Assembly: GCA_019973155.2 (NCBI GenBank)
Contig: BPQB01000002.1
Location: forward strand, 62,001 to 126,000
From: Phanerochaete sordida
Lineage: Eukaryota > Basidiomycota > Agaricomycetes > Polyporales > Phanerochaetaceae
Direction of reading: 5' to 3'
DNA: 64,000 bases
Shown here: piece after piece, positions 1 through 64,000 of the stretch
Position numbering within the stretch: position 1 is the first letter of the stretch
Layout of the letters: the number at the start of each line of letters is the position of its first letter
The notes under the pieces: generated by a model
Seen by the model: only the letters and a program-made list of their open reading frames with translations
The model's database searches: none
What the model was told of the DNA's origin: nothing
Made by a program: the position numbers and the translations under genes

Positions 1-1335
1 GCAGTTACCTCAGGTTGCACCGCCGTCGGCGCCCGCCCCAGTGTCGTTGTCCGTGGACGGGGCGAAGGTGGGCAAGATGACGAGGAGGCTGGACGTAGTC
101 GAGGCGCAGACGAAGGCTGTGCTGGCGTCGAGGGACACTGCGGTTACGACGAAGCAGGCGGGGCCTTCCGAAATCGAGGTCTCCATCGGCTTGGCGCACA
201 AAGAGAGGTTTGCGTTCCCGTTCCCGGTCGACGCGACCAAGGCCAAACTTCGAGTGGCTCGCAAGTCTGCCTGGATTGAGGTGCGTTTGAGTACGCTCAA
301 GACCGCGCAGTGCTGACAGGCGTGTGCTAGATCGTCGCAGAGCCATGTATTCTGGGCCGCCCAGGGACACCTGTAGAAGCCCGCTTCCCGATCATCATGT
401 ACCACAACACCCCGATTCCGTGGGCCATCCATCGGATTAATCTCGAACGACTTCCCGTTCTCCCGACTTCTGGCATACCGAAAGAACGTCTCAGCTGGCT
501 TAATACTCACGTCAGCTTGGCACTCTCCGACCGCGAGCAGCGCGCTCGGGAGGCAGAGACGATGAATACGCTGGCCCACGTCAAGGACTCCCTGCACAGT
601 ATATTCGTCCACGCCTCTGGTTTCCAGGGCCCAAAGCCAGTCTCTGTGGTCGGCCTGAACCTCGCCGCGCGCCGCGGCGTCGACACGCTGCTATTCATCC
701 CCGAGCTCCGCCTGGACGTTGCCGCGCACACCATCGTCGCCGACGCCTACGTTCTCCCGGTCCACATCAGCATCCTCCCCGAGCTCACGCAACCCATCTC
801 GGCCATTACGCCCGAGATTCTCCAGGTCATGGTCACCGCGGACGAGTGCACGGCGTGGAAGCACCTCCTCCCGAGCCTCGTCGAGCGCTGCCGCACCTGG
901 GCGCACGCCCCGCAGTGCGCGTACCGTGCCCCCGGCGCGCGCATTCCCCTTGTCGCAGAGTACGCCGAGGTCCCGATCTGCGCGTGCGGCCAGGGCAAGG
1001 TCGGCGCGGCGTTCCGCGCTCGAGAGGAATGGGCGCCATTCGCGCCGTACGTCACCCGCGTCGCGCTCTCGCCGCTCTTCGCGGTGTCGTTCCTCGAGTC
1101 CGTCGCTGGCAAGTTGAAGGGGCTCAAGGACGACGTGGAGGGCCGCCTCGCGGGGGAATCCAGCTCGTCGGGAGCGGATGGCGCCTGTTCAAATTGGTCG
1201 AAGTGTGCTGCGTGCAGTGTGGTGATCACAAGAGAGCCACCGCTGATCTGTAGCCGGTGCAAGAAGGTGGCATACTGCGGCGGCGACTGCCAGCGTAAGG
1301 ATTGGGGGGCCCACAAGCGCTTCTGCACAGCGTAG
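1..1335 (+). CDS. DUF4470-MYND zinc finger protein, copy A (5' end outside window)
   Basis: This is the C-terminal part of a large MYND protein. Exon 1..280 is cut by the window edge, the intron is 281..330 (50 bp, phase 0), and the last exon is 331..1335. The two exons join in frame and match three paralogues in this window across the same junction. The C-terminus is a MYND finger with the order C-x2-C, CSRC, AYC-x3-C, H-x3-C ending at the stop. MYND fingers are protein-protein interaction modules, and the DUF4470 half expected upstream is not in view. The body of the protein is unassigned. It is closest to copy B at 24162-27852 (-), to which it forms an inverted duplicate that continues into the 3' flank. 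I see no stop or frameshift in the visible part. Function is unknown; a regulatory or scaffold role is inference. Confidence 0.87.
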
Positions 1336-1549
1336 TGGCAATCGAGGTAGCATACCAATGTCCTCAATTTCCATTGCCTTGCCGTCCACGATCATTGTAC
1401 CGGGCGAGAGATCTGGGAGTTTTTTTTTGTCACTTGCCAGCTGCCAGTTCTCGATTCTAAATTGTAAGCCGCAGTATCAGCAGCACGTCTTCATAGGAAC
1501 AAATTTACAAGTTAACCTAGAACCACACTATCTCCTCCCTACGGCCAAC

Positions 1550-1857
1550 ATGCGTATCACCAAGAGTAACGTTGTGCGCTGTGTTACAGCTGCTGTTAGC
1601 TGTTCGGTGCTGATCGCCTTCGTCGCGGCGCGAGTTGCTATATGAGCTGGCTTGCCCCTTGAGCCATCTTGTTATTGACGAGCACCTTCATTCTGGGTCC
1701 CAGAGCAGCAGGCCGTATGCATACGGTCAGCGGAGCCGCAGACAGGAGCGACGGATGCGTCCCGATCTGCTGTGCCTCGGATCCAGGAGGACACTGCAAT
1801 CAGGTGAGAGTGGATGCCGCGCCGTTTCCTTCGGGCACAGGACTTGTCAGGAGCTGA
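1550..1857 (+). pseudogene. Small Cys-rich secreted peptide relic (S7), donor site lost
   Basis: The ATG at 1550 opens a 92-nt exon encoding a basic N-terminus and a hydrophobic stretch like a signal peptide, ending in phase 2. The position where the inverted copy at 23950 (-) has a GTGAGC donor reads ATGAGC here (1642), so the canonical donor is gone and the unspliced frame stops at once. If the intron ended at 1703, exon 2 (1704..1857) would give an 81-aa protein with a C-x3-CC-x7-C cluster. The exon phase and Cys-rich end match the other small peptide genes in this window. It could also use another donor, so inactivity is inference. Confidence 0.4.
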
Positions 1858-2318
1858 TTACAAAGTAGACGGCCCGGCTCACACAGTGTAAATATTCACA
1901 CCCAGAGGACGGGAACCGCAGAGGACACTGCCACGGCACGATCCCTCCCTAGCATTACGTCCCTGTGTCCCTACTCCGTCACGTATTCTTTCTGCGCGAG
2001 TTACCTCATACGTCATGTAGTTCTGGCCGGTGGAATCAGCGGCAGGTACGCTCGTGCGGTTCAGAACGCTCAAAACGGCGTGGTGAAAAGCATGACGCTA
2101 CTGGGAGAACGGAAGCTCACGTCATCAAAAATGAACTGGCCGTCGCCGGTAGCGACGGGAATGGACCGCGGCGCTCGATGAGTGCATAGTTCCATATTAA
2201 CATGGGCCTAGCTTTGGAGGACCAGTTACGCCTGACTTCAGTGACCATGCTCTCAACTCTGCGATACATACACGGATTAATAAGTAATAAATAGGCTCAT
2301 ACCCAACAATCGAAGGGT
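1858..2318. other. Gap between S7 and DUF6533 gene a
   Basis: The first ~220 bp still match the inverted copy near 23.5 kb. I see no further gene. It is the shared 3' flank of two convergent genes. Confidence 0.5.
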
Positions 2319-4027
2319 CTAGTCTACAATCATAACGGAATCAAGGCTTTCCTTCGACAGCACCATGTCGGAAGGCATGAGCGAGTCGGTGTAGAGATAC
2401 GCTTTAGAGTTAGAATCTTCATCATAGTCCCATGCAGATCCGAAATTTAACTGTCCGCCCAAGCTGCCCAATATTAGCTGTGGTGTAGGTCGCGTGAGAG
2501 GTCCAGGCTCTTGTCCGGATCCGCTGCTCAGGGATATGGTGCTTTTGAGGTCATAATCAAACGTTATAGACCGTAAGTTGAGCATGAAACGAGAAATGAG
2601 GATAGAGGTCATTCTGCGAGGTGAATCAAAGTCAGTGGTACGTGAGCAACGCGCGCGAATCATCCTTACGCATCAATCAAGGACGGGATGGCGCCGAGGA
2701 CCTGCGAGACATATTGCTGTTCATGAAAGCGTCAAACGCAGGACTGTCACAGCTTACTTCGTAATGAATCGCAATGAGGTCCAGAGTGTTGAGAACCAGG
2801 AGCGATCTGGAATCACTTTTTAGCTTCAGAACGTCTTCGCAGACGGTGATCACGCACACAAAGAAAATTGAGCCTACGCAGGCTTTAGCACGGTGTGATC
2901 ATACAAGTTGAAGCTGTAGAGCACACTTACCGTCGCGCAGTATCATACCGCTCAACGACCGAGTTATGTGCAGTCTGCCAAGATCTCTATGCGCTGATAA
3001 CGTTCGTTTTGCAGTGACGGCCAGTACCAAAATATCGAAAGCAATGGCAAGGGTGATATTAAGATATCCGACTAGATGCTTCAGTGTCAGCAGGGTGCTA
3101 TGGCACGAGCCCCTGTATTTGACGTACAGCTACTCTGATATTAGCTGTGGGAACTGCTGAATATTTGTCAACATACCTTCTGGCAATCGTTGCATCAAGC
3201 TTAAGAATCGTACCGCATCCGGTAAACGGTGGTGGTAAGGCTCCCAGCAAGCTTTGAGTATATTCGTACTGATTTTAGCTCATTAGCAATCTCAGCCTAG
3301 CTATCCATTCTGCACTCACAACATTAATGCCCATAGGTACTACACCGAGGCAAAAGACAGCCCACGGGGCAATCATATTTGTTTGCCAGATTGCCCAGAT
3401 TCTGAGCACAGTCATGACTGATATGATAGTCAGAACATAATGCCATTCTGTCTGCGAGATCACTCCAGAGATCTCACCAACAAGATTCAATTGTAGATGA
3501 ATGAATACCACTTCCTCGAGTCTTATCAGACCGGTACACCTGTGAAATGCTGCGTTCGTAATCAGGGAGGTGATAAGCTAGGGATCGTTGACGTACACCT
3601 GATACGCCGAAAGTTTGAGATTATAAGTAAATGAATCGGCAGCAACAGCGATTTTCACTCACGTTGTCGCTCAAAAGTGGTGTCATACCGGTATAAACCG
3701 ATAGGATCCGCAGTATGAGAGCCCCATATCGATTGACATAGAATAGCATCGATGCCCATGTTGTCTTTGTCTTCCACATGTAGCGGATCTCCATATCGAG
3801 GGTTAAGAGATAGTCGTACATCACCAGCCCTGATAATATGCATTCAGCGACAGGTACCGTTTATCGATAGGCCTAAACATGCCCAGCGCAGACACAGCGC
3901 AATAGTTGGCCAATGTCCTGTTGCCCCAGTCAACACTGGGCTCCGAAGAGAAATACGTAGGCGTGGCGTACATTTCATTGAGCTTCCGAACGAAGACGGC
4001 GTATAGCACAGTAGGAATCGCGACCAT
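2319..4027 (-). CDS. DUF6533 multi-pass membrane protein, copy a
   Basis: This is a multi-exon gene whose pieces can be read in order on the minus strand. They are a start exon (MVAIPTVL...), a short exon with the ANYCAVSA motif, and the DUF6533 core with YDYLLTL, a W-rich linker and FYVNRYGAL. Next come a helix with LRIWAIW, a loop with PPFTGCGTI, the helix exon VGYLNITLAIAFDILVL ending ILRDG, and a last exon with SRFMLNLRS followed by a polar tail. Introns are about 50-60 bp. About six or seven membrane segments are expected, by analogy with 7TM-like fungal DUF6533 proteins. The donor after the ANYC exon appears to be GC rather than GT, so splicing there is uncertain. It is most similar to copies c and d. 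A signal-peptide exon (5560, +) lies divergently upstream, separated by a MITE-like element. Ligand and function are unknown. Confidence 0.7.
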
Positions 4028-4275
4028 ATTGTGCGAAGGAAGAGTGGGTTTTGTAAGCTGTGGATATTACGCTGAAGAGCAAGCGTCGTGGGCCCCGAGT
4101 GATAGCTATGGTGCATCTTATACACCTGTAACGGTTACAATCAGGCAACAGCTTATGTATCAAACGGTGGGGATCTCCGTCAATTGCTAAGGGTTACGTG
4201 GCACGGGTCATATCACGCCATATTTTGGGCAGCCTTTATGCCGCTAGACAGGCGTGCGGTGCTGTTTGTTACTTC

Positions 4276-4927
4276 CAATTTAGGGGAGCTCAGAGTTCGA
4301 TCCTGAGCTCGATTCGGGGTTGATTCTGGGTGCGATGTGAGTTTGCAGAATCGAGCGGCCTCGGGGGTCCCGGGAGGGCAATTCTGGCTCTATATGCGAA
4401 ATTCGCGGTTCTGCGTCGAATCGACTCCGGAGGCAATTCGCCGCTCAATTCTTCTCGATTCTGCTCGATTTACCACTGGTACTCCTCAATAATTAGGCAG
4501 TCTTGCCTTTTCTGACCACAGTAGTACTTACTCGATTCTGGTGTATGTCAGCTCTGATTCGACGTCTAACATGACTCTGACCCGAAATCTACCCTGAAAG
4601 GCTGTTTGGAGTGCAAATAAGACTGCTAGATTGCCATTCACTTCAAATATTAAGCCCGAGGTATTTGTAAATATTTATACAGCATGCAGGAGTCACGAAG
4701 ACATAGAATTACGATACAGATATACGCTTGCATCACGCGGTAACGTTATTTGCGGCATTAGAGTCTGCACTCAAGGCTGGAATCAACGCTGTAATCGTAG
4801 GTGCGAGATGGGTTGTACAGAGTCAGAGGAGATTTGATGGAAAGTTCGCTTTCGGAATCGCGTTTGCATTCCTCCGGAATCGAGCTCAGAATCGCCCCAA
4901 AATCGCCAACTCTGAACACTCCTAATT
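4276..4927. mobile_element. MITE-like element with diverged terminal inverted repeats
   Basis: The left end (from CAATTTAGGGGAGCTCAGAG at 4276) is matched by the reverse complement of the right end (CAATTAGGAGTGTTCAGAG, ending about 4927). Similarity continues inward through a CTGAGCTCGATTC block for roughly 50 bp. The 650-bp interior has no coding potential and is full of GATTC/GAATC words (TCGATTCTG and its complement). Length, inverted ends and lack of an ORF fit a non-autonomous DNA transposon. The target-site duplication is unclear (possibly AATT). It lies in the space between divergent genes a and S9. Confidence 0.55.
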
Positions 4928-5559
4928 GACATCACATGGTCTCCTCCAGGCTTTGAAGCACGTCTTACCTCTATGCTCCACAAAAAACCACTTCGTTGCC
5001 CCTGCGTGCAATTTGATAACAGCAGTGGCGAGATAGCGCGACCGATGCTGAGCCTCAGTTCGCTGTGTAGGGCAAGACTAGAGCACAGTAAGACCAAAGT
5101 TCCTTTAGATTTGTGCAATGCCACAGTAGTCCTGATACCGCTGCCCGTTAGCTGGAGCCCCCTTACCGGGATAGAAGCCTGTTACATCTCTGATGTCAGG
5201 GAGCTGCTGTCAGATATCCTGATTTTTACGCTATCCGCTCAAGACCTCACTTCTCCGAGTCACCGAGAAGGCTCACTGAAATACTATCAGCAGGGGTAAA
5301 TGGGTTGCTCTACTACTCATCCTATGAACAGCCGTAGCAGAGCAACTGCTACCTTAGCTCGACCGCCATTCGTCGTGACGTATCTGTGTTCACCACACTC
5401 TTGAGCTACCGATGAACTGATAGTTGTAATACTTTGTTGACAGGCAGCAGTGCGCCGTTAGGGAAGAGGGAGCAACATATTTATTCACCGCGAAGGTGCA
5501 CGATATATAGCGCGAACCCCTCACGGAATGGAGTATCAAACGACTTGTCACCGACGACG
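4928..5559. other. Upstream region of the S9 exon
   Basis: No gene is supported here. Reading frames are short and unlike any neighbour. It presumably contains the S9 promoter. Confidence 0.4.
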
Positions 5560-5737
5560 ATGAACGTGAAGGAAGTTTTTCTCGCAATAGCTGTTACTTC
5601 TGCAACGCTCAGCGAAGGACTAGCAGTGCCCAAAAGGTCTGTCAGCCTCAGAAAATATTTGAATGAGCCTTGACAGTACAGACGCATAGGTGTGCTATGG
5701 ACCCAGCGGAAAACGTGGCAGGAAGGTCTCCCGCAAG
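5560..5737 (+). CDS. Small secreted peptide, first two exons only (S9)
   Basis: The ATG at 5560 starts a 77-nt exon (5560..5636, phase 2) with a typical signal peptide: basic start, hydrophobic FLAIAVTSATL, small residues, then VPKR. Intron 5637..5689 (GT-AG, 53 bp) leads to a 48-nt exon (5690..5737, phase 2 to phase 2) containing CAMDP. A GTGAGC donor follows, but I cannot fix the next acceptor. One option near 5803 gives a Cys-free tail. Exon-1 length and phase are identical to those of the peptide genes at 10239, 41818, 45311 and 15597. It is divergent from DUF6533 gene a. The 3' end, and whether the gene is intact, are unresolved. Confidence 0.35.
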
Positions 5738-5802
5738 GTGAGCAACCGATGCGGGAAGAACGAAAGTATTCCAGGCTAAGTCAATGGTTTCCGGAATCAG
5801 AA

Positions 5803-6401
5803 GGCACTTTACGCCAGAGGAAATTCCACCCTCGGTATTTGGTTCGAATGGATATAGACCAGGACTTAGTCAATACTAGAACGGCGGCTCAAGTATACAT
5901 GGCGAGGAAAATCGAGGCGAGGACGTTCAAAGAACCTCGTAGAGTCCCAGAGACATGGAGATGATGGACGGAGGGCCCGGATCCGTACGTTCAGGTGATG
6001 CACAACAGAAGCAGAGGCATTGGGGCACCATTCTATTGCAGAAACAGCCGAGAGCTTACAAGATGTTACAACGGCAGCGGCCCAGCTCCTGCAGACATAC
6101 GCATGCGAATTCTGATACAAACCGCCGACTGAACGAGGGCCGCAGATTGTAGTCCGTGAAGGGACATACAAAAGGGCGAAGCAGGCGAGGAAAAATGGGA
6201 ACAACGGATATCAAGGCGAGACGGCGCAGAGAGAGCGGAGGGCGACAATTCCGACAGCGCACGCGCACAGGTCTTCATGTCGAGCATTATGGGTCGGACG
6301 AGGGGAGCCAAACATTATGCAAACCATAGCGTAGAGAGAAGGGGACGAGGTGGGAGAGGAGGCGAAGAAGGGCGAGCAATGCCGACGGCGTGCGCCCGCG
6401 C
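5803..6401. other. Gap between S9 and ADH pseudogene
   Basis: It may hold the unresolved 3' end of S9. Otherwise I see no supported gene. Confidence 0.35.
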
Positions 6402-7834
6402 TCAGTTCTTCATATTAAACACGACACGCCCGACGGTCCTTCCCTGATCGAGGCCCTTATACGTTCTGCACAGGCATTTTAGCATACCTCCAGGCGGGAG
6501 AGCACAGCGTGACCCACTCCTTGAGCGTAGAAAGTGACTTGAGCAACCGACCTTGCCGCGGCCCACGATGTTGAGGGCTCCGCACGCGTCCTGGCGGTCA
6601 CCGCGTGGCACATCAGCATGAGGGCACGCCCACACGCGCGCAGAGACGCACCCGACGCAACACCCGAAGATGCTGATGCCCTTCACGACGGTTACCGCGC
6701 GGCACAGCAGCATGAGGGTACATTTATATGCGCGCAGAGACGTACCGGACGTAATATCCGAAGATGCTTATGCTCTTCACGACGGTGAACAAGATGTCCG
6801 CATTCAGCGACGTGCGGGCGGGGAGCTCGACGATGATGAGCTTCCCGCCGGAGCGCAGATAATGATTCGCCTGCTCATACGCCGTGCTTGTTGCAGTGGT
6901 CATGACGGCCGTTTGCGAGCCATCGCCGCCCGTCGCGCGCCTGATGTCGCTGACGAGGTCCTTCGTCTCGCGGAAGTCGACCCACGCCTCGGCGCCGAGC
7001 TTCATGACGAGCTCCTTCTTCTGCGCGCCCGTGTCGACAGCGAGCACGCGCAGGCCTATCGCGGCCGCGTACTGCACGGCGAGGTGCCCCAGCCCGCCGC
7101 CCGCGCCCGGCAGATCCAGTCGCCGATGTTCGAGCGGCTGTACTCGATCGCGCGGTAGACGGTGATGCCCTGCGTAGCGGTCAGCGAGGCGCGGGGATAG
7201 GTAAGGCGAGGGGTACGCACGTCACAGAGGATGGAAGCTGCTTCTGCGCTGTCCATGTTCTCGGGGATGGGCGTGACGTGGCGGACGTAGGACAGGACGT
7301 GTTGCGAGAAGGTGCCGTCGACTGTGAAACCGCTGTACGTGCCCTTGGTGCATGCTAGACGCGCATATAGTCAGCAGATGTCTAAGGTTGCAAAAGCCAG
7401 GAGTGTCTGTCTGCTAGCAGGCATGTGCTGTCTTGGGCAGCTGTCGTACATCACAAGCTGAGACTCGCGAAAGCAGGACGTGGTGGGCGTGCGAAATCGT
7501 GTGCTTCGGTGCTCCAGCAGACCGTGCGCGTGCGAGGAGAAGGAAAGGTACCTCGGCCGCAGGGACGGGGCACGTCCCAACTCACACTGCTCAAGGCCCT
7601 TCCTGCACAGCTCGCAGTCGAGACAGGAGTCCGCAAGCCACTTGATGCGGACGCGGTCGCCAAGCTGCACTGTCGAATCGTGCGGGTGCGCGCCGATGGC
7701 GATGATGATGCCGACACCCTGGCTTGGCGCGTCAGCACGCAAAGCAGAGCAGATAGAGCAGTGTGCACCTCGTGCCTACCGATGAGCGGCGTCCTCGCGG
7801 GGATGGGCCAGTCGATCCTCGTGGCGTGCAGGTC
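6402..7834 (-). pseudogene. Zinc alcohol dehydrogenase pseudogene (inverted copy of the gene at 13206)
   Basis: Exon by exon this matches the intact ADH at 13206-14720. Segments seen are DWPIPARTPLIG.HE, the second exon with IKWLADSCLDCELC, the third with FTVDGTF and MDSAEAASILC, the fourth with ITVYRAI and VLAVDTGAQKKE, and the final VGRVVFNMKN. It is dead on three counts. The N-terminal ~50 codons and start are missing. The cofactor-binding region after IGDWIC is out of frame, where the intact gene has GAGGGLGHLAV. A 94-bp tandem duplication repeats the VVKSISIFG region. The residue after GDW has also changed, and the second zinc-ligand segment is partly eroded. It lies in the left arm of the large inverted duplication, in mirror orientation to the intact gene. 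Confidence 0.88.
6601..6788. repeat. 94-bp direct tandem duplication inside the ADH pseudogene
   Basis: 6601..6694 and 6695..6788 are adjacent near-copies: both run from CCGCG.GGCACA through CGCGCAGAGACG to CTTCACGACGGT. The intact ADH has one copy. About a dozen differences separate the units, so the duplication is not new. Confidence 0.85.
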
Positions 7835-8078
7835 GCCCGGACCGCACGAGGGGGACGCTGGAGCATACGTATATGCAGTGACTGACGTCAAAAGGCAGGT
7901 CGTCAGGAAGCGGTCAGCAAACTACGCGGTCGTAGAGAGCATCTGTTGCAATTTTTATGTCAGTCGTCGCTGGGAACCCTGCGCAGATCGCGCTCCCGGT
8001 GTCGACGAGGTTCTTTGGTTGAGCTGCAAACATGCACGATGGATTAAGTATGAAACCTCAAAGCCGTACTACAAGGCG

Positions 8079-9813
8079 TCAAGCTTCATTGTCCTGCGGA
8101 GCCAGATGAATCACTGAGCTCAGACGGCCGTCAGAAGGAGCATGGGTATCGGCGCCGTGGTCATGTACAGATCCCGTGGCTCCACCTGTTTCGTCTACGT
8201 CTTCGTCCGCCGAGAATTCGACTGGGCCACCGAAATCCTCTGCGGTACACGACACGAACCGAATTCCTGATATCCTGGAACACGAAGGGTCTCTGGCACT
8301 CCCCAGAGAGGCATCCCTGTCAACCGCAGCAGCGCGCAGGTTGAGCATGAAGCGAGAGACGAAGACGGCGCTCAGGCTATTGGAGCTGGTCAGTCCAGCG
8401 TTGCGATCGACCTACAGCAGGCACGTACCCGTCTCCGAGGACGCGGCTGGTGCGCTGGTGCTGCATCGGATTTAGGGTGAGTGGTTATATGCGTGCCCCG
8501 GAGCCAAAGCACTCACAGCGAAGCGGATCTGAATGATGTTCACTGTGTTCAACACCATGAGCCAGCTTGTGCTCTATGTCAGCCTAGAATCGTCTCAGGA
8601 AATGATAGAGGTGATGCTTACACGAAGTAGAGAATTCCTATTGCGCCATCAGCAAAGCTATCACAGTGAGCAGATGAAAAGACGTGCCGTCCCGTAGAAT
8701 CATTTCGCTGAAGGACCTCCTCATCCCCAGCCTAGCAAGTACAAGGCATGTCGAGATTGTTTTGCCCAGCGTGAGACCTAGCACGAGGATGTCGAAGGCG
8801 ATAGTCGCAGCGACAGTTGCGTATCCAACTGCAAATTTCGGCTGGTGAGCACACCAAATACACGGCGAGGTGCCTAGACGTACATCTGAAAGCCGGTCAG
8901 GTTGTCTCTGCGCTGCTATACCAGTAAACACAGACGTACATGTCGGCGTCTTCCGGGGACATTCCCGTGAGGATGGTGCAGCCGGTGATTGGCACCACGG
9001 GTTCCCATGAGATTGCGATGTACTTCGTGTACGTGTACTGTAGCAACGGGCGTGTCATTAATGAGCTCGCCCATAACTATGCAATGATGCGTGCTCACCA
9101 TGACGACTATGGCCGGCAACAGCCCCGCGAAGAACACGAGATACCCCACTGTCCTTCTGGAGCCCCATATTGCATATGCCCGGAGGGATAGTATCACTAT
9201 GTATCAGTGGTCCGTGTCAGCAAACAGGGAGTTTTGTCGCAGCAAGGTACCAACCGGCCACATTGATCTGGACGAGCAGAGCTAACGCCTCGGTCAGGTG
9301 GAGCAGTGCTCCGCAACTGCAGGCGACAGATAAGGCTCTTCCGGCAGTATCATCAAAGGACGCTGCGGTACGCACATCTATGGTATTCGTGAGCTCCCCA
9401 TGGGCACTCAGAAGATAGGAGCGGACGACGTACTCTGTCAGCGGCCGTCTCTAATAAAGCCACGTTGTCGGCTGTCCCTTGTGCGAGCACAAGAACGCGT
9501 AACGCGAGAGCGCCGTAACGGTTGATGTAGAACAGCAGCGTCATCCCAGAGAACGGCCGCATCCACATGTAGCAAACTTCCTGGGGCAGCGTCAAGATGT
9601 GGTCGTACACAAGCCACGCTTGATCCCATGGCGTGAGTGTCACCGGAATGAATATCGACAGTCGGCTGACACGCACCACAAGTCGCGATAGCGTAGTAGT
9701 TTGACAGTCTCCTTCACGGGCAGTCAGAACGCATCGGAATGCAGCGTGAACATGACGAACGTTTGATGGGATCGTAGGGCCAGCAACGGCAGCCCTCCAA
9801 CCTGGTCGGTCAT
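8079..9813 (-). CDS. DUF6533 multi-pass membrane protein, copy b
   Basis: The start exon (ATG at 9813) encodes MTDQVGGLPLLALRSHQT and ends in phase 2. It is followed by RLSNYYAIATCG, then the DUF6533 core AWLVYDHILTLPQE, a W-rich linker and FYINRYGALALRVLVLAQ. Further exons give CGALLHLTEALALLVQ, VILSLRAYAIWGSRR, a loop with PITGCTILTGMSPED, FAVGYATVAATIAFDILVL ending ILRDG, and a final exon with RFMLNLRAA and an acidic tail ending at 8079. All frames join with short GT-AG introns, and no stop was found. Six or seven TM helices are predicted by eye. It is the closest paralogue of copy f (36352). It starts 425 bp from the oppositely oriented peptide gene S4. Confidence 0.82.
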
Positions 9814-10238
9814 CGCGGATGGGGCAAAAGCCTGAGTTGCTCCCGGAATGATACCACGAAACGCTCCGTCGAGACAGCTAGATGCCCCTCTCTCCCAGGC
9901 GGCTGACGATTCAGATATGTCCTATGCAGGGGTACTAGCAAGGTCAGCCTCGTCGAGCTCGAGTACCCTGGCATCGCACCTCTGGAAGGCTGACCGTCCT
10001 CGAATACCCGATATGCTCTGCGGAGGACCTTGTGCGTAGACACTACAGGGGCGTGGCAAACGCGCGTAGCTGGGGGTTGCGAGCGAGATCTAGACCGATG
10101 AATCCCTCCGCCAGCCAGGCCCGGGTCCTGCACAAGAGCGGTCAGCCACCGTCAGCACCGGGCTGCGTCACATATCATTCCCTCAGCGAAGCACAGTTCT
10201 TTCTTACCTACGTCTTGTCCCACCCCACGTCCGCTGCT
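9814..10238. promoter_or_regulatory. Shared divergent promoter region of DUF6533 b and peptide S4
   Basis: This is 425 bp between two start codons facing away from each other. No other gene is seen. I infer a shared bidirectional promoter because the same arrangement recurs at five other places in this window. No defined operator is visible. Confidence 0.45.
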
Positions 10239-10630
10239 ATGGTCGCCATGTCTCGCGCCGCGGCCGTTACAGTCGCATTTTCCGTCCTGGGCTGGACCCT
10301 GGCACAGAACGCGTCGTGAGTACCGCTTGCGTGTCCACGAGCCTTTCGCCTGACGACATACCTCCGCGCAGTTCTTCCGAGCAGCGTGTGGCCCTCGCAG
10401 GTGTCGAGGCAACGCCCGCCAGCGGGTCGAGCATAGAGCTGCAAGACGCGCATGGCGTCTCGAGTTCAGGGTATGTCCTTCGTCATCCGCTGCCCTTGCA
10501 AATCCGGCTGACGTAGAGATACCCCAGGGACGCGCATACGCTTGGATGCGATGAATGCCACTGCAACACGCCCAATGTGCCCAGGCAGTGCAGGATGTGC
10601 TGCGGCGGGACAAGCCCCGACGGGCCCTGA
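10239..10630 (+). CDS. Small cysteine-rich secreted peptide S4 (92 aa)
   Basis: Three exons join cleanly: 10239..10315 (77 nt), 10372..10470 (99 nt) and 10528..10630, both introns GT-AG and phase 2. The product is 92 aa. Residues 1-22 form a signal peptide (hydrophobic AAAVTVAFSVLGWTLA), then NAS, a Ser/Ala-rich spacer, and a C-terminal cluster C-x2-C-x-C-x8-C-x2-CC, ending GGTSPDGP. It has the same gene plan as S5 and S6 and the same CC-ending cluster as S2 and S3. Small cysteine-rich secreted proteins act outside the cell as effectors, toxins or signals in other fungi; which applies here is unknown. It is divergent from DUF6533 b. I do not recognise a named family. Confidence 0.62.
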
Positions 10631-13205
10631 GCGCTGCGCCGGTGCAGCGGCCCCGGGGAGTCCGGTAGCACGAAGTGCGGCAAGGCGGATACTTGTCTTG
10701 TCGTTCAATGCGAATAGAATCTGGCGTCCGACGCAGAGTTCGTGTGACGTGTTGGCTTGAGAGGTCCGCGTAACCCGACGGGCGTGTTGGGTTCTGTGCG
10801 GCAGCGGAGGGAGTAGATCGAGATCGTAGGTTTGCTCATATTTGGCGCACGCGCACGGCACATGCACGGGTTTCCGCCAGCACACCCGTGGTGGGCAGCA
10901 AGTAGATATATTGCTCGCCTAGCCGGGGACGAGAAGTGCGTGTACAAGAGGCTCGACTCGCCACGCGCGCGGCTAGCACATACCGCTCAGCTTCCTATAG
11001 AGAAAATTAAGCAGTGATACTCAAGAATACGAGCAGAGACGTCACCCACCAGCACGTATCCCGCTCCAAACCCCGCCGCCCACCGCTTACCTGGCGCCTC
11101 CAGCGCATCGCGCATGCACACATCCCGTCCGGTTTGCCCCTAACGGGGCTGTCCACGCCGCTTCGGTCAACTAGACACGCATGCGGAGGTGAGGATCGTG
11201 GAAGCGGGTGAAGAGCACAGACGCGGGCGCGGTCGCGGAGCGCAGGAAGTCCGGCGTCTCGCCTCAGCTTCGTGGCGTTTCCACGTGGAGACCACGCGAG
11301 CGCCGGCGCTACAAACACTTCCCGCCCAGCAGGTCGGTTGGACGCCGTCCACGACGAGGAGCTCGTACACCTACTCACGAGGTCTGACATAGCTGAGGAT
11401 CTTGGTCAGTGGCATGTACTATGGTCAAGCAGCTAACATCTTCGCAGGAAACATGCGCGGGATGCTGTCTAGCAGCGTGTCTAGCCCTCCACCTGTCGGT
11501 CTCAGGCTGGGTAGATGCTGGACACCGTAGCCCCTGACTTCGACATGCACTGGCTTTCCATCTGCACATTTATCTTCGCAAACCTCTCAGGAGGTCTTGC
11601 GCTCACCTTGCAGAACGCATGAACCTGCCATAACCACCTCTCGGCGTCCGACGCGCCTTCTGTGCCGATCCCGGGTCTCTGGTCGTCGGGATCGCCACGG
11701 AGAAGCCCAGGCCTTCCCTTGGGCCGCTTCCACGACCGGGCATAGGACGACGATCTACGGCATCTTGTATTCACGGCCTCGACGACTGAATGGGTGACCG
11801 AGGCCCGAGACCGTGGCGGTCGTCACCCTCGGGTCTCGGTCACGTAGGACGCCGAGCATGCGTCCGCCTGCCCGGCCAGCACCCAGAATCTCGAAGTCCG
11901 AAAAGTGGCAAGTGTTGCGCGCGCGGCAGTACGCTGGCGTCATGGATGTCCCGCCTCCAGTCGGGCGCGCTCGGGCGGCGACTCGTCGAGTCCAGGCTTC
12001 GTGATGCTTCCCAGGCCGAAGGGGAAGCCCAGGCCGTGCGCATTTGTAGCCGAGTACGTCAGTGACGCGCTCGAGCTGCAGATCATGGCTGACGTATGTG
12101 TCTGCGCGCGACACAGACATTCTCGCCATGGACCCGGTACAGATTCGCAGGTTGTTCGAGATTCCTGCGTCCGTTGCCATGGGCTGCCTGCGATCTCGGA
12201 GATTCTTGAATATGTTCTGTGTAGATGCTCCCGAAGTCTTGGCCGCCTTTGTGGCGCAAGTTGGCGGAGGCCCCTGGCGGCGGTTCTTGTCCTCGCAGCG
12301 CAGACTCCTGGTGTCTTCCGACTGGTCTCTATTTTCTGTGCTGACTGTACACGCCACGTTTTCGTCCATTGCTTCTGCGCTGCACTGGTGACGAATCTTC
12401 CTCCCTTCCTCGCTATTTATCGCCCGTCCCAAACAAGCACACCCGCGTTAGCTGCGAGGTCCTGCACAGTTCCCTATCTGGCGGTGCGCACCCTCGCGCC
12501 GGCGCCGCCACTCTCGTAATACACTCTTGCTCAAACGGAATGCCGTTGCGCGTATCGGCCGCTCTGACATTCACGAGGATGGTCCTCGACCGTCAGCTGA
12601 ACGCTCCCCATCTTCAGGGGCTCCATCGTGTCCATCGCAATTGCAATTTGATGGTCAGGCTGTCGATGCGTGCATGAGCATGAAACCATCCTCGCAGCGG
12701 TGGGGTGCGCTATCTACTGCAGTGAGTGCAGCGTGTTCCCACAGAGATGCTGGGGCGGGGTCCCGAGATAGCGTCCAGGGCGAGATAAGATTAGATTTCG
12801 TTCGATTTTGAATATCGGGATGTTAGACGCCAAAGCCTGGACCCCGAGCGTTCGCGCAGCTCGTTCTCGCCTTGCTCTCGCCCGCGCCGCTGCCGTCGCC
12901 CAGCCTCTTCCGGAGCGTCCGTCGCCCAGCCATGCCGTCCGTTCCTTGCGGTCGACGTCCATGTGAACATGTTCGCACTCTCGAAGACACGAGCCAGCGC
13001 AACCCAGGTCCGGGCGTCCCTCGCCGGGCAGCTCCTCCACGCGCCCACGTCGAAGCTCGTGCGTCGAACGTCTCAATCCGGAAGCGTCCCCGTCCCTGTC
13101 CGTCGCTGGCGCAATGCCCTCCCGATAAATAGCTGACCGCGCTGCCCCCGAGGCCCCCAGCGCACCCGCGTCGTCCCCCACACCCACACCCGCACACACT
13201 CCACC
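10631..13205. other. GC-rich gap between S4 and ADH
   Basis: I find no gene with coherent exons here. Several long open frames on both strands (for example 11755-12432, -) have composition-driven Arg/Ala/Ser-rich translations. A short stretch near 11.25-11.35 kb resembles the reverse complement of about 40.85-40.98 kb. The last ~100 bp carry a pyrimidine/CA-rich leader typical of a well-expressed fungal gene upstream of ADH. Confidence 0.45.
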
Positions 13206-14720
13206 ATGTCCCAGTTCACCATCCCCAAGACCATGAAGGCCGCCGTCGTCGACTCGAGCGACGCGCCGCTCGAGATCCGCGAGGTCCCTGTCCCCGCGCC
13301 CGAGAGCCTCAAGCCCGGCGAGTGCCTCGTCAAGCTCGAGTGCACCGGCGTCTGCCACACCGACCTCCACGCCGCGAAGGGCGACTGGCCCATCCCCGCG
13401 AAGACGCCGCTCATCGGCGGGCACGAGGTGCGCATCTTGCGTCTTCTCATCTTCACGCGCTGACGCGCCGCGCCAGGGTGTTGGCATCGTCGTCGCTATC
13501 GGCGCGCACACGCAAGACTCGCCCGTGCAGCTCGGCGACCGCGTCGGCATCAAGTGGCTCGCGGACTCCTGTCTCGACTGCGAGCTGTGCAGGAAGGGCC
13601 TTGAGCAATGTGAGTCGCGCTTTGCCCCGTCCTCGCGGCCCAGGTGTCCGTCCTCTTTCCCTCGCACGCCATCAACCTCGCTGGGGCACCGAAGCACCGG
13701 ACTCCGCACGCCCGCCACGTCCTGCCTTCGCGAGCCTCGGCTTGTGGCGTGCGACGGCTGCCAAAGCCGCCACGGGCCTGCTATGGCAGACGGACGCTCC
13801 TGGGTACCGCAATACAAGACATTTGCTGACTATATGCGTCTCTAGCATGCGCCAAGGGCAAGTACAGCGGCTTCACTGTCGACGGCACCTTCTCGCAATA
13901 CGTCCTGTCCTACGTCCGCCACGTCACGCCCATCCCCGAGAACATGGACAGCGCAGAAGCCGCGTCCATCCTCTGCGCCGTGAGTCCCCCGCGCTCTGCA
14001 CCCCTCGCTTCGCTGACCGCGCCACACAGGGTATCACCGTCTACCGCGCGATCAAGTACAGCCGCTCGAACATCGGCGACTGGATCTGCCTGCCGGGCGC
14101 GGGCGGCGGGCTCGGGCACCTGGCCGTGCAGTACGCGGCCGCGATGGGCCTGCGCGTGCTCGCCGTCGACACGGGCGCGCAGAAGAAGGAGCTCGTGATG
14201 AAGCTCGGCGCCGAGGCGTGGGTCGACTTCCGCGAGACGAAGGACCTCGTCGGCGACATCAGGCGCGCGACGGGCGGCGAGGGCCCGCACACGGCCGTCA
14301 TCACCGCCGCGACGAGCACCGCGTACGAGCAGGCGATTGATTACCTCCGGCCCGGAGGGAAGCTCATGGTCGTCGGGCTCCCTGCGCGCGCGTCGCTGAA
14401 TGCGGATATCTTCTTCACGGTCGTGAAGAGCATCAGTATCCTTGGGTCTTACGTCGGGTGCGTTTTTGTTGCGCATATAGTCGGCTTCTCGTGCTTATGC
14501 GTGTGCTGCAGCAACCGCCAGGACGCGCGTGAAGCCCTCGACATTGCGAGCCGCGGCAAGGTCAAGTGCTTCTTCGAGCTCAAGCCGCTCTCCGCACTCA
14601 AAGAGTACGTATCGCTCTTCTTCGTTATCTGGGCGTGCGCTGATCCTTGCGTGCAGGACGTACGAAGGCCTCGAGCAGGGCAAGATCGTCGGGCGTGTCG
14701 TGCTCGACATGAAGAACTGA
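13206..14720 (+). CDS. Zinc-dependent alcohol dehydrogenase (medium-chain, fungal ADH1-like)
   Basis: Six exons join to 357 aa: 13206..13427, 13477..13609, 13846..13979, 14030..14457, 14512..14604 and 14657..14720. Introns are GT-AG; the second is unusually long (236 bp). The GroES-like N-terminal half has the catalytic zinc ligands C in GVCHTDLH, H and E in GGHE, and C in SILCA. The structural zinc lobe is C-x2-C-x2-C-x7-C within DSCLDCELC. The Rossmann fold carries GAGGGLGHLAVQYA and an acidic VLAVD, which implies NAD rather than NADP. The family oxidises primary alcohols or reduces aldehydes in the cytosol (fermentation or ethanol use). The CA-rich leader suggests good expression. An inverted dead copy lies at 6402-7834. 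The start is supported by the MSQFTIPKTMKAAV N-terminus normal for the family. Confidence 0.95.
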
Positions 14721-15056
14721 GCGCGCGCGCGCCGTCGGCATTGCTCGCCCTCCCTCACCCCGCCTCCGCCTCATCTTCCCCCCTCACTTGTCTCACCCTC
14801 ATAACCGCCCCTTCCGCCCTTCTCCTCGCCTGCTTCGCCCCTTGTATCCCCCTCACGGACTAGAAGCTCACTCGGCCGTGGAATTTGTATCAAAATTCGC
14901 ATCGTGTATGTCTACAGGAACTGGGCTGATGCCGTTGTAATATCTTGGAAGGTTTTGTTTGTAATGCAATAGAAACGGTTGAAAGCGATGTGTTCTTTGG
15001 TGTACGATGCTCTGCAGATTTGCGATGCTCTGCGGGACCGTCAGCTTCGCGGTGCT
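14721..15056. other. 3' flank of ADH
   Basis: Pyrimidine-rich then AT-richer sequence, consistent with the ADH 3' UTR. No gene is seen. Confidence 0.5.
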
Positions 15057-15597
15057 CTATGTGTCTGCAGGTGAGTGGTCTTGCTCGCGGGCTGGCTTAT
15101 TGCTAAGTTGCCAACATAACATGCAGGGAATTACATAAATATGCGAGACTCTTAAGTTATGGTGTGTGAGTGGGCAGGCGGAACATATGTATCTCCGTCT
15201 AAAATCAGATTCAGGATGTGCTCGGTTCAGTGGGCACCGGCGTGAAGCCTGTCACCGCTCCATTCGGCCCTCCGAAGTGCATGTCTCCGACGTCGGGCGT
15301 GGGGAGGTTCTCCCAACCCACCCACCTGTAACGGGGCTCGAGGTCGCGCTGGCCGCTGATCCACTGCTATGAGACGACGAAGTAGGACACCGAACCGGCT
15401 CTACCCACCTTTCGTGGCCACACAACTGGGCGGCCTGCGACATTGTGCTAGCTGCATCGTCGAAGTGCCTACGCTTGTCAGCACCCGCACCTGGCTCTGA
15501 CTGGTGGCGAGAGTACGTACCCGATGGGACATGCGACTGCCATGATGACTGACGCAAGGACAGTGCATCCCGCGATCGCGTGATTGGATACGAGCAT
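15057..15597 (-). CDS. Small secreted peptide candidate S8 (exon 1 firm, rest tentative)
   Basis: The ATG at 15597 opens a 77-nt exon (15597..15521, phase 2) with a signal-peptide-like run GCTVLASVIMAVACP, followed by GTACGT. This is exactly the exon length, phase and donor of S5 and S6. A TATATAAG box lies ~64 bp upstream. Downstream, several splice choices exist. One gives a tail with NGAVTGFTPVP and no cysteine cluster. Another reaches an exon with ICSAC and PCMLCW, ending about 15057, which would restore a paired-Cys end. I cannot choose between them. It lies 576 bp upstream of, and divergent from, DUF6533 gene c. It is the positional counterpart of S9 in the other duplication arm. Confidence 0.38.
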
Positions 15598-15658
15598 GGT
15601 ACTCGAGCTGAATGAGCGGTGAAGGTATGGCCCAGACAAGACTCGGAGGTTCGAGCAA

Positions 15659-15667
15659 CTTATATAC
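15659..15667 (-). promoter_or_regulatory. TATA box of S8
   Basis: TATATAAG on the minus strand, about 64 bp before the S8 ATG. Confidence 0.5.
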
Positions 15668-16089
15668 CCGGAGTGACGCAGGCGGTTGGTCTACCTCGAT
15701 CGCATCGAACCATGGTCAAATTCGAATGAGATGAGATCCAACTAATATGGCGTTGTCACTCGCGACCGCAATCGTTGTCGACCAGGTACCAACCAGAGAT
15801 GCGAATTCATCGGAATGCTATCAGGCGCGCGAGGAGTGCTTTTCTCATGGATGGACAACGCTGAAGGTGTTCGTTTTGGAGCACTCGACTGACGCCATCC
15901 GCGATATGTTCAGCTGTACGTCGACGGAATCTAGGCACAGATAACGCCACATCACACAGTGTCAAACGGTAGAAGTTCATCTTGTTCACTGTACTATTTT
16001 CGACCTGGGGTCTATCATGACACAGATGCCAGGGCTACCGCGATAATGTAGGGCCGGGCTGCCCTTAACGGAACTTAAAGCTTCAAGCA

Positions 16090-16096
16090 TATTTAA
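16090..16096 (+). promoter_or_regulatory. TATA-like box of DUF6533 c
   Basis: TATTTAA about 80 bp before the ATG at 16174. Confidence 0.45.
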
Positions 16097-16173
16097 GACA
16101 GTGCAGCCGTTGCGACTGTATTTGCTGTAGTTCACTGCTTTCTACCTACACGCCGCACTTGAGACCTCACACC

Positions 16174-17933
16174 ATGTCGAACGGTGCTGCGCAAGCTGCA
16201 TTCGTCTTCTTGGTTGAAGAAAAGCTCAAGGAGCTGTCAGTGCACTCTACCCTCCGAAATGATGTCACGCTCACAATGTAGCACACGCAGGAGACTCGCC
16301 AACTGCTGCGCCACTGCCGCATGCTGTGCGCCGCTTTACCCGCTGGGTTCACCCGGAGACATCGCTCAACCGCCTTTCGCAGGTCTCCTTCTCTACGACT
16401 ATCTGTTGACACTGTCAACGGAGGTGCGCTGCGTCTGGCGAAAGCGTCTCAATGGCGCTTCTCTTCTCTTCTACGTCAACCGATACGGCGCAATCTCGCT
16501 CCGGGTTGTACTCCTGGCGCAAGGCACAATCGACTTTGGGCCGCTGTCAGATGCGTTCTCAGACAGAGTCCGTCCTCCACTCGTATGGGCATGCTGTGTT
16601 AGTTGACAGGTTCTTCTCGTAGCTGTACGCTACATGCTTTCCTCACACCGTCAAAGCAGTTTAATGTATCACATCTCCGTCCGCAGATGCACGATCTTGT
16701 CGTGGCTTTCCCAGGCACTGTCGGTCGTAATTCAACTTGACATCGCAGGTATATTCTCCAGCCGTGGACCCTGTCAGCTACTCCCTACAACTGATTTCTT
16801 CGTAGCCATCACTGCACTGCGAATCTACGCGATCTGGAGCCCACACAGAGCCATCGCCGCATTGAGCATACTTGTCGTCGGTGCTATACCCGCCGTTATC
16901 AGTATCGTGAGTCGCGGACGAGGTGACCTTTGACTATAATTTAAGCTCACGTATCAGGTCATTAACCTCAGAGACACGTTCCCAGCTCTGCCTCCGCCGT
17001 TCACTGGCTGTGGCACGATAACCGGCCTCAGTGACTCGAGCACCACAGCGTACGTCGCGGACTGAAGGCTGCTGGGAATATAAATCATACTCATTCTTGC
17101 CCTCCAGCTGTACGTTGACTAGACCTTAGATCCCCAGCTTTGTCATACAACCGTGCCTTTCACAGTCGGCTACGCCATTGTCGGATCCACGATTGCATTC
17201 GATGCTTTCGCTCTTGCCCTCACAGCGGCGAAGACGGTGTCAACATGCCGTGAGCTCATGAGACTGAACATTAAGACATCGCTCAGTGCTATGATCGTGC
17301 GCGATGGTGAGCGCATAGTCCGTGTCATCGCCTTTGGAATACCACCGCTCATCACGGCTACAGGCTCTATCTGTTTTATGTGAGTGAGCATTCTGTGAAC
17401 GGCGACCACATTAAGCTGAGCAAGCTTTAGCTCTTTACTCGCGCTTAACATCGCGAACGTCTTCGCAATTCGCTCGCAAGTGAGTACTCCACACTTGCGC
17501 GCTGCCCAATTAGCTAACATTGTGAGTGATGCAGGATATCGGGTCTATCCGCGTCTTGAACGAGGCGTAAGCTTTCTCTGCGACTCTTTAATGCATGCCG
17601 TGTGCTGAGTACACTGGGCCTGCTAGTCTCAGCTCGATCTTCGTCTCCCACCTCATCCTCAACTTGCGCTCCATGACTGCTAGCGGTGGCAGCAAAGGCG
17701 ATCCTGTCTATGGCCACCTGCGACAGCCCTCAGGATTGCGATTCGTTGCCAACGCCGCAGAGAGCTTGGGTGCTCCACTCACCTTCGACCGTGCAAATGA
17801 CCATGCTGTCGGGCTAGATCACGCAGCAGCAGACTCGTACGAGAAACGCACCCACGAAGATTCGTCCTCGATGACTGGAAGGACGATAGGCGAGCTAGAC
17901 GATTTCTTGGATGAAGAGCCCTTGTGTGCCTGA
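16174..17933 (+). CDS. DUF6533 multi-pass membrane protein, copy c
   Basis: It starts MSNGAAQAAFVFLVEEKLKE at 16174. A second exon carries RLANCCATAA and a third the DUF6533 core LLLYDYLLTLSTEV, FYVNRYGAISLRVVLLAQG. Then come WLSQALSVVIQLDIA, ALRIYAIWSPHRAI, a loop with ALPPPFTGCGTITG, VGYAIVGSTIAFDAFALAL ending IVRDG, SICF, LLALNIANVFAIRSQ, IGSIRVLNEA, and a last exon with SHLILNLRS and a His/Asp-rich tail ending DEEPLCA at 17933. Every junction is GT-AG with consistent phase, so it looks intact. The C-terminal tail is polar and acidic and presumably cytoplasmic. Tandem paralogue d follows. Confidence 0.82.
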
Positions 17934-18861
17934 TCTATCTGTGCCAAGCTATGATATTTATGGACGGACATTTGTTCTGTTGTTAGCAGCTGAAACTCAT
18001 GATGTGAAAAGCTTCGCACGTCATCGATACATTTGTCTCAATATTCATCAATCTCATTGGCTGCTACGGTTGCTGGATGCAGGTGTCCGGGAATCCGGCG
18101 GAAGAAGCGATTGATCCTTTCCTCCTGTTTCCTCAAGTGCCTATAGGTCGCCAGGACTTTAGCTGTTCGGGTTTTGGCATCGCGTCGCGCAGGAATATAA
18201 GCTGCTTCCTCCAGCTTAAGGTGATCGCCATCGGACGTTCGGGGCGCGCGTTATGTGGATTTTGACCGATTGCAGACCTTATATGCCCTTGCAACGAGGG
18301 CCCGAGATTGCGTACCGCTTGCAAGAGCTTTCTATTCTTTCAATTTTGTCCCTATATATCCCACTTAACTCGCATTGTATTCATGCCAGTCACGATGTAA
18401 TGGCACTGCGAGCCCTCGTATCAGCGGACCTTTACTGCGCACGATGTAGGTAAGGCGTGGGCCTAAATCTGACAAACGCGAATTTTCATTTTTGCTCATG
18501 ACTGGGATGTATGTTTGCTCACGATAGATAAACGGCCAGCTGAATGCTCTCCGGTGCGTCCGGAAAACGTCTCCAGCGGATGGCATGAGCTGTCGCTGCT
18601 AGCGTCGCCAGTCGCGCGCAGGTGGGAGTTCTGCACAAACAGCGTTACATCGCAATCTGTCAAACGGTACGTGATCCATCTTGGTTATGGGACTATTTTT
18701 GAACGAGAGCTATCCTGGCTCAGATATCAAAGATACCGCTGCAAAGGTGAGCCGACCAGTTCATGGCGGTGTTGAGAACATACTTAGGGCTCTGCGGCCG
18801 TCCTAACGTCTAACAGCAACCCATCCCTTGTTCCCCACAGCGACGCTTCAGGTCCATTTCC
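17934..18861. other. Gap between DUF6533 c and d
   Basis: The part nearest d (about 18.65-18.86 kb) resembles the promoter of c. I looked for a divergent peptide gene here and found no convincing signal-peptide exon, so d seems to lack a partner. Confidence 0.45.
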
Positions 18862-20947
18862 ATGTCAGAAGCGGTTCCCGAAGCCGCATTTATCAACGTA
18901 GTCAAGGAAGAACTCCAGGAATTGCTGGTATACTCTCCGGTCATAGCCGATGTCGCGCTTATGATTTGACACTTGCAGAAGACTAGCCAACTATTGTGCC
19001 GTCGCCGCACATCAGCAAAAGCGCTTTGGCGCTGAAACGCCCTGACGAAGCTTCGTCAGGGCGTTTTCAGGCCTTTCAGACGTCTTCAGACCGCCTAGCG
19101 TCAGCTCACGCGGGAGGCGCCCTCAGGCCGTTCAGACAGAAATCCACCACTATGGCCTCGGTGTTTTTCGTACACATAATGCTATCTTTTTGTTGAACTG
19201 TGCCCTTGTTGTCAGCAGCCACAAAATCAGGGCGGTTCGTTTGCAGAAAAATGGCACGGCGGCGGGTCGAAAACCCGGCCTCCCGGCGCTAACCTTCGTC
19301 AGGGCGTTCAGCCTTCCAGCGCGTGCATCTTTTGCTGATGCATGCTGTTAGTCGCTCTCAACCGTCATGTTTATTCAAAAAGTGTCGCTCAAGCACCGCC
19401 CGCAGGTCTTTTCTTGTACGATTATCTACTGACAGTTTCCATTGAGACACGCTGTGTATGGCGTAAGCGGTGTAATGGTGCTTCGCTCCTCTTCTACGTC
19501 AATCGGTACGGCGCCATCGCGCTGCGAGTTGTGCTCTTAGCGCAAGGCATGATCGACTTTGGTTCTCTGCCGGATGCGTCCTCAAATCGGGTCCGTCCTT
19601 CTGCGCGCGATCTCTATATATTAGCTGACAAGTGATCCTCGCAGCTGTACGTTTCTTGATTTTAACACTCTGTCAGAGTCGGAGCTCAATACACTGCACG
19701 TTTTTCCGCAGATGCACGACTCTATCGTGGCTTTCCCAGGCATTGTCGGTTATCCTTCAATTTAATATCGCAGGTACGACTTACGAAGTAAACCACGCTT
19801 CACAGCTGATCTCCCTACAGCCTTCACAGCGCTCCGAATCTACGCAATCTGGGCCCCGTGCAGAGTCGTCGCTGCATCGAGCGTGTTTGTCGTCGGTGCA
19901 ATACCCGCTGTCCTTAGCATTGTGAGTCTACGTCGTGCCAGTGTGCACGTTCTAAGCATGATCTCTGCTTGTATACTAGGTTATCAACTTGAGAGACGCG
20001 TTTCCGACTCTGCCACGACCATTCACGGGCTGTGGTACAGTCACAGGTTTCAGTGGATCCAGCGACACCACGTACGTCCCAGACCCACTATCCGCATATA
20101 CCTCATCCTTATTCTTGCACGCTAGCTGTACGTTGACCATACTTTAAAATGCCAGCTTTGACCTACGACCGTGTCTTCGACAGTCGGCTATATCATTGTT
20201 GGATCCACGATCGCCTTTGATGCCTTCGCCCTTGCACTCACCGTCGCAAGGACGCTATCAATATGCAGAGACCTCATTAGACTGAACATTAAGACGTCGC
20301 TGAGCGCTATGATCGTGCGCGACGGTGAGCACATAATCCGTGTCATCGCCTGAAAATGCGCACACTCATAAGGGCCCTAGGTTCTATATGCTTCTGGTGA
20401 GTGAGCGCCCTCTAAACGAATAGCAACTTGACAGGAACTTGCAGCACCTTGCTTGGGCTGAATATTGGGAATGTCTTCGCAATCCGCTCGCAAGTGAGTA
20501 TTCAACGCCTGCGAGCTGCTCAAGTAGCTAACGTCCTGGGCCACCAAGGGTATGGGGCCTACCCGCGTCCTGAACGAATAGTACGCCTTCGCTTCGGCTT
20601 CCAAATACTCTCGCCGCGCTGCTTACATTAGGCGCAGCCTCAGCTCGATGTTCGTCTCTCACCTCATCCTCAACTTGCGATCCAGGACCGCCGGCGCTGG
20701 CAGCAAGAGCGATTCCACACATGGTACCCTGCGGGGGCTTTCAGGGACGCGATTTGTTTCCAGCGCAGCCGAGAGCTTGGGGGCTCCACTGAGCTTCGAC
20801 TGTGCAGATCACGATGATGTAATGCCGTATTACGCAGCGGCAGGCTTGGACGAGACACGCCCCCACGAAGATCCAGGCTTGACAACTAGTAGTAGGACGA
20901 TAGGCGAGCTAAACATCATCTTGGATGAAGAGTCCTTGTGTGCTTGA
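18862..20947 (+). CDS. DUF6533 multi-pass membrane protein, copy d (carries a MITE insertion)
   Basis: It is a tandem paralogue of c, readable from MSEAVPEAAFINVVKEELQE (18862) through RLANYCAVAA, LFLYDYLLTVSIET, FYVNRYGAIALRVVLLAQG, VGYIIVGSTIAFDAFALAL, LLGLNIGNVFAIRSQ and a last exon ending DEESLCA at 20947. A 329-bp inverted-repeat element (19011..19339) sits at the end of exon 2, just where c has its exon-2 donor. The exon-1 donor region also differs from c (CTGGTATA instead of CTGTCAGT). Downstream frames and splice sites look intact. The gene may be spliced through an enlarged intron or may be failing; sequence alone does not decide. Confidence 0.65.
19011..19339. mobile_element. MITE with ATCAGCAAAAG terminal inverted repeats
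   Basis: The left end ATCAGCAAAAG (19011) is matched exactly by the reverse complement of the right end (CTTTTGCTGAT, to 19339). Just inside, both ends carry a GCTGAA..CGCCCTGACGAAG block. The left block is followed by its own inverted copy, giving a near-perfect 15-bp hairpin around 19040-19075. Flanks read GCAC and GCAT, consistent with a short GCA target duplication. Gene c has the uninterrupted site (GCCGCATGCTGTGCG, from 16314), which serves as the empty allele. No ORF is present. Confidence 0.78.
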
Positions 20948-21568
20948 TCTATTGGGCTCGAGCTGGAATCTTTATGTCCGGTATTTATTCCACTGTTAGC
21001 AGCTGAACCACATGATGGGAAAGCTTCACACATTATTGATACATCTGTCTCAATATTCGTCATCTCCATCGCCTGTTGGAAAGCGGTGTCGCGCGGAAGG
21101 GGGATGGTGGTCCCAGCTCGTCAGGGACACATCCTGCTCCCCTGATCTCCATTCATCTTATGTTCTCTTCTAACAGCATTCTGAGATAGTCGAGATACTC
21201 TTTACATGAATTGCGGACAGCTGCGCATGAATACATGTAGAGTCAATAGCCTGGTCGATGTGCTCGTCATGCCAAAGGCAGCGGTTCAAATGCACGACCA
21301 CCCCACTCACGCCTAATCGCTTCCGGGATTCGATGGCGTTCTCGGAGCAAAGGCATCGCGCTTGCGTGCCATCCATACGTGATGATCCGGTGCTGGCGGA
21401 ATCGCCGAAGTGAGCAGTGCTGTCGCACAATTCGGTACATTCTCCGAAGATGGCCGGAGCCCCGCAGGATCGCCAGCATGTCGCGTAAGCAGCCTTTAGA
21501 AACAGACTCGGTATAAAGCATTGCTGGGCTACCAGCCTTCCCTTTGGTCAACTTAACCATCCTCACTG
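20948..21568. other. Gap between DUF6533 d and e
   Basis: An open frame of 100 codons runs 21566-21267 on the minus strand (Arg/His-rich, no signal peptide, no family recognised). I do not consider it a supported gene. Confidence 0.4.
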
Positions 21569-23314
21569 ATGCATCCCTCGAGGTCCCTACACTCTACTAG
21601 TGAGCGTTCCGCTGATGTCGATGATCTACTCGTCAGAATAGTGAGGGAAACGTCAGTCATCTGAACCGAAGCGAGATGATGTGCTAACGACATATCGATG
21701 CAGGTCATTCAGTAATTACTACATCGTTGCTACCTGGGGTACAGGTCACGCACTTCTCGCATGTGGATTGACTCTGATCCTAGCTACAAAGCATGGCTGG
21801 TTTACGACCACCTCCTTACTCTGTCTCAGGAGGCTCGCTACATGTGGTGTAAGCCACTCAGCAGCGTATCTCTGCTGTTTTATATCAACCGCTACGGTGC
21901 TCTGGCTCTCCGCGCACTGGTGGTAGCTCAAGGCATGCTTGATCTTGGATCTGAACAGTCTTCGCTGATCACTGGCGACAAGGTGCGTAATCATCTTCGG
22001 TGGCATGTAGAGATCGCTCACAATCTGAATAGATGTACGTACATCGAGGGTACTCTTTGACGATTCCACTGAGGCATGCTTTGCGTCGACATAGCTGCGG
22101 AGGCTTATTGCGAGCAATCGAGGCGCTATCGCTACTCCTCGAAGTGAACCTGATAGGTACGCTCACGACCGTGGGCTGCTAGATGCGATTGACCACAACA
22201 TTCAACTTCTAGTTATCCTTGCGTTTCGAATATATGCGATTTGGGCATCACGTAAGGTAATGGCATACCTCGTCCTCCTCATGGGACTTGCACAAGCCGG
22301 CTTAGTTGTCGTGGGTGAGCCTCTTGGTTCTGCAATACACGCTCTCACCTCCGCTGCTGCAGTTCGCGGATATTCACACCGTCTCATATGCATGGAAATA
22401 TCCAGCTACAGGGTGTGCTGCATACAATGGACTAGGTCGTACACAGACGGGCACGTATGTCTTCATTCACATGTCCTACGTCGCAGATTTTGACGAAGGG
22501 ACAGACGTGAGTCAGAGAGTTGCCAAGCCTCTTCTGCACTCACCTTACACGTGCAGTCAGCTATGGAGTAATCGGGTCCACGGTGGCAGTCGATCTGCTG
22601 GTCCTTGCCCTTACCGTGATAAGAACGTTTTCGACATGGTTAAACCTCTCGAAGTTCAGCATGAAGGCCCAAAAATCGTTGAGTGAAGTTATCCTGCGCG
22701 ACGGTACGCAATCGCTTTCCTGCCCGGACGTGCTGCATTGACCTACCACCAGGAACGCTTTATTTCATGTACGTTCCGCTCGAGTGATTCCCAAGAGCTG
22801 ACTTTGATTGGTGTACCAGTTCTCTGCTTCTTCTGAATGTCGTGACAGTCCTCCAGATTCGTTTCACGGTGAGCTACCCACCATCAGTACCATACTTTAA
22901 ATAACATTACCTCTGTTGAAGAACGAATCGTCAAGTCGCGTTCTGGAAGAAGCGTGAGTGCCCACGGCAGCCCTCCTCCGCCAATTGGCTGACCTTCAGT
23001 GGAGCAGACTTAGTGCTACTTTTGCGTCACGATTTATGCTCAGCTTGCGCTCTGCGGCTGCTTCCCACGATGTCTCGCAAAGCGACACTAGTGATGCCAG
23101 GCAATCCGAATTCCCGGGGCTGAGATTCGTGTCCACCATAGCGGAAGACTTTGGTCCGACCCTCGACTTTGCTACCGACCTCGATACGGACAGCAATGAG
23201 ACCAATGAGGCGTCGAAGTCTGACTGCGGGTACATCGTGGAGCATGCTCGTGCTGTCCCGTCAGACGATCAATTAGATACGGTGGTGCACTCAACGATAG
23301 ATAACAAAGCATGA
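21569..23314 (+). CDS. DUF6533 multi-pass membrane protein, copy e
   Basis: The start exon MHPSRSLHSTSERS (21569) ends in phase 2 with GTCAGT. Then come SFSNYYIVATWG and the core AWLVYDHLLTLSQEARYMW, FYINRYGALALRALVVAQG. Further exons give CGGLLRAIEALSLLLEVNL, VILAFRIYAIWASRKV, a loop with YPATGCAAYNG, SYGVIGSTVAVDLLVLALT ending ILRDG, GTLYFM, LLLLNVVTVLQIRF, SSRVLEEA, and a tail exon with SRFMLSLRSA ending at 23314. Junctions are GT-AG and consistent. It is convergent with the peptide relic S7' and occupies the mirror position of gene a in the inverted duplication. Confidence 0.82.
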
Positions 23315-23699
23315 TGGACGGTTATATATCTATCCATAAACTGTCCTATTTCGTGACTTCGACGCGGTCAAAACGCGGCAAGCTTCTTTATGCAGGCAGC
23401 GAAGAGGAGCCTTGGTACGGATCTCACTCACGAGCACCAATGATACAGAATGAGTGGATACCTGCTTTCAGCCCAATCCCAGAACTACATGATACGTGAG
23501 GTAACTCGCGAAGAAAGATTACATAGCGGAGTAGGAACACAGCGATATAATGCTAGGGAGGGATCATGCCGCAGTGCCATCTGCAGTCCTCGTCCGCTGG
23601 GTCTGAACAGGCACACTGCTGGAGCCAGGCCCGTCTACTTTTTAATCAGCTTCTGATAGGTCCTGCGCCCGAAGGAAACGACCCGGCATCCGCACTCAC
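23315..23699. other. Gap between DUF6533 e and S7'
   Basis: From about 23485 the sequence matches the reverse complement of 1.86-2.08 kb. No gene is seen. Confidence 0.5.
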
Positions 23700-26000
23700 C
23701 TAATCATATCCTCCTGGGTGTAAGGCACAGCGGAGCGATATGCGTCCGTGGTACCTGTCTACGGCTCCGCTGAGCATATGCGTGCAACCGCCTGCTCTGG
23801 GCTCCTGAAGGACGGTGCTCGTCAATAACGAGATGGTTCAAGGGGCATATCAGCTCACATAGCAACTCGCGCCGCGACGGAGGTGATCAGCACCGAAAAG
23901 CCGACTGCAGCTGTAACACACCGTACAACGTTGCTCTGGGTGATACGCATGTTGACCGCAGGAAGGAAAGAGTGCGGTGCTAGTTTAACTTGTAAACTTG
24001 TTCTTATGAAGGCGTGCTGCTAACACTGCGGCTAACGACATAGAATCGAGAGTTTGCGGCTGGCAAGTGAGAAAAACAAACTCCCAGATCTCTCGTCCGT
24101 ACAATGATCGTGGACGGCGACAATTGGAATTGAGGACATTGGGAGGCTAACTCGATTGCCTCTACGCTGTGCAGAAGCGCTTGTGGGACTTCCAATCCTT
24201 GCGCTGACAGTCGTCGCCGCAGTATGCTACCTTCTTGCACCGGCTACAGACTAACGGTGGCTCTCTCGTGATCACCACCCTGCACGCAGCGCACCGCGAC
24301 AAGTCCGCCTCAACGCCATCCGTTCCCGACGAGCTGGATGTATCGGCGAGACGGCTGTTGAGGTCGTCCTTGAGCCCTTTCAGCTTTCCAGCAACGGATT
24401 CGAGGAACGACACCGCGAAGAGCGGCGAGAGTGCGACGCGGGTGACGTACGGCGCGAACGGCGCCCATTCGTCGTGCGCGCGGAACGCACCGCCCACCTT
24501 GCCCTGGCCGCACGCGCAGATCGGGATCTCGGCGTACTCTGCGACAAGGGGAATGCGCGCGCCGGGGGCACGGTACGCGCACTGCGGGGTGTGCACCCAT
24601 GTGCGGCAGTGCTCGACGAGGTTCGGAAGGAGGTGCTTCCACGCCATGCACTCGTCGTCGGTGACCATCACTTGGAGGATCTCGGGCGTAATTGCTGAGA
24701 TGGGCTGCATGAGCTCGGGGAGGACGCTGATGTGGACCGGAAGCACGTAGGCGTCTGCGACGATGGTGTGCGCGGCGACGTCGACGCGGAGCTCGGGGAT
24801 GAACAGTAGCGTGTCGACGCCACCGCGCGCAGCGAGGTTCAGGCCGACCACAGAGACTGGCTTTGGACCCTGGAAGCCAGAGGCGTGGACTACTATGCTG
24901 TGCAGAGAGTCCTTGACGTGGGCCAGCGTATCCATAGTTTTCGCCTCTCGCGCGCGCTGCTCGCGGTCGGAGAGTGCCAAGCTGACGTGGGTATTGAGCC
25001 AGCCGAGACGCTCTTTCGGGATACCAGAAGTCGAGAGAACGGGAAGTCGTTCGAGGTTGAGCCGATGGATGGCCCAAGGAATCGGGGTCTGGTGGTCCAT
25101 GGTTATCGGGAAGCGGGCTTCTACAGGTGTATCTGGATGACCCAAAAGACATGGCTCTGCGACGATCTAGCACACGCCTGTCAGCACTGTGTGGCCTTGA
25201 GCGTACTTAAACGCACCTCAATCCAGGCAGACTTGCGAGCCACTCGAAGTCTGGCCTTGGTCGCGTCCACTGGATACGGGAACGCAAACGTCTCTTTGTG
25301 CGCAGATCCGATGGAGACCTCGATCTCGGAAGGCCCCGCCTGCTTCGTCGTGACCGCAGTGTCCCTCGACGCCAGCACAGCCTTCGTCAGGACCTCGACT
25401 GCATCCAGCCTCCTCGTCATCTTGCCCACCTTCGCCCCGTCCACGGACAACGACACTGGGGCGGGCGTCGGCGGCGGTACGACCTGAGGCAGCTGCGGGA
25501 TCGCGGCCGAGACGCCTTCCGCGACGGTCGGCCGCTCGCGCAGGACATGGACCTGTTCCCCATCGCTAAGCGGCACATAATGAACCAACATCCGCGGCCC
25601 AAGCTTCTCGACGAGTACCGCAGAAGGCGAATGTGCGACGCTCAGGCGCACCTGCAGCGCAGAAGGGTCGACAGCCAGGATCGCCGATGTGACGCACACC
25701 GAGATGACGACGTCGGCACCGCCAGCCTTGCCCCGCGAATCCTCTTCGATGATCGCACGCTTGCATTCGCCGGTGCCGGTGACGCACAACGCGCCGAATG
25801 CGGCGTCGATCGACGCGAAGTAGTTCGAGCCCCGGTCACCGCCGCACAGGAGCTCAACGGCGAGCACCGGGTTTGGCGGGGCGTCCGGATCGTCGAGCGG
25901 GCTCAGCTTCGCGCACGGGACGACGAAGGCGACGCACACCACAGGCGGAACGGATTTCCATTCGCGAAACGGGCCAGACACCTTGTTCACGTAGAGGTGC
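23485..26000. repeat. Right arm of inverted segmental duplication (best conserved part)
   Basis: Reverse-complement partner of 1-2075. It covers the 3' half of DUF4470-MYND copy B, its 3' flank and the S7' relic. The left partner is cut by the window edge, so the arm extends further than can be seen. Confidence 0.8.
23700..23950 (-). pseudogene. Small peptide relic S7' (inverted copy of S7)
   Basis: The ATG at 23950 opens a 92-nt signal-peptide-like exon (MRITQSNVVRCVTAAVGFSV...) that keeps the GTGAGC donor lost in S7. Taking the acceptor equivalent to S7, exon 2 (23796..23700) stops after 62 aa in total. The Cys codons seen in S7 (CVPICC) are mostly replaced: only one remains of the cluster. 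So one copy keeps the splice site and the other keeps the cysteines. Either may be dead. Confidence 0.35.
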
Positions 26001-27852
26001 TGGTTGCCCGGGACGAGCGAGTCCGTCGACCAGACGCCAGCGAGGTGCAGCTACGTGACGAGGTCCTGGTAGTAGTTCATGCCGATCATGAGCCTCGTAT
26101 CGGCGCGGACGTGCTGGGCGAGCTGGTCGCAGACGGCAGACCAGTCTGTCGCGATAGTGTTCGCGAAGCTCCGCCGGGTGTAATGCACGCGTGATAGGGC
26201 GCGCACTTGCGATGTGGCTGCGGTGTGGCTCCGGGTATCTGGAACGGCTTCGTGCGCGAACATACGGAGGTAGACGCGAAAGAGAAGCGATGCGACGTCC
26301 GCGGGATCGAAGGCAACGGGGCGACATGGTCTGGCCGCGAACTGAGACGGACGCTTCCAGGTGAGCCGCTCGTGGTATTGCCTCCCCCCTTTGCCCATGT
26401 AGTAGCTCGCTAGCTCGTGAACGCCCGAGCGGGTGCCGCACCCCGCAAGACACGACGCCGGCGTGAGGTCGAAGAGGAGAGACACCGCGGTCACATCACT
26501 GCACAGGCTTGTAGCAAAGGACATGATGGGATCTTCGCCCGACGAGAGCAGCGATTCGGTATAGAGCGCCGCCGATGGAGATCTCTTGAGCAAAGGCGAC
26601 GTCGCGACGAGGACGTTGACAGTCCCTACATGGTCGCAGAGATTCGAGGTGTCTATGACATCGAATGTGAGGGGCGCGGAGCGGGAAGAGTAGTCCTCGC
26701 CGTCTAAGGACAGCAAAAGTGCCTTCCAAGCAGACACGCGAGGGAAGACAGAGGCATCGCTCTGCGCAGCCTGAAGCTGCAGCGCCTGGCATAACGCGAG
26801 CGCGTCGGCGACCACGACCCGGATTCGGAGCTTCGCAGGTCCACTTTGGATGCATTCGTGGAAGGCGGAGCACCACGCGAAGAACTGCTCTTGAACAGCG
26901 CGGTAGATTTGACCGAGTGGGGGTAGATTCGTCATGCTTGCTGTCGCAAAAATGGGGGCGAGGTGGAAGGCGGCGAGCGGATCGGTGCCGTGGTGAGGCA
27001 TGAAACCTTCGTCGCCCATGGCGTAGGCAAACGTGGGATTGACCTCCGTCGCCGCGTCGATGGCGCTGCGGGACGTGAACGTGGTGCCCGACTCCCAGAA
27101 TCGAAAGGTCGCCTCCCTGCACGATTCGAGAGCCTGTATTGCAACGGGGCCAGCAGAGCGGGACGCAGTGGGGTCGAAGGTGGTCTCCTTGTCCCTTCCG
27201 GTGTTCTTGAACCCTGCCGTGAACTTCGCGGTGAAGTCGGCGCGACGTGTAGGCGAGAAGGACTTGGTCTGCGCATAGAGCGTCCAGAGCCGATGAAGCT
27301 CGCGGAGGGTGTATGTGGTGCCGATGTCGATGAATTTGGCATATTCGGACTGGTTCCAGATTGCCACATTCCCGGATGCGTCGGACAGCTTCTGAGCTTG
27401 GTCGAGGAGCAGATTGGGCGAGCGGCCATCGAGAAAGAAATGGTAGAAGATATTCCAAAGCATTTGTGACTGTTTGATATGTTCTCCATCGGCAATGAGA
27501 GTGAAAAAAAGGACATTTCGAGCTGGAAAGTGGTCAGACGTAGATTGCGAACAGAGCAGATAACGTGCCAAGTACAGCTGCCTCGATATCGCAGCAGGTG
27601 AAGTCCAGCTTGCCCGCCTCTGAGAATCTCAACTTGAGCTACACGCCGTGAAATATGTATGAACCACGCACCACATTCCCCGCCTTCTCCACGCGCATAT
27701 ATCGAGTACAGCATGTTTCTGGGGTCACCACAGCCGAGTAGCAAGACATTGGCATCATCTTCAAGGGGAATGTGTTGGAAGAGCGACAAGGGCGATGTGT
27801 TTCCAATGGGATAGAAGAAGGGCTTCCAGGGCCAGTAGACGGTGTGCGCCAT
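24162..27852 (-). pseudogene. DUF4470-MYND zinc finger protein, copy B, one nonsense codon
   Basis: Exons are 27852..27672, 27619..27569, 27522..25217 and 25166..24162, with the same structure and phases as copies C and D. Residues 1-60 form the DUF4470 start (FFYPIGNTSP, LLLGCGDPRNMLYS). A 17-codon exon carries KLDFTCCDIE, then comes the long central region, then a C-terminal MYND finger (CAAC, CSRC, AYC, H-x3-C). A single TAG at 26053..26051 interrupts the frame after MNYYQDLVT, where C has CAG. Everything downstream is open and well conserved. Intron 2 begins GCACGT rather than GT, a rare but usable GC-AG type. It therefore looks recently inactivated, or a truncated product is made. Confidence 0.82.
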
Positions 27853-29329
27853 GGTGACCGCCTTTCGAAGCAGAGAAGATGGCCGTCAGGAGTTAAGGCG
27901 GAGGGCGAAGCGTACGCGACTATGACGTCGTAGACACCTTATCTGGACACTCTCAGCGAGCTCTTCAAACGGCTGGAACAGAGCTGTATTGAAGAGACAT
28001 AACTTCTCGGAAGGTACGCCTACAGGCTTTCTATCCAGGTGTGCACAGAAACAGAGGGGGATCTGAGGGGAACTGTGAGGATGCTGCGACGAGCATACCC
28101 CAATCGAATCGTCATGACTCGACAGATACGGGCGTACAATGAAAGGAACATGATATTCAAACAACGTAACGTACGCGGGACGCCTGACGGTCGTTGGGCT
28201 TCTACATGCTCCCTGCAGTTCCCTGCGACAATCCACCTTTTCCAGCCTACGACTTCCAGCCTTCGTCTCCTCTGCGACATGTAATGCAGAACTCCAAGTA
28301 TGTGTCGAGGCCTCCAGACAGTCTACCGAGCAAGAGTCGAAGAACGGTGTGAGGAAGCGGAAAAAGCGAGGGCTGAGCGAGGTCGTCGTGGCGGTTCAAG
28401 TTGGGCTGCAGGCCAAATTCGGCAAGCGTCTCTCCCCCTTCGTGGCGCTGCATCCACGTGGGAACCATGCGACGGAGACGCCTCGCACCCTGCAGGGCGG
28501 GTCTGCCATCCTGACTGCCGCGTTCCAGCCCACCGGCCGGTCATATCGCATAATATCACTACGCTGCACCGCACGTATACAGGCCCAGGTCAGTCCTACC
28601 TCTGTGATTGTGCATGTTCTCGTGCTCAAGATATCACAGCTCTAGCGCGATCCTGCGCGAGTTGTGCACGAGGGCCCCGGAGCGCGAGGCCTGCAGATAT
28701 CCCAACCGGAAGCGGCATTGCAGTTTTCATTGGCCAAGAAGCGGCACATACCCATCGTTCGAACTAGAGCGACTATCATTCAAGTGCGTCTACGTCTTTC
28801 TGCGCGACCTTCAAGGCTTACGGCTCTTCGCAGCGAATCCTAGGGTACGCAGAAAGAAGGCACTGAGGATGGTATCTTGCCGCGCTTTTTCAGCTCATTT
28901 CTTTGCCATGCAACAGGGTACAACACTAGTGCTTTTACGCTCGAGCGCGGATCCTCGTGAATGCCAGCAGGTGCACACGCATATCACCAGGAACGCGGGA
29001 TCCGAGGCATCCCTGTGCACTCTCCGAGTCGCATTTCCCCTACGTGCCGAGTCTTTCGGGCTATACGAGCGCTGTCCTCGCCGCTTGACCCTCGGTCAGC
29101 CGAGAATGTTGCGCTCATCTTGATGTGAACACAATGGGCGGTCGTCGGCAGAGGCAGTGCGCACACGTGTCCGTCGCACGTATAACACCCGGTTTTGTCC
29201 CCAGAAATAGCTAACACGTCGCTCCCTACTTATTCTTTGACCATACTCTGCTTGTGAACTCAAGTACGTCTCTGGGCGATTCAGACACGACTGTCGATTC
29301 TGACCGCAGGATACATTCGACGTGCAGCA
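27853..29329. other. Gap between DUF4470-MYND B and F-box relic
   Basis: Upstream region of copy B, then ~1.1 kb without a supported gene. A 171-codon frame at 28608-29123 (+) has no family signature. Confidence 0.4.
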
Positions 29330-30845
29330 ATGCATCTCTGCCTGACCATCAGCGAGGTCTTGGAGATAATAGCGGACCATATCTACGACCCTCCAGTGGA
29401 CCGCGCAGGCGTACTTGTACCCATGGCACTCGTCTCTTGCGCGTTCCGAGACGCCGCCCTGAGCGTCGTGTGGAGGGACCTGGACAACCTTTCCGTCATC
29501 TACTATGTGCTTCCGGCGCGTGTACTCAGCAAAGTCAACGATCTCTATGTATGTGGCGTCGTCTTGTCTGAGGATTTGGTGCTCATATCAGCAAAGGCCG
29601 TTACGCAGCCACTTAATGACGAGGAGTGGCGGCGGTTTTTGTGGTATACTGCGAAGATCCGCTCCATTGGCTCAGTCAGCCCGTACCACATTATCCAGTC
29701 AAAAGTCGTCAACATCGGCCTAGACTGGGACTCGATCATGAAATACCATCCTGGGGATCGCCTCCTCCCAAACCTCGAAGCCGTTCATTACTCAGAGATC
29801 TCGACGCCCGGATCAATTCCACCGTACATTAGACCCCCGCTCAGAGAGCTGACGATCAGATTTCCAGAGCCCTGGGACGCCACTCCTCTCCTGGAAGCCT
29901 TTCGCTCGTGTGCGGGGACCATGACGTATTTCGAATATTCGCCACCCAGCCTGCCTAGAGCACCAGTCGAAGCCGAGACACTACAGGCCGAGCGTATTTC
30001 CCAAGCCATCTTATTATTCGAGAACCTCCGGACTTTGATCGTTCCCGAACTCGTCCCAAAGGCCATTCGCCATCTGCAGTGGATTCTCTGTCTTCGCTCA
30101 TGCGGCTTACGACTCGCCTTCCTGAGACCTTCTGTACACCGTTCAACCTCCCGTTCTAGTTCCTGTACTACCTAGAATTATCGTACGAGTCCTTGGACGC
30201 GGCACCTCTCATCAGCTTCCTAACCCGCATCGCCGCGCCCGGACTTGCGGAGCTCAACGTTACACAGACCAGACGTGGTCCTCCGACCGCACCCTCGCCC
30301 GCAGGCACGCTCGCGCTCCTGCCCCTCATCCCAAAATTCACCGCACTCCGCTCGCTCACCGTCCTCGCGCACCACAGCGAGCACTTCTCTCTCCACGAGC
30401 TCTCACAGCCTGGGCGCGCCCCGCGACGACGCCGGACGACCTCGCCGCCATCATCGGCACCTGGCCGCACATCGCGACGCTGCGCCTCGGCGACGACGCG
30501 CACGACGGCGCGTCGGCTCTGCAGCTCGAGGATCTGCGTCCCTTCGCGCTGCGCTGCGCGCACCTCGAGGCCCTGGGTCTGCGCGTCGCGGGCGCCGGCG
30601 AGGCGGATTACAGTGGGGAGGGAGTCCCGGCTGGGGAGTCTCAGTCGGGCGTGCGGTGCCTCTGGCCCGGCGCGCGCACAGGCCCGGGAGCGTGTCGCGG
30701 CGCGGTGGGGTACATACAGTCGTTGTTCCCGGATGCGCTCGTGCGTTCGTTGGCGTCGGACAGGACGGGTGATGAGGCGTGGAGGGCTGTGAATGGGGTG
30801 ATGGCATATCAGGAGGGAGATGACCCGGAGAGCTATCATCCGTGA
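29330..30845 (+). pseudogene. F-box/LRR-like protein gene, frameshifted
   Basis: The N-terminus MHLCLTISEVLEIIADHIYD with ALVSCAFRDAALSVVWRDL matches the F-box-like start of the genes at 57982, 60535 and 62612. These read H-x-C-L-x-I-S-x-I-V, then L-x-C-x-x-F-x-x-x-A-L-x-x-x-W. The equivalent short intron can be placed in frame near 29550-29597. The leucine-rich body follows to IRHLQ (~30077), where the frame shifts. A stop follows at about 30157, and a second shift near 30400 is needed to reach the conserved end (DDLAAIIGTWPHIATLRLGDD, then YIQSLFPDAL). Family members would be substrate adaptors of SCF ubiquitin ligases. Two frameshifts and a stop argue for a pseudogene. Confidence 0.6.
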
Positions 30846-31082
30846 TTGGGATGGAAGGAGCTCGGGCGATAGACTCAGGTTCAGGCCTTGTCGGTGGTCT
30901 GTCGCGGGGTGTATCGGATGCAAACGAAGCGCATCCTGCCTCCGAGGCTCGAGACCGATTCCTGAGCCCTATGTTGGACTCGTGCGATACGCAGATGATC
31001 ATACAGATGATGTACATTTTCCGTAGCCACATGAGTTTCAAGCAAGACCCTTCGGAATCTGTCACTGTGTCAATTTACACAC

Positions 31083-32371
31083 TCACTCGGCCATCGTGCC
31101 CTCTTCCTGTCGAAGGCGCTCAAGCCTCGGCTCGAACTCTTGTAGCAGCGCCTGTGAAGCATCCTTGGCTATGGAGACGAACTGGCTGGTGCCGTTTGCT
31201 TCGACGATCCGGCGAAGAAGCGTACACCAGTCGGTAAGCTCCATATGTGCATGAGATGGCGTGTCCCGACGCGACGCAGAGTGGCTGGTACCTTCTCTGT
31301 GCCAAGCGCCCGGTCAAGAGGCACCGAATATGCCCAGGTTCTGCGCATGTCCGAGTCCGAGTCCCGGATGTGTTCTACGAGCTCGTGTATCCTGTTGGCA
31401 TTCGGCTAGGGAGCTGTTCAGCTGTTCCTGTGGCAAAAGAGTAATACAACGGCACAAACCCATATCAGAGCATCCAGGTCATCGCATCTTCCAACTGCGA
31501 CCGCGTCCACGCACTGTGTCCACTGGAGGATCAGTTCCGTCGCATACACGTCATATTTGTAGACTGTACCACTGCATCAGCGGACGTCTCTGTCGCCAGG
31601 AATGAAGGGCTCACATATGACCTCTTCGACCCGTGCCTGATCGACCTGCTTCAGGAGCACGCTTCGAAACGCGTCCGGGAGCTGCAGAACGTCGTCGGGA
31701 GCATCAGGCGCAGGCACACTCATCGGATGGCGGCTCTGGAGTTCCTGCAGCTCTTCGATGTCCGAAAAGAGGCGTAGGTGTACGCGATTGAACCTCTTGC
31801 GGTGCTTGAGGTGCAGGACGGCACGGTAGGCCCTTCCAAAAGCGCATCGTGAAAGAGGAAGCGTTGTACCCAGCTTCCAGATCCGCGACATCTCCATTGA
31901 CGCCGACGCGCTGTACACTAGGCTGCGCAGCTTCCGGATCCAGGAAAGCTCGATCCATGGGTTTTCTTCTAGGCTGGCGCAGTGCGTGACAGTCAATGAC
32001 CTGAGGGATGACGCGGCACAGCGTGGACAGACCTCGCGCGTGTATCGGGACTGCTTTCGCGGAAGGGGATACTGAGCGCCGCAGAGAGGACGTGGAGCGT
32101 GATCTGGTAGAATTGGCGAGAGACGAGGAGGAGCGACTCCGCGACATCTGGGCGTTCAAGCCGCGTAGTAGAGGCCTGCACCGAGTGAGTACACGACTGC
32201 AGTACATATGATACCACATACCTCGATTTCCACAGCACAGAACGGAAGACGAGCTCGTGCCTCTCGTCCGAGAAGAAGGCTGTCGAAGTGCTCCGCCAGC
32301 GCAACGGAAAGGATGTTGTGGACCATTTCCACCGGGAGCCAGCACACGCTCGCGCCTGCCGCAGGGATCAT
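31083..32371 (-). pseudogene. F-box-like protein gene, probably broken
   Basis: The start MIPAAGASVCWLPVEMVHNIL resembles an F-box (LP.E....IL). An intron with GTATGT and GTGCAG ends lies at the end of that exon. Exon 2 gives LERPDVAESLLLVSRQFY, then changes frame near 32030 into a clear continuation (LRSLTVTHCASLEENPW, LRSLVYSASASM). Towards the end, readable segments are ILQWTQCVDAVAVGRCDDL, and ELTDWCTLLRRIVEANGTS through RLRQEEGTMAE at the stop (31083). At least one frame change is not explained by a good intron. It could be a gene with poorly placed splice sites rather than a pseudogene. Confidence 0.45.
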
Positions 32372-33168
32372 AAGTATTGTCCTGGCGATTCGTGCTAAGC
32401 GCTAAAGTCAGTTACAACAGGTAAGCCGACGGGGCTGACGTCGAAACGCCGACGGTCGTGGTCGTCGGGGTCAAAGTCACAGCGGGAGCGCGGCGGACGT
32501 TGCCTCGTGGCACTGGCGATTCGCCCAGCGTCCTCCAGGCACAGGTCACGGAGCGGCCGCACCGTGCCCCCGAGACCGACTGTTTCCATCCGTGGAACCC
32601 CGACGATTGCCCGGCGTCTCCCGCCACGTGGGGCGCGCAAGACGCGCTTCGCCCTGCCGTCGCCGTCGTCCGCATCGGCCCTCCTCACTCACTTCCACCA
32701 TCTCCATCTCAGAGGTACACCTCTTTCCCGAACGACACACTAGCTCAAAAGATGAGAGCGGCACCAAAGGCGGCTGAGGGTCGGGTGCGAGAGGTAGGTT
32801 GGCGCGGGCGGCGGCTGTCGGCGGTTAGTAGGGAGGGGTGAGTGCCGGTGCGTGATGTTTGTTCTAGCATTACACAGGATTTCTTGGCTGACTTCTTGCT
32901 CCTTACTGCATAGCAGGCTATGGGTGCTCGGTGCCAGCAGCCCATTCGGTGAACCGAGCCCCGGTCGAGCTTTGTCTTAGCTTTGTCCTAACTTCTCCTA
33001 CTCCAAGTTCTCGCGTCGACAGGAATAATGACATACGCCTCTAATCAGGAGATCCAGCCGTCAGCCTCGATCCGAATACATTAAATATAGAGAAGAGTAT
33101 GGTCATCTGCCATCCATCTCTCCTAGGTACCGCCCCCCGTCGCGCCCAGGCTGCTGCGTGGCGTGCGC
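32372..33168. other. Gap between F-box relic and peptide array
   Basis: GC-rich, open on both strands, with no coherent product. The last 250 bp are less GC-rich. Confidence 0.4.
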
Positions 33169-33544
33169 CTACAGACTATCGCCACTCCGCACCCTGGGCG
33201 GGAGGCAGCACAACCTGCACCCGTCATTGATCGTCTTGCAGTTTCCACAGCACTGCTTGCAGCACCCTCGGTTCTTATCCTGTCTACACCACGCGAACAT
33301 CCACTGAGTCTACAGAAAGCAGCGAACGACGTCGGACGCACCCGTTGCACAGGCAGATCGGCGCTGCGCCTGCCTCCGCGCCGTACTGCATGTCAAACGC
33401 TGCGGCCCGGGCTGCTGCAAGAGTTGCGCTGTGAGTGCTACGGTGGATCTGCGGACTGGCTGGTGCTTACGAGGTGTTGTGCGCCAGGGTCTGGCCCAGA
33501 AGTGATAGCGCCACGGCGGCGGCGGCGGGTGACACGTTGACCAT
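33169..33544 (-). CDS. Small cysteine-rich secreted peptide S1 (splicing uncertain)
   Basis: Exon 1 (33544..33471, 74 nt, phase 2, GTAAGC donor) encodes MVNVSPAAAAVALSLLGQTL and AHNTS, a signal peptide very like S2 and S3. Downstream, AAFDMQYGAEAG matches FGAKYGGVDALG of S2. A further stretch reads GCCKQCCGNC and then GCRLCC, the paired-Cys end of the family, before a stop at 33169. The exon-2 acceptor that keeps all of this in one frame is not obvious, so S1 may be diverged or disabled. It is the first of three tandem units. Confidence 0.42.
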
Positions 33545-34052
33545 AGGAATGTAGGCGAGTGATGAATGTGGATTTAGGTGAGGATGAACCGAACAGGGGT
33601 GCGAATAGTGGGCACCTCTCCGTGGTGCTGACCACGGCTAACTATTCGTGTGCAAGCCCTCGGGCTGACTGGCATAGGGCTAGATCCTGCTGGGTCAATC
33701 CTCGGCTGGCATTAACCACGGCGGATGCAACTCTATACGGACAGCAGAACCGCCCCGTCCGAACTTCAGGAGGCTGGCGGGATGCATATAGCGCGCCCTG
33801 CGTCGATCGGACGCCAACGCTGACCGTATCTCTAGCGGCGCCCGTGGAACGCGTTGAGAAGCCTGTCAGACCACAGCGCACGACGTCGCGCTGCTCATGT
33901 CCTCATAACGGTGTGTCTCCTCGTTATCTGCACGTCGAATTGCCATGCACTCGACGTTGGTACTTGAAGAACCGAACGACAAACAACGGGACGTAGACAC
34001 TGGGAATGCAACGCGACCACACCAGCTCCCGCGACGCAGCCCCAACACCGAA

Positions 34053-34401
34053 CTACTCCACCGGCGGCGCGCGGCCACAGCACAGCTTGCAGTTCGGCGT
34101 GAACAGACACTTCCCCTTCGAGAAACATCTGGTGGGGCAGTCGCGCGTCCCGCCTCCGCCATCCTCCACGTCGTGCAGCGGCGCCTGGAAGCCGAGGGCG
34201 TCCACGCCGCCGTACTTCGCGCCGAATCCCGCGAGGGCCGCGAGCTGCGCCGGCTGCCTGGGTCCGCGTCAGCATCCCGGGCCGCGCTCGTGTCGTGCGT
34301 GGGCCGAAGGGTACTCACGAGGCATTCTGTGGTAGGGTGCTGCCTAGCGTCGAACACGCTGCTGTGGCGACGGCGACGGCGGCGCAGGAGATGTTGACCA
34401 T
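34053..34401 (-). CDS. Small cysteine-rich secreted peptide S2 (95 aa)
   Basis: Two exons, 34401..34319 (83 nt, phase 2) and 34257..34053, with a GT-AG intron of 61 bp, give 95 aa. The N-terminus MVNISCAAVAVATAACSTLG is a signal peptide ending near LPQNAS. The middle has LAALAGFGAKYGGVDALGF, and the C-terminus carries C-x3-C-x5-C-x5-C-x2-CC, the last being NCKLCC. It is 70-80% like S3 by eye. It is predicted to be secreted and disulfide-rich. No known family is recognised. Confidence 0.63.
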
Positions 34402-35068
34402 AGCGGGTGATGAAGGGGTGATCGACGAGAGGGTTTGTAGGTGAGAAGCATCTGAGCTCTGTGCAGACGCCTATGAACCGGGCATGGCGCGGATGGCGGT
34501 GGCTGACGACTGGCGTGCAGGCCCCAGGCTGACTGGTACTAGACCCCAACGTGCGAGGCTTTGCTCACGATCTCGCCCGCCCCTACTCTTGCAGGGTAGC
34601 GTCGCTTGGATTGTGGCCGTCCCTGCGGGCCGCCCTGGACATGCGAAGGTACCTACACACACGATCTTCTGGTCCGCGGTGCGCGCAGGCGCAGCGGCTG
34701 CGCACGTCGCTCGATGCCGGCATCCGTGTCCGCGGGCCTGCACGACGGCACGACAGAACTGCGTTTTGCGACTTCCAAGAGGCTGGAGGCGGACTCTGCC
34801 TAGACTCTGTCTCGTGCTACTTGGGCGCGAGAACTGGCTGCGAGTTCGACGGCGGCCGTGGAAGGTGTCAAGAAGCCCGTCAGCCTACTAAAACGACGTC
34901 GTGGCCTTGTAACAGACCGGCGAATTAGTACGTCACGCTGTTCACGTCCACGGAACGATGTGTCGCAGAGGTATCGCACTGAATTGCCGTGTACTCGGCT
35001 TAGCTGCCAGGACTTCCGAAAGACAGCAAATGGGACGTGGAGGTAGGACCCCAAGTTGTACAGCGGAG

Positions 35069-35414
35069 CTATGCCAACCTGCCAGCATCGCAGCAAAGCT
35101 TGCAAGCTGGGATGAAACGACAGCTCTCCTTGACATAACAGTCGCTGGGGCAATTGTCCTTCCCGCTTCCATCGTTGGGCCAGCCTTGCAGGGGAGCCTG
35201 GAGGCCTAGGGCGTCCATCCCGCCGTACTTCGCGTCGAAGCCGGCCAGGGCCGCGGCCTGCACGGGTTGCCTACACGGCGGTGCGTCCACGTCAGCGCTT
35301 CAATCGTTTCGTGCACAGGCCAGCGGATACTCACGAGGCGTTATGTGGTAGGATGTTGCCTAGCATCGAACACGCTGCTGTGGCGGCGGCGGCGGCGCAG
35401 GAGATGTTGACCAT
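35069..35414 (-). CDS. Small cysteine-rich secreted peptide S3 (93 aa)
   Basis: Exons 35414..35335 (80 nt, phase 2) and 35270..35069, with a 64-bp GT-AG intron, give 93 aa. The signal peptide MVNISCAAAAATAACSML precedes LPHNAS. The mature part has ALAGFDAKYGGMDALGLQA and a C-terminal C-x3-C-x5-C-x5-C-x2-CC cluster (CPSDC, then ACKLCC). The spacing is identical to S2, which argues that the Cys pattern is under selection. It is divergent from DUF6533 f, whose ATG lies 938 bp away. Confidence 0.65.
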
Positions 35415-36351
35415 ATTGGCTGATGTAGGGGTGATCGACGAGTGGGGTTGTAGGTGAGGAGCGCCTGCGCTCTGTGCAGACGCTTATGAACCGGGCATGG
35501 CGCGGATGACGGTGGCTAACGAGTGTCGTGTAGGCCTCAAGGCCTCAAGGCTGACTGGCACGAACATGCGCCGTGCGGCACGCCGCTGGTGGTATCCTGC
35601 GCCCTGCACCACCCTGACCTGGTGGGGCTGACTTTTGCGGGACCATACAGTGAGACAGCAAGGTTCTTCTCCGAGCAGCGTTTTTGCCGTCGTTCGGGTG
35701 GTCATTAATACCGGTGAGTGCGGCTGACCGTTTGGTGGCAGTCGGACGCGAACGGTGGCCGCAATTGGGGCGGCGCACGCGACGTGTGTCGGGGGCTCGT
35801 CAGCCCCCGACAGACAGTACCTTCCGCTATGTCTGCGGTCTTCTGTCTCATAGCCTCGATGCCTCTCCAGGTGCGGCGGCCGGCGGTCCGCAGGCGAACA
35901 TCGCGCAGGGCGCGCAGATGGCGGTGTCCGAGGCCCTGGGCCATGAGGAGATTGCCGGTAGCTTCCGCCCACAGCTCGAAATGGCAGTCGCGCCGCCATA
36001 TCGACCGCGCCGCGCGCATCGCACACGGTCTGCAGTGGGGGCAGCCGATTTTCCCGTTCCCGCTGCATGATGCTCGTCACCGGAGCACGCTGTGGCGCGC
36101 ACGTGTCCGTGCATCTGTCACGCGAGTTCCCCGGTATGGACGCCTGCAAGCGTCGTCCGACGCGCATCGGAGCGGCGGCGGCGGTCGTCGATGGCGTCGC
36201 CCGGACGCGTTTTGTCGGCCATGTGCATGGCCCCACGGCATGCGTGAATGGGGCATCTCTGGGGCGTGAATTGGCTACGGCGATACGAACATATAGCTGC
36301 TGCCGTGCTGGACCGCTCCCCGCCCACGAGACTCCCCCCCCCCGGTCCGCG
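35415..36351. promoter_or_regulatory. Divergent region between S3 and DUF6533 f
   Basis: This is 937 bp between opposed starts. A 317-codon open frame on the minus strand spans nearly all of it, but its translation is composition-driven. No discrete element is defined. Confidence 0.4.
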
Positions 36352-38075
36352 ATGTTCGACCAGGTCGGAGGACTGTCGCTCCTCGCGCTGAGATCGCAGC
36401 AAACGTGCGGCTCCACGCACTGTATTCTGGCATCCACTGACCGTGTCCACAGGCGACTCTCAAACTACTACGCGGTCGCTACCTGTGGTTCGTGCACACC
36501 GAGCGTGGACATCTAGGCTCGTGACACTCACGCCGTGGTGCCCCAAGCATGGCTCGTCTACGACCACCTGCTCACGCTCCCTCTCGAGATCCGCTGCATG
36601 TGGCACGCGCCGTTCCGCGGGACGTCGCTGCTGTTCTACATCAACCGTTACGGCGCCCTTGCGCTGCGCCTGCTCGTGGTGGCGCAAGGGACTGCCGACA
36701 TCAGCCCTCTGTCCTCGGAAGAGGCGGCTGACAGCGTACGTGCCTCGCGTCGATTGCGCTCACGCATATAGCGAGCTGACGGCATTGATAGTTGTATGTA
36801 CTAGTGCGCGGCAGCCCACACGGTCGAGCAAGAGAGCTCATGTGTTGTCCATAGCTGCGGGGAGCTGCTGCGCGCGACAGAAGTGCTATCTCTGCTCCTC
36901 CAAATCGACCTGATAGGTATGTCTCGTCCTTCGAGTGAGCGATTCTGGCTCCTCACGCGCAGCCTATCCCATAGTCATCCTTTCTCTCCGCGTATACGCC
37001 ATCTGGGGCTCACGAAAAGCAGTAGCGTCGCTCGTGTTTCTGACAGGGATGTTACCGGCCGTGGTTGTCATGGTAAGTCCGCGCTTTGCACGACTGCATG
37101 GAGCAAATGACATCCCACGCACGTCTGCAGTACACATACTCCACGGACGTCGCGACCGCCTGGGAGCCCGACGTCCCGATCACAGGCTGCACGATATTTA
37201 CCGGGTGGTCTCCGGAAGACACCGATGCGTGCGTCTATGACCTCCCATCGCGAACGCGCCTCTGACTGTCTCGCAGATGTACGTCGACGCGCTATCTAGC
37301 GAGATGTCCACGCTCACATGCCCTGCGCAGTCGGATACGCAGTCGTCGCCGCGACCGTCGCGTTCGACGTCCTCGTGCTCGCCCTCACCGTGAGCAGGAC
37401 GGTCTCGACGGCGCGCGTGTTCGCGCGGCTCGGCATCAAGACGTCCTTGAGCGAATTGTTGTTGCGTGACGGTGCGCAGACCCAGTCATCGCTGTGTTCG
37501 TCTTCCTGATGGCTCGGCAGGGATCCTCTACTTCGTGTACGCGCCCCTCGCGCAACGTCACGACAGTTACTGACACGCCGCCCAGCTCGCTCCTAATCCT
37601 GAACGTCGTAAACATCCTCCAGATCCGCTTCGCCGTACGCCCTCCTTCTCTGCGCGCACACACGCCCTCACCCACACTCTTGTAGCACCAACGCACGAGC
37701 CGCGTCCTGGGCGACGGGTACGCCCCCCCCTCTCCTCCCCACCCCAACTAACTAACTGCCCCGCGCAGCCTCAGCGCGCTCTTCGTCTCGCGCTTCATGC
37801 TCAACCTGCGCGCGGCGCTCGTCGAGCCGGACGCCACGCTCGGAAGCGCAGACGGCGCGCGCGGCGCGAAGATGTCTGGGATCAGGTTTGTGGCGGGTGC
37901 GGCGGAGGAGTTCGGTGGATCGTTCGGGTCTGCGTCCGGAGGCGGCTACGACGATGAGACGGATGGGACGGATGGGGACTCTGGGACTGGGCATGAGATG
38001 GATGTTGTTGCTGGTGTGGAGGAGGACGGGCAGCTCGATTCTGTTGTGCACTTGGCTCAAGGCAGTGAAGCGTAA
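36352..38075 (+). CDS. DUF6533 multi-pass membrane protein, copy f
   Basis: The start exon MFDQVGGLSLLALRSQQT (36352) is nearly that of copy b. It is followed by RLSNYYAVATCG and AWLVYDHLLTLPLEIRCMW, FYINRYGALALRLLVVAQG. Later exons are CGELLRATEVLSLLLQIDL, VILSLRVYAIWGSRKAV, a loop with PITGCTIFTGWSPED, VGYAVVAATVAFDVLVLAL ending LLRDG, GILYFV, LLILNVVNILQIRFA, TSRVLGDG, and a tail exon with SRFMLNLRAA and many Gly/Asp residues. It ends at 38075. All junctions are GT-AG. Intact by eye. Confidence 0.83.
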
Positions 38076-38890
38076 CATCCAATGGCCTTGATGACTCGCG
38101 GATATTTGAGCCACCACACATATGTCAGTACGCCCCAATCTATGGGCCGTGGCTCATCTCGATAGAGCAAAACGTTTAAACAGCCTTTCGTGCGCGTCTG
38201 CGACAATTCATCAAGGTACGTCCTGTGCATGGCGCTCTTCTCTCGTTCCCCTGCACGCCCTAGCAGCGCAGCGTGCTGCTGGGCAAGAATGCGGCCTGCA
38301 GAGACCCGCAGCCCGGCGCAGGCGAGTTCGACACGAGTGCTGCACGCGTACGCGCACCGCGTTTGCAAATCGCACCGCGTACGTCGCACATCAGGACTGC
38401 AGGCGACGAGGAGCGATGCCGGGGCATGTTCGCGTCCGCTGCGCTCCGGATCGGATCTTTCTCCTCCAGAGCGTGGTTGATGGGCCGCTCGAGTGTAGGT
38501 TGGGTGAGGAACGAGCTGTCGTGCTCGTTCTCGGCTTTCGTCGGCGTGACTACCGTCGAGCGTGGTGAGAGAATTGCAGATGTGCTGGGATATACAACGG
38601 TGCCCCCGTTTCCCAGGTGTCGGATGTTAGCACTGACTTGGCGGCTTGGCGGCTTTGCAGTGTGTGGAGCTGAGTGGCGGCCAGGGGCTATCATCCTTAG
38701 CACTCGATGATCTGATCTCAAAGTTTACCTCCCGTCGATCTAGCCTGCTCGGGTACGCATCCTTCCGTTTTGCAATGTGGCAGTGGTTCATTTCGAGGAA
38801 TATCGTGTATTATTTCTCGCTTCGCGTACATATTTGAGACCATGCTCTATCTTACCATATCTTCGCTGCTGCTCTCTAAATTCTCCCCTC
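38076..38890. other. Gap between DUF6533 f and g
   Basis: I searched the minus strand for a peptide partner of g. A frame at 38389-38057 has several Cys but no signal-peptide exon. No gene is supported. Confidence 0.4.
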
Positions 38891-40599
38891 ATGACATCCC
38901 CCTTTCCCATCCTTCTCAGCAGGGACTACTACCTCGCGCTGCTACTCGAGCGGCTGTCAGTGTGACCCGAACATGTCCTTGTATTTTGGCTCACGACACT
39001 TCTGCACAGGAGGATTAATCATTACTACACCGTCGCTACTTGTGGTGAGTCACTGACCGTGCACATCAATGCGCCTCCATCGGTTCACCCAATACCGCGA
39101 ATTGCAGTGTGGTTGATCTACGACTACTTCCTTACGCTTCCCCAGGAGGTCGATTGCATATGGCGAAAGCCGTTCGGCGGTCTGTCTCTCCTGTTCTATG
39201 TCAATCGCTACGGAGCTCTCGCCTTGCGCGTTCTTGCGGTGATCCAAGGAACTCCGAATAATGGACCGCTTTTCGCAGACAGAGTGCGTTATTTTCCACC
39301 ATTGCAAACATTGACAGCTTATCCTTGTGGTAGCTGTGCGTACAGTTTGAGCCTCCTCTGGAGCATCCATTCACAGCATGCTTGTGCACTTCGTAGCTGC
39401 GGGACACTACAACGTACGACCGAAGTACTATCCGTGATCCTCCAAGTGAACATCGCAAGTGAGACTCGCGCTACTCACTCACCAGTCGTCCTCAATCCGC
39501 TCACGCATCACATCACAGTCATCCTCTCGCTCCGCGTCTACGCCATTTGGGGCTCAAGCAAAGCTACAGGCTGCCTGGCTTTACTTGCGGGTATATTGCC
39601 GACGTGCATCACTTTGGTAAGGGTCGGACTTTCGTTGTTCGCAGTGGGTCTTGATACTTTGTGCTGCTGCAGTTTACGTATTTTACGTACACCTCACGCC
39701 CTTGGGGTCCTCCTTTTGGCCCCTGCGCCACATTTTCGAGCATGTCGAGTGCGGCGGCAAATATGTGCGTCTCAACACATCTCTGTATCTATGCATCTCA
39801 GATACTAATTGGAGCCTAGTTGTACGTTTGCCCCACGTCAGATGCTACATGAGCTCACAATTACCGGCAGCTAACTACACAATCATCGCGTCAACAATCG
39901 CATTAGACCTCTTTGTGCTTGTTTTCACTGCGGCTAGAACCATACCGACATGCCTTGAGCTCTCGAGCTTCAATGTCAAACGATCCCTAAGCAGTACTCT
40001 GTTGCGCGACGGTATGTAGCCGTATTTGTGCTTGTTGGCATAGTGCTCACAAGCCACTGGCAGGAACTGTCTACTTTCTGTACGTTCTACAGGCATCACT
40101 AGGGAATTCACGCTTGCTGATCCATGATTACGCCAGCTCGCTGCTCCTGTTGAATATTTGGAACATTCTCCAGATTCGATTTCTGGTAGGCAATCGCATG
40201 TGCCAAGTGTCTATACTCAATCTTACAATTGTCTGCAGAACGCAGGATTGAACCGTGTGCTCGGCGATGCGTATGTGTACACGACAAAACGCTATAGCAC
40301 TCTGACCAACCTTTGGGCGCAGACTCGGCGCCGGGCTGGTTTCTCGTCTTATCCTCAGCCTGCGCACCGTGGGGTCTGGGATGAATCCCTCGCGCACAAG
40401 TACCAGCGATGTACGACCGCCACAATCATTTGCCGTAAGGTTTGCTTCTGCCACGGTCGATGATTTCGCTACTCCTCTAGAATTTGGGGTCTCTGACGAA
40501 GGCGAGGGGGGTATGGGTGAAGCGGACCAGCCCGGTCATGAGGACGACACGGAGCCAACACCATCGCATGATCAGCCAGAGTCGCCAAGTTGGGGGTAG
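38891..40599 (+). CDS. DUF6533 multi-pass membrane protein, copy g
   Basis: MTSPFPILLSRDYYLALLLE (38891) is spliced to RINHYYTVATCG and to VWLIYDYFLTLPQEVDCIW, FYVNRYGALALRVLAVIQG. Then come CGTLQRTTEVLSVILQVNIA, VILSLRVYAIWGSSKATG, a loop with WGPPFGPCATFS, ANYTIIASTIALDLFVLVF ending LLRDG, GTVYFL, LLLLNIWNILQIRFL, LNRVLGDA, and a tail exon with LGAGLVSRLILSLRTV, an acidic Gly-rich stretch, and a stop at 40599. It belongs to a g-h-i subgroup sharing the LGAGLVSR and FASATVDDF tail motifs. Confidence 0.83.
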
Positions 40600-41371
40600 G
40601 TCGATGGGCCTGGGTTTGCAATAAACAGGGCGATGAATGCTTATAGGGAACGAATGGGTGCTGAAGCTGCTATTCCGCACGTATTCTAAGGTCGAGATGC
40701 TGTAGACCCGGTAGGCAATCAGAATCTTGCTCGTGCGCTGTCATGCTTGGAATACCGTCGCCGATACAGCATCTCAAGACGCAGAGTGAATTCCGCATTT
40801 GTCAATCTTTGATATCACCAACCTTTAAAGGCTCCGCGGGCACCCGGGCACCGTGCGCGTCGTCGTGAAGCTCATGCCCGAGCCCTGCCCGAGCCGACCT
40901 GCGGCCCCAAGCGCCGTCGTCGCGTGCTTTCCGCGTGAAACGCCACGAAGCTCGAAGCCTGGTTTGTCCCGCCCTCCACAACGGCATGCCTATCCCGCTT
41001 CCGCCGTCCATTGCTATCACCTTCGCCTCGTACTCTGTACAGTCAGGTGTCCGGGCAGAGGATAAGCAGGTCAATTTACGCCAGAATGTGTGAGAAGAGG
41101 ATTCAGAGCGTGCGCTGCATGCGGCGTCGGTTTGGTTCGGGTGCACGCGGAGCAGAAGGGGGGAGGTTGCATGGAATCGACACCACATGTGAGGGACTGG
41201 ATGCCCGGGCTTGGGCAGTCCTACACCTATCCCTGTCTACAGGCAGGTATTATATGCGAGGCCAAGCGCACGCGGACTCTGGCTCGCTTGTCGGCGCCCC
41301 GGAGGTGCGCATGACACAAGATCTCAATCCATATGCTAACAAGGCGACAGGTCACTCACAGACGCGCTGTC
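40600..41371. other. Gap between DUF6533 g and S5
   Basis: No gene is supported. A stretch around 40.85-40.98 kb resembles the reverse complement of ~11.25-11.35 kb; both lie a few hundred bases downstream of a small peptide gene (S5 and S4). Confidence 0.4.
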
Positions 41372-41818
41372 CTAGTTGCGGTACGACCCATCCGCCACAG
41401 GCCCGGCATCCTGCAGATCCGGAACATCTTTGAGGCCGTGTCCGTTGCATAGCGTGCAGCACGACGGAGAGCCTACGGCTTCGACAGCGCAATCAAGGCA
41501 GCCGCATCTCTCTTCTCTGGGTTGGTGATGCTGCGCGTGAGCGTGGAATTGATGATTGACAGGACCCAGAACACGCACGGTATTAGCAGGTCTTCGAAAA
41601 GCGTCGACATGGCGTGGGTATCTGGGGCGGCCGCGCCAGCAGGTTTCTCCTCGAGGATCGCGGCAGCCATTGGCGGAGTCACAGGCCTACTCGGTCATCA
41701 AGCTCAGTGGGAGTCGCAGTTGCACGGCAGGATTGACGTACCTTGCGGGATGGGCAAGAGCAAGCGCCAGAGCCACAAGTCCACTCGCGGAGGCGAAAAG
41801 GCGCGGTAAGGCGACCAT
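41372..41818 (-). CDS. Small cysteine-rich secreted peptide S5 (109 aa)
   Basis: Exons 41818..41742 (77 nt), 41686..41579 (108 nt) and 41516..41372, all phase 2, with GT-AG introns of 55 and 62 bp, give 109 aa. A clear signal peptide (LFASASGLVALALALAHPA) is followed by an Ala/Pro-rich spacer containing AAILEEKPAGAAAPDT. Next comes a Cys block C-x-C-x2-C-x9-CC-x2-C, then NGHG and a polar tail. S6 shares exon lengths, spacer pattern (LE..RAGTAA.DT) and the CC-x2-CNGHG motif. It is divergent from DUF6533 h (998 bp between starts). Function is unknown. Confidence 0.65.
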
Positions 41819-42815
41819 ATTGACTTGAGTAGTGCGAAGAAGGGATCCGAGCAGCGGCACGATCTGACATAATGACAGAGGCTGACGGTTACCCCCGCCC
41901 GTTCCCCGTGCAGCTGAATACTTCCACGCGGGCCACATCGAAATTCGGTCTGGACCTCGAACGCAGTGGTTGGGATCGCAACGTGCACAGCTTCGGTGAG
42001 CATCTAGGTGTCCGGAGAGGCTGATGTTTGCATTGAATGGCGATCATGAGTCCATGCGTTTGACAAAGCTGAACTGAATCGTGCTTCACAGCCACAGAGC
42101 ACGTCGACGACACAAACTACGCAGCGAGCTCAGCTTGAGACGAGTCGCGCGTGCGATGTGCAAGGACGGAGTTATCAAGTAAGGGCCCGAGATGCGAAAC
42201 AGACATTCTTAACTGCTGCGGTCCTAGGTCACAGCCTCGTTCGGTCGCCCTGCCATTCGCATCCAGCCGGAGCGACGGACCCGATCGATTCCATCCGAAT
42301 CCGGACCATGGAGCCATGCGCTTGCCTCGGCCAGAAGTTGTCCGGGACGCGCATCTCGGATGCGCCCTGTGGGCGCCCTCCTTTTCCCCGAGATGTTCTG
42401 CGCGCGACTCTCATCAATCATACCTCGCAGTTGCAGATGGCAGGTGTATTAGGTGCCACACAGCAGATCTTGGACACGGCTAGGGAACCGACACGCATCT
42501 CTGCCCATCACATCCTCGATGCGCCGCTCTTCGGACTTTGCGGTGGATGATGGCGAGCAGCGGGGAGCCGTCATCTGGTGTTCTTGACGATCCGCATCTC
42601 GGCCGCACCAGCACATGCCATTCGCGGTGGGCAACTTCCCAGACTTATGCTCTCCATTCCCCGAGTGCTCTGGCACTGGTCAGGTATCGGATTGATCTTC
42701 TTCAAGGTGCAGGAACTGCGCCAAAATGGGCATAACTGTTGTGGGTTCTTCGTATGTATTTATACACCCTCCTACAGCTAGGTCTCGTCGTTGATAGCCC
42801 CGCAGTACACCTGAG
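41819..42815. promoter_or_regulatory. Divergent region between S5 and DUF6533 h
   Basis: 997 bp. The half nearer h resembles the region upstream of DUF6533 i (about 46.1-46.4 kb), for example around the RRIEDV/RSIEDV coding-like stretch on the minus strand. This supports duplication of the whole peptide/DUF6533 unit. Confidence 0.5.
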
Positions 42816-44563
42816 ATGGCGTCCTCGCCTTCCGCCTTCTTCTCCGAGGGCTACCTGCAGCTACTGGCCGAGAGGCTACAGCAGACGTCAGTATAGCGCT
42901 GGCCCGACGATGACAGCCACAATCAGCTCACGTTGCGTTTACATAGGTCAGTCGAGAATTACTACATCGTCGCTACCTGCGGTATGTCGCTATTTATGCA
43001 ACACCGTTCATATTCTTGACTCATGCATCTGAATAAAGTGTGGCTGGTCTATGACTACTTTCTCACGCTGCGACAGGAGGTCGACTTCATATGGCGAGAG
43101 CCGTTCAGTGGACTCTCTCTCCTGTTTTATATTAACCGCTACGGCGCTCTCGCCTTACGAGTGTTTGTGGTAGCGTACGTGACCCCTGATACTGGACCAC
43201 TGTCGCAGGAATATGCTGATAGAGTGCGTAAGCTCCCGTTCTTGATCGGCAGTGTCGTGACTGACATGAGCGACAGCTGTGAGTACCGCGGCTGACTTCT
43301 CCAGGAGAAAGCACTCAGGACAGATTTCTGCATGTTGTAGCTGCAGTGTACTGTTACATTTCACAGAAATATTATCGGTCATCCTACAAGCAAATATTGC
43401 AGGTGAGCCTCGCTCAGCGTGTCCCCTACTCCTCAAGTCCCCTCATGCGTCTTATGGCAGTCATTCTCTCACTCCGCATATACGCCATCTGGGGCTCGAA
43501 TAGAGCGATAGGCTGCCTTTCACTTCTCATAGGCATCCTGCCGTCGTGCGTTGTTCTGGTAGGCGTGGTTATAATCATGCGAACGGGCTTGTCTGATTCT
43601 CCTGCAGCTTACGTATTCCAAGAGCACTTCAGGCCCATGGGGTCCCCCGATTCGTGGGTGCGCCACATTTTCCAGCATCTCAAATACGGAAATGGATATG
43701 TACGTTTCAACACGCTATGTATACATAATATATCTACGACGCTCACTCACGCATAGATGTACGCTCGAGCCACGACAGGTCCCACATGCACTAACAGGCC
43801 ACTTGTAGTTGGCTACATAATCGTCGCATCATCGATTGCATTCGACCTGCTCGTTCTCATCCTGACCGTGGCGAAAACAATCTCGACATACCGCACCCTG
43901 TCGCGCTTCGAAATCAAGGAGTCATTGAGTAGCGTCCTTTTGCGTGACGGTGCGTTGCTGTATTTGTGAACTTAACCAAAGTACTGACCTGTCATCAGGT
44001 GCCATCTATTTCATGTAGGCTTTCGACGGTCGTACATTTATATTTTGAATTACTGCTGACTTATCGCGATAGCTCCCTTCTCTTCTTAAATATCCTCAGC
44101 ATTTTTCAGATCCTGTTTCTGGTACGTATCTTGTCTACGGAACACTGTTGTTCTAAATGATTAACGGTATCCTGCAGAATGAAGAGTCGAGCCTTGTCCT
44201 GGTAGATGCGTGAGTTGACACTGTCCAGCACCACCCCACTCCACTGATAGGCTTCGGCGGAGCAGACTCGGTGCCGGGCTGGTCTCTCGTTTTATCCTCA
44301 GCCTGCGCTCCGTGAATTCTGCGACAGGAACTTCGCGCGGAACGACCAACGATATGCGGGGACCTCCACGATCCTTCAGCGTGAGCTTCGCTTCTGCCAC
44401 GGTCGACGACTTCGGCGCTCCTCTCGGCTTTGGAGCTCTCGACGACGATAGCGAAGACTGGGATGAAGTGGGCCAGCCCGGACATGAATACGACACGGAA
44501 TCAAAGCTTCCGAGTGATCAGCTGGACTCGGCGGTACACGGAGCCGATGAACCAATGGCCTGA
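42816..44563 (+). CDS. DUF6533 multi-pass membrane protein, copy h
   Basis: Exon 1 42816..42886 (MASSPSAFFSEGYLQLLAER, phase 2) is spliced to SVENYYIVATCG and VWLVYDYFLTLRQEVDFIW, FYINRYGALALRVFVVAY. Then come CSVLLHFTEILSVILQANIA, VILSLRIYAIWGSNRAIG, a loop with WGPPIRGCATFS, VGYIIVASSIAFDLLVLIL ending LLRDG, GAIYFM, LLFLNILSIFQILFL, SSLVLVDA, and a tail exon with LGAGLVSRFILSLRSV and FASATVDDFGAPL, stopping at 44563. The product is about 350 aa. It is intact by eye and a close paralogue of i. Confidence 0.83.
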
Positions 44564-44913
44564 CGAGCGATGTCGGTTGCGAACTGGTTTTTGATGTACG
44601 GTTGACCGTTAATTTATGCTCGCATTGCATGCGCTCTATAGCAACTCGATAAGAATGGGAAAGTGCGGTATGGGGAAGTATGGCCATTGATCTACATTTT
44701 TGACCGGAAATTAAAATAAAGCTGAAGTGCGCGTGGCTCCGAGCTGTTCGGCCGGTCAGCAGTCAGGAGGTCCGCAAGATATAATATCGCGATTCATATG
44801 CTGAAACGGAGTACGAAACTAAGCTTGCTGCGCCCCGCGACTGCTACCACAAACGACTCCTCCTGAGGCCCAACGCCATGCCACCTACCACGCAAGCTGA
44901 TGCGTCTGGCCCT

Positions 44914-45311
44914 TCAACGAGGCACATCACTATTGCCATGGCCATTACACAGCTTGCAGCAGTCGGGTGGATCCGTTATTGCGATGCATCCAGGGCATTT
45001 GCAGTCTCTGGATCTTATCCGCGACACTTCAAATGAGAATGTATCGGTGCATGACAAGAACGAAAACACCTACTCCATGTATCCGAAGAAAGGCTCTGGC
45101 GTAGCTCCGGTATCTACAGCTGCGGTTCCAGCACGTCGCGCCTCGAGGAACGCGGGAGTCCCCGAGGGCACTGCCCGCCTATTCGATGTCCTCGCTCAGT
45201 GAGAAGTGACGGCGGCGTACTAGAACGGACGTACTGGTTGGGGCGGGCTAGGGCAAGTGTAAAGGCCAGGAGTATACTGACGGCGGCGAGATAGCGCGGG
45301 GCGGTGGTCAT
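44914..45311 (-). CDS. Small cysteine-rich secreted peptide S6 (91 aa)
   Basis: Exons 45311..45235 (77 nt), 45178..45074 (105 nt) and 45007..44914, all phase 2, give 91 aa. The signal peptide is YLAAVSILLAFTLALARP. A spacer with PAFLEARRAGTAAVDTG follows, then DCKCPGC and DCCKLCNGHG (C-x-C-x2-C-x8-CC-x2-C), ending SDVPR. Exon lengths and phases repeat those of S5, and the Cys block is conserved while the spacer drifts. This is what one expects of a functional disulfide-bonded peptide. It is divergent from DUF6533 i (1186 bp between starts). Confidence 0.65.
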
Positions 45312-46497
45312 ATTGACGTGAACAGTGCGTATAGAGGAAACAATAACTGGCACGTCCTTTGGGACGGGTGGAGAGGCTGACAGCCACCCCGCCCCCTCTT
45401 TGCGGCTGACTAGACTTGTCAGACCCCACAGAAATTCGATCTGGACCTCGCATCCAGCGGTCGGGAATGCAACGCTCAATTCGTCTGAATGTCTATCTCC
45501 TCGAAGAGGTGAATGTGCGTCAAAGTAAGTACGTACGTTCAGGCTCGAGACAGCACTAAACTATCCTTCAAGGACGCGGAGTACGTCGGATACTATGCAT
45601 ACCGCGCCTTGTGCACACTCCGGTCTTCTTACACAGGATCCAGATAGGCAGCCCTGCCATAGAGCATGCAGAACGTACAGCGCGTGAGGTGGACGAGAAC
45701 GGCACCTCCGACGGTGTAGTCAAACTAGCGACTTTGGCACGGGAAGCACCGTATATAGCCCAGGCCAGCTTGAAGGCTGACGGCAACCTGTGACTGCCGC
45801 GACGACAAGGGCTTCGCTGCGGGCCGGGGAAAAGATGAAGCCTTCAAGCGTTGGCATGTACGATGTGAAGGTCATCACGCATGCAGTACGAAACAGATAT
45901 GGTCGCTTGCGCCACCGCCGCAATCCCACACGCATGCCCTGGTATTTGCACCTCGCCAGCTCGACGCCGCTGATCGCTTCCGTCCGAGCACGGATCATAT
46001 GTCCGCCTCGCGCAGAACTTGGCCAGGACGAGCATATTTCCTGTGAGCCCTCTTCTTCGCCTCAAGCTCTTATACGCAGAATTATCATCAAATTGAGCTT
46101 GCAGTAGGGTCACATCGGACGGAACACTGCAGCGTTGGTTCTCATACGAGAGACGATACGGCAGGCCTATCCGTCACGTCTTCGATAGATCGGTATTCGG
46201 ACTTTGCAGTAGTTGAACATGAACGTTTGAACTGTTGGAAACCGTCGTCAACTGTTGCAGTGGTCTTGATGATCCGCACGGAGCCCGAATCGGCACCGGT
46301 TCTTTTGGGGCGCGTAGCTTTCCAGAGTTGAGTATTCAAATGCTCGACCGCCACAGCGCTGATTAAATTTCGTAGTCTTCTCGCGCGAGGAACGCGAAGT
46401 GCGGCAAAATGAGGGACATCATTGATGAAATCGGTATGTATATAGACCACGTTCTACAGGCGGATTCGTTCGGTGACAGAAGCCCAATCCCCCTTCA
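45312..46497. promoter_or_regulatory. Divergent region between S6 and DUF6533 i
   Basis: About 1.2 kb, partly homologous to the S5-h spacer. No additional gene is supported. Confidence 0.45.
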
Positions 46498-48221
46498 ATG
46501 CAATCCTCACTACCTACTTTCCTCAGCCGCAGAAGCTACTTGCAGCTTCTCGATGAGAGGCTGAAAGAGACGTAAGTGTAGTCCCACAATCCTCACGAAT
46601 TTGAGATCATAACTGATATTCTCAGGGCGATCAACAATTACTACACAGTCGCCACCTGTGGTATGTCGCCAGCCGTATACGCGTACAGTTATGTTACTGA
46701 TGTTGCAGAACCAAGTCTGGCTGATATACGACCACTTCCTGACCCTACCACAGGAGGTCCATTGCATATGGAGGAAGCCGTTCAGCGGGCTGTCTCTCAT
46801 GTTCATCATCAATCGCTATGGGACTCTTGCGCTTCGTGTGCTTGTATTGGCCCAAGGAACTCCCGATACAGGACCACTTTCGCAAGAATTTGCAGACAGA
46901 GTATGTTGCTTCTGCTACCAACGGCGTTCAGGACTAACAATGTTTTAGTTGTCAGTACAGCTGCTGAGCTCTAGAGCGGACGCAACTCACCACAAGGTTG
47001 CATCAATTATAGCTGTGATGTCTTTCTGCGTGTGACCGAGATACTATCCGTAGTGCTCCAAATGAATCTTGCAGGTGAGGCTCGCACCACACGTCGATGA
47101 CTCCTTCCCTCATGTCTTTCCAACAGCCATCCTCTCGCTCCGTGTATACGCCATCTGGGGCTCGAATAAAGTGATAGGTTGCGTTGTTCTTCTAGCAGGT
47201 ATACTGCCGGCATGCGTTGCTTCGGTGAGTAAAATGATAGTCGCAAACAGCAAGTGTTCTCATCTCTTCTGCTAAAGTATACGTATTCCAGAAACACCTC
47301 AAGCCCATGGGGCCCTCCCATTGAAGGTTGTGCTATATTCTCTGGCATGTCTAACGCAGAAGCGGATATGTGCGTCTAGGCAGGCAGATACTTATGACAG
47401 CCATTGAGTGCTAACTGGGACGCAGATGTACGTTTAGGCGGTTTGATTTCACATACACGCTCATGCGCTACTCACAGTTGGTTACACAATCGTCGCTTCA
47501 TCGATCGCATTCGATCTCCTCATCCTCATCCTCACCATGGCGCGAACGATATCGACTTCCCTTGAACTATCAAGCTTCAAAATCAAGGAGTCACTGAGTA
47601 CCATTATCTTGCGCGACGGTGCGTAGTCGGCTCTGTCAGTTATATTGCCCCGCTAACCTGTCATTAGGAGCCATTTATTTTATGTCGGTCATACATGCAC
47701 ATGTTATGATTTGCCGCTGATCTGTCGCGACAGCTCCCTCCTTCTACTGAATATGTTCAGCATTTTCCAGATCCGATTTCTGGTACATACTTCATGTACC
47801 AGCCACCGATAGCCACTAACTGTATCTTGCAGAACGAAACGTCGAGTCGTGTGCTGGGAGACGCGTGAGTCAGCATGGCATGATCCTGCGGTACTGAACT
47901 GACAAACTTTGGCGGACCAGCCTCGGCGCCGGCCTAGTCTCTCGCTTTATCCTTACCCTGCGCTCGGCGAGCTCGGCGCGAGCTACTTTGCGCGGGGGCA
48001 CCAGTTATTCTCTGCAGCCGCGATCCTTCGGCCTCAAGTTCGCTTCTGCCACAATCGACGAGCTCGGCGCTCCTATAGACTTTGGGGCCGGCGGCGGGGA
48101 GAACGACGGTGATATGGTCGATGCGAACCAGCATCGATACGAAGACTACACAGGCCCAAGGTTGTTAGATGATGAGTTGGACTCGGTGGTGCACATAACC
48201 GATGGCTCAGGAGCCGCCTGA
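46498..48221 (+). CDS. DUF6533 multi-pass membrane protein, copy i
   Basis: MQSSLPTFLSRRSYLQLLDE (46498) is spliced (GTAAGT) to AINNYYTVATCG, then VWLIYDHFLTLPQEVHCIW, FIINRYGTLALRVLVLAQG. Further exons are VTEILSVVLQMNLA, AILSLRVYAIWGSNKVIG, a loop with WGPPIEGCAIFSGMS, VGYTIVASSIAFDLLILIL ending ILRDG, GAIYFM, LLLLNMFSIFQIRFL, SSRVLGDA, and a tail exon with LGAGLVSRFILTLRSA and FASATIDELGAPI, stopping at 48221. It is the third of the g-h-i set. Intact by eye. Confidence 0.83.
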
Positions 48222-48675
48222 CGGACGGGATTCGACTCGAACAGCTGAATTTTGTGATATAAAGCTGACCACTAATTTATGCTCCGGTGCCTTGCTCTCT
48301 GCAGACGCTTGGGAGAGTTGATACGAGTGCAGATTCCACATATCCCGCCTATTGCTGCGGACAGCCGCATGCGATTCGATTTAGTGCGCGACGTGCGCGT
48401 TCTGGGGCTCGTCCTCTTCGCTGATGCTGCGTAGACCTACCTGGACACGAAACCCGTCTTTATTCTGGCAGGAAAACGTCGCGCACGGTCAGTAGGGAGC
48501 CAAGGCCACGTTCTACGGCTCATGAATATCAAGGCATTTAGGGAACACTCACACGGTGCGCTCAGCATCGGATGTCCGCCCCGGAGATGTATCTCTGTTA
48601 TCACCGAGAAAGGCATATTCCTGAGACGAGGACAGTAGCAGCATTCGAGAAAACATGAGAGTGTGAGAGGCATAC

Positions 48676-48770
48676 GAGCGAGCACGAGCAGGCTCGAAAT
48701 CTGATCCTAACCCTACGCTACCCTAACCTAAGTCTCCGCCGCGTCAGCGGCGCGGTCGCGTCACGACCTG
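48676..48770. repeat. Telomere-like dispersed block, copy 1
   Basis: It contains CCTAACCC, TACCCTAACCTAAG (48706-48732; degenerate CCCTAA) flanked by GAGCGAGCACG and by a GTCAGCGGCGCGGTCGCGTC segment. Copy 2 lies at 53270-53375 with the same order. Each is upstream of a DUF4470-MYND gene. Confidence 0.7.
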
Positions 48771-49128
48771 CCCAAGAGCGGCCGCGGACCTCCACCTCCA
48801 CCACTACCGTCGCCTCCTATACCGGCATTAAATCCGCGGTGCGCTGAGGACTGACACCACCCGAGCTCACTCCGCTGGGTCACTGAAATCAATCCAATGC
48901 GTGCGCAACATCTGCCCTCTTCTTACAGACCAGAGCAACAACGTCACTGCAGCGACTGCAACGCAGGCGGAATATACTGGTATTCTACTCAAGGATTCCA
49001 GCCTATCCCTCCCCGCTCCGTCTGTACGATATTCGTAACTAATGTTCTTGATTGGCTCGATAATAAAGTCAATCCTCATACCGAATCGCGCGAGAAGTCC
49101 CAGACACGCACGTGTTGGATTGCGCGTG

Positions 49129-49134
49129 TATATG
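49129..49134 (+). promoter_or_regulatory. TATA box of DUF4470-MYND C
   Basis: TATATG, 85 bp before the ATG, preceded by CGTGTTGGATT. Copy D has the same block at the same distance. Confidence 0.5.
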
Positions 49135-49213
49135 AACTTTCATTTACGGTGCGTGCATCCTTTGCCCGTTGACCTCAGACTACCACCAGCCCTACCCCAA
49201 CGAAACCACGACC

Positions 49214-52200
49214 ATGGCCCACACCGTATGCTGGCCGGGGAAGTCGTTCTTCTACCCCATCGGCAATACGTCTCCAGTCTCGCTACTTCAGCATGTGCCG
49301 CCTGAAGACGACGCCGATATCTTGCTGCTTGGCTGCGGAGATCCCAGAAACATCCTGTATTCGCTGTACGCCAGCGGGGAAGATCAAACACCTGGTGGGA
49401 CTCACTTTTTTTGAGATTAAAGCTACGCGTTACTTACGTCCGTCCGTCTAGGGAAGCGGAAGTTGGACTTCACGTGCTGCGACATAGAGCCTGCTATTAT
49501 CGGTGCGTGAGACGACCATGCTTCTCAGACGCGATACTGAGCTTTCACTAGCGCGGAATATCATCGTGCTCACTCTCGTTGCCGACGGAGCCCATATCGA
49601 CAAGCTGCAACACGTTTGGAATATCTTCTACCACTTCTTCCTAGACGACGCCTCCCTTTCCCTCCTGCTCACCCAGGCCGAGAAGCTCGCCGTATCATCG
49701 ACCAGTCTGATCACATGGAATCAATCACAATATTCCCACTTCATCGACATTGGCAGTACCTTCACCCTCGACGAGCTGCACCGTCATTGGGCGTTATACG
49801 CTCAAACGGAGGCGTTCTCGTCTGCTCGCCGCGCAGAAATCAAGTCCAGATTTAAGTCAGCCATGAATAAGATCAGCAAGGATAAGGAAGGCTGCATAGA
49901 GCTGACAGCGTCGCGCTCAGCCGGCCCGCTCACGCTGCACGCTTTGACATCCTGCAACGAAGCGTCCCACGCATTCTGGAAGTCGGGCACGACCTTCACG
50001 TCACAACTCGACATCGATTTGGCGACGGCGCTCAACCCTACATCTGCCTATGCCTTTGGCGTCGAGGGCTTCGTTCCGCATTACGGCACAAATCCCCTAT
50101 CTTCCTTTCCCTTGGCTCCTATCTTTGCGACCACGAACATGCACAGTCCACCACCGCTGAGCGAAGTCTACCACGCCGTCAGGGAGCAGTTCCGTGCTTG
50201 GTGCACGACCTTCTCCAGCTGCCTGAAGGCTACGCCGCACAATGTGAAGGTCAGGTTCGTCGTTGCGGACGTACTTGCCTTTTGCCAGGCGCTGCAGCTC
50301 GCAGCAGCCCAGAGCGACGCTTCGGTCTATCCGCGCGTATCCGGGTGGAAGGCCGCGCTGCTCACGTTAGACGGCCAGGACTACTCTTCCGGTAGTGCGC
50401 CTCTCGCATTCGACGCAATCGACACTTCCAATCTCTTCGACCACATCGGCGGTGTAAACGTCCTAGCCGCTGCTACTCCATTACTGAAGAATACGCCTTC
50501 AGCCGCGCTCTATACAGAGTCGCTGCTCTCCTCGGGCGATGGCCCCACTGTCTCCTTCGCACACAGCCTTTGCGCCGACATCACCACGATCTCTCTCCTG
50601 TTTGACCTCACACCCACGGCATATCTCTCGGGATACACCACACAGTCAAACAGCCACGAGGTCATGGCGCATCGTGCCCGTGAAGCAAGTTCGAACAACG
50701 CGCAATATCATCAACGCATGGTATGGAAGATCCCTTCTCAACTTACCGGAGGGTCGTCTCGACCCGTGGCTGTGGACGTTGAGCAGCTCGCTTCTCTCCT
50801 CTTCGGCATCTATCACGAAATGTTCGCGAACGAGAACCTTGCGAATATGCTGCAGCGGAAAGCTTCGATCGCCACACTGCAAGCCCTGCACCATAATCAC
50901 TACACGCGTCGGACCTTCGCCGAGTTCGTGCGCTGCCTCAAGCCGCGCATCGCCGTCGACTGGGACCGCGCCTTGAATCTCTTCGAGCAGTTGATCACCC
51001 AGGACGACATGCTCGTTATGGGCATGAACTACTACCAGGACTTCGTGACACAGCTGCACCTCACTCGCCTCTTCTCCGTCGACACATTCAAACCTGGCTT
51101 CTCCCGCTTACATGCGAACAAGGCTACCGGCCCCTTCCGCGACTGGTCGTCTGTTCCGCCAGTCGTTTGCCTGACGTTCGTGGTGCCCCGGGCGAAGATC
51201 GCGAAAGTAGAGAACGATGAGGATCCTAACCCCGTGCTCGCCGTTGAGATCGGGAGCGGCATCGCCTCGAACTACTTCTGCTCCTTCGAGGCCATATTCG
51301 GCACGCTGAGCATATCCGGCAGTGGCGAGAATACGCGGGCAGTCGTCCAGGAGGACTCAAAAGGCAAAGCAGGCTCCGCGGACGTCATCATCTCGGTGTG
51401 CGTCCCCGCATGGCTCCTCTCTTTCGACCCCGCTTCGACGATGGTGCGTCTCAACGTCGCGGGCACCCTCCCCGGGGTTGCACTTACCAAGAAGCTTGGC
51501 CTTCGGATGGTCGTCTACGATGTCGCCTTAACCAACAAGAGGCTGGTTCACGTCTTACGCGAACGGCCCACTACGGCAGAGGATACCCGCGCGGCCATTC
51601 CATACTTGCCTGTGATCGAGAGACCGTCCGCACACGTACCGGTGACTCTGTCTGTGAGCGGGACGAAGGCGGAGAAGATGACGAGAAGGGTGGACGTCAA
51701 GGAATCCAAAGCGAAGACCGCACTCGCGTCGAAGGACACTCTTGTGACGACCAGTCAGGCTGGTGCATGCGAGATCGAGCTGGCAATCGGCTCCACTTTT
51801 CGCGAAAACGTCGCATTCCCTTTCCCCGTGGACGCCAGCCAGGCTAAACTCCGCGTAGCCCGTCAGTCATCGTGGGTTGAGGTAAGTAGTAACATTTAAT
51901 GACCGATTCGACACTGACATTTAGTATACAGGTCGTCACCGCACCATGCCTTCTAGGTCGTCCAGGCGCTCCAGCAGAGACTCGTTTCCCAGTCCGCATG
52001 CACGAGGGCAAACCGATACCGTGGGCCGTACACCGAGTCAACCTTGACCGGCTTCCTGCCATCGACACGACAAGCATCCCGAAGGCGCGTCTCGAGTGGA
52101 TGAACACCCATGTTAGTCTCGCTTTCTCTGATCACGAGAAGCGTGTGCGCGAGGCCGAAACAATGGAGGCGTTCACACAAATCAAGGATTCCATACACAC

Positions 52201-52918
52201 GATTTTCGTCCGAGCCGTCGGCGTACAAGGCACAAAGAAGGCGTCGGTATTCGGTCTGCGCCGTACTACGGGCGGAGGGGTTGACACGCTGCTGTTCATC
52301 AGCGACATCCGCATCGACGTCGCCGCCCACGCTCTTGTCATTGATGCTTACGTGCTTCCTCTTCACAACAGCTTCCTGTCGAAGATAGGACAACTCCTCG
52401 CCAACATTCGCGACCTCTGCCAAGTGAATCTGAGCGCCGAGGAACACTTCGCGTGGAAGTACCTCCTGCCGAGCCTCGTCGAGCGCTGCCGCACGTGGAC
52501 GCACACGCCCAAGTGCGCGTACACTGCGGCAGGTGCGCGCGTGCCGCTCGCGACGGAGCACGGTCAAGTGCCGATATGTGCGTGCGGCCAGGGAAAGGTT
52601 GACAATTCCTTCCGCGCGCGGAAGGAATGGGCGCCCTTCCTGCCGTACGTCACTCGTATCGCGCTGAGCCCGCTCTGCGCAGTGTCCTTCCTCGAGTCCG
52701 TCGCGGGAGGCATCGAAGAGTTGATGGCCGAGGCAAAGCACGATGCGAGTGCTCGTGACCCTACGCGGTCCAGAGACCTGTCATGCTGCGACGCGTGTAA
52801 GACCGCTTTGAAGGACCGGCCCATGGTCTGCAGTCGCTGCAAGAAGGCAGCTTATTGCAGCCGCGACTGTCAAACCAAGGACTGGAAGCTGCACAAACTG
52901 TTTTGTACGGCCGTTTAA
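49214..52918 (+). CDS. DUF4470-MYND zinc finger protein, copy C (1182 aa)
   Basis: Four exons join to 1182 aa: 49214..49394, 49452..49502 (51 nt), 49552..51881 and 51932..52918. Residues 1-60 match the DUF4470 start: MAHTVCWPGKSFFYPIGNTS and LLLGCGDPRNILYSLYA, a glycine-containing loop typical of the domain. Exon 2 gives KRKLDFTCCDIE. The ~770-residue middle has no recognised domain but is conserved between copies. The C-terminus is a MYND finger (CDAC, CSRC, AYC-x3-C, H-x3-C). MYND fingers bind proline-rich partners, and DUF4470 occurs with MYND in many basidiomycete proteins of unknown function. It forms a head-to-tail tandem pair with copy D. No defects are seen. Confidence 0.93.
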
Positions 52919-53269
52919 TTGCTTCTGAGGGTGCATTGAGGATTCTCCGTGCTCTCAGGATCGTAGATCTTACCGATCCACATGTATAAAAATCGTTCGT
53001 GCTTCTTGCTATCTATCTCAACTTCACGTCTGTTGGCGAAGCTATTGTGTATAATAGGCTCTATAGTAAACAATTCGTATGTGCATGTGCTTGTCGAGAG
53101 ATGTCGGCGCAGTGGTGCATCGTTGAGCAATGCATGGCCAGCGCACTCCTCGGCGCTCGCTGCAACGTTCGTCGTAAACCTGTATCTTGATGGATGTCAA
53201 TTAAGACATATCTGAAAGATGGAGGCGGTGGCAACACTTGAGAAAGTGCGATGATGCCAGGCTCATAGC

Positions 53270-53375
53270 GAGCGAGCACGGGCGGAATCGAAACCCGCGT
53301 ATTCCTAACCCTAGCCTACCCTAACCTAAGTCCGCCAAGCGTCAACGGCGCAGTCGCGTCGCGCCGACGCGACTT
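53270..53375. repeat. Telomere-like dispersed block, copy 2
   Basis: CCTAACCC, then CCTACCCTAACCTAAG (53304-53330), preceded by GCGAGCGAGCACGGGCGGAATC and followed by GTCAACGGCGCAGTCGCGTC. The complementary strand carries GGTTTCGATTCC, close to the pol III B-box consensus, so a tRNA-derived repeat is an alternative reading. Confidence 0.7.
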
Positions 53376-53820
53376 TCCACCGTTCACTCACCCCGCTGCT
53401 GTCCCCTCCGGTCTGGCCGCCTCTGCTGCTGTGCTCAGTATTCCGACATTATGTAAGTATATTCTGATTGAGCAGCTCGCCAAATGCCTTGCATCGCATG
53501 GAGATAGACGGCAAAGCATCCTCTGCTTAAAGTACAGGTCACGCATGAAGACGAGCTTGCTGAGCGACGCTGTTCACACTGGGTTTTGAGCTCGCTTGTA
53601 TCTCCCCACGTCCATCGCAGAGCGCTACCTGGAACTGGCCTCTGTACGTTCCTCCGACGAAGGCGGAATATGCTGGTATTCTACCGAGGATACCAGCCTA
53701 TTCCCCTCCGCTTCGCCCGTGTATGACTCTGTAGTTGACTAGCTCAAGAGCCTCGAGAATTAAGTCGTTCATTACGCCGGTTTGCTCTGGAAGTGCTCGA
53801 CACGTGTTGGATTACGCGGG

Positions 53821-53827
53821 TATATAG
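53821..53827 (+). promoter_or_regulatory. TATA box of DUF4470-MYND D
   Basis: TATATAG, 85 bp before the ATG at 53906. Confidence 0.55.
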
Positions 53828-53905
53828 ACTGTCATTCACGGTGCGCTCGCCTTTGTCTCTTGACCCCTTACCACCACCTACTCTACCTCAACAAAAAACG
53901 CAACC

Positions 53906-56900
53906 ATGGCTCACACCGTTTTCTGGCCGGGGAAGATGTTCTTCTACCCCATCGGCAACACGTCCCCGGTCTCGCTTCTCCAACACGTGCCACCTGAAGA
54001 CGACGCCGATATCTTGCTGCTTGGTTGTGGAGACCCAAGGAATATATTGTATTCATTGTATGCCAGCGGAGAGGATGTAAAACCAGGTGCGCCGCAGATT
54101 TTCTCGCTACAGGGCTTGTATAGCTCACGCGCACTCCTCCAGAAAAGCGCAAGTTGGACTTCACGTGCTGTGACTTCGAGCCTGCCGTCCTTGGTACGCG
54201 AGATCTCTTGTACTGCGTTCCTTACTGATTTTTTCCTTAGCAAGGAATATTCTCTTGCTCACTCTTGTTGCCGACGGAGCACATGCGAACAAGCTGCAAG
54301 AGCTTTGGAATATCTTCTACCACTTTTTCCTCGACGACTCGTCCCTCTCTCTCCTGCTTGTACAAGCCGAAACGCTCGCCGCATCTTCCACCAGTCTAGG
54401 CAAATGGCAAGAATCAGCATATGCCCACATTGTCGATATCAGCAACAGCTTCACCCTTGGCGAGCTTAATCGACACTGGGCGCTGTACGCGCAAACGAAG
54501 ACGTTCAACTCTACGCGTCGCGCCGAGTTCAACTCCCGTTTCAGGTCCGGGATGGAGAAGGTTCGCAAGGACAAGAAGGGGTTCTCAGACATGACAGCGT
54601 CCCGCTCTGCAGGCCCGGTTATGCTGCAGGCTATGATGTCCAGCGTCGAGGCGTCGCGGGCATTCTGGGAGTCCGGTACGACCTTCACGTCTCGTCAGGA
54701 CAGCGATGCGGCGACAGAGGTCAACCCCACGTTTGCGTACGCCATGGGCCAGGAAGGATTCCTTCCGCATTACGGCACGAACCCCCTCTCTTCCTTTCAC
54801 TTGGCCCCGATCTTCGCGACTGCGAACATGAAGACCTCCCCACCGCTGAGCGACGTGTACGGCGCTATCAGGGAGCAATTCCGCGCCTGGTGCGCGGCAT
54901 TCCATGGCTGTTCGAAGGCAGCTCCAGGCAGGCTCAAACTGAGATTCGTCGTCGCGGACGTTCTTGCCTTTTGTCAAGCGTTGCAGCTCGCAGCAGAGCA
55001 AGGCGACCCTTCGGTGTATCCACGCGTGTCTCCATGGAAGGCCTCGCTGCTGGCTCTGGATGGTCAAGACTATTCTTCCCGTACGGCTTCTCTTGCCTTC
55101 GACGTGATCGATACCTCGAACCTCTTCGACCATATTGGCAGCGTGAACATCCTCATCGCGACCGCTCCGCTGCTGAAGAAGACGCCTTTCGCTGCGCTCT
55201 ACACCGAGTCGCTGCTCTCTTCAGGTGACGATCCCATTGTCTCCTTCGCGGACAGCCTGTGCGGCGACGTCACAACCATGTCTCTCTTATTCGACCTCAC
55301 ACCCACGGCGTATCTATCGGGGTACAACACGCAGTCGAACATCCACGAGATCATGGGATATCATACCCGTGATTCGAACGCCCAGTATCACGAACGTCTC
55401 GTCTGGAAGGTCCCCTCCCAGCTCACCGGAGGATCCTCTCGGCCGGTCGCCGTGGATGCCGAACAGCTCGCTACATTGTTTTTCGACATCTACCACAAGA
55501 TGTTTGCGAACGAGAACCTCACGAACATGCTACAGCAGAAGGCGTCAATCGCATCGCTCCAGACCATGCACCGCATCCACTACACGCGCCGGAGCTTCGC
55601 AGAGCTCGTGCGCAGCCTCATGCCGCGCATCGTCGTCGACTGGGATCGCGTCTTCGACCACTTCGAGCAGCAGGTCAGCAACGACGGGGCACTCATCATG
55701 GGCATGAACTACTACCAGGAATTCATGGCGCACCTGCACCTCGCGCGCGTGTGGTCCATCGACACGCTCATTCCCGGGAACCCACGGCTCCGCGTGAACA
55801 AGGCTGCGGGCCCCTTCCGCGACTGGTCCGCGGTGCCGCCAGTAGTCTGCCTTACGTTTGTCGTCCCTAGAGCGAAGATCGAGGAGTTGGAGAACGACCA
55901 GCAGCCGAATCCCATCCTTGCGGTGGAAATCGGGAGCGGCGCCGTCTCGAACTACTTTTGCTCCATCGAGGCCATGTTCGGCGCGCTCACCGTCACGGGC
56001 AGCGGCGAGCACGCCCAAGCGACCGTCCAAGAAGACCCGAAGGGAAAGTCAGGCTCCGCTGACGTCGTCGTCTCGGTCTGCGTTCCCGCATGGCTCCTCT
56101 CCTTCGATCCCGCTTCGACAAGAGTGCGTCTAAACGTCGCGAGCGCGGTCTCTGGGGCAGTCTTCATGAAGAAGCTCGGTCTTCGTATGGTCGTTTACGA
56201 CGTCGCTTTGACCGATAGGGAAGTCGTTCACGTCCTGAGTCATCGGCCCGCCGCCACAGAGGGTGCCCCTGCTGCCATTCCTTACTTGCCTACAGTCAAA
56301 GGACCCTCCGCGCAAGCCGCTGTTACTCTGTCTATCGGCATGAAGAAGGTGGAGAAAATGACAAGAAGGGTGGACATTCAGGAAACGAAGGCGAAGGCTG
56401 CGCTCGCGTCGAAGGACACTCCGGTGACCACCATCCAGGCTAGCGCTTGCGAGCTCGAGCTTGCGATCGGCTCTGCCTATCGTGACAAGCTAGCCTTCCC
56501 CTTCCCCGTGGACGCCGGCCAAGCGAAGCTGCGCGTAGCTCGTCAGTCGTCATGGGTCGAGGTACGAGTGACGCTTCTGAATATCTGACTGGCCCTAACC
56601 TTTGATATCCAGGTCGTCGGCATTCCATGCCTCCTGGGCCGCCTCGCTGCTCCTGCTGAGACCCGTTTTCCAGTTGGCATGCACAAGGGCAGACCGATAC
56701 CGTGGACTATGCATCGGGTCGACCTTGATCGGCTCCCTGCCATCCCTACGGCCAACGTTTCGAAGGCGCGTCTCGAGTGGATCAACACCCACGTTAGCCT
56801 CGCATTCTCTGACCGCGAGAAACTAGCGCGCGACACCCAAAAGATGGAACCCTTCACGCAAATAAAGGACTCGATGCACTCAATGTTCGTCCAAGCCGTC

Positions 56901-57617
56901 GGTATACAAGGCTCAGTAAAGGTGTCGGTGTTCGGTCTGCGCCGTACCACGAGCGGCGGGATCGACGCACTACTGTTCGTCAATGACATCCGCCTCGACG
57001 TCGCTGCGCACGCAGTGGTCATGGATGCCTACGTGCTTCCTCTGCACGATAGCTTCATGTACAAAATAGAACAAGCCCTCGCCAACATCCGCAACCTCTG
57101 CCAAGTGAACCTCAGCGCCGAGGAGCATCTCGCGTGGAAGTACCTCCTGCCGAGCCTTGTCGAGCGCTGCCGCACGTGGACGCACACGCCCAAGTGCGCG
57201 TACGCTGCGGCAGGTGCGCGTGTGCCGCTCGCGACGGAACACGGCGAAGTGCCGATATGTGCGTGCGGCCGGGGAAAGGTGGACGATGCCTTCCGCGCGC
57301 GGAAGGAATGGGCGCCTTTCCTGCCGTACGTCACCCGTATCGCGCTGAGCCCGCTCTTCGCGGTGTCCTTCCTCGAGTCCGTTGCGGGTGGTCTCAAGGA
57401 AATGACCGACACCGTGAGAGCGAAGGGCAGCGCGAGCGGCGGCGCGCCCGCGCGCCCCAGCAGCGCCCAGCCAGATGTGTCCCGCTGCCGCGTGTGCAAG
57501 ACCGCTGTGAAGGACCGGCCCATGGTCTGCAGTCGCTGCAAGAAGGTCGCTTATTGCAGCCGCGACTGTCAGACCAAGGACTGGAAATTACACAAGCTGT
57601 CTTGCACGGCCGCTTGA
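53906..57617 (+). CDS. DUF4470-MYND zinc finger protein, copy D (1185 aa)
   Basis: Exons 53906..54086, 54143..54193, 54241..56561 and 56613..57617 give 1185 aa, with the same intron positions and phases as C. The N-terminus has VFWPGKMFFYPIGNTSP and LLLGCGDPRNILYSLYA (DUF4470). The C-terminus is a MYND finger: CRVC, CSRC, AYCSRDC, HKLSC. The linker before the finger is longer and Ser/Ala/Pro-rich compared with C. Its intron 2 has a normal GTACGC donor at the place where copy B has GCACGT. The central region carries MGMNYYQEF, the motif in which B has its stop. Intact. Confidence 0.93.
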
Positions 57618-57981
57618 CTGCTTCCGAAGGTGCGTCAAGGACTCTCTATCTTTACATCGATCTTGCTGTCCGTCTTGTAGCACAACTGCCTGCGCTTTCT
57701 GCATTCTGTCTCAACTACATGCGCTGTGAAATGATATGTATCTTCAAGGATTGTGCAATGGCGTGTATGTGGGCAAGTCGCCGCCACTCTCGCAGGCGTC
57801 TATTGGTTGCCCGCGACACAGCCACGTCGCTGAAGCTTGTCTCACACCATCGTTCATAGAGCTCGCACAGCTTCGATATAGCCGCGAGCATAGGCCACGT
57901 CTGTGCGTGCAACAGTCAGCAACCACTGCCCGCTATATCCAAATGCTCACAGGTCACCCGACGTTTCTCAGGAGTCAAGAC

Positions 57982-59590
57982 ATGCATCCTTGCGTCACCA
58001 TCGTAGAGGTCTTACGAGCCATACTGGCGAATGCGGAGACAGATCGCTCCCTGCTATGTATGGCGCTTGCGTGCCGTGCATTCCTCGGCCCTGCTATGGA
58101 CGCACTGTGGTGCGATCTTCGTCACCCCGAGCCGCTGGTTCGGATCCTCCCCGAGCGAACTCGAGGCGGTCAAGCAGGTCTTGTAAGCTCCGCCACCTTG
58201 TTATGCGACAGACTCCTAAAAGATTGGCATTTAGACAGTCGTAAAGGCACCGACCAAGGACGAATGGCGACGGTTCGAGCAGTACGCTCTACGTGTACGG
58301 ATACTTCGATACTCAACTGCGTTGGGCGACGGCGACCGGGGAATCAGCGCACCTTTCATCAACTGGGAATCTATCGCGCGCTATTATCGGGGTCGCCACC
58401 TCCTTCCGAACCTTCACACATTTGTGTCGAAGTTTGAATACGTCCACGAATGGTTCCATTTGTTCGTCGGTCCTCCACTCCGCCATATCGAGCTCATGTA
58501 CTACTACTGGCTTCCGACGGGCGGCCTTATCCGAGCGCTCTGCACATGTCCACAGACTCTGAAGACTGCCAAATTCCGCATCCCCAAGTCGACGAAAGAT
58601 CCGAAGACCATGGAACAATTCGTCACCGCGATCCTCTCCATGGAAGCACTCACCACCCTCGAAGTTGACGCCTTTTTGGCTAGGCCAGTCGAACAACTCC
58701 AGAGGCTTGGTTCTCTCCAGCAGCTGTCATTGTCCATTCCAGCGTACGGGCCGGACTCCTCGGCGCGTCTTCGTCTTCCAGCCCTCGAGCAGCTGCGGAT
58801 GGAAGCCCCAGATACAGCAGATGCTTCTCCTGTGGCTTCTTTTATCCGCTGCCTTGACGTGCCGTCGCTGCGTGCGCTGACTATTCGGTCACCCAACCAA
58901 CGCGCCGCACAGCTGGCTCCCGAGTACATGAGATCTATCGCCTCCGCTGCGGCACCCTTTGCGGAACTTCGTTCCTTCGCTCTAGAGGGTTGTCTCAACG
59001 GCGTGCTCTCAATCGATGACTTGTCGCCCCTCTTTGCATGCAGAAGGCTAGAAAGCATGAACCTCTTCTACACCGCCGTCACCCTCCAACCGAGCGACAT
59101 AGACACCGTGGCGCGCGCATGGCCCGACCTGAAGCTACTACGCCTTGGAGAAGAAAACTACGGCTCCCAGAGCACCTTGAAGATCTACGACCTCCTCCCA
59201 TTTGCGCTCCACTGTCCTCGCCTCGAGCTGCTAGGCCTGCCGGTGCTCATCACGGATGCTGATGTCTCGCCAGAGTCCACTACAAGCTCAAGGGGGACGT
59301 CGCCACGAGCCACGTCGCAACTGAAGACGCTGCGGTTGAGGAAGAATGACGTCAAATGTGCCTCTGCGGATGTCGCCGCTTTCCTGGCCAGCGTCTTCCC
59401 GCACGCAGTGCTGAAGCCGGCGTCAGCGAATTTTGACAGGACCATAGATGCGATAACTGCGATGAAGGATGCTCTACTCGACGGAATGTCGGAACGACCT
59501 GCCGCCGCTCCAGGTAGTGTCTGGTACGTCGCCTTCTCAGTCGGCTCCTCTCGTGGACTGCAAGCTGACTGCGGTTCAGATCGTCCATAG
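57982..59590 (+). CDS. F-box/LRR-like protein F1
   Basis: Exon 1 57982..58182 and exon 2 58235..59590 are joined by a 52-bp GT-AG intron (phase 0), giving 518 aa. The N-terminus MHPCVTIVEVLRAILA with LACRAFLGPAMDALWCDL is a degenerate F-box. TVVKAPTKDEWRRFEQYA follows the intron, as in F2 and F3. The rest is leucine-rich (LPALEQLRM, LRALTIRS, MNLFYTAVTL) and ends with the conserved LLPFALHCPRLELLGL and a C-terminal block LASVFPHAVL, DAITAMKDAL. Such proteins are expected to recruit targets to SCF ubiquitin ligases; the targets are unknown. It is the first of a tandem family. Confidence 0.82.
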
Positions 59591-59699
59591 CCTTAGAGGA
59601 GCTTTATATGATGCTTCTGTGGACAGAAAGGCATCAGTTTAATGCTATTGGACAGCGCGAAGCCGACCATGATGAGGATACTAGGTGCGGACGCGTCGT

Positions 59700-60120
59700 T
59701 CGGCACATGCGTCGGGCCCGGCGACGGGAAGCGGCCGTCTACGTTGACACGGTAGCCATATATGCCGCTGCCCCTCCCCGGCGCCGACGTCCCGCCAGAG
59801 TCGGCTACACGCTGAAGGTGGACGCCGACGGGAGTCAGGTCTCAGTTGAAGACACTGAAGCTGAGACCCGCGGACGGCAAATGCGCCGCAGAGGATGAGG
59901 TCTCGTTCCTTGCTGACGTCTTCCCGTACGTGGTGCTGGGGTCGTGGTCGTAGAAAATTCAAGAGGTCATGGACACAATCACGGCGATGAAGAATACTTT
60001 GCTCGAGGAGGCGTCCGAATAATCTGGCCCAGCTTAAGATAGTACTAGTGTCTGGTAAGCAACGTTTTCCGCCTGTTCCCCCCGTCTCGTGCAGACTAAC
60101 CTCGGTTCAGATCGTTCTAG
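59700..60120 (+). pseudogene. Tail-only relic of an F-box/LRR-like gene
   Basis: The last ~400 bp of F1 are repeated here. LKTLKLRPADGKCAAEDEV, FLADVFPYVVLG and VMDTITAMKNTLLEEASE correspond to LKTLRLRKNDVKCASADVA, FLASVFPHAVL and AITAMKDALLDG of F1. Even the post-stop sequence with AGATCGT is shared. Frames are interrupted by stops and shifts, and no N-terminal half is present. Confidence 0.75.
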
Positions 60121-60534
60121 TTCCTAGAAGGTTCTTCGTGAATGTCTCGATGTACAGCATGAGATCGCCATAGAGATGCTTCCATTCGTCTAGGGACACT
60201 CATTCGCCCTGCGCAATATTTAAAGCCTCCGCACGCAGGTATATTTTTCGTGCGAGCGGGTGACGATGACTATGATCCGATCAACCTCCACTTTCCCACT
60301 CGCAGAACGATATCCGTGATCGTTGACCAGTACCTTCATCTGAGCGTTGACAGGTCTTCTCGGCGTCCTCCATGCTCAAGCTTACTCCTCGCAAGAGGTT
60401 CCACTTTCCACCTCCAAGTCGGGTCGGTCACGATGCATACGGTCCGTGGCCTATTCCGCACTGCGTCATAAGCAATATATTATTCTGACCAATTTGCTCT
60501 AGAACCTCCTGTCGAGACACTTGGCACCCGACCA

Positions 60535-62139
60535 ATGCATCGTTGCCTGAAGGTTTCCAATATCGTGAGAATTATTGCACGGGAGCTCTACCGTGACTGG
60601 CCCGGTCGCAGAGATCTATATTCTCTCGCGCTGACCTGCGCCACATTCTCCGATTTGGCCCTCGACGAGCTCTGGAGACGCGACGTTCGTCTTGTATGGC
60701 TCGCGCGTGTTCTGCCAGACCACGTACTTGCTGAAAGAGGCGGACGGCTGGTGCGTAGCCGACCCTTATCCAGTCACCACACGCTAACTATGGCCCGCGC
60801 TCAGACCGTTATCGAAGCTCCCTCCCCGGACGCATGGGAACGCTTCGAGCGCTATGCTCGTCGCATAGAGAGCGGCAGCATATGGCACTACGGATCGCCC
60901 CCGATATCCCTCGACAACAGGTCTAGTTTGGAGACGATAGTCTCCGCGGACTGGGACTCCGTCGTCAGCCATTATCCCGGCGCCCAGCTCCTCCCGCACA
61001 TGACCGAGCTCATGTGCAGCCTCGAGCAAGACGCGAAGTACATCCGTCTGTTTGTTACGCCTATCCTACACACTCTCGAGCTCTTGCACTTCCGAGGTCC
61101 GGGCATTTCCGCCGCACAAGCAGCCCTCCAAGTACCCTCTGTCAATGCCCCCGAAGCAATACGTCACTTGACCGTCGCCCTTAATCCGGGCGAACCCGGT
61201 ATCTTCGACAAACCGGACTACATCAAAGTTGTATCCTTGCTCGTACGCTCTATGCGTAACTTGGTTACACTACAGGTCGACAGCCTGGACGCCGCGGCGA
61301 TCAGACACCTCGCATCGCTTCCCGGGCTAGAGAAACTCGACTTCGCCATTGGATCGAGCTCTCGTGGCGTTCTGACGCAGCCAACGCCGCTCGCGGTGCC
61401 CGCACTGAGAACTGCGAAGCTCGGAGTCGACTGGACCGAGTTTCCCAATCTCACCCTCTTCCTGAAGCGTCTCGTCGCCCCAGCTCTCGTCGACCTCGTC
61501 CTGGAATATCATGTCCCAGAGTTCTCTCGATCACCTACCGTACAACGCCCATCCACAGACCATCTTGACGATCTATTCACGACGCTCACTCGGTTTCGAA
61601 CGCTTGAATCGTTCAGGATTGCACAGAAGGGCGAGAAACATCACTCGTTTTGGTATGTCGCCTACGCGGACAGTACCATTTTGTCCCGGCTGTACGTCTT
61701 GGAGAAGCTGAAGACGTTGGATCTCTGCCTCGTTCCATGCCAGATCGAGGCTTCGGATCTCGAGGACATCGCCACCGCATGGCCTAGCATGGTCAACCTA
61801 CGTCTCGGAGACAAAGCATCCGCAGATTCTTGCGGAATTATTGTCGAAGATCTACTTCCGTTTGCGTTGCACTGCCCGCATCTACAAGCTCTCGGGCTCA
61901 TGATCGATAGTCCTCCGCCGGAGGTACCACGACGATTCGCCCAGATGCGTTCACGCTCCGCACTCGAGGAGCTGTACGTAGGCGACCATCACGTTGAACT
62001 ATCCCCAGAGGATGTCGCCGTACTGGTGACGCTGTTTCCCAGGATATCGGGAGGGGACGATTGGGTAGATCGGACGATGCAGGCGATGCTGAGACTGTTG
62101 GAGCGAGAGAGAGAGTTACTCTCGCTCGAAGGACTATGA
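60535..62139 (+). CDS. F-box/LRR-like protein F2
   Basis: The ATG at 60535 starts MHRCLKVSNIVRIIARELY with LTCATFSDLALDELWRR, an F-box-like N-terminus. Open reading is continuous. By homology with F1 and F3 a 54-bp phase-0 intron (60751..60804, GTGCGT...CTCAG) is removed, joining GGRL to TVIEAPSPDAWERF and giving 516 aa. If retained, it adds 18 in-frame residues. The leucine-rich body ends with LLPFALHCPHLQALGL and VLVTLFPRISGG. Intact. Confidence 0.85.
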   Translation: MHRCLKVSNIVRIIARELYRDWPGRRDLYSLALTCATFSDLALDELWRRDVRLVWLARVLPDHVLAERGGRLVRSRPLSSHHTLTMARAQTVIEAPSPDAWERFERYARRIESGSIWHYGSPPISLDNRSSLETIVSADWDSVVSHYPGAQLLPHMTELMCSLEQDAKYIRLFVTPILHTLELLHFRGPGISAAQAALQVPSVNAPEAIRHLTVALNPGEPGIFDKPDYIKVVSLLVRSMRNLVTLQVDSLDAAAIRHLASLPGLEKLDFAIGSSSRGVLTQPTPLAVPALRTAKLGVDWTEFPNLTLFLKRLVAPALVDLVLEYHVPEFSRSPTVQRPSTDHLDDLFTTLTRFRTLESFRIAQKGEKHHSFWYVAYADSTILSRLYVLEKLKTLDLCLVPCQIEASDLEDIATAWPSMVNLRLGDKASADSCGIIVEDLLPFALHCPHLQALGLMIDSPPPEVPRRFAQMRSRSALEELYVGDHHVELSPEDVAVLVTLFPRISGGDDWVDRTMQAMLRLLERERELLSLEGL

Positions 62140-62611
62140 AAGCGACGAGTCAGTATTTTGCGCGGTTTCTCCAACCCCGCTGTGTAGTTGCGGTCGTATA
62201 AGCCGCCACGCGCTGCTCAGACCAGACTGCGAAAGGCGAGACACGGACTGTACACGTTCTTTCAGACATCGCTGCCTTTCAACTCTTTTTGTCTGCTTAT
62301 CCTGTCATTGTGCCTTCCATTTTGCACAGTGTAAGATGGCTCTCAGTCGGTCCCAGGCTGATTTCGCTCGATACTCCTCCTGGCAGATATTGGGAGACGC
62401 GCGCGCAAGAACCGACATATTCCAAAAAAGGCTGAGGCGGACCGACGGTTTCCCAAAAAGAGTCTTCGAAGCGCTGAGCGCCGAACCTCAACAAAAACCT
62501 TCATGGTCCAGGAGTCAGAGATGCAAGTCCCAACACAAAGGTGAGCAAGCACTGTAAAAAGCATCGAATCATGCTCAAGATGGTCTAAATAGCAGTGTTC
62601 CTGGGAATGAG
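62140..62611. other. Gap between F2 and F3
   Basis: No gene is supported; presumably the promoter of F3. Confidence 0.4.
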
Positions 62612-64000
62612 ATGCGGCAAGGGCAGTTTGGGATGTTGGAAGGATTGACCGCTACGCATCGTTGCATGCGCATTGCGGAGATCATTTCGCTGATAGCGGC
62701 CGAACTCTGGTGCCAGCATGCGCTCAAAACGCTCGTGTCATTTTCTCTGACGTGCCATACGATATGTGGCCCAGCCCTGGACGAGCTGTGGCGGGAAGGT
62801 GTCGACCTTGCCGACCTTGTCCGCGTCCTCCCTGAAGACGTCCTGGCCGAGCGCGGCAAAAGAACGGTACGTCTCCTCCTATGTCGTTGTATATCGAGCT
62901 CATAGACAGACAGAGCGTCGTTCGTGCGCCATCCGAGCTCGCATGGGGTCGCTTTGACCGCTACGCGCGGTGCATTTCAAGCGCAAAGTGGTGGAACCAT
63001 GACAAGCCATGGCTTCCAAGGACCATCAGCGATGTGCTACCAAAGTTCTCGGTTGACTGGGCCTCATTGCTCAGATACTACCCTGGCAATCAGCCTCTGC
63101 CCCGCCTGCGAAGTCTTCGCTGTAACATCGAGCCTGACGCGACGCATAGCCGACTGCTACTTTTACCCCCCTTGCAGGAGCTCGATCTATCATACATGTG
63201 CGAACCGAATCTGCTCGTCATGCTCCAGGCAACACTCCCTTGCGCGCCCGTTCTTCAAGTTCTCGATGCCCATACCTGGCCTGCGAACAGAAATGTCGAC
63301 CACCTAGAACATATCGCCTCTATCTCGCGACCGTTGCTACACATGCGAGCGTTGGTCCGCCTGTGGATCAGTGCAATATCTCTGGAAGCGATGGAGCACC
63401 TGGCGTTCCTCCCCAGCCTAGAGAACCTCAGCTGCTGCGTCCGCATGCTTGGCAGAGAGCAGACCTCAACGAAGCTCCAGTACCCATCCCTAAAACACGC
63501 CACGCTCGGTGTCCACTGGGATGAACTCTCCGAGTTTACCCGCATGCTCGATCGCATGGTCGCCCCGCGGCTCAATATCCTCACAATCGAATATTTTGTC
63601 CCACGCGCGCTGTCGCGGGCGGAACGTCGTGCGCTTCCCTCGACAAGTCACCTTGACGCCCTCTGCGCGGCGCTCGCTACGTTTACAGCTCTCGTCTCGC
63701 TCGATGTTGACCTTGGTGATGATGGCGAATTCCCCCACATGTGGCGGCACGACGCCTGTCTCAACGGCACGGCGCTGTCCCGGCTTTTCGTCCTCCGGAA
63801 CCTCCGCTCGCTGGTCATGATGCCCATCCCGTTCGACCTGCGCCCGCACGATATCGAGGCGATCGCTGCCGCCTGGCCGGAGATGCAGAGTCTCAGAGTG
63901 GGGGACATGGCGCCCGGTTTGGAGCAGCGCACCGAAAGCCTCCTACGCGTCGACGACCTCCTGCCCATCGCGCTACACTGCACGCAGCTCACGATGCTCG
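62612..64000 (+). CDS. F-box/LRR-like protein F3 (3' end outside window)
   Basis: Exon 1 62612..62866 (GTACGT donor) and exon 2 from 62914 (phase 0) to the window edge. The N-terminus contains THRCMRIAEIISLIAAELW and LTCHTICGPALDELWREG. SVVRAPSELAWGRFDRYA follows the intron. LRR-like segments and LLPIALHCTQLTML at the edge show that only about the last 60-100 codons are missing. ATGs at 62612, 62633 and 62666 are all possible; 62666 aligns best with F2 (MHRCLKVS against MRIAEIIS), so the true start may be shorter. Intact as far as seen. Confidence 0.83.

Follow-up and report, generated by a model that had tools for sequence, protein, structure and literature searches.

Gene content of the locus

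The window, that is, the whole stretch of DNA analyzed here, comprises 64,000 nt from Phanerochaete sordida YK-624 (GCA_019973155.2, contig BPQB01000002.1, 62,001-126,000, forward strand), and all coordinates below are positions within it. It contains a local group of nine DUF6533 (PF20151) genes, a to i, and, in the same cluster, six genes of one orphan family of Cys-rich secreted peptides (S3, S3b, S3c, S4, S5 and S6). An earlier note on this DNA had described nine DUF6533 genes and a strong local copy-number expansion. Both descriptions are borne out: all nine genes have genomic matches above the curated cut-off and spliced models that match PF20151, and the nine genes and the six peptide paralogs lie together in one cluster. 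The DUF6533 gene models were built by paralog-guided splicing.

In four cases, the nearest identified divergent neighbor of a DUF6533 gene is a peptide gene. Gene b (8079-9813, minus strand; profile match, one GC-AG intron set by hand) is paired with S4 (10239-10630, plus strand; exons 10239-10315, 10372-10470 and 10519-10630), which encodes 95 aa, or 92 aa with an alternative acceptor. Gene f (36352-38075, plus strand; profile match) is paired with S3 (35069-35414, minus strand; exons 35414-35335 and 35270-35069; 93 aa), gene h (42816-44563, plus strand; profile match) with S5 (41372-41818, minus strand; exons 41818-41742, 41686-41579 and 41516-41372; 109 aa; GenBank PsYK624_011420, P0005), and gene i (46498-48221, plus strand; profile match, also used as search query) with S6 (44914-45311, minus strand; exons 45311-45235, 45178-45074 and 45007-44914; 91 aa). 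S3 heads a row of three paralogs in tandem, followed by S3b (34053-34401, minus strand; 95 aa; GenBank PsYK624_011350, P0004) and S3c (33169-33544, minus strand; 91 aa; intron borders less certain).

Two further pairs are weaker. Gene c (16174-17933, plus strand; GenBank PsYK624_011280, spliced differently there) lies next to S8, a putative small secreted peptide of 83 aa (15211-15597, minus strand; exons 15597-15521, 15468-15409 and 15325-15211), and gene a (2319-4011, minus strand; PF20151 match at 3714-3827, N-terminal exon not resolved) lies next to S9, a putative small secreted peptide of 67 aa (5560-5879, plus strand; exons 5560-5636, 5690-5737 and 5801-5879). Of the six divergent pairs that had been proposed, b/S4, f/S3, h/S5 and i/S6 are thus well supported, and the arrangement occurs, as had been stated, in more than one DUF6533 subgroup. 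For genes d (19244-20947, plus strand; profile match, start uncertain), e (21569-23314, plus strand; GenBank PsYK624_011290, a shorter model there) and g (38891-40599, plus strand; profile match), no peptide partner was found. They follow c, d and f, respectively, in tandem and on the same strand, and no peptide gene was found between d and c, e and d, or g and f.

The secreted-peptide genes

Our models of S3b and S5 are letter-for-letter identical to the GenBank predictions. The four firm pairs have paralogous peptide genes, each with one or two short introns, a signal-peptide exon of 77-80 nt that ends in phase 2, and a C-terminal cysteine motif. S8 is built in the same way (77 nt, phase 2 / phase 2), without the cysteine motif and without significant similarity to the others. 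S9, also with a 77-nt phase-2 exon and a second intron in phase 2, has a weak donor (GTCTGT) and is the least certain model. The designation "Cys-rich", originally given to the peptides of all six pairs, therefore holds for four of them. All eight peptides are short (67-109 aa), and seven pass a signal-peptide heuristic based on hydropathy and cleavage site, which places seven of the eight models in the class of small secreted proteins; S9 fails the strict form of the heuristic. No Pfam match of any kind was obtained for any of the eight.

Kinship within the Cys-rich family is clear from alignment scores relative to shuffled sequences (z of 34.9 for S3/S3b, 18.6 for S5/S6, 6.5 for S4/S3 and 3.9 for S4/S5). 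In the peptide alignments, S4 is represented by its 92-aa variant. S8 and S9 had looked alike by eye, and their kinship was rejected, since 22% of shuffles scored as high as their alignment (25). As neither shows significant similarity to the other or to the Cys-rich family, descent of all eight from one ancestor is unsupported.

In the five full-length peptide pairs compared, pN was always smaller than pS (dN 0.24-0.69, dN/dS 0.42-0.51). Coding sequences are barely more conserved than introns (identities of 74% versus 70% for S3/S3b, and of 57% versus 62% for S5/S6), which speaks for weak constraint on the peptides. Searches of the P. sordida genome with S6, S3 and S4, three of the six Cys-rich peptides, returned the exons in the window and only two weak matches (E 0.67 and 0.22), hence no convincing relative outside the window; for S9, no relative was found elsewhere in the genome, and the S8 query represented an earlier exon choice than the final model. 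In a protein database, a profile built from five of the peptides (S3, S3b, S4, S5 and S6, with S3c, S8 and S9 left out) matched only S3b and S5 of P. sordida itself. The same database yielded only three and two DUF6533 proteins per search, two of them P. sordida's own (one query was a rough, hand-joined draft), so that the absence of the peptides from other species there is weak evidence.

The DUF6533 proteins

The consensus hydropathy profile of the nine DUF6533 proteins has seven hydrophobic peaks, as judged by a simple method that gave 5-13 overlapping segments for single sequences. Lysine and arginine are richer in the loops predicted to lie inside, an N-out pattern, although the C-terminal tail also averages 14.9 aspartate and glutamate residues. 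Two cysteines, C100 and C170, are invariant in all nine proteins and lie on the predicted outer side. A cysteine pair linking the top of TM3 to extracellular loop 2 is a hallmark of rhodopsin-like receptors, and the positions of C100 and C170 fit it, as far as the residues go, with the disulfide itself predicted. The AlphaFold model of a relative, P0003, one of five database relatives for which it was run, has a mean pLDDT of only 45, too low for use, and no PDB sequence matched any of the nine proteins at E 1. A Pfam scan at the same threshold found DUF6533 in all nine and two chance families in one protein each; STE3 was not among the matches.

DUF6533 is present at no fewer than 150 loci genome-wide (150 matches scored of 203 candidates), and the genes in the window stand out as a local group. 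With gene i as query, the motif exons of b to i scored 52-134 bits, gene a 32 and the best match outside the window 44. The two nearest outside relatives found with this query lie on contig C31 and have no peptide exon by the strict scan described below. In a tree of the nine window genes and 44 others, which includes one dubious row (C2_230887), the nine group together with a single outside row (support 0.935).

Shared intergenic regions and gene trees

The paired genes share their intergenic regions, including those of S3/f (35415-36351), S5/h (41819-42815) and S6/i (45312-46497). The heptamer GTCAGCC occurs 12 times in the 3538 bp of the four firm-pair regions, versus 0.88 expected (four sites in S3/f, one in S5/h, three in S6/i), and is absent from the regions of S8 and S9. 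Among 1000 random interval sets, 8 contained some heptamer that was equally frequent, so that the test is weaker once the choice of heptamer is allowed for. After correction for the number of words, the only 6-, 7- and 8-mers above the threshold were those overlapping GTCAGCC. Two blocks recur in identical order in the regions of h and i, one of 51 bp with 80% identity and one of 46 bp with 74%, and only 1 of 15 BLAST comparisons between intergenic regions gave a match. Co-regulation of the partners, which had been suggested previously, thus receives indirect backing from a common promoter motif and from the shared intergenic regions; judging by these features, the paired genes are probably co-regulated.

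The receptor tree unites b and f (support 98) and separates g, h and i from the rest (97); the peptide tree separates S5 and S6 from S3, S3b, S3c and S4 (100). The two trees agree where they can be compared, an agreement that with four firm pairs would arise by chance in one case out of three, and that is also expected if linked genes share their history by tandem duplication alone. The partnerless gene g is placed beside h (support 75).

Extent of the pairing

A strict scan was carried out for divergent, signal-peptide-like exons of 68-90 nt ending in phase 2 within 1.8 kb of a DUF6533 gene. Such exons were found beside 5 of the 9 window genes, compared with none of the 56 other DUF6533 genes of the same genome that had enough upstream sequence (Fisher 1.5e-5); because the window had been picked for its pattern, this result describes local restriction and not an unbiased discovery rate. 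A relaxed scan gave 5 of 9 versus 4 of 56 (p 0.0015). S9 was counted in neither scan. When exons of any phase and of 50-111 nt were allowed, the proportions were 5 of 9 versus 10 of 54 for divergent exons, and 2 of 9 versus 5 of 54 for exons on the same strand.

The general association of small secreted peptides with DUF6533 genes that the earlier note had envisaged does not hold up in the organism's own genome, and on both the strict and the relaxed counts we reject the idea that small secreted genes are enriched next to DUF6533 genes across the genome. The lack of a strict match at all 56 genes indicates that DUF6533 proteins in general need no such partner. If the pairs do form a system, it would be limited to this DUF6533 group and would not extend to the whole family.

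Comparison with known systems

The basidiomycete mating-type B locus also combines linked genes for small secreted signals and 7TM receptors, in several divergent sets, and its pheromone precursors have a C-terminal CaaX motif and no signal peptide. The window proteins, in contrast, match DUF6533 and not the STE3 family, and none of the eight peptides ends in CaaX, whereas seven have a heuristic signal peptide. On these grounds, the pairs do not fit a mating-type B pheromone-receptor system. Hydrophobins have eight cysteines with C-CC-C-C-CC-C spacing; the cysteine patterns of our peptides differ from this spacing and none of the eight matches Pfam, which argues against a hydrophobin identity. 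Qsp1 of Cryptococcus, which is processed from a precursor, resembles the peptides as a secreted fungal signaling peptide. According to the available part of its description, it is taken up via Opt1 instead of acting at a surface receptor (PMC7537855), which sets it apart from the surface sensing by a 7TM protein proposed here.

A described protein with the same domain as those in the window is SNB1 (Snowball) of Coprinopsis cinerea. The accessible portion of its description presents it as a DUF6533 protein with predicted 7TM topology, N-terminus outside and C-terminus inside, that is required for fruiting-body patterning and belongs to a small and stable family with 1-3 copies in most Agaricomycetes (PMC10949477). 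The likeness to the window proteins is one of domain and topology, since all nine match PF20151 and their consensus fits the SNB1 topology; a linked secreted peptide, however, is not mentioned for SNB1 in that portion of the paper (PMC10949477). DUF6534, another orphan 7TM family of Agaricomycotina, has been proposed as a new class of fungal GPCRs, as far as the available text goes (PMC12842992). It is a separate Pfam domain that none of the nine window proteins matches, and the genome's 40 DUF6534 matches all lie outside the window; DUF6533 does not appear in the main text of that paper. Among the literature matches listed, judged by titles and the beginnings of abstracts, there was no description of a peptide/DUF6533 module, nor was a P. 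sordida transcriptome among them.

Discussion

Together, our data suggest a model in which divergent pairs, each encoding a secreted disulfide-rich peptide and a 7TM DUF6533 protein, were duplicated as units and act as a private peptide-receptor signaling set; we put the probability of this model at roughly 0.4. The peptide would be routed into the secretory pathway by its signal sequence and folded by its C-terminal cysteines, and the 7TM protein encoded next door would sense it on the surface of that hypha or of its neighbors, with specific binding followed by downstream signaling. Tandem duplication of pairs would then have diversified the set. A peptide ligand with a DUF6533 receptor is the most likely assignment of roles, and is consistent with the seven hydrophobic segments, the N-out pattern and the predicted 7TM topology of SNB1.

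Linkage without direct interaction could also account for much of what we see, and we regard it as conceivable, if somewhat doubtful. The peptides would then be lineage-specific, secreted and Cys-rich, with a cell-surface, defense or developmental role, and would be arrayed in tandem with DUF6533 genes as co-duplicated, promoter-sharing and co-expressed neighbors that are not ligands. This would explain why the trees agree, why a promoter element is shared and why S3, S3b and S3c form a triplet, and it fits with DUF6533 genes elsewhere lacking such partners in the strict scan; it leaves unexplained why the divergent neighbor was kept in four firm pairs, or in six if the two weaker ones are counted, despite diverged intergenic DNA. 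There is also an appreciable probability that S9 and perhaps S8 are open frames that arose by chance, which would reduce the real module to the Cys-rich family next to b, f, h and i. The weak donor of S9, its failure in the strict signal-peptide heuristic, the lack of similarity of S8 and S9 to the other peptides and the absence of GTCAGCC next to them speak for such a modeling artifact, whereas the 77-nt, phase-2 / phase-2 architecture and the position of both speak against it. An artifact of this kind is compatible with any of the other explanations.

An allelic self/non-self module, as the earlier note had considered, would consist of peptide-receptor pairs that differ among individuals and mediate the recognition of other mycelia, a logic that resembles that of pheromone-receptor loci. 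Local copy-number expansion and fast divergence would suit it, but the pairs are paralogs within one assembly and the STE3 and CaaX features of pheromone systems are lacking, which makes it very unlikely. An unlikely explanation, too, is that the peptides are secreted antimicrobial or antifungal toxins against which the neighboring membrane protein confers immunity on the producer. Small, Cys-rich, fast-evolving and locally expanded peptides paired with a membrane protein are in line with this idea; it sits poorly with a partner from a large 7TM family of which all 56 other members examined have no strict peptide-exon match, with the absence of any Pfam match for the peptides, and with the developmental role of SNB1 given in the available part of its description (PMC10949477).

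The peptide-receptor model, if correct, would imply a ligand/receptor system for this DUF6533 group that evolved independently of mating pheromones and diversified within a single cluster as divergent pairs were duplicated, and the peptides would be the first candidate ligands of the family, a broader claim that we advance only tentatively. DUF6533 is a very large 7TM family in P. sordida, and no ligand is named in those parts of the DUF6533 literature that were available. Physically linked, co-diversifying secreted peptides provide individual receptors with concrete candidate ligands. P. sordida YK-624 has been described as transformable (PMC8530024), which opens the pairing to direct test. 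If the model is true, it would offer a way into the function of orphan receptors whose family is tied, via SNB1, to mushroom development.

Results

In the window, a single orphan family of cysteine-rich peptide genes is paired with a local group of genes for DUF6533 (PF20151) seven-transmembrane proteins, and two of our peptide gene models are equalled by independent annotation. The 40.8-Mb genome is that of the white-rot basidiomycete P. sordida YK-624, for which genes were predicted by BRAKER2 with manual curation and a transformation method is established (PMC8530024). It contains at least 150 DUF6533 matches (150 of 203 candidates were scored in the PF20151 search, all 150 above the cut-off); nine, genes a to i, lie in the window. 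Many of the matches lie in tandem clusters, for example on contigs C58, C86 and C104. The genome also has 40 DUF6534 matches, all elsewhere than in the window.

To model the nine genes, we aligned each region to a draft of gene h in a dynamic-programming script of our own; at a GC-AG intron, gene b was corrected by hand. The nine spliced models all match PF20151 and share 33-72% pairwise identity; those of a and d are without a settled first exon. The GenBank models of c (P0006) and e (P0001) are shorter or spliced differently, and lack exons kept in the paralog-guided models. Judging from these two, other published models of the family may be truncated as well. The consensus of the nine proteins has seven hydropathy peaks. 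If the N-terminus is outside, the cytoplasmic loops carry 2.4, 2.2 and 4.9 K+R and the tail 5.7 (together with 14.9 D+E), and the outer segments carry fewer (2.0, 1.9, 1.4 and 0.8). A disulfide between TM3 and loop 2 is a feature of GPCRs. All nine proteins keep both C100 and C170 on the outer side, as would be expected for such a bond. The AlphaFold model of one database relative was too poor in quality to be used.

The nine genes form a local group. In a search with gene i, scores of 52-134 bits were obtained for the motif exons of b to i and 32 bits for that of a; the best match outside the window, on contig C31, scores 44 bits. In a short TM1-TM2 exon tree of the nine and 44 others, the C31 genes being among those left out, the window genes cluster together with a single row from outside (C4_746039; support 0.935), and a is the most distant of them.

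The earlier note had claimed six pairs of a DUF6533 gene with a divergent small secreted peptide gene. Four stand: b/S4, S3/f, S5/h and S6/i are divergent, with start codons about 0.4-1.2 kb apart, and their peptides have a cysteine motif. The other two, S8/c (start codons about 0.6 kb apart) and S9/a (about 1.5 kb, the start of a being approximate), are less secure; S8 and S9 lack the motif. Both have a 77-nt phase-2 exon and a second intron in phase 2, and the splice donor of S9 is weak; neither is significantly similar to the other or to any other peptide. It is possible that they belong to the set. Genes d, e and g each lie behind another DUF6533 gene on the same strand, and no peptide gene was found in the stretch between. 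Two further cysteine-rich peptide genes, S3b and S3c, follow S3 in tandem.

The six cysteine-rich peptides (S3, S3b, S3c, S4, S5 and S6), spliced by hand and script, have 91-109 residues, a first exon that encodes the signal peptide, is 74-83 nt long and ends in phase 2, and a cysteine-rich end (CxCx2Cx8CCx2C in S6, likewise with x9 in S5, and Cx2CxCx8Cx2CC in S4). S3 and S3b have one short intron, the others two. Two entries of public databases, PsYK624_011350 (95 aa) and PsYK624_011420 (109 aa), are identical, letter for letter, to our S3b and S5 models. In alignments of the mature parts, S3/S3b, S5/S6, S4/S3, S4/S3b, S3/S3c, S3b/S3c, S4/S3c and S4/S5 exceeded shuffled sequences, S3c/S6 and S4/S6 were marginal, and S3/S5, S3/S6, S3b/S5, S3b/S6 and S3c/S5 did not exceed them. 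As S4 aligns above shuffles with both halves of the family, it bridges the two. None of the eight peptides, S8 and S9 included, matched Pfam, and a five-peptide profile found nothing of note among PDB sequences (best E 0.75). Over full length, pN was below pS in five of five gene pairs: S3/S3b and S5/S6 each gave a dN/dS of 0.51, and three pairs that are more distant and close to saturation gave 0.42-0.47. The coding parts show little more conservation than the introns (74 versus 70% identity for S3/S3b, 57 versus 62% for S5/S6). These values fit genes that are translated and evolve quickly under weak constraint.

The pairing appears to be particular to the window. We scanned the opposite strand up to 1.8 kb upstream for signal-peptide exons at the 65 of 150 scored DUF6533 genes for which 1.2 kb or more of this stretch was present (nine in the window, 56 others). 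The strict scan (phase 2, 68-90 nt, acidic n-regions barred) found them at five of nine window genes (b, c, f, h and i) and at 0 of 56 others, which speaks against a general enrichment of such small secreted genes beside DUF6533 genes in this genome. A relaxed scan gave five of nine and four of 56. S9 is counted in neither: the strict scan bars acidic n-regions, and in our reading the relaxed scan lost it because the script retained a single donor for each start codon. When exons of 50-111 nt in any phase were allowed, divergent ones occurred at five of the nine genes in the window and at 10 of 54 elsewhere, so there is a background at loose settings. The two C31 genes, the closest relatives of gene i outside the window, lack a 68-90-nt phase-2 exon within about 2.2 kb upstream, and exons of other lengths or phases do occur there. 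A cysteine-pattern scan of L001-L040 (L008 being window sequence) found six places in the window and one outside, in a proline-rich frame of L002. Protein searches of the genome with S6, S3, S4, S8 and S9, scoring only candidates from a loose first look, gave three matches beyond the window exons (E 0.2-0.7). In a collection of 5.8 billion proteins, a profile found only the P. sordida proteins S3b and S5; the same collection also gave few DUF6533 relatives.

Four copies of a MYND zinc-finger gene also lie in the window, at 331-1335 (+), 24162-27628 (-), 49488-52918 (+) and 54174-57617 (+); the Pfam match was tested at 24162-25166 and 51893-52918, and the other two copies were judged by eye. 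Those at 49488 and 54174 are preceded by a frame of about 800 residues, without a Pfam match at 49488, of which an inverted copy, alike by eye, lies at 25181-27628. Just behind a MYND gene in each case, two similar signal-peptide-like short frames (MRIT[KQ]SNVVRCVTAAV...) lie at 23950 (-), ending in a phase-2 donor, and about 1551 (+), ending in a stop; they are possibly a further small secreted gene pair. Zinc alcohol dehydrogenase-like genes at about 6402-8117 (-), judged by eye, and 13133-14863 (+), with a Pfam match, flank b and S4 in opposite orientation.

Discussion

Might the paired genes share only their regulation, or might their products also work together? The main rival to a ligand-receptor relationship is that peptide and DUF6533 genes are linked and co-regulated and the peptide is not bound. 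Common regulation is itself probable. In the four Cys-pair intergenic regions, 3538 bp in all, there are 12 copies of GTCAGCC (4, 4, 1 and 3), where the frequency in 315 kb of other sequence predicts 0.88 (Poisson 2e-10; 2657 7-mers examined). The outcome is milder when the choice of 7-mer is allowed for: of 1000 random interval sets, one held at least 12 copies of GTCAGCC, and in eight some 7-mer was present in every one of the four intervals and reached at least 12 copies. The element also lies upstream of S3b (three sites) and S3c (one) and twice downstream of S3c, among 31 sites in the whole window. It was not found in the a/S9, S8/c, c-d, d-e or f-g regions, and 54 other DUF6533 1-kb upstream stretches hold eight sites in total. 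Two blocks recur in the same order in the h and i intergenic regions, one of 51 bp (80%) close to the peptide start and one of 46 bp (74%) farther toward the receptor gene; among the six intergenic regions, the remaining 14 of 15 pairs gave no BLAST match at E 0.01. The case is good but not conclusive that the Cys-peptide genes are commonly regulated and, through shared intergenic DNA, their neighbors too.

Shared descent of the pairs is consistent with the trees. The receptor tree joins b and f (98) and separates g, h and i from the rest (97), with partnerless g next to h (75); the peptide tree separates S5 and S6 from S3, S3b, S3c and S4 (100). This agrees with co-duplication and is not decisive, as four firm pairs would agree by chance one time in three.

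The ligand-receptor reading draws on topology, linkage, promoter sharing and SNB1 of Coprinopsis cinerea. SNB1, for which seven helices are predicted, is a DUF6533 protein needed for fruiting-body patterning; its authors consider that it may be a transporter, a channel or a receptor (PMC10949477). A 2025 survey proposes DUF6534, a different orphan family, as GPCRs (PMC12842992), and another paper only names DUF6533 as one of the additional domains in two species of Ganoderma (PMC8955403). In the literature searched, mostly outside subscription papers, we found no description of a peptide and DUF6533 module. The mating-type B locus is ruled out: the nine DUF6533 proteins have no STE3 match and the peptides no CaaX ends.

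Together, these data suggest a model in which the cysteine-rich peptides would be secreted and folded by disulfides, each would be perceived by the adjoining DUF6533 protein, and perception would lead to signaling. If this ligand-receptor reading is right, the module would work in a mode similar to that of a pheromone-receptor locus.
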